Source: Clostridiales bacterium (lineage in GTDB: Bacteria > Bacillota > Clostridia > Christensenellales > Borkfalkiaceae). Taken from it: a DNA stretch of 35,475 nt. Where the stretch lies: positions 70,628-106,102 of the forward strand of contig SVHK01000001.1 of assembly GCA_015055865.1 (NCBI GenBank), read 5' to 3'. Positions 1 through 35,475 of the stretch are shown in pieces (the first letter of the stretch is position 1; each line of letters begins with the position of its first letter). The notes beneath the pieces were generated by a model, which was given only the letters and a program-made list of their open reading frames with translations, was not told the DNA's origin and did no database searches. A program made the translations under genes and the position numbers.

Positions 1-1057
1 CTTGCGTAATCGGCAACGCGTAACCCATATTGTCGATATTTTCGTCCGCCGTTTTTGCGTTGACGATACCGATTAATTCGCCGTCCGCATTAAAGAGCCC
101 GCCGCCCGAATTACCGCCGTTAATCGCCGCGTCCGTTCTCAATACGCGATAACTAAAATATTTCGAGCCTTTTTCATAAGTATAATTCGTCGCGCCAAAA
201 AAGCCCGTCGTCGCTTTTTTAACTTTTACGTCCATCTCTATCGTAATTTCTTCCGAATCCACGGATAATAAACCGCTCGTAACCGCAATCCCCGCGCCGG
301 CAGGGTTGCCGATTGCGTAAACTTTTTCCCCAACCGCAAGGTCGTCGGACGAGCCGAATTTTACTTGCGTCGCCTCGCTGTTTTTCAAATATTCACTACC
401 CGATATTTTTAAAATCGCTACGTCGTAATAAATCGAACCGCCGACGTAAGTCGCGGAAATGCCGTCGTTATATTTAACTTGATAGTTGGGGCTGTTTTCG
501 TACGGTTTATAACAAGTATAATCCAGCGCGCCGTAAAGATACACGTAAATATCTTTTTTCCAAGCGTCGTCGCTTTTTAAAGCAACGTCCGCGTTATAAA
601 CGACGTGGTAATTGGTCAAAACGTACGCGTCGCCCCGTTCCTTATCCAACTCGAAAATCACACCGCTACCCGTTGCAACCGCGCCCGTTTGGGAATTAAA
701 CGTACTGAACGCGTTTACTTTCACGACGGACATCATATTTTGCGCGATTTGTTCGGTATTGTTGTTTTGGCTAACGGTAAAATCCGCGTTGCTCAAGTAA
801 TCGCGGACAAAATCTTCGAACGAGCCTTCGAATTTACCGATGGCAACCATCTCGTCGTAAATATCGCGGATATCTAAATCTTCGCCGTCTTTACCCTTTC
901 CGCCTTGCAGGGAATTGAGCCATTCGAGTTCCGTACCCTTAAACCCTTTCTCAACCGCTAATTCGTACGCGCTTTTCCCTTGTAAGTTACAAGCGGTTAC
1001 AGAAAAGAGCATAACCGTTGCAATCAACGCCGTTGCAATTCTTTTAAATAATTTCAT
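1..1057 (-). CDS. HtrA/DegP-like trypsin-fold serine protease lipoprotein (3' end outside window)
   Basis: An open frame of 352 codons runs off the left edge. The N-terminus is a lipoprotein signal: basic MKLFKR, a hydrophobic core, then lipobox VTAC with the lipidated Cys at residue 23. A short linker with a GGKGKDGED stretch follows, resembling the collagen-like spacer of some Firmicutes surface proteins. The protease domain shows an S1 triad in order: His in NYHVVY, Asp in DVAILKI, Ser in GGNSGGGLF. This fits an extracytoplasmic quality-control protease of the HtrA/S1C family. Whether a PDZ domain follows cannot be seen because the frame leaves the window. The start is supported by AAGGGAG 7 nt upstream. 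A TATAAT-like -10 lies at 1123-1128. The family call is firm; the substrate is unknown. Confidence 0.88.
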   Translation of the reverse strand, partial: MKLFKRIATALIATVMLFSVTACNLQGKSAYELAVEKGFKGTELEWLNSLQGGKGKDGEDLDIRDIYDEMVAIGKFEGSFEDFVRDYLSNADFTVSQNNNTEQIAQNMMSVVKVNAFSTFNSQTGAVATGSGVIFELDKERGDAYVLTNYHVVYNADVALKSDDAWKKDIYVYLYGALDYTCYKPYENSPNYQVKYNDGISATYVGGSIYYDVAILKISGSEYLKNSEATQVKFGSSDDLAVGEKVYAIGNPAGAGIAVTSGLLSVDSEEITIEMDVKVKKATTGFFGATNYTYEKGSKYFSYRVLRTDAAINGGNSGGGLFNADGELIGIVNAKTADENIDNMGYALPITQ

Positions 1058-1122
1058 AGTTTTTTCTCCCTTAAAATAGGTTGAATTTTTATTTTTGCCC
1101 CTTATCAACGCTTCGCCATTCT

Positions 1123-1128
1123 ATTATA
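1123..1128 (-). promoter_or_regulatory. Probable -10 box of the HtrA-like gene
   Basis: The minus strand reads TATAAT about 65 nt before the start codon, in the gap behind yfbR. I see no good -35 hexamer 17 nt upstream, so the promoter is only partly supported. Confidence 0.4.
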
Positions 1129-1185
1129 GACAAAATTTTGGTTGATTTTCTAAACGTTTTTTGAAAATTTCGTGAAAACAGGGGG

Positions 1186-1770
1186 TTATTTTTCTTCTAA
1201 TTCGTCCAAAGTCAAAGAAAAGGACGAGATAAAGTGATTAAAGAAATACTCTACTTCGGGCATATTTCTACCTTTTAAGTCTTCTTCAATCGTCTTTTTC
1301 GCGCGCGAGAACTCGCTATTGCCCGAACGCAATTCTTCCAAGCACTTGATATACGCCGAAAGTCTGTCCGCCGCCTTGACTAATTTATATTCTTCGCTTG
1401 TTTCGTCCGCTAAAATATACGGTTCGATTTGAGTTTTCATTTCTGTCGGGAGCATATTCGACATTTTCTCGCAAGCGGATTTTTCCAATTCCTTATACGC
1501 GCCTTGTATAGAGCGATTATAATACTTAATCGGCGTGGGCAAATCCCCCGTCATTACTTCGCTCGTTTCGTGGTATAACGCGTAGAGCACCGTTTTCAAG
1601 ACGTCCACTCTCCCACCGAACACTTCGTTACGAATCACGGCGAGCGCGTGCGCGAGCATCGTAACCGATTGGGAATGTTCCATAATGTTTTCTTCCCGTT
1701 CACTACGCATTAATTGCCAACGCTTGATATATTTCATTCTGTCCATAAACGCGAAAAAATCGTAACGCAT
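1186..1770 (-). CDS. yfbR: 5'-deoxynucleotidase, YfbR family HD-domain hydrolase
   Basis: The 194-residue protein closely resembles E. coli YfbR along its whole length: RWQLMRSEREENIMEHS near residue 17-33, then SEVMTGDLPTPIKYYN, then KAADRLSAYIKCLEEL, then the PSFxLxLDE-like C-terminus. YfbR removes phosphate from deoxynucleoside 5'-monophosphates with a divalent metal held by an HD-type site in the cytosol. His32, His67 and the Asp in KAADRL are present. The usual His-Asp doublet reads His67-Glu68 here (YHETSE rather than YHDxSE), a conservative but notable change at a metal ligand. The start has AAAGGGAG 6 nt upstream. The gene is monocistronic-looking and divergent from thiT across a repeat block. 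Confidence 0.9.
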   Translation of the reverse strand: MRYDFFAFMDRMKYIKRWQLMRSEREENIMEHSQSVTMLAHALAVIRNEVFGGRVDVLKTVLYALYHETSEVMTGDLPTPIKYYNRSIQGAYKELEKSACEKMSNMLPTEMKTQIEPYILADETSEEYKLVKAADRLSAYIKCLEELRSGNSEFSRAKKTIEEDLKGRNMPEVEYFFNHFISSFSLTLDELEEK

Positions 1771-1876
1771 ATTTTTCTCCCTTTCGCCGAATTTTTTTAT
1801 TTCCGTCGCTTGACTTCGGCGATTAAATGTTTTATAATGTTAATAGCTAAGTGCTTATTGATATTGCAAAGCAGTA

Positions 1877-2241
1877 CGACCGCCCAACTCAACGCTTGAT
1901 TGGAAAACCGAGCAAGACAAGGCGAGCGAGGATAACTTGAGGGAGTTTACTTCTCGTAAACGACCGAAAGTTGCCACAGCTCAACGCAACGACCGCCCAA
2001 CTCAACGCTTGATTGGAGAACCGAGCAAGACAAGGCGAGCGAGGATAACTTAAGGGAGTTTACTGCTCGTAAATGACCGAAAGTTGCCAAAGCTCAACGC
2101 AACGACCGCCCAACTCAACGCTTGATTGGAGAACCGAGCAAGACAAGGCGAGCGAGGATAACTTGAGGGAGTTTACTGCTCGTAAATGACCGAAAGTTGC
2201 CACAGCTCAACGCAGTATTGCGATGCGTTATACAATCAAGC
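1877..2241 (-). repeat. Three tandem 113-bp units of the dispersed hairpin element (group A)
   Basis: Nearly identical units begin at 1877, 1990 and 2103, a period of 113 bp. Each holds a hairpin GTTTAC-loop-GTAAAC (1945-1961 in unit 1; the GTAAAT form in units 2 and 3) flanked by AACTT/AAGTT arms. Each unit has the right terminus GCTTGATTG (1894-1902 in unit 1). The block ends with the inverted copy CAATCAAGC at 2233-2241. On the minus strand the order matches the elements found after rimM, ffh, cls and queA. Unlike those, this block lies between divergent genes, about 110 bp upstream of yfbR and just before the thiT riboswitch. Confidence 0.85.
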
Positions 2242-2263
2242 ATAAGCAAAATTAAATAAATTC

Positions 2264-2345
2264 CGTCGTGGGTGCTTTAAAATCTAACAAAAGCTGAGAT
2301 TATACCATTTGAATCGGCAAGGTAATACTTGAGCGAGAGTTGACG
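2264..2345 (+). promoter_or_regulatory. TPP riboswitch (THI element) of thiT
   Basis: The conserved thi-box pieces occur in order: GGGTGC near 2269, GCTGAGA at 2293-2299, TTTGAATC at 2308-2315, then GGTAATAC and GAGCGAGAG. The ends CGTC (2264-2267) and GACG (2342-2345) close P1. The riboswitch binds thiamine pyrophosphate. Together with the terminator at 2401-2428 it should stop transcription when TPP is plentiful. A further hairpin at about 2358-2382 (TTTTTACG/CGTAAAAA) lies between aptamer and terminator and may take part in the switch. Confidence 0.9.
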
Positions 2346-2400
2346 AAAAATCTTTTATTTTTACGTGCATACGCGTAAAAATTATCGGTTTTAGTTTTTT

Positions 2401-2428
2401 AGCCCACTTTTTTAAGTCGGGCTTTTTC
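2401..2428 (+). terminator. Riboswitch-controlled intrinsic terminator before thiT
   Basis: AGCCCACTT pairs with AAGT-c-GGGCT across a T-rich loop and is followed directly by five T residues. It stands between the TPP aptamer and the thiT ribosome-binding site AAAGGAG, the place expected for a transcriptional riboswitch platform. Confidence 0.85.
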
Positions 2429-2453
2429 TTTACGGCGGAAAAAGGAGTGTTTT

Positions 2454-3149
2454 ATGTTTTTATTTCCCTTACTCGCCGTGAGCGAGCAAACCACTTCCGT
2501 CGTTAAATGGATTTCCGTTTTCGGCGTAGTACTGCTTTTAGCCGTCATCGGCTTAATCGGATTTTTGTCGAATGGCAAAAAGTTCGACGCCAAGCGTTTG
2601 GCGTTTGCAGGCGTATGCGTTGCGACCGCCTTTACGCTTTGTCTTATTAAGTTTAGCCCTATCCAATACGGCGGTTCGATTACGCTCGCTTCGTTCGTAC
2701 CCTTACTTCTTTACGCCTACGTGTACGGCGTGAAAGACGGGCTTTTAATCGGACTTATCCACGGGCTGTTAAATTTCATCGAAGACCCCTATATTTTAAC
2801 ACCTGCCACCTTCATTTTTGATTATTTACTCGCCTTTGCAAGCGTGGGCGTGATGGGGTTATTCGGAAAAATGCGCCGTAACGCAAAGGAGTGCTTACCG
2901 CTCGTTTTAGGGGCAGTCGCCGTGTTTAGTTTGCGCTTTTTATCCCATTTATTTTCAGGAATGGTGTTTTTCGCGCAAGATTCCATTTGGGTAGATTTTC
3001 CCGCTTGGGCAATGCAAAACGCCTTTACTTATTCCTTTATTTACCAATGCATTTATATCCCGGCAGACGCGTTAATCGCGACCCTTACGCTCGTTACGCT
3101 TTGTAAATCGGGGGTATTCGATAAATTGGTTAAGATGATGAAAAAGTAA
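2454..3149 (+). CDS. thiT: Thiamine-specific ECF transporter S component (ThiT-like)
   Basis: A 231-residue, very hydrophobic protein with about seven membrane segments. The stretch from IKFSPIQYGGSITL (residues 66-79) through PLLLYAYVYGVKDGLL to TPATFIFDYLLAF is the ThiT pattern. ThiT captures thiamine at the outer face of the membrane and works with the shared ECF module (EcfA, EcfA', EcfT), which is not in this window. The TPP riboswitch and terminator immediately upstream independently support thiamine as the substrate. One hydrophobic segment at residues 18-40 precedes the usual six-helix core. The start ATG has AAAGGAG 8 nt upstream. It converges with rimM, with two repeat elements between them. 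Confidence 0.9.
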   Translation: MFLFPLLAVSEQTTSVVKWISVFGVVLLLAVIGLIGFLSNGKKFDAKRLAFAGVCVATAFTLCLIKFSPIQYGGSITLASFVPLLLYAYVYGVKDGLLIGLIHGLLNFIEDPYILTPATFIFDYLLAFASVGVMGLFGKMRRNAKECLPLVLGAVAVFSLRFLSHLFSGMVFFAQDSIWVDFPAWAMQNAFTYSFIYQCIYIPADALIATLTLVTLCKSGVFDKLVKMMKK

Positions 3150-3180
3150 ATTTTATCGTCGTTAAACTTATCGACTTTTA

Positions 3181-3414
3181 TTTAATCGAAGAACCAAGAA
3201 GTTCAAGAAGCGTTGAGTACGCCGAAGGGAGTTTACTATTCGTAAACGAGCAAGGCGCACGGAAACGCGACGAAGAAATGCGACGGTTATCCCATCAAAT
3301 TATATTTAATCGAAGAACCGAGAAGTTCAAGAAGCGTTGAGTACGCCGAAGGGAGTTTACTATTCGTAAACGAGCAAGGCGCACGGAAACGCGACGAAGA
3401 AATGCGACGGTTAT
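3181..3414 (-). repeat. Two direct copies of the dispersed hairpin element, ending at the rimM stop (group B)
   Basis: Copies at 3181-3290 and 3305-3414 (offset 124 bp) differ at only one or two positions. On the minus strand each reads from ATAACCGTCGC to CGGTTCTTCGATTAAA. Inside is a nested hairpin: GTGCGCC/GGCGTAC (3378-3384 with 3341-3347) outside and GTTTAC/GTAAAC (3366-3371 with 3355-3360) inside. The outer ends pair as TTTAATC...GATTAAA, and the left arm of that pair includes the rimM stop codon region. Confidence 0.85.
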
Positions 3415-3418
3415 GTGA

Positions 3419-3919
3419 TTAAATAACCGCGATTTCGTCGAAGATTGCTTTATTAAGAATGACTTTCTTGTTCTCCAAATCAACTTTGACGATAACGCCT
3501 TTTACGGCAGGGAAAAGTATGCTTTTCCCTGCTTTTTCGATTGTGTAAACGTCGGAAGAAAGATTGACGATAGATTTTACCGTCCCTAAAAACTCCCCGT
3601 CTTGCGTTTCGCAAGAAAGACCGATAATGTCTACGATATAGTATTGCCCTTCTTCCAATTCGGGCGCGTCGGCGCGATTCCCTTCGATTTTTTTACCGCG
3701 CAAGAGCTCCGCCGTGTTTCTATCGGGTACGCCACGCAAACCTACGTACGCCGAGCCGTCCGTACCGACGCGGAAGGAAAGGATTTTGTATTCCTTATCG
3801 TCGATATACACCACCCCGAACTCTTTTACCACTTCGGGCGTGTCCGTAAACGTTTTAATTTTGATTTCCCCGCGTATGCCTTGGGGTTTAAGCACTTCGC
3901 CAATCGTCAGTCTTTCCAT
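3419..3919 (-). CDS. rimM: 16S rRNA processing factor RimM
   Basis: The 166-residue protein begins MERLTIGEVLKPQGIRGEIK, the signature RimM N-terminus (beta-barrel domain). A PRC-barrel-like second half follows (QYYIVDIIGLSCETQDGEFLG, then SILFPAVKGVIVKVDLENKKV). RimM assists maturation of the 30S head and binds ribosomal protein S19. The frame is open 19 codons further upstream, but that stretch is encoded by a terminator hairpin. The chosen ATG has AAGGAA 7 nt upstream and matches the family N-terminus. It is the last gene of the ylxM-ffh-rpsP-khpA-rimM block. The usual next genes, trmD and rplS, are not here. The element at 3305-3414 touches its stop codon. Confidence 0.93.
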   Translation of the reverse strand: MERLTIGEVLKPQGIRGEIKIKTFTDTPEVVKEFGVVYIDDKEYKILSFRVGTDGSAYVGLRGVPDRNTAELLRGKKIEGNRADAPELEEGQYYIVDIIGLSCETQDGEFLGTVKSIVNLSSDVYTIEKAGKSILFPAVKGVIVKVDLENKKVILNKAIFDEIAVI

Positions 3920-3940
3920 ACTTTTTCCTTCTTGATAGCG

Positions 3941-3967
3941 GAAAAAAGGCTTTCTAACGAAAGCCTT
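3941..3967 (-). terminator. Intrinsic terminator or attenuator between khpA and rimM
   Basis: On the minus strand AAGGCTTTC-GTTA-GAAAGCCTT (a perfect 9-bp stem, 3946-3967) is followed by TTTTTTC. It lies after the khpA stop and 20-odd nt before the rimM ribosome-binding site, so it probably lowers rimM transcription relative to rpsP and khpA. Confidence 0.75.
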
Positions 3968-4000
3968 GTTTTTCACGCAAAGTCAATAAACCATTAAATT

Positions 4001-4285
4001 TTATTCCGCGTCTTCTTCGTTAAAATCTTCGTCAAGCTTTACTGCGTTACCGCCCTTTTCTTGGATTTCAACGACGTATTTTTTCGCGTTACGGGGCGTA
4101 GCTACTTGTACGAGCGTGCGCAACGCTTTTGCAATTTTGCCTTGTTTGCCTATTACCTTACCCATATCGGACGCAGGCAAAGTAACGGTTACTTCGACAA
4201 CTCTTTCTTTTTCGTTGACGTCGTATTGGACGTTTTCTTTATCGTCGGCGAATTGCTCAACGATATACTTAATTAAATCCAACAT
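4001..4285 (-). CDS. khpA: KH-domain RNA-binding protein KhpA (YlqC)
   Basis: A 94-residue protein with one KH domain. The GxxG loop reads GKQGK around residues 42-46 within MGKVIGKQGKIAKALRTLV. KhpA proteins bind RNA and usually pair with KhpB/Jag; they affect cell elongation and RNA metabolism in Firmicutes. The position between rpsP and rimM is the standard one. The C-terminus is longer and more acidic than usual (VKLDEDFNEEDAE). No clear Shine-Dalgarno precedes the ATG, and the start is 11 nt after the rpsP stop, so translation may be coupled to rpsP. Confidence 0.92.
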   Translation of the reverse strand: MLDLIKYIVEQFADDKENVQYDVNEKERVVEVTVTLPASDMGKVIGKQGKIAKALRTLVQVATPRNAKKYVVEIQEKGGNAVKLDEDFNEEDAE

Positions 4286-4296
4286 TTTATTTAAGC

Positions 4297-4587
4297 TTAT
4301 TTATTGTTTTTCTTCGTCTTGGTCTTAGGCGCGCTGAGCTTCGCGGATTTTTCCATCGCGCCTGCTTTAACGAGCAAGTTCTTAACGGTTTCGGTGGGTT
4401 GCGCGCCCTTTGCAATCCAATCCTTAGCCTTTGCTACGTCGATGTCTGCTTCAGCGGAAATCGAAGGGTTGTAGTGACCGATGCAGTCGATATATTCGCC
4501 GTGCATAGCCTTTCTGCTATCCGCAACAACAACACGATAGATAGGGTTTTTCTTGTCGCCCATTCTGAAAAGTCTCATTTTTACCAT
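4297..4587 (-). CDS. rpsP: 30S ribosomal protein bS16
   Basis: A 96-residue protein beginning MVKMRLFRMGDKKNPIYRVV, the bS16 hallmark, followed by ADSRKAMHGEYIDCIGHYNP and the AKDWIAKGAQPTETVKNLL segment. It ends in a Lys-rich tail. It is a primary-assembly protein of the small subunit. Five codons of open frame precede the chosen start, but GGAGG sits 8 nt upstream of this ATG, which decides it. The gene follows ffh after about 390 bp filled by repeat elements, so it may depend on read-through or its own promoter. Confidence 0.95.
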   Translation of the reverse strand: MVKMRLFRMGDKKNPIYRVVVADSRKAMHGEYIDCIGHYNPSISAEADIDVAKAKDWIAKGAQPTETVKNLLVKAGAMEKSAKLSAPKTKTKKNNK

Positions 4588-4722
4588 AATAAATACCTCC
4601 AAAGTATATAAAAATTTTTTTATTTTTTTCGTTTGTTAAATTCCCTATCCCCGTTTTGGGGTGTACTTACTAGGGATTGAATGCGACTACCGTCGCCGTA
4701 CGCCTTTTTTAAGGTCAAATTG

Positions 4723-4812
4723 GTGCTTGGCGTTAGATACGAGCAACAACGTCCCGTTGTATCGAGTCTTTCTATCTTTCCGCTACGCTTGGGTGTTGCC
4801 TTCTCGTCAACC
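4723..4812. repeat. 90-bp repeat, copy 1 (copy 2 at 21055-21144)
   Basis: These 90 bases match 21055-21144 with about three mismatches. They contain AACAACGTCCCGTTGT (stem ACAACG/CGTTGT) and a flanking GATAC/GTATC pair. One edge is the GCTTGGCGTTAGATACGAG terminus shared with the hairpin elements. Both copies lie beside an element downstream of a minus-strand gene (ffh here, cls there). The spurious peptides read from both copies are alike, which is a consequence of the repeat, not evidence of a gene. Confidence 0.85.
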
Positions 4813-4824
4813 TATTAAACTCGT

Positions 4825-4977
4825 GCTTGGTGTTAGATGCGAGCAGTTCAAGGAGCAACGAGTACGTTGCAGGGAGCGTACTAATCCGTACGCGACCAAG
4901 AAAACGCGGAGCTCGACGCAGTATTGCGACGTATATAACGTCAAGCGTTGTATTGCGACGTATATAACGTCAAGCGT
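4825..4977 (-). repeat. Dispersed hairpin element abutting the ffh stop (group D), with 29-bp tandem duplication
   Basis: On the minus strand it starts directly after the ffh stop with GCTTGACGTTATATACG and ends with the near-inverted copy at 4825-4841 (13 of 17 positions complementary). The inner hairpin is GCGTAC/GTACGC (4888-4893 with 4876-4881), where the other copies have GTTTAC/GTAAAC, a double compensatory change. A 29-bp unit at 4921-4949 is repeated at 4950-4978. Confidence 0.8.
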
Positions 4978-6297
4978 TTAAAAAGGCAATCTAAACCGAC
5001 CCTTGCCCCCCTTCAACTGCTTCATCAACGTCTTAGTTTGTTCGAATTGCTTTAAAAGTTGGTTGATTTCTTGCACGGTCGTACCCGAACCCGCCGCGAT
5101 ACGGCGTTTGCGTTTACTGTCGATAATGGACGGATTGTCCCGTTCTTGCTTAGTCATTGAAAGAATCATCGCGCGCGTCCGTTCAATCCGTTTTTCGTCC
5201 ACGTCGCCTTCGTTCACCTTGAGCTTACTCATACCGGGCAACATCGAAAGCATTGCTTGCGCGCCACCCATCTTTTTCATCATCGCGAATTGCTCCAAAT
5301 AATCAGTCAGCGTGAACGAATTTTCGAGCATTTTCTTTTGCATCTTCTTCGCGTCTTCTTCGGTAATCGCTTGTTGCGCCTTTTCAATCAAGGACAACAC
5401 GTCGCCCATACCGAGTATTCTCGACGCCATACGGTCGGGATGGAACGGCTCTAAATCAGTCAACTTTTCGCCTACCCCGATAAACTTAATCGGTTTCCCC
5501 GTTACCGCTTTAATGGACAGACACGCACCACCGCGAGTATCGCCGTCAAGCTTGGTTAAGATAACGCCCGTAACGTCCAATCTTGCGTTGAACGTTTCCG
5601 CAACGTTGACCGCTTCTTGACCAGTCATTGCGTCCACGACGAGCAAGGTTTCCGTCACTTCGAGTTGCGCCTTGATGTTTTCAAGCTCTTGCATCAACGT
5701 ATCGTCGATTTGCAATCTACCAGCCGTATCGATAACGACGGTATCGTACCCCATCGACTTTGCGTACTCAATCCCTTCTTTCGCCGTCTTAACGGGATTT
5801 TGCGTACCCTTTTCAAAAACTTCTACGCCTGCGTTCTTGCCCACTACTTTTAATTGGGTAATCGCCGCAGGACGGTAAATATCGCCTGCAACTAAAAGTG
5901 GCTTTTTGCCGTTCTTCTTCAAATGAATCGCAAGCTTACCGCAAAGCGTGGTCTTACCTGCGCCTTGCAACCCGCACATCATAATAACCGTAGGGAGCTT
6001 AGGCGAAGTTTCGAGTTTCGCATTCTTCGAGCCCATCAACTCAATCAATTCGTCGTTGACGATTTTAATAACTTGTTGCGCAGGATTCAAAGACGAGAGA
6101 ATTTCTTGCCCAACCGCTTTTTCCGAAACGTCCGCGATGAATTGTTTCGCGACTTTCAAATTGACGTCCGCTTCCAAAAGCGCGACGCGTACTTCACGCA
6201 TCGCCGTGCGTATTTCAAGCTCGGTCAGTTTTCCACGTTTCGTGAGCTTTGAAAATATATGATTTAATCTTTCGGATAAACCGCCGAATAACGCCAT
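4978..6297 (-). CDS. ffh: Signal recognition particle GTPase Ffh
   Basis: A 439-residue protein with the NG GTPase domain followed by the Met-rich M domain. The P-loop GLQGAGKTT is at 109-117, DTAGRL at 190-195 and TKLDGDTRGG from 248. The RNA- and signal-binding M domain starts near 300, with the MLPGM and GSGTTVQEINQLLKQF signatures. With 4.5S/scRNA it delivers ribosome-nascent chain complexes to FtsY and the Sec translocon. The start lies 3 nt after the ylxM stop, so the two are co-transcribed. A hairpin element begins immediately at its stop codon. Confidence 0.97.
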   Translation of the reverse strand: MALFGGLSERLNHIFSKLTKRGKLTELEIRTAMREVRVALLEADVNLKVAKQFIADVSEKAVGQEILSSLNPAQQVIKIVNDELIELMGSKNAKLETSPKLPTVIMMCGLQGAGKTTLCGKLAIHLKKNGKKPLLVAGDIYRPAAITQLKVVGKNAGVEVFEKGTQNPVKTAKEGIEYAKSMGYDTVVIDTAGRLQIDDTLMQELENIKAQLEVTETLLVVDAMTGQEAVNVAETFNARLDVTGVILTKLDGDTRGGACLSIKAVTGKPIKFIGVGEKLTDLEPFHPDRMASRILGMGDVLSLIEKAQQAITEEDAKKMQKKMLENSFTLTDYLEQFAMMKKMGGAQAMLSMLPGMSKLKVNEGDVDEKRIERTRAMILSMTKQERDNPSIIDSKRKRRIAAGSGTTVQEINQLLKQFEQTKTLMKQLKGGKGRFRLPF

Positions 6298-6300
6298 TGC

Positions 6301-6726
6301 CTACTCCTTCTCACGAAAAACTTTTCCGATAATTTCGCCGTTTTCAGTATCTTCCGTTTCCACGCCAAAGTCTTGATGCACCGAAGAAAGGACTTTTTCC
6401 AAGCCCTTAAGCTCGTCCGCCATTTCGGGTTTTTCTCTTTTTACCCGTTCACACCAACGCTTGACCTGAGTCATATACGCGGAATATTCTCCGCTCAATT
6501 CGTCCAAAGCCTTAATAAACCCAAGTTTTTTATCGTAGCTTTCGAGCTGTTTACGGCATTTTTGTAAACAATCGGAAACGCTTTGACGGGACACACCTTT
6601 TTGTTCGGCAATCTCGCCGAGCGATAAATCGTAATTGAAATACAAATCGGTGATTTCCCGTTGCGTATTGGTTAAAAGCGGAGAGTACAAATCCCAAAGC
6701 CGAAGAAAATTCAAATCGTCTTTCAT
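6301..6726 (-). CDS. ylxM: YlxM/p13 family SRP-associated helix-turn-helix protein
   Basis: A 141-residue protein whose first 70 residues match the YlxM (UPF0122) sigma-70 region 4-like HTH: LLTNTQREITDLYFNYDLSLGEIAEQ followed by GVSRQSVSDCLQKCRKQLESY. It sits directly upstream of ffh, its usual partner, and is thought to modulate SRP. Residues 70-141 are charged and longer than the minimal family member. The frame opens 26 codons earlier, but that part overlaps a terminator and promoter. The chosen ATG is preceded by GGGGGTGGAG. Confidence 0.9.
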   Translation of the reverse strand: MKDDLNFLRLWDLYSPLLTNTQREITDLYFNYDLSLGEIAEQKGVSRQSVSDCLQKCRKQLESYDKKLGFIKALDELSGEYSAYMTQVKRWCERVKREKPEMADELKGLEKVLSSVHQDFGVETEDTENGEIIGKVFREKE

Positions 6727-6753
6727 CTCTCCACCCCCAACGTAACTAACGAT

Positions 6754-6782
6754 ATTATACCGAATAAAAACCGCCCTGTCAA
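6754..6782 (-). promoter_or_regulatory. Consensus promoter of the ylxM-ffh-rpsP operon, embedded in a terminator
   Basis: The minus strand has a perfect TTGACA (6777-6782), a 17-nt spacer and a perfect TATAAT (6754-6759), 27 nt before the ylxM start. The -35 box lies inside the 3' arm of the terminator hairpin at 6773-6802, and that terminator's T-run forms part of the spacer. Confidence 0.85.
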
Positions 6783-6802
6783 GCATTTTTACTTGACAGG
6801 GC
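6764..6802 (-). terminator. Intrinsic terminator after the LRR lipoprotein gene
   Basis: GCCCTGTCAAG (6792-6802 read on the minus strand) pairs perfectly over 11 bp with CTTGACAGGGC (6773-6783) around an 8-nt loop. GG and five T residues follow. It would stop transcripts coming from the LRR gene. Confidence 0.8.
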
Positions 6803-6859
6803 AAACTTTTTTGAATTTTTTTAGATTTCTTTTCTCTTCTATTAGTAAACCAAGCCGTT

Positions 6860-6916
6860 CTTAATTAAAAAAACCGAGTTATACAAATGAAAAGACGCGA
6901 CGGTTATGCCATTAAG
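6860..6916 (-). repeat. Internally deleted remnant of the hairpin element at the LRR gene stop
   Basis: The minus strand shows CTTAATGGCATAACCG at the stop codon (6901-6916) and, 24 nt on, the near-inverted CGGTTTTTTTAATTAAG (6860-6876). These correspond to the outer arms of the full elements, including the shared ATAACCGTCGC motif. The central hairpin is missing. Confidence 0.6.
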
Positions 6917-8153
6917 CTTTATAATCCCACACGACGGGACAATCGTCTTTATTCCAATCTTCATTCCAACCGTTAGGCTTTTTAGGCGTTTGGCAATAAA
7001 TAGTCAAACTATCGCAATCGAAGAACGCACATTCGCCAAGCTTAGTTACGCCGTAGGGAATTACTATTCCCGTTAAAATACTACAATACGCAAACGCATA
7101 AGCACCTAGCCTCTCTACATTATTGCCCAACGACACGCTCGTTAAATTATTGCAACCATAAAAAGCCCTATCTCCAATCGTCTTTACGCCGTTACCAATT
7201 ACTACGCTCGTTAAATTAATACAACCATTGAACGCAGAATGACCAATTGCGGTTACGTTATCGGAAATTTCCACGCTCGTTAGATGAGAGCACCCACTGA
7301 ACGTAGAATCTCCAATCGCCGTTACCCCATCACCGATTACCACGCTTGTTAAATTAATACAATATGCAAATGCGCCAGTCTCAAGAGTCGTTACGCTATC
7401 GGGAATTACTATCTCCGTTAACCCATCGCACTCCCCAAACGCATTTCTACCTATACTAATTACGCTGTTTGGAATTACTATCTCCGTCAAACTACCGCAA
7501 TTACCGAACACATAAGAGCCCAGCGTAGTTATGCCGTTGCCCATTGTCACGTTCGTTAAGTTAAAGCAATCCCTAAAAGCATCATCCCCAATCGCAATTA
7601 CGCTATCAGGAATTTCTATCTTCGTTAAACTATAGCACCTCCTAAACGCACCTTCGCGAATCTCGGTTACGCCGTTAGGGATTTTCACGCTCGTTAAACT
7701 TCCGCAATCGTTAAAAACACCCCTATCAATCGCAGTTACGTTGTCTGGGATTTCAATCTTAGTTAAACCATCGCAATTGCTGAACGCAGAAGCACCAATC
7801 CCAGTTACACCGTTGGGCATTTCTAAGCTCTTTAAACTATAACACTCACTAAATGCGCTTTCGCCAATCGTGGTTACGCTATCGGGAATTTCTACTTCAG
7901 TTAATCTATACGCTCCACTGAACGCAAACTTTCCAATCGCCGTTACCGCTTTTCCTTCATACTTTGACGGGATAACGATATTTTCGTCCATACACGTACC
8001 GATTCCGCTTACTTCGTACGTACCGTCTTCCAAAAGCGTAAATTCTAACCCCTTACTCGCTCTAAAAAAATCACACGAAGCTAAACCTATTGCGCTTATA
8101 GTCAACGACAACAACGTCAACGCTACCATTACATATTTTTTCAATCTTCTCAT
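6912..8153 (-). CDS. BspA-like leucine-rich-repeat lipoprotein
   Basis: A 413-residue protein with a lipoprotein signal (MRRLKKY, hydrophobic core, lipobox LASC with Cys at residue 27). After a short linker there are about 14 consecutive 23-residue repeats of the LRR_5/BspA type: (V)TxIGxxAFxxCxxLTxVxIPxx. The family forms a right-handed solenoid and is common in surface proteins of gut and oral anaerobes; the ligand here cannot be inferred. The C-terminal cap reads KKPNGWNEDWNKDDCPVVWDYKA. The ribosome-binding site is weak (AAGAGA). A good promoter lies at 8195-8223 and a terminator at 6764-6802, so it appears monocistronic. Confidence 0.9.
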   Translation of the reverse strand: MRRLKKYVMVALTLLSLTISAIGLASCDFFRASKGLEFTLLEDGTYEVSGIGTCMDENIVIPSKYEGKAVTAIGKFAFSGAYRLTEVEIPDSVTTIGESAFSECYSLKSLEMPNGVTGIGASAFSNCDGLTKIEIPDNVTAIDRGVFNDCGSLTSVKIPNGVTEIREGAFRRCYSLTKIEIPDSVIAIGDDAFRDCFNLTNVTMGNGITTLGSYVFGNCGSLTEIVIPNSVISIGRNAFGECDGLTEIVIPDSVTTLETGAFAYCINLTSVVIGDGVTAIGDSTFSGCSHLTSVEISDNVTAIGHSAFNGCINLTSVVIGNGVKTIGDRAFYGCNNLTSVSLGNNVERLGAYAFAYCSILTGIVIPYGVTKLGECAFFDCDSLTIYCQTPKKPNGWNEDWNKDDCPVVWDYKA

Positions 8154-8194
8154 TCTCTTATTTCTCGCATTGAAATCAAATTTATCTTATAATA

Positions 8195-8223
8195 ATTATA
8201 CAAAAGTTTTTCGTTTCCGTCAA
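8195..8223 (-). promoter_or_regulatory. Promoter of the LRR lipoprotein gene
   Basis: TTGACG (8218-8223), a 17-nt spacer and TATAAT (8195-8200) on the minus strand, about 42 nt before the start codon. Confidence 0.8.
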
Positions 8224-8300
8224 GTATTTTTGGAAAAATTTTTCTATCCCGCCGTGGCGGACGGCAAATTGCTTTAAACGAAATCTTAACGACGTAGAAT

Positions 8301-8340
8301 AAAAAAGCGCTTTCGTTTTGCTTCACGAAAGCGCTTTTTT
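8301..8340. terminator. Terminator at the end of the pyrH-rseP operon
   Basis: AAAAAAGCGCTTTCGT pairs with ACGAAAGCGCTTTTTT around an 8-nt loop. The A and T tracts let it act in both directions. It lies 18 bp after the rseP stop. Confidence 0.85.
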
Positions 8341-8358
8341 ATTGATTATTATTTTAGT

Positions 8359-9570
8359 TTAAAAGAGCCGTAACAAGTCCACTAAAATCGCAAAACCGAA
8401 CAATACGATAAGCCCTATAAAATGGATAATCGTTTCCACGTTACGGTTTATCGGTTTTTTCCGCATCCATTCGATTAGACAAAAGACGACTTTCGACCCG
8501 TCGAGCGCAGGCACGGGCAAGAGATTAAACACGGCAAGATTGACCCCGATTAGCGCTGCAATATTCAAAAATTGCAACGTACTGCTCGACGCCGCTTGCG
8601 CCGTTACCGTAATCGTCGTTACAGGTCCTCCCATCGCGTCAAGACCGAGTTTGCCCGTCAAAAGTTCGCCCAACGAACGCAGTACCGTTCCGCCGATTTT
8701 CCACGAATACGCAAAGCTCCTACCTATCGTATCGAAAAACCCGTGTTGAACGGTTACCGTGTACAAGCCGTCCAAACCCAACGCGCCGAGTAGCCTACCC
8801 GTGTCCGACATATTCACGAAATTTGCGTCCATTTCCAAATTGAGTTCTAACTCCACTCGACTGTTTCCACGAATGACGCCAACCGTTACCGTATCCCCCG
8901 CTTTCTTGCCCGAAAGCGCGTCCATATAATCGGTTATCATATACACGTTTTGTCCGTCAATACTCTCGATTATATCGCCTACTTCGTACACCGCCGACAT
9001 CGTTTTCCCTTCGCGCGGTTCGGCGATTTTATACATCGGTTGACCGAGCGTAGCGAACATTAATATAATCAAAAGGAGCGCCAATAAATAGTTCATCGTC
9101 GCGCCGGCAACCAACACGATAATCCGTTTCCAAGGCGCTTGGTCGTTAAAGCGTACGCCCGTAGGTTCGGGATATTCTTCCGTCTTTTCCACGTCCGTCG
9201 GTTCGCTTTTTTCAATAGGCTGAACGTTTTCGCTTGCCGTTACGTCGGCAAAAATTTCCGCGCCGTTCTCTTCTTCCGCCTGCTCAGACGTTTGTTCTTG
9301 CGTTTCGAAATCGTCTTCGCCGTCGAACGCGCAATAACCGCCGAGCGGAATGGCGCGAAGCGCGAACAGTTCGCCCGTCTTTTTGCTACGTTTTTTGAAA
9401 ATGGCAGGCCCAAACCCGACCGAAAATTCGTTGATTTTAAAATTTAAAATTTTTCCTGCGACGTAATGCCCAAACTCGTGAATACTTACCATTACGAGCA
9501 AAATCATAACGGCAAGAAGGACTCCCCCAACGCTTTTCAATACGTCTGCAAACGCTAATAAATTATACAA
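8359..9570 (-). CDS. rseP: Site-2 intramembrane zinc metalloprotease RseP/RasP
   Basis: A membrane protease of 403 residues. The zinc motif HEFGH lies at about 31-35 in the first membrane helix. A PDZ domain occupies the middle (EVGDIIESIDGQNVY, then KAGDTVTVGVIRG). The third ligand motif FNLLPVPALDGSK is near the C-terminus. It cleaves anti-sigma factors and signal-peptide remnants within the membrane. I place the start at a TTG (9568-9570) because AAAGGAG stands 8 nt upstream. It overlaps the dxr stop by 8 bp, suggesting coupling. An acidic, Glu/Thr-rich insert of about 50 residues (near 88-140) sits between the first helix and the PDZ region, longer than in typical homologues. Confidence 0.93.
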   Translation of the reverse strand: MYNLLAFADVLKSVGGVLLAVMILLVMVSIHEFGHYVAGKILNFKINEFSVGFGPAIFKKRSKKTGELFALRAIPLGGYCAFDGEDDFETQEQTSEQAEEENGAEIFADVTASENVQPIEKSEPTDVEKTEEYPEPTGVRFNDQAPWKRIIVLVAGATMNYLLALLLIILMFATLGQPMYKIAEPREGKTMSAVYEVGDIIESIDGQNVYMITDYMDALSGKKAGDTVTVGVIRGNSRVELELNLEMDANFVNMSDTGRLLGALGLDGLYTVTVQHGFFDTIGRSFAYSWKIGGTVLRSLGELLTGKLGLDAMGGPVTTITVTAQAASSSTLQFLNIAALIGVNLAVFNLLPVPALDGSKVVFCLIEWMRKKPINRNVETIIHFIGLIVLFGFAILVDLLRLF

Positions 9571-10720
9571 ATTTTTGCACTCCTTTGACAAAATCTTCCG
9601 CTAACGCGCGCGCTCGCGCGTCCGTCATTCGTAACGCTTGATAGCTATCCGCTTTTATTCTTTCCGTTTTTTCAAGCGCGTATTCTATCGTATCCGCTAT
9701 ACCCAAAAACGGAATTTTACCGTCTAAGAACGCGCGTACCGCCACTTCGCCCGCGCCGTTGAGCGCACAGGGGTAATTATCCCCCTTTTCAATCGAAGTA
9801 AGCGCCAAATCGTAGCACGGGAAATCCTTACGGCGCAAAGGCAAAAACCGAATACTGCCCAAACTTTCAAAGTCCAGCGGTTTCAATCCGCAATCAAATC
9901 TATCGGGGTAGGTAAGCGCGAGCTGAATGGGTAATTCCATCGTCGGATAACTCATTTGCGCCAAAATACCGCCGTCGTCGAACTCCACCAACGAATGGAT
10001 AATACTTTCGGGCTGTACTATCGTATGGATTTTCTCAAGCGGACAATCGTATAACCATTTCGCTTCGATGACTTCAAAACCTTTATTGAGCAACGTCGCG
10101 CTATCAATCGTAATTTTTGCACCCATTTGCCAAGTCGGGTGTTTTAAAGCCGATTGCGGAGTTACCGTTTTCAGCCGTTCTTTATCCCAACCGTAGAACG
10201 GTCCGCCACTCGCCGTGATAATCAACCGTTTAAACGGCGCGTTTAACTTAAACCCAAGCGCCTGCCAAAGCGCGGAATGTTCGCTATCAACGGGCATTAA
10301 CTCAATACCTGCCCCCTTGATTTTATTCATTACGAGCTCACCGCCACAAACGAGCGTTTCTTTGTTCGCAAGCGCAATCGCTTTCTTTTCTTCAATCGCG
10401 CGCAAAGAATATTTTAATCCTGCAAAGCCCGTCGCGGAAATAACCGCCACGTCGCCGTAGCCAACCGCGTCTTCAGACGCTTTTTCGCCGTAAGAAAATC
10501 GAACGGAAGGCGGGATAAGGTCTTTGATTTTTTCGCCTGCTTTTTCGTCCACGAGCGACGCGTAAGTAGGCTTAAACTCTAAAACTTGTTTTAAAAACTC
10601 GTCCGCGCTCGCGTAAGCGACGATGCTTTCAATTTTGAATTTATCGGGCGAACGCCGAACGACGGAACAAACTTGTTTGCCTATCGAACCAGTTGAACCG
10701 ATTAACGCTATTTTTTTCAT
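9563..10720 (-). CDS. dxr: 1-deoxy-D-xylulose-5-phosphate reductoisomerase
   Basis: A 385-residue protein of the MEP pathway for isopentenyl diphosphate, converting DXP to 2-C-methyl-D-erythritol 4-phosphate with NADPH. The nucleotide-binding GSTGSIG is at 8-14. NKETLVCGGELV, MPVDSEHSALWQ (metal and substrate loop) and ASGGPFYGW are intact, as is HPTWQMGAKITIDSATLLNKG. The ribosome-binding site AGGTG precedes the ATG. It sits between cdsA and rseP as in many Firmicutes and feeds isoprenoid units to UppS encoded two genes upstream. Confidence 0.97.
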   Translation of the reverse strand: MKKIALIGSTGSIGKQVCSVVRRSPDKFKIESIVAYASADEFLKQVLEFKPTYASLVDEKAGEKIKDLIPPSVRFSYGEKASEDAVGYGDVAVISATGFAGLKYSLRAIEEKKAIALANKETLVCGGELVMNKIKGAGIELMPVDSEHSALWQALGFKLNAPFKRLIITASGGPFYGWDKERLKTVTPQSALKHPTWQMGAKITIDSATLLNKGFEVIEAKWLYDCPLEKIHTIVQPESIIHSLVEFDDGGILAQMSYPTMELPIQLALTYPDRFDCGLKPLDFESLGSIRFLPLRRKDFPCYDLALTSIEKGDNYPCALNGAGEVAVRAFLDGKIPFLGIADTIEYALEKTERIKADSYQALRMTDARARALAEDFVKGVQKFV

Positions 10721-10742
10721 TTTTTCACCTATTAAAACGCGC

Positions 10743-10763
10743 GCACCCTGAAACTCAGGGTGC
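10743..10763 (-). other. Hairpin in the cdsA-dxr gap
   Basis: GCACCCTGA and TCAGGGTGC form a perfect 9-bp stem around three bases. On the minus strand it is followed by GCGCG and four T residues, so it is a weak terminator at best. It may instead be a processing or attenuation site just ahead of the dxr ribosome-binding site. Confidence 0.55.
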
Positions 10764-10789
10764 TTATCTTTCGTAATTATTTGTATTTC

Positions 10790-11677
10790 TTAAAGAGTTA
10801 AAACGTATACGAGCATAAAAATCAAATACACGGGTACGGTTGCGAACAGCGTACCGTCGATACGGTCCAAAACACCGCCGTGTCCGGGTAAGAGTTTGCC
10901 CATATCTTTAATCCCGACTTTACGCTTTATACTGCTTTCTACCAAATCGCCAAACTCCGTCGCGCCTGCCGAAATCACGCCCGTTACCGCGTAAATCAAA
11001 AGCCACAACGCCATATTCTCAAAACTACCGCAAAGCGCGTTGTAAATAAAATATACCGCGACTGCACCGACAAGTCCGCCGACGAAACCGCCGATACCGC
11101 CTATCGTCGTCTTGTTCGGAGAAATTTTTTCCGCCATTTTTTTAGGGAATTTCTCTCTTAAAAACCGACCGAAAAAATACGCGAAGATATCCGCGCACGG
11201 CGATACCACAAAAATCAATAAAATCGCCAAATTGGAATTAAACCCGTACTTTGCCATCGTCGGCGTAACGCCGATATGGTTTACGAGCACGAGAATTACG
11301 AGCAACGCGGTCGGATACACCGCCGACAAAAAGGTAATTCCGACGTTTTCAGGGCTCGTTTCATCGTAGCGGAACACGAACAAAGAAAGCGTCGCTATTG
11401 CGAATAACGCAAAACAAGCGCTTGAAACTTGTACGCCGTAACCGTAATTTTGCGCAATCGACGTCAACGGAATACAAAGCGCGGAAAAAGTGAAAACAAC
11501 TATTTTTTCCGCGTTCGTAAGTTTATCTTTAAACGCTCGAGTCATTTCAAACGTACCAATCAACGCAAACGCGTAAAGAAGCGCGTCGAAACAAAGCGCG
11601 TGCACGTAAATTTTTAATAGATAAAACACTACCAGCGTCGCGAAATACGCTACGCCCGTAATAGCGCGCAATTTCAT
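10790..11677 (-). CDS. cdsA: Phosphatidate cytidylyltransferase CdsA
   Basis: A 295-residue polytopic membrane protein (about eight hydrophobic segments). The C-terminal signature is complete: ESSIKRKVGIKDMGKLLPGH followed by GGVLDRIDG. It makes CDP-diacylglycerol from phosphatidic acid and CTP, the branch point for phosphatidylglycerol and cardiolipin; a cardiolipin synthase is encoded at 21276-22937. The ATG has AAAGGA 7 nt upstream. It follows uppS across a terminator-like hairpin at 11693-11720. Confidence 0.95.
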   Translation of the reverse strand: MKLRAITGVAYFATLVVFYLLKIYVHALCFDALLYAFALIGTFEMTRAFKDKLTNAEKIVVFTFSALCIPLTSIAQNYGYGVQVSSACFALFAIATLSLFVFRYDETSPENVGITFLSAVYPTALLVILVLVNHIGVTPTMAKYGFNSNLAILLIFVVSPCADIFAYFFGRFLREKFPKKMAEKISPNKTTIGGIGGFVGGLVGAVAVYFIYNALCGSFENMALWLLIYAVTGVISAGATEFGDLVESSIKRKVGIKDMGKLLPGHGGVLDRIDGTLFATVPVYLIFMLVYVLTL

Positions 11678-11692
11678 TCTTTCATCCTTTTA

Positions 11693-11720
11693 GCAAAAAC
11701 GAGCCATTTTAACGGCTCGT
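11693..11720 (-). terminator. Terminator-like hairpin between uppS and cdsA
   Basis: On the minus strand ACGAGCC (11714-11720) and GGCTCGT (11699-11705) form a 7-bp stem followed by TTTTTGC. It lies inside the operon, so it probably attenuates rather than ends transcription. Confidence 0.55.
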
Positions 11721-11735
11721 ACCTGCCCCTTGCAT

Positions 11736-12467
11736 TTATTTATTATCTTGCTTTTTTTGTTCGTCCGTTTTTCCGAACCGACGGGTGCGTTTGGAGTAAT
11801 CTAAAAACGCTTCGTCCAAATCCTCGTTGGAAAATTCGGGGAACATTTTGTCCGAGAAATACAATTCCGCGTACGCCGATTGATATAACAAGAAATTAGA
11901 AAGGCGTTTTTCTTTGCCCGTTCTAATAATCAAGTCGGGCTCAGGTTGCGAGCAAGTATAAAGCAAATCGGCAAACGTCTTTTCCGTTACCTTTTCGCCT
12001 TTTTCCACGGCAAGATTCACGGCTCTTACGATTTCCGCTCTGGCTCCGTAAGCAAGCGCGATATTAAAGCCTTTGCCTACGAAATGCTCGCTTTCCTTCT
12101 CTGCGTCCGTCAACGTTTTTTGCACGTCTTTGGGTAAAAGCGAAATATCTCCTAATATTTTAAGACGGATACCCCGTTTAAAAATTCTATCCAACAGCGA
12201 AGTGAATCTAGTGCGGATTAATTCGTACAACCCTTCAAGCTCCGCTTTCGGACGGTTCAAATTCTCGGTTGAGAGCGCGTAAACGGTAACGTAATCCACG
12301 CCCCTATCGTACGCGTGTTCGAGCAGGTCTATCATTCTCGTAAGCCCTGCTTTATGCCCGAACATTCTCGGCATTAATCTACTTTTCGCCCAACGCCCGT
12401 TCCCGTCCATAATAATGGCGATATGACGGGGTAAATTCTCCCCTGCTTTTATCATATTCCCCGCCAT
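11736..12467 (-). CDS. uppS: Undecaprenyl diphosphate synthase
   Basis: A 243-residue cis-prenyltransferase. The catalytic motif HIAIIMDGNGRWA is at 15-27 with Asp21. ALSTENLNRP and the C-terminal RTGKEKRLSNFLLYQSAYAE are conserved. It condenses isopentenyl diphosphate onto farnesyl diphosphate to give the C55 lipid carrier for peptidoglycan. The start is 3 nt after the frr stop. A second ATG four codons in, after GGCGGGG, is an alternative start. The last residues are polar and Lys/Gln-rich. Confidence 0.95.
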   Translation of the reverse strand: MAGNMIKAGENLPRHIAIIMDGNGRWAKSRLMPRMFGHKAGLTRMIDLLEHAYDRGVDYVTVYALSTENLNRPKAELEGLYELIRTRFTSLLDRIFKRGIRLKILGDISLLPKDVQKTLTDAEKESEHFVGKGFNIALAYGARAEIVRAVNLAVEKGEKVTEKTFADLLYTCSQPEPDLIIRTGKEKRLSNFLLYQSAYAELYFSDKMFPEFSNEDLDEAFLDYSKRTRRFGKTDEQKKQDNK

Positions 12468-12470
12468 ACT

Positions 12471-13043
12471 TTAAATAGACATCAAATCTTTTTCTTTCGC
12501 CGAAATAATCCCTTCAAGCTTGCTCATCGTCGAAGAAATTTCTTTTTCAACGTCCGCTTCGCAACCAGACGCTTCGTCTTCGGAAATTTCTTTCGCCGTC
12601 TTCATCTTTTTAATCACGTCCATCGCGTCGCGACGATGGTTACGGATAGCGACTTTCGCTTCTTCGCCCATCTTCTTCGCTTGTTTAACGAGTTCCTTTC
12701 TACGTTCTTCCGTCATCACGGGGAAGTTAAGCAAAATGACTTCGCCGTTGTTGGTCGGGGTCAAACCGAGATTAGATTGCAAAATCGCCTTTTCCACCGC
12801 TTTCAAAAGCGACTTATCCCAAAGCTTAATTTGCAAGCAACGCGCATCAAGCGCGGACACGTTCCCAAGCTCAATCAATTTACTCATACCGCCGTAGGCT
12901 TCCACTTCCACTCTGTCAAGCACGTGGGGGTTAGCTCTACCGGCTCTAATCGCGCTGTATTCGTTTTCGAGCGCAATGATCGTCTTTTCCGATTTTTCGT
13001 CGAGCTCGAGCATCATTTCTTCAATCTTTTCGTTTTCAATCAT
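12471..13043 (-). CDS. frr: Ribosome recycling factor
   Basis: A 190-residue protein with the RRF pattern: IRAGRANPHVLDRVEVEAYGG in the first third, GEVILLNFPVMTEERRKELVKQ in the middle, and a final long helix. It splits post-termination ribosomes together with EF-G. The open frame extends 19 codons upstream, but AAGGAG stands 7-8 nt before the chosen ATG and the family starts here. It follows pyrH after 22 bp. Confidence 0.96.
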   Translation of the reverse strand: MIENEKIEEMMLELDEKSEKTIIALENEYSAIRAGRANPHVLDRVEVEAYGGMSKLIELGNVSALDARCLQIKLWDKSLLKAVEKAILQSNLGLTPTNNGEVILLNFPVMTEERRKELVKQAKKMGEEAKVAIRNHRRDAMDVIKKMKTAKEISEDEASGCEADVEKEISSTMSKLEGIISAKEKDLMSI

Positions 13044-13065
13044 AATAAACTCCTTTTTTGTTTTC

Positions 13066-13776
13066 TTAATCAACGGTAATAACCGTACCAAGCTCTTCAC
13101 CGCAAACGGCGCGAACGATAGAATTATCTTCGTTCAAACCGAACGCAAGCGTAGGCACGTTGTTTTCCATACACATCGTCGCCGCCGTGAAATCGATTAC
13201 TTTCAAACCGCGGTTAATGATGTCGGAATAAGTAAGTTTTTCATATTTTTTCGCATTGGGGTTAGTTTTAGGGTCGGAATCGTAAATCCCATCCACGTTC
13301 TTAGCCATAAGCAACATATCCGCCCCGATTTCGCAAGCTCTAAGCGCCGCCGCCGTATCCGTCGAGCAAAACGGGTTACCCGTACCGCAAGCGAAAATAA
13401 CGATTCTTCCTTCTTCGAAATGTCTTAACGCCTTTCTCAAAATAAAAGGTTCGGCAAGCGATACCATATTGAGCGCAGTTTGCACGCGCACGGGCACTCC
13501 GCGTTGTTCAATAGCGTCCATCATCGCAAGCGAGTTCATAACCGTCGCAAGCATACCCATATGGTCCGCCGTCGTTCTATCCATATTCGTGCCTTGACGT
13601 CCACGCCAGAAATTCCCACCGCCGATAACCAAACCGACCTGTACGCCGAGTTTGTGAAGTTCAACGATTTGGTCAACGACGGGCGCGATAACTTCGTGAT
13701 TGAGCCCGAATCTTTGGTCGCCTGCAAGCGCTTCGCCGGAAAGTTTTAAAAGTATTCTTTTATACTTTGGTTGCAT
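13066..13776 (-). CDS. pyrH: UMP kinase
   Basis: A 236-residue amino-acid-kinase-fold protein. YKRILLKLSGEALAG marks the N-terminal phosphate-binding part, VGLVIGGGNFWRG the substrate loop, and CGTGNPFCSTDTAAALRA the region near the catalytic Asp. It makes UDP from UMP and is usually feedback-regulated by UTP and GTP. An ATG four codons upstream overlaps the GGAGGAG ribosome-binding site, so I use the second ATG. It is the first gene of the operon running to rseP. The genes rpsB and tsf, often just upstream, are replaced by dinB here. Confidence 0.96.
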   Translation of the reverse strand: MQPKYKRILLKLSGEALAGDQRFGLNHEVIAPVVDQIVELHKLGVQVGLVIGGGNFWRGRQGTNMDRTTADHMGMLATVMNSLAMMDAIEQRGVPVRVQTALNMVSLAEPFILRKALRHFEEGRIVIFACGTGNPFCSTDTAAALRACEIGADMLLMAKNVDGIYDSDPKTNPNAKKYEKLTYSDIINRGLKVIDFTAATMCMENNVPTLAFGLNEDNSIVRAVCGEELGTVITVD

Positions 13777-13810
13777 AATCTCCTCCAAGCCGTAAAATCC
13801 GATTTTTACT

Positions 13811-13819
13811 ATTATAGCA
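13811..13819 (-). promoter_or_regulatory. Extended -10 promoter of the pyrH operon
   Basis: The minus strand reads TGCTATAAT, an extended -10 box, about 35 nt before the pyrH start. The -35 region is poor, as is common with extended -10 promoters. Confidence 0.65.
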
Positions 13820-13910
13820 CATTTTTCAAAATAAAGCTATACAATTAAAGAAAAAAGTTAGGTTTTTTCTAAAATTTTTCGCGGTTTTTCTCACTTTTTC
13901 TTACCGCAAG

Positions 13911-13932
13911 AAAAAAAGGAGCTTTCGCTCCT
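13911..13932 (-). terminator. Terminator after dinB
   Basis: AGGAGC-GAAA-GCTCCT (13917-13932) with a GNRA-type tetraloop on the minus strand, followed by six or more T residues. It separates dinB from the pyrH promoter. Confidence 0.8.
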
Positions 13933-13952
13933 GCTTTTATCCGTTTTTTAGG

Positions 13953-15212
13953 TTATTTTTCTAAGCGCTCCGTTTCGTTCGCGCGCGGTTGATTTTCCTT
14001 TCTTATATCCAACCCACCCAAATTCTCGTCCGCGAAAAGCACGCCCCGTTGCACCGTTGCAAACCCGTACTTTTCCCGTATCTTCGCCACCGCCGACTCC
14101 ACGCGTTCTTTCTTTTTATATCCGCTTTCATTCTCCAACGCGTCGTCAAAAGTCAGTTGCCGAATATGATAATCAAACCCCGATACGGTAATCCCCAACA
14201 TTCGAACGGGCTTACCCTTTCCCCAATGCTCTAAATACAACTTAAACGCCGTATTCGCAATATCCGAGCAAAGAGTAGTCGGAGTAATTTTCGTTTGCCA
14301 AGTCTTGTCTTCAAGCTCGTCGTCGCGCACGACGATATGCACGGTATTTGCTCTACCTACGTCCGCTTCGCGAAGTCTTGCGGTTACGCTCTCGGCGAGC
14401 ACGAAAAACCAACGTTTTATATCTTCGCTATCCGTCAACGACACGGGCAGGGTCGAAGAATTTCCAATCGATTTCAAATCCTGCTTGTCCTTTTTCGCGC
14501 GCACGGGCTCGTCGTCTTCGCCACGCGCGTTCTTCAATAAAAGCCTACCGCGTTTGCCGAGCAACTTTGCAAGCAGTTGTTCGTCGGCGTTTGCCAAATC
14601 CCCAATCGTACGAATCCCGTACCCACTCAAAAGACTTGCCGTCGCTTTCCCCACGAACAATAAATCCCCCACGGGCAAGGGATACACGATTTTTTCAAAC
14701 CCGTCTTTAGGGATAACGGTTACGGCGTCCGGTTTTTTCATTTCGGACGCGAGTTTTGCGAAAATTTTATTAAAACTTACGCCAATCGACACGGTTAAGC
14801 CCAATTCTTCTTTAACGGCTTGCCGTATTTTTTCCGCTATTTCTTCTCCGCTACCGAACAATCTCTGACTCGCCGTAACGTCCAACGAACACTCGTCGAT
14901 GCTACATTCTTCCACGACGTCGGTAAACCTTAGATAAATCTCTTTTACCTTCTCCGAATAATACCGATAATCCCCAAAATGCGTACCGACCATTTGCGCG
15001 TGCGGACACTTGCGCAAAGCGGACACGACCGTTTCGGCGGTTTTGATTCCGTACTTTTTCGCTTCTTCGTTTTTCGCGAGTACGACCCCCTTTCTCGCCT
15101 TGGGGTCACCGCAAACGAGCAACGGTTTCCCTTTCAAGGCAGGGTTTAAAACCGTTTCCACGGACGCGAAAAAATTATTCAAATCGGAGTGTAAAATCAC
15201 TCTTGAACGCAT
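13953..15212 (-). CDS. dinB: DNA polymerase IV, Y family
   Basis: A 419-residue translesion polymerase. The first metal motif lies in HSDLNNFFASVE (Asp10) and the second is SIDECSLDVT (Asp106, Glu107). The helix-hairpin-helix segment LLSGYGIRTIGDLANAD and the little-finger domain follow. The motif reads DLNNFFASVE where DMDAFFASVE is more usual. The tail is charged and polar and shows no clear sliding-clamp peptide. The ATG is preceded by AAGGGGGCAGGT. I saw no LexA box upstream. Confidence 0.93.
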   Translation of the reverse strand: MRSRVILHSDLNNFFASVETVLNPALKGKPLLVCGDPKARKGVVLAKNEEAKKYGIKTAETVVSALRKCPHAQMVGTHFGDYRYYSEKVKEIYLRFTDVVEECSIDECSLDVTASQRLFGSGEEIAEKIRQAVKEELGLTVSIGVSFNKIFAKLASEMKKPDAVTVIPKDGFEKIVYPLPVGDLLFVGKATASLLSGYGIRTIGDLANADEQLLAKLLGKRGRLLLKNARGEDDEPVRAKKDKQDLKSIGNSSTLPVSLTDSEDIKRWFFVLAESVTARLREADVGRANTVHIVVRDDELEDKTWQTKITPTTLCSDIANTAFKLYLEHWGKGKPVRMLGITVSGFDYHIRQLTFDDALENESGYKKKERVESAVAKIREKYGFATVQRGVLFADENLGGLDIRKENQPRANETERLEK

Positions 15213-15248
15213 ACCTGCCCCCTTACTAAATTACCGTTACGCCCTTTA

Positions 15249-15350
15249 ATACGGAAGTCGAGAAACGCCGTTTCTCGCGGGTGTGGGCAGAGCCCACGAA
15301 ATATAGGGTTTTACCCCTATACTCCCACAAGGGAATAATTCCCTTGCCTT
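15249..15350 (-). repeat. Array of four consecutive hairpins after the TrxR-like gene
   Basis: Within about 100 bp downstream of the 15349 stop there are four strong inverted repeats. On the minus strand they are AAGGGAAT-T-ATTCCCTT, ATAGGG/CCCTAT, GTGGGC-TCT-GCCCAC, and CGAGAAACG-G-CGTTTCTCG. None is followed by a clear T-run. The design suggests a dispersed palindromic element or a protected mRNA 3' end. It is unlike the elements after rimM, ffh, cls, rdgB and queA. Confidence 0.7.
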
Positions 15351-16203
15351 ATATGTTTTTATTCAAAAACTCCGTTACGGCGTGCGCCGCTACGTTGCCT
15401 TCGCCGACCGCTTTCGCGTATTGGTACGGTCTGCCCGTAATATCCCCGACCGCGAATAAACCGCTTAAGTTGGTTTCGGTGTTGCGATTGATTTTTACGT
15501 GCCCGTTCTCCGTTTCCAAGCCCGCCACGAGCGTTTCGGGCGGTAAACTTTCCTTTAAGATGAACACGCCGTCCACGTCAAGTTCCTTATCCGCGTAGAA
15601 AATTTTCTCTACCCGTTTCCCCCCGACGATTTTCGTCGGCATTTTGATTATTTTTTCGATATTGTCGCCCGTCAATTCTACGCCTTTGTACAACGGGAAA
15701 AGATAGGTCTTGTCCGCGATTTTGGAAAGGTATTCCGCTTCGTGCTCAAACGCTTTGGAAAGACAAATTACGGCGATTTTTTTGTTTTTGTATAAAAACC
15801 CGTCGCAGGTCGCGCAATAGCTCACGCCCCGACCCAAGAACTCCGTTTCCCCGTCGATACGTTTTCCACTTTCCACTCCGCAAGCGAGAATAATAGTTCT
15901 TGCTTCGAGCGTTTCGTTTTCTTGCGTAATAACGGCGAACTTGTCCTTGAGCGCGTACACGCCCGTCGCTCTCCCTTCTTTGACGGTAATTTCTTCCCTT
16001 TCAAGCTGGGTTTTCAACAGCGAACAAAGTTCTTCTCCGCTACCGCCTAAAAAGGCAGGATAATTATTCACTTTTTCGGCGCGCGTAATTTTTACGCTCA
16101 AATCCTTTGAGCCGAGCAACACGAAACTCTTCCCGTTCGCTTTCAAGGTCAACGCCGAAGAAATTCCCCCGATACCGCTACCAATAATAATACAATCTAA
16201 CAT
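15349..16203 (-). CDS. Thioredoxin-reductase-like flavoprotein without a recognisable NADPH site
   Basis: A 284-residue FAD protein of the TrxB family. The N-terminal FAD fingerprint is IIGSGIGGISSALT (6-19). The redox pair is in SYCATCDGF (CxxC). The C-terminal FAD motif is GLFAVGDITGRPYQYAKAVGEG. The family normally carries GxGxxA/S plus HRRxxxRA after the CxxC. Here that place reads KKIAVICLSKAFEHEAEYL and then TYLFPLYKGVEL, with neither motif. The protein is also about 25 residues shorter than usual. This resembles the pyridine-nucleotide-independent, ferredoxin-linked reductases of clostridia, but the electron donor is inferred. RBS AAGGGGAG; 10 nt after the phosphodiesterase gene. Confidence 0.82.
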   Translation of the reverse strand: MLDCIIIGSGIGGISSALTLKANGKSFVLLGSKDLSVKITRAEKVNNYPAFLGGSGEELCSLLKTQLEREEITVKEGRATGVYALKDKFAVITQENETLEARTIILACGVESGKRIDGETEFLGRGVSYCATCDGFLYKNKKIAVICLSKAFEHEAEYLSKIADKTYLFPLYKGVELTGDNIEKIIKMPTKIVGGKRVEKIFYADKELDVDGVFILKESLPPETLVAGLETENGHVKINRNTETNLSGLFAVGDITGRPYQYAKAVGEGNVAAHAVTEFLNKNI

Positions 16204-16213
16204 ACTACTCCCC

Positions 16214-16696
16214 TTACATCACGCTCTCGCCGACGATGACGGGCGTGAACTTATCGCCGTTTACGACGAGATAACAATAACTCCCGCCTTCGCCTACGGG
16301 CAACCGCAACGAACCGGGGTTGATAAGCGTTACGCCGTCAATTTCGGTAATTTTCGCATTGTGCGTATGCCCGTAAAGAGCAATTTGACAACCCCGTTCT
16401 TTGGTTTCTTTCGCGAGCTTATTTAATCCTAATTTTACGCCGTACTTATGCCCGTGACAGTAAAAAATCTTTACGTTTTCGATTTCCAAAATCCCTTCTT
16501 CGTCCACACGCGCGAAAAAATCGCAGTTGCCACGGCAAAAAACCACTTTTTTATCCGCGACTTCAAACGCTTTGGCAAGGTCGGAAATCCCGTCGCCAAG
16601 ATAAACGAAATAATGATTTTCTTCAATCAACGGCAAAAGTTTTTCAATTGCCTTCGCGTTCCCGTGCGAATCGGAAACGATTACCAATCTTTTCAT
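16214..16696 (-). CDS. YfcE/MJ0936-type metallophosphodiesterase
   Basis: A 160-residue calcineurin-like phosphoesterase. All metal motifs are visible: SDSHGN (8-13), GDGISDL, CRGNCD, CHGHKYG and GHTHNAK, then INPGSLRLP near the end. Members hydrolyse phosphodiesters of small or model substrates; the physiological substrate is unknown. It lies between rdgB and the TrxR-like gene. RBS AAAGG is 8 nt upstream. Gene order rdgB-yfcE is common in Firmicutes. Confidence 0.92.
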   Translation of the reverse strand: MKRLVIVSDSHGNAKAIEKLLPLIEENHYFVYLGDGISDLAKAFEVADKKVVFCRGNCDFFARVDEEGILEIENVKIFYCHGHKYGVKLGLNKLAKETKERGCQIALYGHTHNAKITEIDGVTLINPGSLRLPVGEGGSYCYLVVNGDKFTPVIVGESVM

Positions 16697-16722
16697 AATC
16701 TTAACCTTTCAATTTTTCTTTT

Positions 16723-16905
16723 GGCTTTGTCATAGAGAATGGTTGATTTTAGCTGAAATTTATTTTCAGCGATTTGACGAGAAAAATACAAGAAAGACAA
16801 GTGATTTGCAAGGGCGCATACCCTAGCGGTCTGTAACCGAGCAAAACACGAAGTATTTCGCAGTATCTTTTCCGTCAAAAATCAACTAGATGATATGACA
16901 AAGCC
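16723..16905 (-). repeat. Dispersed hairpin element overlapping the 3' end of rdgB (group F)
   Basis: A perfect 12-bp inverted repeat, GGCTTTGTCATA (16723-16734) and TATGACAAAGCC (16894-16905), bounds the element, with a second pair GGTTGATTTT/AAAATCAACT inside. The left arm on the minus strand is the last coding part of rdgB. The interior keeps the family landmarks ATACTGCG, GCTCGGTTAC and CTTGTCTTTCTTG. Its hairpin is CGGT/ACCG (16827-16839). Confidence 0.75.
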
Positions 16906-17470
16906 TTTCTTTTAACGCCATCAAACCGCGAAATCTATGCGATACCGCGTTCTTTTCTTCCGCGCTTGCGCGCCCGAACGATTTCCCCAAATCGTCGCTA
17001 AAAAAGATACAATCGTACCCAAAACCGCCGTCGCCGTCTTCTTCGAAAAGAATTTTACCGTAAGTCCGCCCGTGCGCCACAAGTTCTTTGCCGTCGGGGT
17101 AAACGAGCGCGATTGCGCTTTCAAAATACGCCGTTCTGTCCCCGACGCCGTCGAGATTTTTTATGAGTAAATCCCTATTCGCCTTATCGTCGCCGTGACG
17201 ACCGCAATACCGCGCGCTATACACCCCCGGCGCGCCGTTTAACGCGGTTACGCAAATACCGCTATCGTCCGCAAGAGCAATTACGCCGAGTGCTTTACTC
17301 GCCGCCCTTGCCTTGATAAGCGCGTTTTCTTCAAAAGTCGTACCCGTTTCTTCCACGTCTATATCAAACCCTGCTTGTTTTTGCGAAATTACTTCGTACT
17401 CGGTAAAAATTTGTGAAATTTCGCGTAATTTATGCGCGTTGCCCGTCGCTACGACTAATTTTTCTTTCAT
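16886..17470 (-). CDS. rdgB: XTP/dITP diphosphatase (RdgB/HAM1)
   Basis: A 194-residue house-cleaning pyrophosphatase that removes non-canonical purine triphosphates such as dITP and XTP. Motifs: VVATGNAHKLREI at the N-terminus, ALADDSGICVTALNGAPGVYS, YCGRHGDD, GFGYDCIFF and VSHRFRG. A GTG three codons upstream is possible, but AAGGAG stands 8 nt before the ATG used here. Promoter at 17512-17540. The last seven codons double as the left arm of an inverted-repeat element, which is unusual. Confidence 0.95.
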   Translation of the reverse strand: MKEKLVVATGNAHKLREISQIFTEYEVISQKQAGFDIDVEETGTTFEENALIKARAASKALGVIALADDSGICVTALNGAPGVYSARYCGRHGDDKANRDLLIKNLDGVGDRTAYFESAIALVYPDGKELVAHGRTYGKILFEEDGDGGFGYDCIFFSDDLGKSFGRASAEEKNAVSHRFRGLMALKERLCHII

Positions 17471-17511
17471 TATAGCCACTCCTTACAAAAGCTAAAATTC
17501 TCTACCGTGTT

Positions 17512-17540
17512 ATTATAACACAACCGACGGATAAAATCAA
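17512..17540 (-). promoter_or_regulatory. Promoter of the rdgB operon
   Basis: TTGATT (17535-17540), a 17-nt spacer and TATAAT (17512-17517) on the minus strand with an extended TGT before the -10, 42 nt before the rdgB start. Confidence 0.8.
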
Positions 17541-17578
17541 GCCCTGCGCACTTTTTTCCTATAACGAAAGAAAGAAAA

Positions 17579-17605
17579 GCCGTTGGAAAATCCAACGACT
17601 TTTTG
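17579..17605. terminator. Terminator after the SAP/Rho-N-like gene
   Basis: CGTTGGA and TCCAACG form a 7-bp core stem around three bases. It is flanked by CTTTTCTTTC on the minus-strand exit and TTTTTG on the plus side. It lies 12 bp after the stop of the gene at 17611. Confidence 0.7.
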
Positions 17606-17610
17606 TTTTG

Positions 17611-18027
17611 TTATTTATCTAAGCTCTCTAACAAAGCGAATACTAATTTCTTTTGCTCTTCGTTTAATCGTTGAAGCGGTAATGAAAACTTCACAATGAC
17701 GGGCTCTTCAACAATCGGCTGTTCAACGTCTATAAATTTCTCCGACATCGGCTCGGGGGGTTGTATGGAATAACCAAGAAATTCTTTGCTTAATTGCTCT
17801 ATCTTCAAAGGAATGGACTCTAAAACGCCACTATTTTTAATGGGCGCGCCCCGACTATTTCGCGAAGGAGCCTTTTCTTGGCAAAGCGTGGCTATAATTT
17901 CGTCGATTAACGCTTGCTTATTCATATCCGTAGGGCGTTGCAATCCTACGTATCTTCCATATCGACGCAAATTCTCTACGCTTAGCGTATTCAGATATTC
18001 TTTACACGCTATTTTGAAATCTTCCAT
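17611..18027 (-). CDS. Uncharacterised protein with Rho-N/SAP-like N-terminal domain
   Basis: 138 residues, not recognised as a named family. Residues 8-48 (EYLNTLSVENLRRYGRYVGL, then NKQALIDEIIATL) resemble the helix-turn-helix pattern of Rho N-terminal or SAP nucleic-acid-binding domains. A short basic stretch, SRNSRGAPIKN, follows and looks like an AT-hook-type segment. The middle is Pro/Glu-rich and probably disordered. The C-terminus, LQRLNEEQKKLVFALLESLDK, is a predicted helix. No signal peptide or membrane segment. RBS AAAGGA is well placed. The gene stands alone behind a 200-nt structured leader with its own promoter and terminator, implying conditional expression. A role in nucleic-acid binding is inference only. 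Confidence 0.75.
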   Translation of the reverse strand: MEDFKIACKEYLNTLSVENLRRYGRYVGLQRPTDMNKQALIDEIIATLCQEKAPSRNSRGAPIKNSGVLESIPLKIEQLSKEFLGYSIQPPEPMSEKFIDVEQPIVEEPVIVKFSLPLQRLNEEQKKLVFALLESLDK

Positions 18028-18243
18028 TTTCCTTTATCCTTTTAAAAAAAGTGTCGCCCTTTTGAGAACGACACCTGTAGAATATATCTTTCTCAAAAAG
18101 TGTGCAACGACTTTTTTACTAACTCTAATTTTCATTGGAATTTGTAAGCGATAATAGATATAATCCTACCGAGATTATATCCAATGAAAAAAAATATATA
18201 AGTTAGTACTTTGCTTAAAAAAAGCAAAAAATCGTTGCTATCT
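18028..18243 (-). promoter_or_regulatory. Structured 5' leader RNA with antiterminator/terminator alternatives
   Basis: From the predicted start site the minus-strand RNA can form a 13-bp closing stem with one bulge (GCAACGA plus six T near 18226-18238, paired with 18104-18118). Inside are a small GCTT/AAGC hairpin, ACTAACT/AGTTAGT, an 11-bp TTTTCATTGGA/TCCAATGAAAA stem and a 9-bp GATATAATC/GATTATATC hairpin. Next comes CTTTTTGAGAA (18090-18100), which can pair with TTCTCAAAAGG (18058-18068), the loop of the following terminator. The two pairings exclude each other. It does not match a riboswitch class I know. Confidence 0.65.
18044..18074 (-). terminator. Attenuator terminator in the leader of the 17611 gene
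   Basis: GTGTCG and CGACAC (18069-18074 with 18051-18056) close a 12-nt loop and are followed by seven T residues. It lies only 16 nt before the gene's start codon, so read-through must be regulated or partial. Confidence 0.75.
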
Positions 18244-18244
18244 T

Positions 18245-18273
18245 ATTATATCCAATAATTGTAAAAAAGTCAA
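18245..18273 (-). promoter_or_regulatory. Promoter of the structured leader and the 17611 gene
   Basis: TTGACT (18268-18273), a 17-nt spacer and TATAAT (18245-18250) on the minus strand. The predicted start site falls where the leader's closing stem begins. Confidence 0.8.
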
Positions 18274-18320
18274 TGTTTTTTCTTAAAAATTTTTAGCAAA
18301 AGAAAAACGATTAATCTGCG

Positions 18321-20906
18321 TTACGCTTTTTCGACGTATAATCCGTTTTCGTTAACGTTTACGACGAGTTTGTCGCCTGCCGTGAAGTTGCCCGATAAGA
18401 TACTGCGCGCTAACATCGTTTCCAACGTTTGTTGGATATACCGCTTTAACGGTCGAGCGCCGTACACGGGGTCGTAGCCCTTTTCTACGATATATTCTAC
18501 CGCGCTTTCGCTTACTTCGAGCGCAAGCTGTTTTTCTTCCAAACGCTTTTTCAAGCTTTCCGTAAGCAAGCCGACTATCTTCGAGATTTCGTTTCTTTCA
18601 AGCGGTTTGAAGAAAGTGATTTCGTCTAAACGGTTTAAAAATTCGGGTCTAAACGCTTGTTTTAAAAGCGCGTTTACTTCCCCTTTCGCGCTTTCCGACA
18701 GTTCGCCGTCCGCCGTGATTCCGTCCAAAATTGCCGTCGAGCCAAGATTGGAAGTCAAGATTATGACGGTATTTTTAAAGTCCACCGTCCTGCCTTGCCC
18801 GTCGGTAATCCGTCCATCGTCCAAGACTTGCAAAAGCACGTTGAATACGTCGGGGTGCGCCTTTTCCACTTCGTCGAAAAGTAAAACGCAATAGGGTTTT
18901 CTTCTCACCGCTTCGGTAAGTTGACCGCCTTCGTCGTAACCCACGTATCCGGGGGGCGCGCCGATAAGCCTTGATACGGAGTATTTTTCCATATACTCGC
19001 TCATATCAATCCGCACCATATTCTTCTCGTCGTCAAAAAGCGAGCGCGCGAGCGTTTTGGCAAGCTCCGTCTTCCCCACGCCCGTCGGGCCTAAAAATAA
19101 GAACGAGCCGATAGGTCTATTAGGGTCGGCTATGCCGGCTCGGGAACGCAAAATCGCGTCCGCGACCGTGTTCACCGCTTGGTCTTGACCGACTACGCGT
19201 TCATGCAAAGTATCGGCAAGCCGTAAGAGTTTTTCTCTCTCGCCTTCCATTAGTTTGGTAACGGGAATACCCGTCCAACGCGCGACGATTCTTGCAATTT
19301 CTTCTTCCGTTACTTTATCGCGCAACAAATCCGCGGTTTTCTTATTCTGCGCCAAACTCTCGCTTTCTTCAAGTCGTTTCTTAAGCTCAGGAATTTTGCC
19401 GTATTGGAGTTTAGACGCCCGTTCTAAATCGTATTCTCTTTGCGCTTTTTCAAGCTCGGCGTTCGCTCTTTCAAGTTCTTCCCGTAAAGTTTGCACCTTT
19501 GAAATGGCGTCCTTTTCGTTTTGCCATTTGCCCGTCATTTCGGCGTATTCGCTTTTGAGAAAAGCGAGTTCTTTTTGAATTTCTTCCAAATGCGATTTTG
19601 AAAGAGTATCCGTTTCCTTTTTAAGTGCGTTTTCTTCGATTTCAAGTTGCATTATCTTTCTTGAAATCTCGTCCATTTCCGACGGCATCGATTGCATTTC
19701 CGTCTTTATCATTGCACACGCTTCGTCCACTAAGTCAATCGCTTTATCGGGCAAAAATCTGTCCGTGATATACCGATTGGAAAGGGTCGCCGCCGAAATA
19801 AGCGCGTTGTCTTGAATTTTTACGCCGTGATAGACTTCGTAACGCTCTTTTAATCCGCGAAGTATCGAAATGGTATCTTCAACGGTCGGCTCGCTGACCA
19901 AAACGGGTTGGAATCTACGCTCTAACGCAGGGTCTTTTTCGATATATTTTCTATACTCGTCCAAAGTCGTCGCGCCGATACAATGCAATTCGCCCCTTGC
20001 AAGCATAGGTTTCAACAAGTTGCCTGCGTCCATTGCGCCGTCCGTCTTGCCCGCGCCTACGATAGTGTGCAATTCGTCGATAAAGAGTATGATTTTTCCG
20101 TCGCTCTTTTTGACTTCCGAAAGTACGGATTTAAGCCGTTCTTCGAACTCTCCGCGAAACTTCGCGCCTGCGATTAACGCGCCGATATCGAGCGAAAATA
20201 CCTTACGCTCTTTGAGCGAATCGGGTACGTCCCCTTTCATAATACGAATGGCAAGTCCTTCGGCTATCGCTGTTTTACCTACCCCCGCTTCACCGATTAA
20301 GACGGGATTATTTTTGGTTTTTCTCGACAAAATTCTTACCACGCTACGGATTTCTTCGTCGCGACCGATAACGGGGTCGATTTTTTGCGCGCGCGCCTTT
20401 TCCACTAAATCCGTACCGTATTTATTGAGTACGTCGTAGGTATCTTCAGGGTTTTCGCTTTGTACCCGTTGGCTACCGCGAACACTCGCAAGCGTTTGCA
20501 TAAATTCAGTTTGACCGATTTGGAAAGTCTTGAAAATTTCTTTTACGTCGGCATCGGGCTTTTCCGTCAAAGCGAAGAATAAATGCTCGACGGAAACGTA
20601 CTCGTCGCCCATCTTTTTCGCTTGTTCTTCCGCCGTTTGCAAGACGTTAGCGAGCTCTTTGGAAAGGTATTTTTCTCCGCCCGAAACTTTGGGGTATTTA
20701 GAAATTTTTTCTTCCGCTAAACCTTTCAACGCGGACGAGGTCTTGCCCATTTTCGTTAAAAGCTGGACGATAAGTCCGTCGTCGTGTTTTAAAAGTCCGT
20801 ACAATAAATGCGCTTGTTTGATTTCTTGATTGCCGTATTCGTCCGCTACGGCTTGCGCGTTCATCAGCGATTCCGCGCTCTTTTGGGTAAATTTACGCAT
20901 ATCCAT
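18321..20906 (-). CDS. clpB: ClpB disaggregase (AAA+ chaperone)
   Basis: An 861-residue protein. An N domain ([28 protein letters not shown]) is followed by AAA1 with Walker A GEAGVGKT at 205-212, then a coiled-coil M domain (about 400-530, rich in Glu/Lys/Leu). AAA2 has Walker A GPTGVGKT at 606-613 and the sensor and LNRLDEI region. With DnaK it resolubilises aggregated proteins; the M domain separates it from ClpA and ClpC. The open frame starts 37 codons earlier, but AAAGGAG 7 nt before this ATG and the family N-terminus decide the start. I found no CIRCE or CtsR operator upstream. Confidence 0.96.
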
Positions 20907-20980
20907 AATATTTCTCCTTTGGGCTTTTGCCCGAACTGTTTTACATTTTATTATTAACCGTCTTTTTTCATTTCTAAACA

Positions 20981-21008
20981 AAAAAACGAGCGACTGCCCG
21001 TCGCTCGT
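20981..21008 (-). terminator. Terminator after cls and its repeat elements
   Basis: ACGAGCGAC-GGGCA-GTCGCTCGT on the minus strand is a perfect 9-bp stem followed by seven T residues. It ends cls transcripts beyond the repeat block and before clpB. Confidence 0.85.
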
Positions 21009-21054
21009 AATTTTCATTTTTTAAATCAGTTTTGCTCGTCAACCAATTAAACTC

Positions 21055-21144
21055 GTGCTTGGCGTTAGATACGAGCAACAACGTCCCGTTGTATCGAGTT
21101 TTTCTATCTTTCTGCTACGCTTGGGTGTTGCTTTCTCGTCAACC
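21055..21144. repeat. 90-bp repeat, copy 2 (copy 1 at 4723-4812)
   Basis: Nearly identical to 4723-4812, with about three C/T differences. It again sits next to a hairpin element downstream of a minus-strand gene. It contains the ACAACG/CGTTGT hairpin and the GCTTGGCGTTAGATACGAG edge. Confidence 0.85.
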
Positions 21145-21152
21145 AAGTCTTT

Positions 21153-21274
21153 GCTTGGCGTTAGATACGAGCAAGACAAGGCGTATTGAGTACGCCGACG
21201 GGAGTTTACTAAATCGTAAACGAGCTAGGCGCACGGAAATACAACGCAGTATTGCGACGTATATAACGTCAAGC
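21153..21274 (-). repeat. Dispersed hairpin element adjoining the cls stop (group C)
   Basis: On the minus strand it runs from GCTTGACGTTATATACG, beside the cls stop, to the near-inverted CGTATCTAACGCCAAGC (15 of 17 positions complementary). The nested hairpin pairs GTGCGCC with GGCGTAC (21228-21234, 21190-21196) and GTTTAC with GTAAAC (21216-21221, 21204-21209). Confidence 0.85.
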
Positions 21275-21275
21275 T

Positions 21276-22937
21276 TTATACTACCGTGTCGAAAAGACGT
21301 AGAATACTATCCACCAACCTACCAAACCAACTACGCTTGGTCGTTTCTTCCGTTTGTAAACGGGAAACTTCAAAAGTATTTTCACAGTCTTTGCGAACAG
21401 CTTTAACCGCGTCGCAACCGGAGAAATACACGGCGTTTTCGAAATGTAAATATAAACTACGATAATCGAAATTGATAGAGCCGACTACCGCATATTCGTC
21501 GTCCACGACGATACTTTTCGAGTGCAAGAACCCCGGCGTATATTCGTAAATTTTAACGCCGTGTTGCATTAAAACGGGGTAGTTTGCTCTCGTCATTCTA
21601 AAGACCATTTTCTTATCGGGTATGGCGGGCGTTACGATTCTAACGTCCACCCCGCGCATCGACGCGTGACAAAGCGCAACCCGTAATCCGTCGGGTAAAA
21701 TCAAATAAGGCGTAAAAACGTAAACGTACTTACTTGCCCTATCGATAAGGTCAAGATACACGAACTCGCCGTCGCTCTTTCTATCGAGCGGAGAATCGTC
21801 GAACGGTTGCACGAAAAATTGCGCGCGTTCGCCCTGTTCTTGCAAAGATTTTTCTTCCCTTTTAAGCAAAGTTTCTTTTGCGTCGTCTATTTCGCCAAGT
21901 AAGGTTTTTAAATCGACCTTTTTCGCTTTATCTTTACAAAACGCGTTCCATAAATCGAAAAACATCACGATAAAGGAATTTACCGCGCCACCTTGCACTT
22001 TAACGCCCGAATCTTTCCAATCCCCAAACCGTATCCGTTCGCCGATATATTCGTCGGCAAGGTTAAGTCCGCCCGTAAACGCGACTTTATCGTCAACGAC
22101 GAACATTTTTCTATGGTCACGATTGTTTTGATGAATCGCAAATAACGGCATTACGCGGTTGAACGCGATACACTTAATATTTTCGTGCATACTTTCTAAG
22201 CGTTTTTCGTAATGTCTGGGCAAAACGAGTACGCTTCCGAAATCGTCGAAAATTATATAAATTTTCACGCCCGACTCCGCTTTTTCAAGCAGTTTCGCTT
22301 TCAACCTTTCCCAAAGCTTACCTTTTCCGATAATGAAATACTCAATCAAGACGAATTTTTCCGCTTTTTCAAGCTCTTTCATCATTTCTTCGAATAATTC
22401 CACGCCCGTTGGATAATAGTCAAGCGTGCCGTCCGTATAACAAGGGTATCCCGCTTGACTCAACAGGTATTTGCAAACCGCGCCGTTCCGACCGGCTTCG
22501 TCCACGAGCCGTTCCGTGCGTTCGGTTTGGATTAAATACGATTTATTTTTTTCTTTTGATTCGCTTAACCGCTTTTTCATATACACGGTCGGTCTACCTT
22601 CCCCGTACATCAAGAAAAACGCAATCCCTATTACGGGAAAAACCAAAATCATAATTATCCATTTCAGTTTCGCCGACGCGTCGTTGTCCGTTCTATTTAC
22701 AAGATACAATACGAATACGCCTGCTATCGTCCATATAACCGTGCGGAAAATCGGCGTCGCTTCGTATTCGACGAAATATAACAAAACAATCCATACGATT
22801 AGCTGAATAAACGCCAACAGTACGCACGTGTAAACCCGATTATACACGAATCCGCGTTGACCGAACTTTTTATCGTTTTCGTCCTTTTTCTTCATAAGTT
22901 TTTCGTTCTTTTCAGACATTTTCCCCATTTGCTCCAT
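21276..22937 (-). CDS. cls: Cardiolipin synthase (phospholipase D superfamily)
   Basis: About 553 residues. A charged N-terminus is followed by two or three membrane helices (VLLAFIQLIVWIVLLYF, then AGVFVLYLV, then WIIMILVFPVIGIAFFLMYG). Two PLD catalytic HxKxxxxD motifs follow: HRKMFVVDD with GGLNLADEY, and HSKSIVVDD with GSINFDYRS. It joins two phosphatidylglycerols, or a related pair, into cardiolipin at the membrane. The frame is open to 22964, but that ATG lies inside the -10 box of a strong promoter, so translation must begin further in. I choose the ATG at 22937; two more lie within six codons. The stop adjoins a repeat element. Confidence 0.92.
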   Translation of the reverse strand: MEQMGKMSEKNEKLMKKKDENDKKFGQRGFVYNRVYTCVLLAFIQLIVWIVLLYFVEYEATPIFRTVIWTIAGVFVLYLVNRTDNDASAKLKWIIMILVFPVIGIAFFLMYGEGRPTVYMKKRLSESKEKNKSYLIQTERTERLVDEAGRNGAVCKYLLSQAGYPCYTDGTLDYYPTGVELFEEMMKELEKAEKFVLIEYFIIGKGKLWERLKAKLLEKAESGVKIYIIFDDFGSVLVLPRHYEKRLESMHENIKCIAFNRVMPLFAIHQNNRDHRKMFVVDDKVAFTGGLNLADEYIGERIRFGDWKDSGVKVQGGAVNSFIVMFFDLWNAFCKDKAKKVDLKTLLGEIDDAKETLLKREEKSLQEQGERAQFFVQPFDDSPLDRKSDGEFVYLDLIDRASKYVYVFTPYLILPDGLRVALCHASMRGVDVRIVTPAIPDKKMVFRMTRANYPVLMQHGVKIYEYTPGFLHSKSIVVDDEYAVVGSINFDYRSLYLHFENAVYFSGCDAVKAVRKDCENTFEVSRLQTEETTKRSWFGRLVDSILRLFDTVV

Positions 22938-22962
22938 TAATAATCTTTCACGAACTATATCC

Positions 22963-22991
22963 ATTTTAACAATTTAAGCCAATTTTGTCAA
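22963..22991 (-). promoter_or_regulatory. Promoter of cls
   Basis: A perfect TTGACA (22986-22991), a 17-nt spacer and TAAAAT (22963-22968) on the minus strand. The -10 contains the most upstream ATG of the cls frame, which argues against that start. Confidence 0.75.
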
Positions 22992-23158
22992 CCGCTTACT
23001 TATCTGTTTTTTATAAAGTCATCTATTTTTCATCTTTTCATCTCTTTTTACATATTTATAATATAATACTTATTTTGTTCCTTTTTCGCTACTTTTTTAC
23101 TCGTTTCCTATTCCTATAAAATTTTTTCAATTTTTTTTAGTTTTTTTTATTAAAACTA
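22992..23158. other. AT-rich intergenic stretch between cls and rubrerythrin promoters
   Basis: A very AT-rich divergent promoter region with long T tracts. I see no open frame or stable hairpin in it. The tracts may serve as UP elements for the rubrerythrin promoter. Confidence 0.5.
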
Positions 23159-23187
23159 TTGACAAATATATTTTTTTGTATTATACT
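23159..23187 (+). promoter_or_regulatory. Promoter of the rubrerythrin gene
   Basis: TTGACA (23159-23164), a 17-nt spacer and TATACT (23182-23187). The T/A-tract region upstream is typical of strong clostridial promoters. No clear PerR box was seen. Confidence 0.8.
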
Positions 23188-23251
23188 ATAATCACTTAAT
23201 AAAACTAAATCCTATTAAGAAAACATTAAAAATATTTAGGAGAAAAAAATT

Positions 23252-23893
23252 ATGAAGAAATTTGTTTGTAAAGTATGCGGTTACGTTCACGTTGGTGAAA
23301 GCGCACCTGAAGCTTGCCCTAAGTGTAAGCAAGTAGGCGTATTTGAAGAAGTTAATCCTTTGAAAGGCACTCAAACGGAAGCTAACTTGGAAGCGGCGTT
23401 CGCAGGCGAATCTCAAGCAAGAAACAAATACACTTATTTCGCTAGCAAGGCTAAGAAGGAAGGGTTCAACCAAATCGCAGCGATTTTCGAAGAAACCGCA
23501 AAGAACGAACAAGAACACGCTAAAATGTGGTTTAAGCTTTTAAACGGCGGTGCGATTGGTTCGACGGCTGAAAACTTGAAAGCGGCTGCGGAAGGCGAAA
23601 ACTACGAATGGACGGATATGTACGCAGGATTCGCAAAAACTGCTCGCGAAGAAGGGTTCGATGAAATTGCGACCTTATTCGAAGGCGTTGCGGCGATTGA
23701 AAAGGAACACGAAGAAAGATACAAAAAGCTCCTTGCGAACGTTGAAGGCGGTTTGGTATTCTCTAAAGAAGGCGACGTTATTTGGCAATGCTCTAACTGC
23801 GGTCATATCGTAATCGGTAAGAAAGCTCCCGAAGTTTGCCCCGTTTGCGCGCATCCTCAAGCTTATTTCCAAGTAAAAGCTGAAAACTATTAA
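23252..23893 (+). CDS. Rubrerythrin with rubredoxin-like domains at both ends
   Basis: A 213-residue non-heme iron peroxidase. An N-terminal CxxC pair (Cys6, Cys9, Cys22, Cys25) forms a rubredoxin-like knuckle. The central four-helix diiron domain contains [27 protein letters not shown] and [13 protein letters not shown], supplying the Glu and His ligands. A second rubredoxin knuckle ends the protein (Cys180, Cys183, Cys196, Cys199). Classical rubrerythrin has only the C-terminal domain and reverse rubrerythrin only the N-terminal one; this has both. It reduces hydrogen peroxide in the cytosol of anaerobes. RBS AGGAG is upstream. Codon use is more biased than in its neighbours, consistent with high expression. 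Confidence 0.92.
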
Positions 23894-23939
23894 TTTTTGT
23901 CAATAACTTCCGTACTCTCCAATAACACGGAACTTATCA

Positions 23940-23975
23940 GGGCAGGTACGCATTACCGCGTACCTGCCCTTTTCA
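23940..23975 (+). terminator. Terminator after the rubrerythrin gene
   Basis: GGGCAGGTACG pairs with CGTACCTGCCC (11 bp) around 8 nt and is followed by four T residues. Confidence 0.85.
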
Positions 23976-24056
23976 TTTTATTTTTCTCGCGCTCCCGTGT
24001 GATTTTTAACGGAAATTTTTTCCAAACAAATTTTTATATAAAATACGAACATTTGT

Positions 24057-24085
24057 TTGACTTTTTATTTTTAAAGTGTTATACT
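24057..24085 (+). promoter_or_regulatory. Promoter of the radical SAM/DUF4130 pair
   Basis: TTGACT (24057-24062), a 17-nt spacer and TATACT (24080-24085) with an extended TGT. It is 31 nt before the start codon. Confidence 0.8.
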
Positions 24086-24116
24086 TGAAAAAAACAGGTA
24101 TTACTTAGGGGCGAAA

Positions 24117-25481
24117 ATGATTGACGAAGGAAGATTGAAAATTTTAACGGACGGCGCGAAATACGACGTATCTTGTTCTTCGTCGGGGTCTAGGCGAAAA
24201 AACGAAAAAGACGGGCTGGGGAACGCTTCGTTTGGGGGAATTTGTCATTCTTTCGCGCAAGACGGAAGATGTATTTCTTTGCTAAAAATTTTAATGAGTA
24301 ACGATTGCGTATTCGATTGTAGGTATTGCCCTAATCGACGGAGCGCGGACGTTCAACGCGCAACGGTTACCCCCGAAGAAGTTTGCGAATTGACGATGGA
24401 TTTTTATAGGCGGAATTATATCGAAGGCTTGTTTTTATCTTCTGCGGTCTATAAAAACCCCGACTACGCGATGGAGCTTTTGTTAAAAACGGTATTTTTG
24501 CTTAGAACGAAATACAAGTTTAACGGATATATCCATTTAAAAGGGATTCCGCACGCCGATAAACGTTTAATCGAACAATCGGCGAAACTCGTGGATAGAA
24601 TGAGTTATAACGTGGAACTGCCAAAGGAAGAGAGTTTAAAACTGCTCGCTCCGCAAAAAACGAAAGAGAGTATTTTAGGGCCGATGAATTTGCTTGCGAA
24701 CGGCAAAAAGGAATTTGCGCTCGAACGGAAAAATCGAACGGGTATCACGGCGAGAAAGGGAACGGAAAAATACCTGCCTGCCGGACAAACCACGCAAATG
24801 ATTGTCGGCGCGACTCCCGAAACGGACGGGCAAATTTTACGGCTTTCGCAAGCTATGTATCGAAAGTTCGATTTAAAACGGGTATATTATTCCAGCTATT
24901 TACCCGTCGTTTCCGACCCGATTTTGCCGAATGAAACGGTTGGATTGTTAAGAGAACATCGGCTCTATCAAGCGGATTGGCTAATGCGTTTTTACGGATT
25001 TTCTTCGGAAGAAATTTCGCCGTTGGACGAAAATTTGCCGATGGAATACGACCCTAAATGCGCTTGGGCGTTACGCAATATGCAATTTTTCCCTATTGAA
25101 GTAAACACGGCAAGCGTTGAAGAATTGCTCCGCGTACCCGGTATCGGCGCAAAAGGCGCGTACAAAATTATTTCGGCAAGAAAAAGTTGCGCTCTTTCTT
25201 TCGAACATTTGAAAAAAATGCGAATCGTTCTAAAACGGGCAAAGCACTTTATAACGGCGTCGGGGAAATTCTACGGCGAAAAAAAGCAAGAAAACGTAAA
25301 ATTTCATTTAATGCTCGCCGAACGGCAGGAAAACGCGAAACAACTCGATTTTTTTACCCTTTTACCGTCGCAAGCGGAAGAAAAAAATCAAATTTTACTC
25401 TCCGCTACTCAACGCGATAAAGAGTTCTTGCTGAACTCGTCGCCACAAATCGCTTCGTCCGTACTCTCGGGTCAATTATAA
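24117..25481 (+). CDS. Putative DNA modification/repair radical SAM protein
   Basis: A 454-residue radical SAM enzyme. The 4Fe-4S motif CxxxCxxC is in SNDCVFDCRYCPNR (about residues 60-75), followed by a partial SAM barrel. A helix-hairpin-helix DNA-binding motif lies near 345 (VNTASVEELLRVPGIGAKGAYKI). The architecture and the partner gene match the family annotated as putative DNA modification/repair radical SAM protein (TIGR03916), whose reaction has not been established as far as I know. The tail from 400 onward is polar and probably disordered. The start has AGGGG upstream. The partner follows 22 bp later on the same strand. Confidence 0.88.
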   Translation: MIDEGRLKILTDGAKYDVSCSSSGSRRKNEKDGLGNASFGGICHSFAQDGRCISLLKILMSNDCVFDCRYCPNRRSADVQRATVTPEEVCELTMDFYRRNYIEGLFLSSAVYKNPDYAMELLLKTVFLLRTKYKFNGYIHLKGIPHADKRLIEQSAKLVDRMSYNVELPKEESLKLLAPQKTKESILGPMNLLANGKKEFALERKNRTGITARKGTEKYLPAGQTTQMIVGATPETDGQILRLSQAMYRKFDLKRVYYSSYLPVVSDPILPNETVGLLREHRLYQADWLMRFYGFSSEEISPLDENLPMEYDPKCAWALRNMQFFPIEVNTASVEELLRVPGIGAKGAYKIISARKSCALSFEHLKKMRIVLKRAKHFITASGKFYGEKKQENVKFHLMLAERQENAKQLDFFTLLPSQAEEKNQILLSATQRDKEFLLNSSPQIASSVLSGQL

Positions 25482-25503
25482 AAACAAGGGGGCAGGTACG
25501 TCA

Positions 25504-26247
25504 ATGAGAAGGATATATCGAATAGATAAAAGTCTAGAAAGTTTTTTCACGGCGGTATTTTACGCCTACAACGATAAGAACGCCTACCTTACTTCCGCTG
25601 AAATTTTCCAGCCGGAATTAGAAGACACTATTTTTCGTTTAGAAAGCGAATCCGACAAGGCAGAACGCGTACAACGGACGATTTACAAAACCGACCCAAA
25701 GGCAAAACGCGAAATCGAACGCATTTTGCGTTCTAACCATTTTGAACGAGAACAAATCGCTTTTGAATACCTAAAACTCGTGATAAAACACGGAAAATCG
25801 GCAAGGGAGCGTTTGACGATTTCCGCCGTCAGGCGGGCGATGGACGAAGTAAAAAAAGTAGGCCACGAAGTCCACCGCTTGCACGGTTTTTTACGGTTTC
25901 AGGAATGTGAAAACGGCGTATATTACGGTGCTTGTTCACCCGATAACGATATTTTGGAACTACTCATTCCGCATTTCGTCGCGCGATTTACCAACCAAGC
26001 GTTCATTATTCACGACGTAAAACGCGGAAAAGCCGTTCTTTACAACGGCGAAAAATATCTCGTCGTACCTGCCAAAAACGCGTCCTTTCACTTAACCGAA
26101 AGAGAAAAAAGCGTCGTAGCGTTATGGAAAAAATATTATCATACCGTCGCAATCCCCAAACGAAAAAATTTACGGTTGATGAAAAACTATATGCCCGTTC
26201 GGTATTGGAAATATATGTGCGAAAAAGACGCCGACGATTTAAGATAA
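25504..26247 (+). CDS. DUF4130 / TIGR03915-type putative DNA metabolism protein
   Basis: A 247-residue soluble protein of the SAM-linked DUF4130 family. Typical features are YRIDKSLESFFTAVFYAY at the N-terminus, a central EVHRLHGFLRFQE, then PDNDILELLIPHFVARFTNQ and the C-terminal NYMPVRYWKYMCE. In other genomes this domain is adjacent to the same radical SAM protein, and in some it is fused to a uracil-DNA-glycosylase-like domain. No glycosylase domain is present here. The RBS is AAGGGGG about 12 nt upstream. It ends in a strong hairpin. The function is unknown; a joint role in DNA repair or modification is inferred from the pairing. Confidence 0.87.
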   Translation: MRRIYRIDKSLESFFTAVFYAYNDKNAYLTSAEIFQPELEDTIFRLESESDKAERVQRTIYKTDPKAKREIERILRSNHFEREQIAFEYLKLVIKHGKSARERLTISAVRRAMDEVKKVGHEVHRLHGFLRFQECENGVYYGACSPDNDILELLIPHFVARFTNQAFIIHDVKRGKAVLYNGEKYLVVPAKNASFHLTEREKSVVALWKKYYHTVAIPKRKNLRLMKNYMPVRYWKYMCEKDADDLR

Positions 26248-26249
26248 AC

Positions 26250-26278
26250 TCTGCCCCTGCTTTTTAAAGCAGGGGCAG
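26250..26278. terminator. Bidirectional hairpin between the DUF4130 gene and the feo cluster
   Basis: CTGCCCCTGCTTT and AAAGCAGGGGCAG form a perfect 13-bp stem between convergent genes. The following bases are AT-rich rather than pure T, but position and stability favour a shared terminator. Confidence 0.75.
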
Positions 26279-26284
26279 ATAATT

Positions 26285-26440
26285 TTATTCGGTTTTATCT
26301 TTTCTTTGACACGAGCATTGGCAACTTGCGCAATCGCAACCACAACTGCTCTTGCCCTGTTTCTTCCGTATTACGCTACGGACGATTACGCCTACTACGA
26401 CGGTTATAGAAAATATAATCACCGCAATATCCCAACCCAT
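26285..26440 (-). CDS. FeoB-associated Cys-rich membrane protein
   Basis: A 51-residue frame that is easily missed. One N-terminal membrane helix (MGWDIAVIIFSITVVVGVIV) is followed by a basic stretch (RSVIRKKQGKSS) and a Cys cluster (CGCDCASCQCSC, six cysteines). It ends in a charged tail. This is the pattern of the small FeoB-associated proteins found after feoB in Firmicutes, possibly a functional analogue of FeoC or an iron-delivery partner. AAGGAG stands 6 nt before the ATG. It begins 10 bp after the feoB stop and so belongs to the feoAB transcript. Confidence 0.88.
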   Translation of the reverse strand: MGWDIAVIIFSITVVVGVIVRSVIRKKQGKSSCGCDCASCQCSCQRKDKTE

Positions 26441-26450
26441 ACTAAACTCC

Positions 26451-28724
26451 TTAATTTTTCGTTTGTTTTTTGTTGTACGTTATAATCCCGACGGCAACCG
26501 CGCCAGCAACTGCAAGCCAGATAAACGCCGTCCACCACCACGAAAGTACGGTGTAGCAAATCGAACTTGCGATATACGAAGTCACTACCCAAAAAAGCAA
26601 CGTCCACTTAAATTTGCCTTTCCCGACTTCCCCTTTCGCTGCCGCAACCGCCGCAAAGCAAGGGATAGTCGTCATATTGAAGACGATAAACGCTACGAGC
26701 GCTTGCCAAGTAATTCCAGTACCGAGCGCCATTGCCATAACGTCCGTTGCGCCTTCCGCCGCAAGTTCAGGTACGGTAACGCCAGCGAATACCGCGGCAA
26801 GCGTGCCGAACGTTGCGATAACTTCTTCCTTTGCAATCAAGCCCGTAATCGCCGCTACGATAAATACCCAACCCGATTCGCCAAGTTGACTGCCGAACCC
26901 AAGCGGAGTGAATAACGGTTGCAAAATTTTACCAAGACTTGCTAAAATAGAATCGTTGACGTCCACCATTTTGAAGTTCCAACCGAAATTAGACAAGAAC
27001 CATACGACAATCGTCGACGCCAAAATAATGGTAAACACTTTTTCAATATAGTGTTTCGTCTTATCCCAAAGGTGAACGAGCAACCCTTTCGCACTGGGCG
27101 CGTGGTAAGGGGGTAATTCCATAATAAACGGCGTAATGTCCCCGCGTTGCGTAGTTTCGCGCATAACGATAATACTGATAAACGCAACCGCCATACCAAC
27201 GACGTACATTGAAAAACTGATGATACTGCCGTCGCCAAGTCCCGTCATATGCCCTACCGCGCCCGCAACGGCAACGAGTATGGGCAACTTCGCTCCGCAC
27301 GAGAAGAACGGAATCGTTCTAATCGTTAACGTGCGCTCTCTTTCGTCGAGCAGAGTACGGGTGTTGACCATAGCAGGTATGGAGCAACCGAACCCCATAA
27401 TCATTGGGATAAACGCTCTCCCTGAAATTCCGTAACGACGGAACAGTCTATCGAGAATAAACGCCACACGCGCCATATACCCCGTGTCTTCCAAAATGGA
27501 AAGAAGTAATAAAAGCGTCAAAATTTGCGGTACGAACGAGAGTACGCTACTAAGTCCGCTCAGTACGCCGTCGCCGATAAAGGATATTGCCCATTGCGAC
27601 GCACCTGCCCCCTCCATTAGCCCAATAATCCAATCGGAAATAGTGCTTGTTAAAAGGTCGGTCAGATTGAAAAGTACCACGCCAGGCGAATACAAAAGTC
27701 CGTCGTAGAAACAGCCAAGCAGGGATACGGCAAAGCTTGCAGGCACTAACTCGCCCGCCTCGTCCACGCGCATAAGCCCCAATTCTTCCAACGTGGGAAG
27801 TCCCCAAAGTCCGCTTAAGATAAATTCTTCCGCGAACGTGACGTGGAACACGGCAAACAAAATGAGTAAAAAGATGGGTATCCCGAACCACTTGTGCGTA
27901 ATGATTTTATCCGCTTTGTCTGATTTCGTTTCCGCCCACTCGTGCGCCGTTTTCTTAAGCAACGGCGAGTAATGCTCGGCTATGTATTTATATCTCGCGT
28001 CCGCAATCAACGCCTCGAAGTCCGTGCCGAACAGTTCGTCTTTAAAGCTTTCTTTAAACTGCGCCACTGCGCCGTTCGACGTCGGGTGCATTTCGCACTC
28101 AATTTTGTCCCCTTCGACGATTTTTACCGCGTGGAACAATGGATGCTCGACTTGTTGCGCTACTAATTCTTTTTGCACTTTCGCGATAATTTCCGCAAGT
28201 TTACTCTCGCCAAGTACCGTTCTTGCAATACATTTTTTCTTACTTTCCGCGTACGCGACTTGCATTAATTCGTCAAGCCCCTCTTCCTTTAACGCGGAAA
28301 CTTTCACCACAGGTACGCCCAAACGCCGTTCCAATGCTCGCTCGTCAATGCTGTCCCCCCTTTTTTCAAGTACGTCCATCATATTGAGCGCCACGACCAT
28401 GGGTACGTCAATTTCCAAAATTTGCGTCGTTAAATAGAGATTTCTTTCCAAATTAGTGACGTCCACGATATTGATAACGCAATCAGGCTCTTCGTCCAAA
28501 AGGAAGTTTCTAGACACGACTTCTTCGGGCGTGTAGGGCGACAAGGAATAAATCCCCGGCAAATCCACGATAGATACGGGTTCTGCGCATTTTTTATACG
28601 TCCCCTCTCTCTTATCCACCGTAACCCCAGGCCAATTCCCTACGTGCGCCGTGCTACCAGTCAAACAGTTGAAAAGAGTTGTTTTCCCCGAGTTGGGATT
28701 TCCCGCTAAAGCAAATTTAATCAT
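26451..28724 (-). CDS. feoB: Ferrous iron transport protein B
   Basis: A 757-residue Fe(II) transporter. The N-terminal G domain has G1 GNPNSGKTT (8-16), G3 in IVDLPGIYSLSPYTPEE and G4 NMMD. A helical regulatory region precedes the polytopic core, which holds the two Gate motifs (ILSILEDTGYMARVAFILDR and a second half ending near AFIVFNMTTIPCFAAVAA). The start is the ATG that overlaps the feoA stop (ATGA), with AGGAGG 10 nt upstream; an earlier in-frame ATG lies within feoA. feoA, feoB and the small Cys-rich gene form an operon under the iron-responsive promoter at 29002-29030. Confidence 0.96.
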   Translation of the reverse strand: MIKFALAGNPNSGKTTLFNCLTGSTAHVGNWPGVTVDKREGTYKKCAEPVSIVDLPGIYSLSPYTPEEVVSRNFLLDEEPDCVINIVDVTNLERNLYLTTQILEIDVPMVVALNMMDVLEKRGDSIDERALERRLGVPVVKVSALKEEGLDELMQVAYAESKKKCIARTVLGESKLAEIIAKVQKELVAQQVEHPLFHAVKIVEGDKIECEMHPTSNGAVAQFKESFKDELFGTDFEALIADARYKYIAEHYSPLLKKTAHEWAETKSDKADKIITHKWFGIPIFLLILFAVFHVTFAEEFILSGLWGLPTLEELGLMRVDEAGELVPASFAVSLLGCFYDGLLYSPGVVLFNLTDLLTSTISDWIIGLMEGAGASQWAISFIGDGVLSGLSSVLSFVPQILTLLLLLSILEDTGYMARVAFILDRLFRRYGISGRAFIPMIMGFGCSIPAMVNTRTLLDERERTLTIRTIPFFSCGAKLPILVAVAGAVGHMTGLGDGSIISFSMYVVGMAVAFISIIVMRETTQRGDITPFIMELPPYHAPSAKGLLVHLWDKTKHYIEKVFTIILASTIVVWFLSNFGWNFKMVDVNDSILASLGKILQPLFTPLGFGSQLGESGWVFIVAAITGLIAKEEVIATFGTLAAVFAGVTVPELAAEGATDVMAMALGTGITWQALVAFIVFNMTTIPCFAAVAAAKGEVGKGKFKWTLLFWVVTSYIASSICYTVLSWWWTAFIWLAVAGAVAVGIITYNKKQTKN

Positions 28725-28960
28725 TTTACTTCTACCTCCTTCATCACTACGCACGCCGCCTCCGTCTTTCTAAGCGTAAGCTCATACCCGCGCAAACTTA
28801 CTTCCAAAGGATCGCCAAACGGCGCTTTCCTCTTTAAGTAGACCATTGCTCCCGGCGTAACACCCATATCAAACAGCCTGCGCCGCATTGCGCCCTCGCC
28901 GTTGACAATTTTGATTACGCCCTTTTCGCCAATCTTAAATTCTGACAATAACTTTTCCAT
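28721..28960 (-). CDS. feoA: Ferrous iron transport protein A
   Basis: A 79-residue SH3-like protein: a G-KGVIKIVNGEGAMRRRLFD stretch, then MGVTPGAMVYLKRKAPFGDP, then RKTEAACVV. FeoA docks on FeoB and supports its activity in the cytosol. It overlaps feoB by 4 bp, so the two are translationally coupled. AGGAG precedes the ATG. The palindromic operator at 28977-28990 lies just ahead of its ribosome-binding site. Confidence 0.94.
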   Translation of the reverse strand: MEKLLSEFKIGEKGVIKIVNGEGAMRRRLFDMGVTPGAMVYLKRKAPFGDPLEVSLRGYELTLRKTEAACVVMKEVEVK

Positions 28961-28976
28961 TTTGCTCTCCTAAAAC

Positions 28977-28990
28977 TTAACCACGGTTAA
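28977..28990. promoter_or_regulatory. Probable DtxR/IdeR-type operator downstream of the feoA promoter
   Basis: TTAACC-AC-GGTTAA is a perfect 6-2-6 palindrome just after the predicted start site of feoA. A related site lies at 29039-29052 on the other side of the promoter. The adjacent DtxR-family gene makes it the likely ligand. Confidence 0.75.
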
Positions 28991-29001
28991 TTTTCGAACA
29001 T

Positions 29002-29030
29002 ATTATACCACTATTTTATTCGGGTGTCAA
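29002..29030 (-). promoter_or_regulatory. Promoter of feoAB
   Basis: TTGACA (29025-29030), a 17-nt spacer and TATAAT (29002-29007) on the minus strand: full consensus, bracketed by two TTAAC palindromes. Confidence 0.9.
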
Positions 29031-29038
29031 GCAAAAAA

Positions 29039-29052
29039 TTAACCTTAGTTAA
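29039..29052. promoter_or_regulatory. Second, upstream operator-like palindrome of feoAB
   Basis: TTAACCTTAGTTAA is an imperfect version of the 28977-28990 palindrome, 8 bp upstream of the -35 box. Two sites bracketing the promoter suggest cooperative repression. Confidence 0.65.
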
Positions 29053-29073
29053 AAAATTTTGGAATTTTTTTGC

Positions 29074-29109
29074 AAAAAAACTCCCTTAAGGCGGTTAAGC
29101 TTAAGGGAG
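29074..29109 (-). terminator. Terminator of the DtxR-type regulator gene
   Basis: CTCCCTTAAG and CTTAAGGGAG form a 10-bp stem, followed on the minus strand by seven T residues. It separates the regulator transcript from the feoAB promoter. Confidence 0.85.
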
Positions 29110-29140
29110 AGGATATATTATAATATTGTAAGGGAAAAAA

Positions 29141-29506
29141 TCAAACTTTTTCTTTCATTTTTTGGAAAGTTTCGTCTGATACGAGATGTTCCATACGACA
29201 AGCGTCTTCTTCGGCGGTTTGTTTAGAAACGCCGAGAGAGATTAAAAAATCGCGAATGATACAATGTTTTTGGAAAATTTCGTTCGCGCAAGACTTGCCC
29301 AGCGGAGTCAAGACGAGATGTTTGCCGTCTTCTTCGATATAGCCTTTTTCTATGAGGACTTTGACCGCTTTATTGACGGCGGCTTGCGAAACGTTCATTT
29401 TTCGCGCGACGTCGATACGGTGCACGACGGGATTTGTTTCCGCTATTAATAAAATACTCTCTAAATAGTCTTCTTCCGATTGACTGTGTTTGATAAAATC
29501 TACCAT
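29141..29506 (-). CDS. DtxR/MntR-family metal-dependent transcriptional regulator
   Basis: A 121-residue protein. A winged helix (SQSEEDYLESILLIAE, then RIDVARKMNVSQAAVNKAVK, then GYIEEDGKHLVLTPLGKSCA) is followed by the metal-binding dimerisation helices (IFQKHCIIRDFLISLGVSKQ, DACRMEHLVSDETFQKM). Residues equivalent to the metal ligands are visible in the Cys, Met, Glu and His around CRMEHLVS and in EIFQKH. The SH3-like third domain of DtxR is absent, as in MntR-sized members. It most likely controls feoAB through the flanking TTAACC palindromes; iron rather than manganese is inferred from this. The ATG with AAAGGAG upstream is preferred over the longer frame. Confidence 0.88.
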   Translation of the reverse strand: MVDFIKHSQSEEDYLESILLIAETNPVVHRIDVARKMNVSQAAVNKAVKVLIEKGYIEEDGKHLVLTPLGKSCANEIFQKHCIIRDFLISLGVSKQTAEEDACRMEHLVSDETFQKMKEKV

Positions 29507-29572
29507 TTTCTCTCCTTTATCCGCTAAAAATCCGAGCCGTTCCAAAGTTTACGGGAAGCAAGATTGCTTGTC

Positions 29573-29645
29573 AAACGACCGAAGGTTGCCACAGCGCAAC
29601 ACCGTATTTCGACGGTTATAAGACGAGCGTAGCGTCCCCAAAACT
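29573..29645. repeat. 73-bp direct duplication including the queA 3' coding end, copy 1
   Basis: These 73 bases are identical by eye to 29726-29798 (offset 153 bp). The last 30 bases equal the final codons and stop of queA, so a fragment of the gene end has been copied along with the element. Confidence 0.8.
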
Positions 29646-29661
29646 TATGGGAAGCAAGTTT

Positions 29662-29780
29662 GCTTGGCTTAGAACCGAGAAAGACAAGGCGCGCGAGGAA
29701 AACCTAAGGGAGTTTACTGAGTCGTAAACGACCGAAGGTTGCCACAGCGCAACACCGTATTTCGACGGTTATAAGACGAG
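29662..29780 (-). repeat. Dispersed hairpin element overlapping the queA 3' end (group E)
   Basis: On the minus strand the left arm GCTCGTCTTATAACC lies in the queA coding end and stop. The right arm at 29662-29676 is its near-inverted copy (12 of 15 positions). The interior has GTTTAC/GTAAAC (29724-29729, 29712-29717) nested in AACCT/AGGTT, where group A has AACTT/AAGTT. Confidence 0.8.
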
Positions 29781-30806
29781 CGTAGCGTCCCCAAAACTAA
29801 AGAACCTATACTCCTTTTCTACCGCGTATTTGTAAAGGTCTAAAATTTCTTCCCGTCCCGTTAAACAGGCAACTAACATAATGAGCGTACTTTCGGGAAG
29901 ATGGAAGTTGGTGATGAGCGCGTCCACGCATTTCATCTTATAGGGCGGATACAAAAAAATTTCCGTGTTTCCGCTTTTCGGCTCGACCATACCCCTATCG
30001 TTTGCCACGCTTTCAAGCGTTCGAACGGACGTCGTCCCCACCGCGATAACCCGTCTGCCTTCCGCTTTCGCTTGGTTGATAATTCTTGCCGATTCTTCGT
30101 CGATTTGGTAGTATTCCGAGTGCATTTTGTGGTCGGTAATAATCTCTTCGCTGACCGGTCTAAACGTACCCAATCCGACGTGGAGCAAAACTTGCGCGAT
30201 TTGCACGCCCTTATCTTTGATTTTTTCCAAAAGTTCGGGGGTAAAATGCAATCCTGCCGTCGGCGCGGCAGCCGACCCGTCCACCTTGCTATACACGGTG
30301 TTATACCGCGTTTGGTCTTGGAGTTTTTCTTTTATATACGGGGGCAAGGGCATCGTTCCCACTTTGGATAAAATATCTTCAAATACGCCGTCGTATTCAA
30401 ATTCCACGACACGTTCGCCCGTTTCCGTGACGTCTTTTACGGTAAAGCTCAATTCGTCGTTGACTTTCATTTTCACGCCGACTTTACCCTTTTTACCCGG
30501 ACGCATCAATACTTCCCACGTCTTTAAATCGTAACGTTTTAAAAGCAAAACTTCTACGAGTCCGCCGTGTGGCGTCAACGCGTACATTCTCGCAGGCAAA
30601 ACTTTGGTGTTATTCACGACTAAGACGTCGCCCGGTTTTAAATAATCTACCACGTCGCGAAAAATCTTGTTTTCCACCGTACGCGTTTCTCTATTATACA
30701 CCAAAAGCCGAGAAGAATCGCGCGGGGTTGCCGGCGTTTGCGCAATCAAGCGTTCGGGTAAATCGTAATAAAAATCGCTTTTTTTGTACTGTACTTTTTC
30801 TTCCAT
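29769..30806 (-). CDS. queA: S-adenosylmethionine:tRNA ribosyltransferase-isomerase
   Basis: A 345-residue protein with the QueA pattern: FYYDLPERLIAQTPATPRD, LLVYNRET, VVNNTKVLPARM, PTAGLHFTPELLEKI, HVGLGTFRPVSEE, and ITNFHLPESTLIMLV. It converts preQ1 at the tRNA wobble position to epoxyqueuosine using the ribosyl group of SAM. It is the last gene of ruvC-ruvA-ruvB-queA, a common Firmicutes order, starting 9 bp after ruvB. The ribosome-binding site is short (AAGG, close to the ATG), suggesting coupling. Its last codons overlap an inverted-repeat element and are duplicated downstream. Confidence 0.96.
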   Translation of the reverse strand: MEEKVQYKKSDFYYDLPERLIAQTPATPRDSSRLLVYNRETRTVENKIFRDVVDYLKPGDVLVVNNTKVLPARMYALTPHGGLVEVLLLKRYDLKTWEVLMRPGKKGKVGVKMKVNDELSFTVKDVTETGERVVEFEYDGVFEDILSKVGTMPLPPYIKEKLQDQTRYNTVYSKVDGSAAAPTAGLHFTPELLEKIKDKGVQIAQVLLHVGLGTFRPVSEEIITDHKMHSEYYQIDEESARIINQAKAEGRRVIAVGTTSVRTLESVANDRGMVEPKSGNTEIFLYPPYKMKCVDALITNFHLPESTLIMLVACLTGREEILDLYKYAVEKEYRFFSFGDATLVL

Positions 30807-30815
30807 AACCTTATT

Positions 30816-31871
30816 TTAATCTTCAAACATAGACATTTGTTTTCTTGCTTTCGCGCCCGGTTGATAGCCCATATGCTCGTACCCGTCCTTTAAACAAATT
30901 CTACCGCGTGGCGTTCGTGCGATAAAGCCGAGTTGTAAAAGATACGGCTCGTAAACGTCTTCGATGGTGTTCGCGTCTTCGTTGACCGTCGCCGCGAGCG
31001 TTTCCAAACCCGCAGGTCCACCGCCGAATTTTTCAATCAACGCGCGGAGTAAGTTTCTGTCCGTTTCGTCCAAACCAAGCTCGTCAATCTCCAACCTACT
31101 TAACGCGAATCTTGCGTCGTCGCGCGTAACGGTATCGTTGCCTTTTACGAGCGAGAAATCGCGTACGCGTTTTAAGAGCCGATTGGCGATACGGGGCGTA
31201 CCGCGACTGCGCCGAGCAATCTCTCTCGCGCCGTCGTCGTCTATTTCAATCCCAAGCGCGCGCGCCGAACGGCTTACAATTTGTTGCAATTCGTCGGGCG
31301 TGTACATTTCCAAGCGGTTGATAATCCCAAATCTATCGCGCAACGGCGACGCCAACATACCCGCCTTGGTCGTCGCGCCGATGAGCGTAAATTTTTTTAA
31401 AGAAAACCGAATATTTCGCGCGGACGGACCTTTGCCGACGATAATATCGAGCGCATAGTCCTCCATTGCCGAATACAAAATTTCTTCCACCGACCGATTC
31501 AAACGATGAATTTCGTCAATGAATAAAACGTCGCCTTCGTTCAAATTGGTCAAAATCGCCGCCAAATCCCCCGAACGCTCAATAGCAGGACCGCTCGTAA
31601 GTTTAATGGACACGCCTAACTCGTTCGCGATAATGTGCGCGAGCGTGGTTTTACCAAGCCCCGGCGGACCGTACAATAAAACGTGGTCGAGCGCGTCCCC
31701 ACGACGTTTCGCCGCGGAGATATACACGTCCAAGTTCTCTTTTACTTTTTGTTGGCCTACGTAATCGTCCATCGTTTTAGGCCGAAGTACGTTTTCTTCC
31801 GCGTCGTATTCCGTTTTCGTACTGACGATTAAATCTTCTTTTTCAAATTCTTCGTCTTGAAAATCAAACAT
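30816..31871 (-). CDS. ruvB: Holliday junction branch-migration ATPase RuvB
   Basis: A 351-residue AAA+ protein. [12 protein letters not shown] begins the core. Walker [10 protein letters not shown] is at 68-76, Walker B is FIDEIHRL, and the sensor and arginine finger regions are IGATTKAG and [16 protein letters not shown]. The winged helix ends in [14 protein letters not shown]. It drives branch migration with RuvA. AAGGAG stands before this ATG; the open frame begins 11 codons earlier. Located between ruvA and queA. Confidence 0.97.
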
Positions 31872-31923
31872 ATTTTTTCTCCTTAACACCCCTTGCGAAC
31901 GCACGGGTTAAACAAAGAAATGG

Positions 31924-32538
31924 TTACAAAGCGCCTTGTAACGCGCGCATAATAATATCTTCCACGCCTGTCGCGCCCGTTTCTCGCGCCTTTTTCACGG
32001 CGTTCACGCTCTCCGTCTTGGTAAAGCCCAAGCCCATCAACGCCGATACCGCGTCTTCTTCGATTGCACTCAACTTTGCCGTAGGCTCACCTTGCGTTTG
32101 TTTCGTCAAGTCGTCGCCACTCGCGTTGATGACTTCCGCCGCCGAAATTTTGCCGTGGAGCTCCAAAATAATCTTCTCCGCCGTCTTTTTGCCTAAGCCC
32201 TTAACGGCAGAAAGGCGTTTGACGTCCGCCGTTTGAACGGCGAGCGTAAATTCGTCCGCGGAAAGCCCCGTCAAAATCGCAATCCCGAGTTTCGGGCCTA
32301 CCCCCTGTACGGACAAAACTTTCAAAAACAATTCTTTTTCTTTTAAGGACGCGAAACCGAATAAGGTAATTCCGTCTTCTTTTACTTGTAAATAGGTATA
32401 TACTTCCGCCGTATCCGAGTTGCCGATTTTTCTAAACGCTCCGCCCGAACAATAAATTTCGTAGCCCACGCCGTTGACGTCAAGCACGAGCGTTTCTTCG
32501 GTCAATCCCATTACTTTTCCACGCAAATACGCTATCAT
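31924..32538 (-). CDS. ruvA: Holliday junction DNA-binding protein RuvA
   Basis: A 204-residue protein beginning MIAYLRGKVMGLTEETLVLD, the RuvA OB-fold. Helix-hairpin-helix motifs follow (VQGVGPKLGIAILTGLSADE and AVKGLGKKTAEKIILEL). The C-terminal domain that contacts RuvB reads EDAVSALMGLGFTKTESVNAVKKA. A flexible acidic linker lies at about 135-155. RBS AAAAGGAG. Starts 12 bp after ruvC. Confidence 0.97.
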   Translation of the reverse strand: MIAYLRGKVMGLTEETLVLDVNGVGYEIYCSGGAFRKIGNSDTAEVYTYLQVKEDGITLFGFASLKEKELFLKVLSVQGVGPKLGIAILTGLSADEFTLAVQTADVKRLSAVKGLGKKTAEKIILELHGKISAAEVINASGDDLTKQTQGEPTAKLSAIEEDAVSALMGLGFTKTESVNAVKKARETGATGVEDIIMRALQGAL

Positions 32539-32550
32539 TTTTTTCTCCTT

Positions 32551-33243
32551 TTACCGCTTTATCGAACCTGCTCTGCCTACGCCCGTAATCCCTGCGAGCC
32601 CCGTCGATTTAGCAAGCTCGCTTGCGCTCGCGCCGTTCGAAAAAGCCGATTTCGCTGAATTTTTTCGGCTCTTTTTATTCTCTTCTTCCATTAATTTTTG
32701 ATATTCGCTACCCGATACCGCGTTATTGCCCTTCGTACGGGTTGAATTTCCCACCGCGAACAAGTTCGCAAACCTGGACGCAAACGCGTGGCACAACGCA
32801 ACGCCGAGCGCGTCCGCCGCGTCGTCGGGCTTAGGAACGGTCTTGAGTTTTAATAGCGAAGTTACGACCTGTTGAATTTGTTGCTTGTCCGCCCTGCCGT
32901 AACCCGTCAACGCCTGTTTGATTTGCATCGGCGTATATTCGAATAACCGTCCGCACTCTTTCACGCAACAAAGCATTGCCACTCCGCGCGCGTGCGCAAC
33001 GGCGATACCCGTCGTGATGTTTTTCGTAAAAAACAGTTCTTCCATCGCGACTTCGTCCGGTTTATATTTCTCAATGATTTCGCTGACCCCTTTTTCAAGC
33101 AACGCAAGACGGACGGGCAAAGTTTCTTCTTTCGGCGTTTTCACGACGCCGTAATCGACCGCCCTGCAATTCCCCTTTTCGTCCTTTTCGATTACGCCAA
33201 ACCCAAGCGTGGCGATACCGGGGTCTATCCCCAAAATAATCAT
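32551..33243 (-). CDS. ruvC: Holliday junction resolvase RuvC with C-terminal extension
   Basis: A 230-residue protein. The catalytic acids are in place: Asp7 in ILGIDPG, Glu68/69 in AMEELFF, and Asp141 and Asp144 in DDAADALGVALCHA. TGYGRADKQQIQ is also typical. RuvC normally ends near 165-175 residues. Here about 60 extra residues follow, rich in Ser, Lys, Asn and Ala (NSTRTKGNNAVSG, then KSRKNSAKSAFSNGASAS), probably a disordered basic tail that could bind DNA. RBS AAAGGAA. First gene of the ruv operon, with its promoter at 33374-33402. Confidence 0.94.
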   Translation of the reverse strand: MIILGIDPGIATLGFGVIEKDEKGNCRAVDYGVVKTPKEETLPVRLALLEKGVSEIIEKYKPDEVAMEELFFTKNITTGIAVAHARGVAMLCCVKECGRLFEYTPMQIKQALTGYGRADKQQIQQVVTSLLKLKTVPKPDDAADALGVALCHAFASRFANLFAVGNSTRTKGNNAVSGSEYQKLMEEENKKSRKNSAKSAFSNGASASELAKSTGLAGITGVGRAGSIKR

Positions 33244-33333
33244 AGTTATTCCTTTGCGTTTGGTCTTTTTCAGGAAAAATAAAGCCTTTTTTTATCTTTT
33301 GAAGAATTAAGCCTTAAAGTCAGGCAAAAAGAC

Positions 33334-33362
33334 TTGATAAATCGCAAAAAAGAGTGTAAAAT
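33334..33362 (+). promoter_or_regulatory. Promoter of argH
   Basis: TTGATA (33334-33339), a 17-nt spacer and TAAAAT (33357-33362). A leader of about 95 nt follows, with an imperfect hairpin AGCGAACGGA/TCCATTCGCT around 33402-33441. Confidence 0.65.
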
Positions 33363-33373
33363 AATTATATTCT

Positions 33374-33402
33374 ATTGTAACTCAAATTAAAAAAAAAGTC
33401 AA
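33374..33402 (-). promoter_or_regulatory. Promoter of ruvCAB-queA
   Basis: TTGACT (33397-33402), a 17-nt spacer and TACAAT (33374-33379) on the minus strand. It faces and interleaves with the argH promoter region. Confidence 0.7.
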
Positions 33403-33463
33403 GCGAACGGACAAGTAAAAACGAACTGCATCCATTCGCTTATGAAAACAAGGAGTCAAGTTT

Positions 33464-34843
33464 ATGAAATTATGGCAAGGCAGATTCGCAACCCCGATTG
33501 CGGCGGACGCGGACGCGTTCAACGAATCCCTTTCTTTCGACAAAAAACTCTATAAGGCGGATATTACCGCGTCGCTCGCGCACTCTGAAATGCTCGCGCG
33601 CTGTAACGTTATTTCAAACGAAGATAAGACGGCTATTCATCAAGGTTTAAAAGAAATTTTAGCGGAAATCGAAAGCGGTAAATTGATTATCCAAGGTCAA
33701 GAAGACATTCACTCGTTCGTCGAAAACGAACTCGTATCCCGTATTGGCGAAGCAGGAAAAAGATTACATACCGCGCGTAGCCGTAACGACCAAGTAGCAA
33801 CGGATTTTCGTTTGTACGTTCGCGAATCCGCGAAAGAAATCGTAAATTTATTAAAAAATCTTATCGCAACCTTGGTAGATATCGCGCAAAAGCACGTCAA
33901 CAACGTAATGCCGGGCTATACCCATTTACGCAAAGCCCAACCGATTAACTGCGCGCAATATTTTAACGCCTATTCGGAAATGTTCTTACGCGACGCACAA
34001 AGATTTCTCGACGCGCTCAAACGTATCGACGTGATGCCACTCGGTAGTGGCGCGCTCGCAGGAACGAGCTATCCCATCGATAGAGAAATCACCCGTGAGC
34101 TTTTGAACTTTAAAGCGGTATCCCAAAACTCGCTCGACGCCGTATCCGATAGAGATTTCGTCGCGGAATATTTATTCGCTTGTTCGCTCGTCGTCGCGCA
34201 CCTGTCCCGCCTTTGCGAAGATACCATTCTTTACACTTCGACGGAATTTGGGTTCTGGGAAATGCCCGACGCTTATTCTACCGGCTCGTCCATTATGCCC
34301 CAAAAGAAAAACCCCGACATTAGCGAACTCGTTCGCGGTAAGACGGGTCGAGTTTACGGCCATTTAATGGCTATTTTAACGACGATTAAGGGCGTACCCC
34401 TTGCTTATAATAAGGACTTCCAAGAAGACAAGGAAGGACTTTTCGACGCGGAAAAAACGGTTAAGGATTGTATCGCTATTTACACTTCTATGCTCCAACA
34501 AATTACGCTCAACGTAAAGCGAATGGAGAAAGCGGCGGCGGAAGACTTCACTTGCGCCACGGACGTTGCCGACTATTTGGCTAAGCACGGCGTACCTTTC
34601 CGCACGGCGCACGGCGTCGTTGGAAAAATCGTCCGCTATTGCTTAAACGAAAATAAGACGCTTGAAAGTATGACGTTAGAAGAATACCGCGAACATAGCG
34701 AAGTATTCCAAGCGGACGTATTAACGGTCGTAAAAGCGAAAAATTCCGCGAACGCAAGAGAGAGCGTCGGCGGAAGTTCTCGTCAATCGGCAAAGGCTGG
34801 AATTAAGAGCATTAAAGCGCGTTTAAAGAAACTTACCTATTAA
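33464..34843 (+). CDS. argH: Argininosuccinate lyase
   Basis: A 459-residue fumarase/aspartase superfamily enzyme. KLWQGRFATPIAADADAFNESLSFD starts it, THLRKAQPINCAQYF carries a catalytic-site segment, and the superfamily loop GSSIMPQKKNPD is at 274-285. It splits argininosuccinate into arginine and fumarate, the last step of arginine synthesis. RBS AAGGAG. The gene stands alone; argG is not beside it, which is common. A strong terminator follows. Confidence 0.97.
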   Translation: MKLWQGRFATPIAADADAFNESLSFDKKLYKADITASLAHSEMLARCNVISNEDKTAIHQGLKEILAEIESGKLIIQGQEDIHSFVENELVSRIGEAGKRLHTARSRNDQVATDFRLYVRESAKEIVNLLKNLIATLVDIAQKHVNNVMPGYTHLRKAQPINCAQYFNAYSEMFLRDAQRFLDALKRIDVMPLGSGALAGTSYPIDREITRELLNFKAVSQNSLDAVSDRDFVAEYLFACSLVVAHLSRLCEDTILYTSTEFGFWEMPDAYSTGSSIMPQKKNPDISELVRGKTGRVYGHLMAILTTIKGVPLAYNKDFQEDKEGLFDAEKTVKDCIAIYTSMLQQITLNVKRMEKAAAEDFTCATDVADYLAKHGVPFRTAHGVVGKIVRYCLNENKTLESMTLEEYREHSEVFQADVLTVVKAKNSANARESVGGSSRQSAKAGIKSIKARLKKLTY

Positions 34844-34853
34844 TTATTTTAAA

Positions 34854-34894
34854 AACCTAACGGCGTGGCAAACTGCCACGCCGTTAGGTTTTAT
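34854..34894 (+). terminator. Terminator of argH
   Basis: A perfect 16-bp stem, AACCTAACGGCGTGGC with GCCACGCCGTTAGGTT, around AAACT, followed by a short T-rich stretch. Confidence 0.9.
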
Positions 34895-35353
34895 TAAGTA
34901 TTACAAGATTTTTTTATCCCTTATTCAAGATTAACGCGCGTTATCATCAAGTTGCCAAGGAGTATTAAATTATAAAGGTCGCAGGATTTCTCCTACGACC
35001 TTTTTAGTTTTTTAACTACCCGTAAATTAGTTTCTAGGATTACGGATATTAGCCTGAAGGAGTGTGCATAGTGAAAAGTTGGTCGTGTATATTTATACCA
35101 CTTTTCAAGCGTTTTGTTTGTCTTATGCATACATATTGCATATTTTGTCGAATTGTGTATATTTATACAAAATGCGATGGCTGTAGGTTTTTGGTAATTT
35201 TTCACCCAATTTTTCGTAGCTGGTATTGACAGTCCTTTAAGTTTTGAAAGAGCGTTAATCCCTTATAAAACCTGACTTTTTCGGCATTTTTCAAGTGCTT
35301 TTTATTGCTACCCTAACGCCACCCACTATCACCGCAAGTCCTTCTACTCTTTT
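34895..35353. other. Mostly non-coding region after argH
   Basis: No convincing gene. It contains an orphan terminator-like hairpin (34974-35008) and two copies of a GTGTATATTTATAC palindrome (35088-35101 and 35155-35168). A 70-codon minus-strand frame here has no ribosome-binding site and no recognisable domain. Confidence 0.5.
34974..35008 (+). terminator. Orphan terminator-like hairpin
   Basis: AAAGGTCG-c-AGGA pairs with TCCT-a-CGACCTTT and is followed by TTTTAG and TTTTTT. argH already has a terminator 80 bp earlier, so this one may end a short transcript from 34895-34973 or a lost gene. Confidence 0.6.
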
Positions 35354-35475
35354 TTACTCATCTTCATCCAAAACGTCATTTTCTTCCGCACGGCGAATCA
35401 CCTTCTTTACGCGCTCAATATCCATTGGATATTTCAACAACTCAAGTTTTTAATAAATTCAGTTAATTGCTCGCT
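35354..35475 (-). pseudogene. Possible gene end, in two frames, running off the window
   Basis: The minus strand codes SEQLTEFIKNL in one frame from the window edge and then ELLKYPMDIERVKKVIRR followed by AEENDVLDEDE and a stop in the frame one base back. The join is at ATTAAAAACTTG. Each frame alone is interrupted by a stop at the join. The peptide is charged and helix-like. It may be a frameshifted gene remnant, a short gene starting at the ATG of MDIERV, or a sequencing error. The family is not recognised. Confidence 0.3.

Follow-up and report, generated by a model that had tools for sequence, protein, structure and literature searches.

A probable ERIC-type palindrome recurs at stop codons in a Clostridia genome and may act as a ribosome-gated RNA hairpin

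ERIC elements are mainly used for fingerprinting, and De Gregorio is said to have reported in 2005 that copies adjoining or overlapping stop codons share one orientation. Enterobacteria have been known to carry ERIC since 1990-91, and the orientation of the element is described as mattering (PMC2229807); its hosts are placed in Enterobacteriaceae and Vibrionaceae by a review (PMC10969869), and the literature searched contained no account of ERIC-type elements beyond gammaproteobacteria. The element is described with TA at its termini and a TA target-site duplication (PMC2759123), and in Yersinia a copy at the 3' end of a gene is reported to expose a right-arm RNase E site that lowers the upstream transcript (PMC10969869, PMC2229807). 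More generally, stable hairpins shortly past stop codons are described as common in bacteria (PMC1590033), and REPs located no more than 15 nt from a stop codon as stalling ribosomes (PMC12306157).

Here, we analyzed a window of 35,475 nt (the whole stretch examined, from a Clostridiales bacterium) for which an earlier note, made from the letters alone, had described a hairpin at the stop codons of six named minus-strand genes. A covariance model built from 30 element copies of this genome (R1) describes a nested palindrome of ~125 nt with 46 matches at E ≤ 4e-4 genome-wide, i.e., the hairpin is dispersed as proposed. R1 places nine elements in the window, every one of them on the minus strand. 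A match accompanies five of the six named genes, while the remnant proposed at the LRR gene near 6916 has none. The features are as follows:

21151..21275, minus strand: element after cls; full, top-scoring copy (R1 135.5 bits; cls ORF end 21276)
29659..29783, minus strand: element at queA; full (R1 105.3 bits; queA ORF end 29769)
4823..4947, minus strand: element after ffh; full (R1 94.2 bits)
3302..3425, minus strand: element overlapping the end of rimM (R1 120.9 bits; rimM ORF end 3419)
3178..3301, minus strand: second tandem element after rimM (R1 116.9 bits), adjoining a convergent ThiT-like gene
16772..16879, minus strand: diverged element after rdgB (R1 35.2 bits, E 3.6e-6)
2118..2242, minus strand: tandem element 1 of 3 (R1 102.4 bits)
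2009..2116, minus strand: tandem element 2 of 3 (R1 47.2 bits)
1910..1996, minus strand: tandem element 3 of 3 (R1 45.4 bits)
29573..29645, minus strand: incomplete second element that includes a duplicated queA tail; all 73 nt match 29726-29798 exactly (repeat family D10)
4948..4977, minus strand: additional 5' outer arm separating the stop codon of ffh from the ffh element (repeat family D8)
21049..21144, minus strand: tail module that follows the cls element, 95% identical to 4717-4812 (family D9) and carrying one more 3' outer arm
4717..4812, minus strand: tail module that follows the ffh element (repeat family D9)
6889..6915, minus strand: possible remnant at the end of the LRR gene; 27-nt, 81% match (family D13), without an R1 match

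The names rimM, ffh, rdgB, cls, and queA agree with NCBIfam, the cls protein scoring 286.7 vs a cut-off of 290; the ThiT-like gene scores 99.1, under its cut-off of 108.45. The rdgB element has a longer outer stem (16723-16905, inverted repeat I7), and the cluster at 1910-2242 lies away from stop codons, the starts of both neighboring genes facing it. Within the order, the palindrome is present in 121 of 297 sampled genomes. R1 also finds elements in Porphyromonas, Desulfovibrio, Verrucomicrobia, and other Bacillota, so that these hosts, together with Clostridia, exceed the described range of ERIC. Seven of eight genomes from distant phyla held 15 to 148 matches at E ≤ 0.1, a threshold at which the weakest matches may be due to chance.

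Placement relative to genes was not random. The start of the array fell within -16 to +12 nt of a co-directional stop codon for 18 of 33 arrays in this genome and 38 of 57 in its relatives (~3% expected under the null), which bears out the proposed enrichment at stop codons. So does orientation: 29 of the 33 own arrays and 48 of the 57 arrays of relatives face a co-directional stop, and among those between convergent genes, 11 of 15 lie nearer to it. A deltaproteobacterial metagenome-assembled genome displayed the same pattern, with 18 of 21 copies within -12 to +5 of a stop. The stop rule is weak in Bacteroidota: in Porphyromonas somerae, six copies have a called gene on the relevant side, and four of these face a stop, three of them at a distance of 63-138 nt. 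By a simple scan, the element itself forms a terminator-like hairpin with a T-run in 4 of 68 arrays, and 10 of the 68 are followed by a distinct terminator-like hairpin, e.g., after cls.

The fold is supported by covariation. Using a tree-based null of our own construction and a threshold of E < 0.05, 38 of 7503 column pairs covaried; of these, 29 belong to the 45 structure pairs, 35 are no more than one column from such a pair, and 3 lie elsewhere. Covariation exceeded the null in every tier. The elements have many locus-specific arms with compensating changes, and the compensatory arm alleles previously read by eye proved real, both-sided changes being observed in 24 of 32 predicted pairs across 30 copies. 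The outer arms of one copy pair at 14.1 of 18 positions, compared to 9.6 for swapped arms (0/1000 shuffles reach the observed value), and swaps within one genome gave 13.9 observed vs 11.2 swapped (0/1000). That the fold is kept while its letters change suggests that it is used, by the cell or by the element, at message ends.

In a strand-symmetric whole-arm alignment of 88 of the 92 copies (four were dropped for want of a centered TAC..GTA loop), the sense strand displayed 221 G.T vs 112 A.C mismatches and 1094 pyrimidine-pyrimidine vs 37 purine-purine mismatches; because of these two excesses, we consider the structure strand-polar. Counted by alignment columns, sense-strand wobble was not favored (154 G.T vs 143 A.C), and the outer arms leaned slightly in the opposite direction (59 G.T vs 79 A.C). 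In 80 of the 92 copies, the reverse complement has the lower RNA folding energy, and we suspect purine-purine internal loops to be the reason.

In the queA copy, the final codons of the gene (TLVL) and its stop codon themselves form the outer 5' arm, and comparison of orthologs showed the 3' arm to track changes in the native last codons. These arms pair at 8.5 of 12 positions vs 6.8 when swapped; the observed value is reached by 0 of 2000 swaps and is itself lowered by one locus (L084) whose 3' arm was cut at the wrong place. The element is present at 19 of 30 queA loci and missing from 11, and in three loci (L074, L075, L092) a second copy carries a foreign queA tail. If pairing with coding ends is functional, then some ends of coding regions would be under RNA-structure constraint. 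The natural queA variants with and without the element make the translation-gating idea directly testable.

The relationship to ERIC was evaluated through reciprocal searches. A second model (R2), built from 13 gammaproteobacterial ERIC copies, was run against 33 loci (315 kb) chosen for holding elements, and gave 16 matches at E ≤ 1. All 16 lie on R1 elements and on their strand, even though these elements cover 1.2% of the strand-bases searched, and 13 of the 16 match end to end. R2 recovers 16 of the 62 R1 elements in these chosen loci, with modest E-values (best 3.2e-6); the copy in the window, at cls, is matched at 21152-21276 with 19.2 bits and E 0.049. In the reverse direction, R1 finds 8 of the 13 ERIC copies on the same strand at E 0.001 to 0.77, six of them at E ≤ 0.06. 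In E. coli, an ERIC copy adjoins the ybhI stop codon, downstream and in the same orientation as the Clostridia elements. The earlier view that no described family has this layout thus fails, since ERIC shares it and the covariance models of both sets find each other, and we are confident that the element is an ERIC-type small mobile palindrome of a layout already known. The earlier note had taken a match to a known MITE or Rfam family as counting against its view; such a match was found in part for a MITE, through ERIC, but not for Rfam: the window holds no match at gathering score, and 21140-21290 none at E ≤ 1.

The hallmarks of ERIC insertion were not recovered in 91 copies. TA stood at both termini in at most 6 of them, whichever register was tried, and no convincing target-site duplication of 2-9 nt was seen at registers near the model ends, to which the scan was confined, so that ends lying further out would be missed. 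Direct repeats of 2 nt numbered 29 where swapped flanks gave at most 20, but the register concerned falls within the arms; those of 3 nt numbered 11 vs 10, and those of 4-9 nt did not exceed swapped flanks. Because the TA duplication of ERIC was not found, we call the element a relative of ERIC. ERIC itself would belong, as one branch, to a broader family that is common in this Clostridia order and also found in Bacteroidota, Desulfovibrionaceae, Verrucomicrobia, and other Bacillota. Such many-copy relatives in distant phyla supply a sequence depth previously missing for ERIC, at which covariation can tell a fold with a function from a palindrome that arose by chance.

Two leading readings remain, both named in the earlier note, i.e., a role at mRNA 3' ends and a mobile palindrome. 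As a whole, we lean slightly toward an ERIC-type palindrome acting as a ribosome-gated sense RNA hairpin at the stop codon; for the gating mechanism taken by itself, we see an even balance. Specifically, transcription would make the element the 3' end of the upstream message, and its sense strand would fold into a rod of stacked short helices. The base of this rod spans the stop codon and in many cases the final codons, so a ribosome finishing the gene would open that base. Ribosome traffic at the stop codon would then decide whether the rod closes, closed and open rods would differ in ribonuclease access to the 3' arm, and this access would tune how fast the upstream portion of the message decays, as reported for Yersinia ERIC. 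Several observations count against this mechanism: a gene for RNase E/G, on which the Yersinia model relies, was detected in just 6 of the 11 genomes with elements (this one included); few arrays have a downstream terminator, the feature that would put the element within the message; and the reverse-complement folding energy, the two wobble counts by column and outer arm, and the Bacteroidota stop rule point the same way. Near-identical copies (98%) occur at different loci, which also counts against it, since selfish DNA alone would explain their spread.

Selfish DNA is a possible though less probable explanation in its own right: a non-autonomous element would need its hairpin as single-stranded DNA or a cruciform for movement by some enzyme, with stop placement reflecting target preference or survival of harmless insertions, and arm complementarity reflecting selection for mobility or arm-to-arm copying. 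The near-identical copies imply recent spread, and the tandem arrays, foreign queA tails, patchy presence at queA, and lower reverse-complement folding energy all fit. However, pairing with native queA codons is kept at one orthologous site across many species, arm-to-arm copying should erase the conserved internal mismatches, and the mismatches are strand-polar, although a single DNA strand could be polar too. A Y1 (RAYT-type) transposase (PF01797) is absent from 9 of the 11 element-bearing genomes, this one included, and present in two, and no target-site duplication was found.

A hairpin that just ends transcription or blocks 3' exonucleases, i.e., a terminator or simple 3'-end protector, would account for the position at stop codons and the stable fold, hairpins past stops being common (PMC1590033). 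We consider this improbable given the few arrays with a terminator-like structure, whether formed by the element or downstream of it, and an identity as terminator was rejected on the former count. Less probable still is an unrelated new family that converged on the core hairpin of ERIC alone. The modest E-values between families, the minority of elements recovered by R2, the differing tier-3 sequence, and the missing TA duplication would suit such convergence, but every R2 match falls on an element and its strand, most of them end to end, and the E. coli copy examined shares the orientation to the stop codon. Tentatively, and with less conviction than for the ribosome-gated hairpin, we envisage a family of structured RNA elements at 3' ends that crosses phyla and includes ERIC as one branch. 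The basal helix of such an element could use the last codons of the host gene; each element that does so would co-evolve with its gene's codons and serve as a translation-gated switch at the stop codon, and units of gene tail and element would be exchanged between species.

Among known systems, REP/BIME palindromes with their RAYT are similar in lying near stop codons and in their proposed translational effect (PMC12306157), but REPs are given as 20-40 bp (PMC3733652) compared to ~125 nt here. Identity with REP/RAYT was rejected, the Y1 transposase being missing from this genome and 8 others of 11. NEMIS/Correia, RUP, and other MITEs are described as ~100-200 bp with long stem-loop transcripts (PMC2229807), a likeness from which RUP and Correia are set apart by the terminal inverted repeats and target duplication listed for them in the same source, none of which were found here. 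The closest likeness is to ERIC (IRU, RU-1; 127 bp), in length, in the end-to-end nested palindrome, in the core (R)GTCAC-TAC..GTA-GCTCC(Y), in a GCCTT-CTGC block in the 3' arm, and, for the ybhI copy, in the orientation after a stop codon. Compared to ERIC, the Clostridia elements lack a detected TA duplication and differ in arm and tier-3 sequences, and they are distinguished by many locus-specific arms with compensating changes, by hosts outside gammaproteobacteria, and by tandem arrays with tail modules.

Nine elements were identified in the window by R1, a covariance model built from an alignment (A1) of 30 copies from the element's own genome. The places named in an earlier note on this DNA carried R1 matches, with the exception of a proposed remnant at a leucine-rich-repeat gene, which had none. 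Extending the search to the genome and its relatives, as that note had suggested, returned matches in the own genome, the order and the phylum. R1 matched the whole own genome 48 times at E ≤ 0.1, and 46 of these matches reached E ≤ 4e-4. Within the order, it matched 121 of 297 genomes, spread over 46 of 125 genera, at E ≤ 0.001; no more than 11 candidates were scored in each, so copy numbers there are lower bounds. In a phylum sample 26 of 398 genomes, own included, had a match at E ≤ 1e-4 (≤8 candidates scored each). Plain blastn searches queried with the ffh copy found a match in 31 of 36 genomes of the same genus and in 1 of 24 from other families.

An exact core pattern scanned over GTDB species genomes occurred in at least 120 stretches. 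Among the 80 matches listed, hosts were Clostridia MAGs, Porphyromonas somerae, P. levii, Desulfovibrionaceae, a deltaproteobacterial MAG, a verrucomicrobial MAG, Bacteroidia and Edaphobacillus, and R1 returned 105 matches at E ≤ 0.01 on these listed loci. Eight whole genomes behind core-pattern loci were also searched. A contig labelled as an Alphaproteobacteria MAG (L123) holds two high-scoring Clostridia-type elements at 301-552; the label is possibly a binning error.

R1 matches at E ≤ 0.1 in eight whole genomes (150 candidates scored each)
Porphyromonas somerae: 58
Porphyromonas levii: 21
Desulfovibrio sp. A2: 68
Verrucomicrobia GWF2_51_19: 75
Deltaproteobacteria WY2.bin34: 148
Lentimicrobiaceae HAN049: 15
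Clostridiales HAN106: 53
Edaphobacillus: 1

Enrichment near stop codons, which the earlier note had proposed as a check, was observed. We grouped 110 R1 matches from the own genome and 20 relatives into 90 arrays, counting tandem copies once, and called genes with a home-made caller. The 5' edge pointed towards a co-directional stop codon in 29 of 33 own arrays and 48 of 57 relative arrays, and lay within −16 to +12 nt of it in 18 and 38, respectively (negative distances place the stop codon inside the 5' arm), versus ~3% for random intergenic points in random orientation, although arrays are non-independent and relatives were picked by best score. The upstream proteins resemble ordinary housekeeping proteins, with names outside the window assigned by eye. 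Outside Clostridia, 49 of the 105 matches from core-pattern loci were placed: the 5' edge faced a stop in 18 of 21 copies of the deltaproteobacterial MAG, all 18 within −12 to +5, and in 3/4 copies of Desulfovibrionaceae, 3/5 of Verrucomicrobia, 2/3 of P. levii, 5/6 of other Bacteroidia and 4/10 of P. somerae (four of these ten had no called gene on that side). Except in the deltaproteobacterium, distances to the stop were mostly large in these groups.

Each copy is predicted to fold into a rod in which several short helices alternate with small internal loops, capped by a hairpin such as CACGTACG..GTACGCTCC. The compensatory base changes claimed earlier were borne out: 24 of 32 predicted pairs showed both-sided changes in 30 own copies, and covariation rose above a tree-based null. 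For the latter a tree was built from 92 copies (37 from the own genome and 55 from 20 relatives, with 18 matches excluded as shorter or weaker), and each site was evolved along it in simulation, independently of the others and with composition and rate set per column. This null is a simplified home-made version of R-scape, and the structure was obtained by folding the same sequences. Of 7503 column pairs, 38 exceeded E 0.05 under it; 29 were among the 45 structure pairs, 35 lay at most one column from one and 3 elsewhere. Pairing of outer arms from the same copy was far above that of arms swapped between copies, within-genome swaps included; in single-genome tests no swap attained the observed value in four of five genomes, and 59 of 1000 did in genome G068. 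Short variants of ~105 nt (L071, L073, L075, L081, L088, L091) seemingly miss one inner tier and keep the outer arms and hairpin.

The queA gene matched 39 times across 38 same-genus genomes; 30 of these matches, own included, were taken as loci, and 19 of the 30 carry the element at the stop codon. Beyond the genus, L033 and L044 show queA elements in other families. The native end of QueA (FSFGDA/S..) makes up the outer 5' arm and is equally present in the 11 loci where the model finds no element at the stop; L077 and L094 look remnant-like by eye. The 3' arm varies along with the queA codons, CLIL, CLFL, TLVL/MLVL and MFIV/TFIV ends each having a fitting 3' arm. Across 16 distinct arm pairs, 8.5 of 12 positions paired versus 6.8 when swapped, and 0 of 2000 swaps attained the observed value, in a test whose units are species, not independent events. 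Two loci without the element, L076 and L085, have a short palindrome across the queA stop codon (perfect GTTTGATTTTATAAATCAAAC in L076, nearly identical in L085), a possible pre-insertion target or deletion scar. Downstream second copies whose queA tail is unlike that of the resident gene occur at L074 276-532, L075 1192-1509 and L092 2518-2775; L074 and L075 hold two similar tail types in opposite order, as if tail-plus-element units insert at the gene end.

Many elements of the own genome are followed by one or more tail modules of ~75-100 nt (..GAAAGATAGAAAGACTCGATGCAACGGGACGTTGC..), which often close with a further copy of the 3' outer arm. Elements at L031, L065 and L066 (G068) sit close to a different dispersed repeat, GTCATTTCGACCGAAG..GCGGAGAAATC, and at 6912-8153 the window holds a gene that resembles those of leucine-rich-repeat surface proteins and has internal repeats of 69 nt.

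Tail modules
Window 4717-4812
Window 21049-21144
3' of elements in loci L004, L008, L010, L012 and L014

As to strand, three wobble-pair counts disagree: 154 G.T versus 143 A.C by alignment columns, 59 versus 79 in the outer arms, and 221 versus 112 when whole arms are aligned with neither strand preferred (62 copies for, 12 against). Mismatches are strongly strand-polar, with 1094 pyrimidine-pyrimidine versus 37 purine-purine on the sense strand, and folding energy favours the reverse-complement strand in 80 of 92 copies. Taken together, these counts and energies give moderate support to a single-strand structure in sense orientation, for which RNA would be the simplest candidate.

The core of the element resembles that of ERIC, the 127-bp enterobacterial repetitive intergenic consensus. 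A 44-nt ERIC core used as query matched in 5375 of 5426 E. coli genomes. The E. coli copy after ybhI begins directly behind the stop codon. The top R1 match at the ybhI locus was this ERIC, end to end and on the same strand (21.0 bits versus 7.6 for the next). Conversely, R2, a covariance model of 13 ERIC copies (E. coli, Citrobacter, Pantoea, Klebsiella, Vibrio, Yersinia frederiksenii, Rahnella), gave 16 matches at E ≤ 1, eight at E ≤ 0.0014, in 33 loci (315 kb) picked for holding R1 elements, a subset of such loci; all 16 fell on R1 elements and their strand, 13 end to end, recovering 16 of the 62 R1 elements there. R1 in turn recovered 8 of the 13 ERIC copies (E 0.001 to 0.77), with one further weak match elsewhere. 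ERIC's TA duplication was not found around element copies, and we therefore file the element as a relative of ERIC and not ERIC proper.

Because the element shares its placement with ERIC in a model reported for Yersinia (3'-end hairpin, RNase E site), and its helix at queA takes in codons which the ribosome must unwind, the same logic fits here as a proposed mechanism; its main rival is that the element is selfish DNA. RNase E/G is encoded in the own genome; a gene search did not find it in 5 of 11 element-bearing genomes, which would therefore require another nuclease. The part of the ERIC literature surveyed held no mention of a wide host range, covariation or pairing with coding ends, which is no proof of absence.
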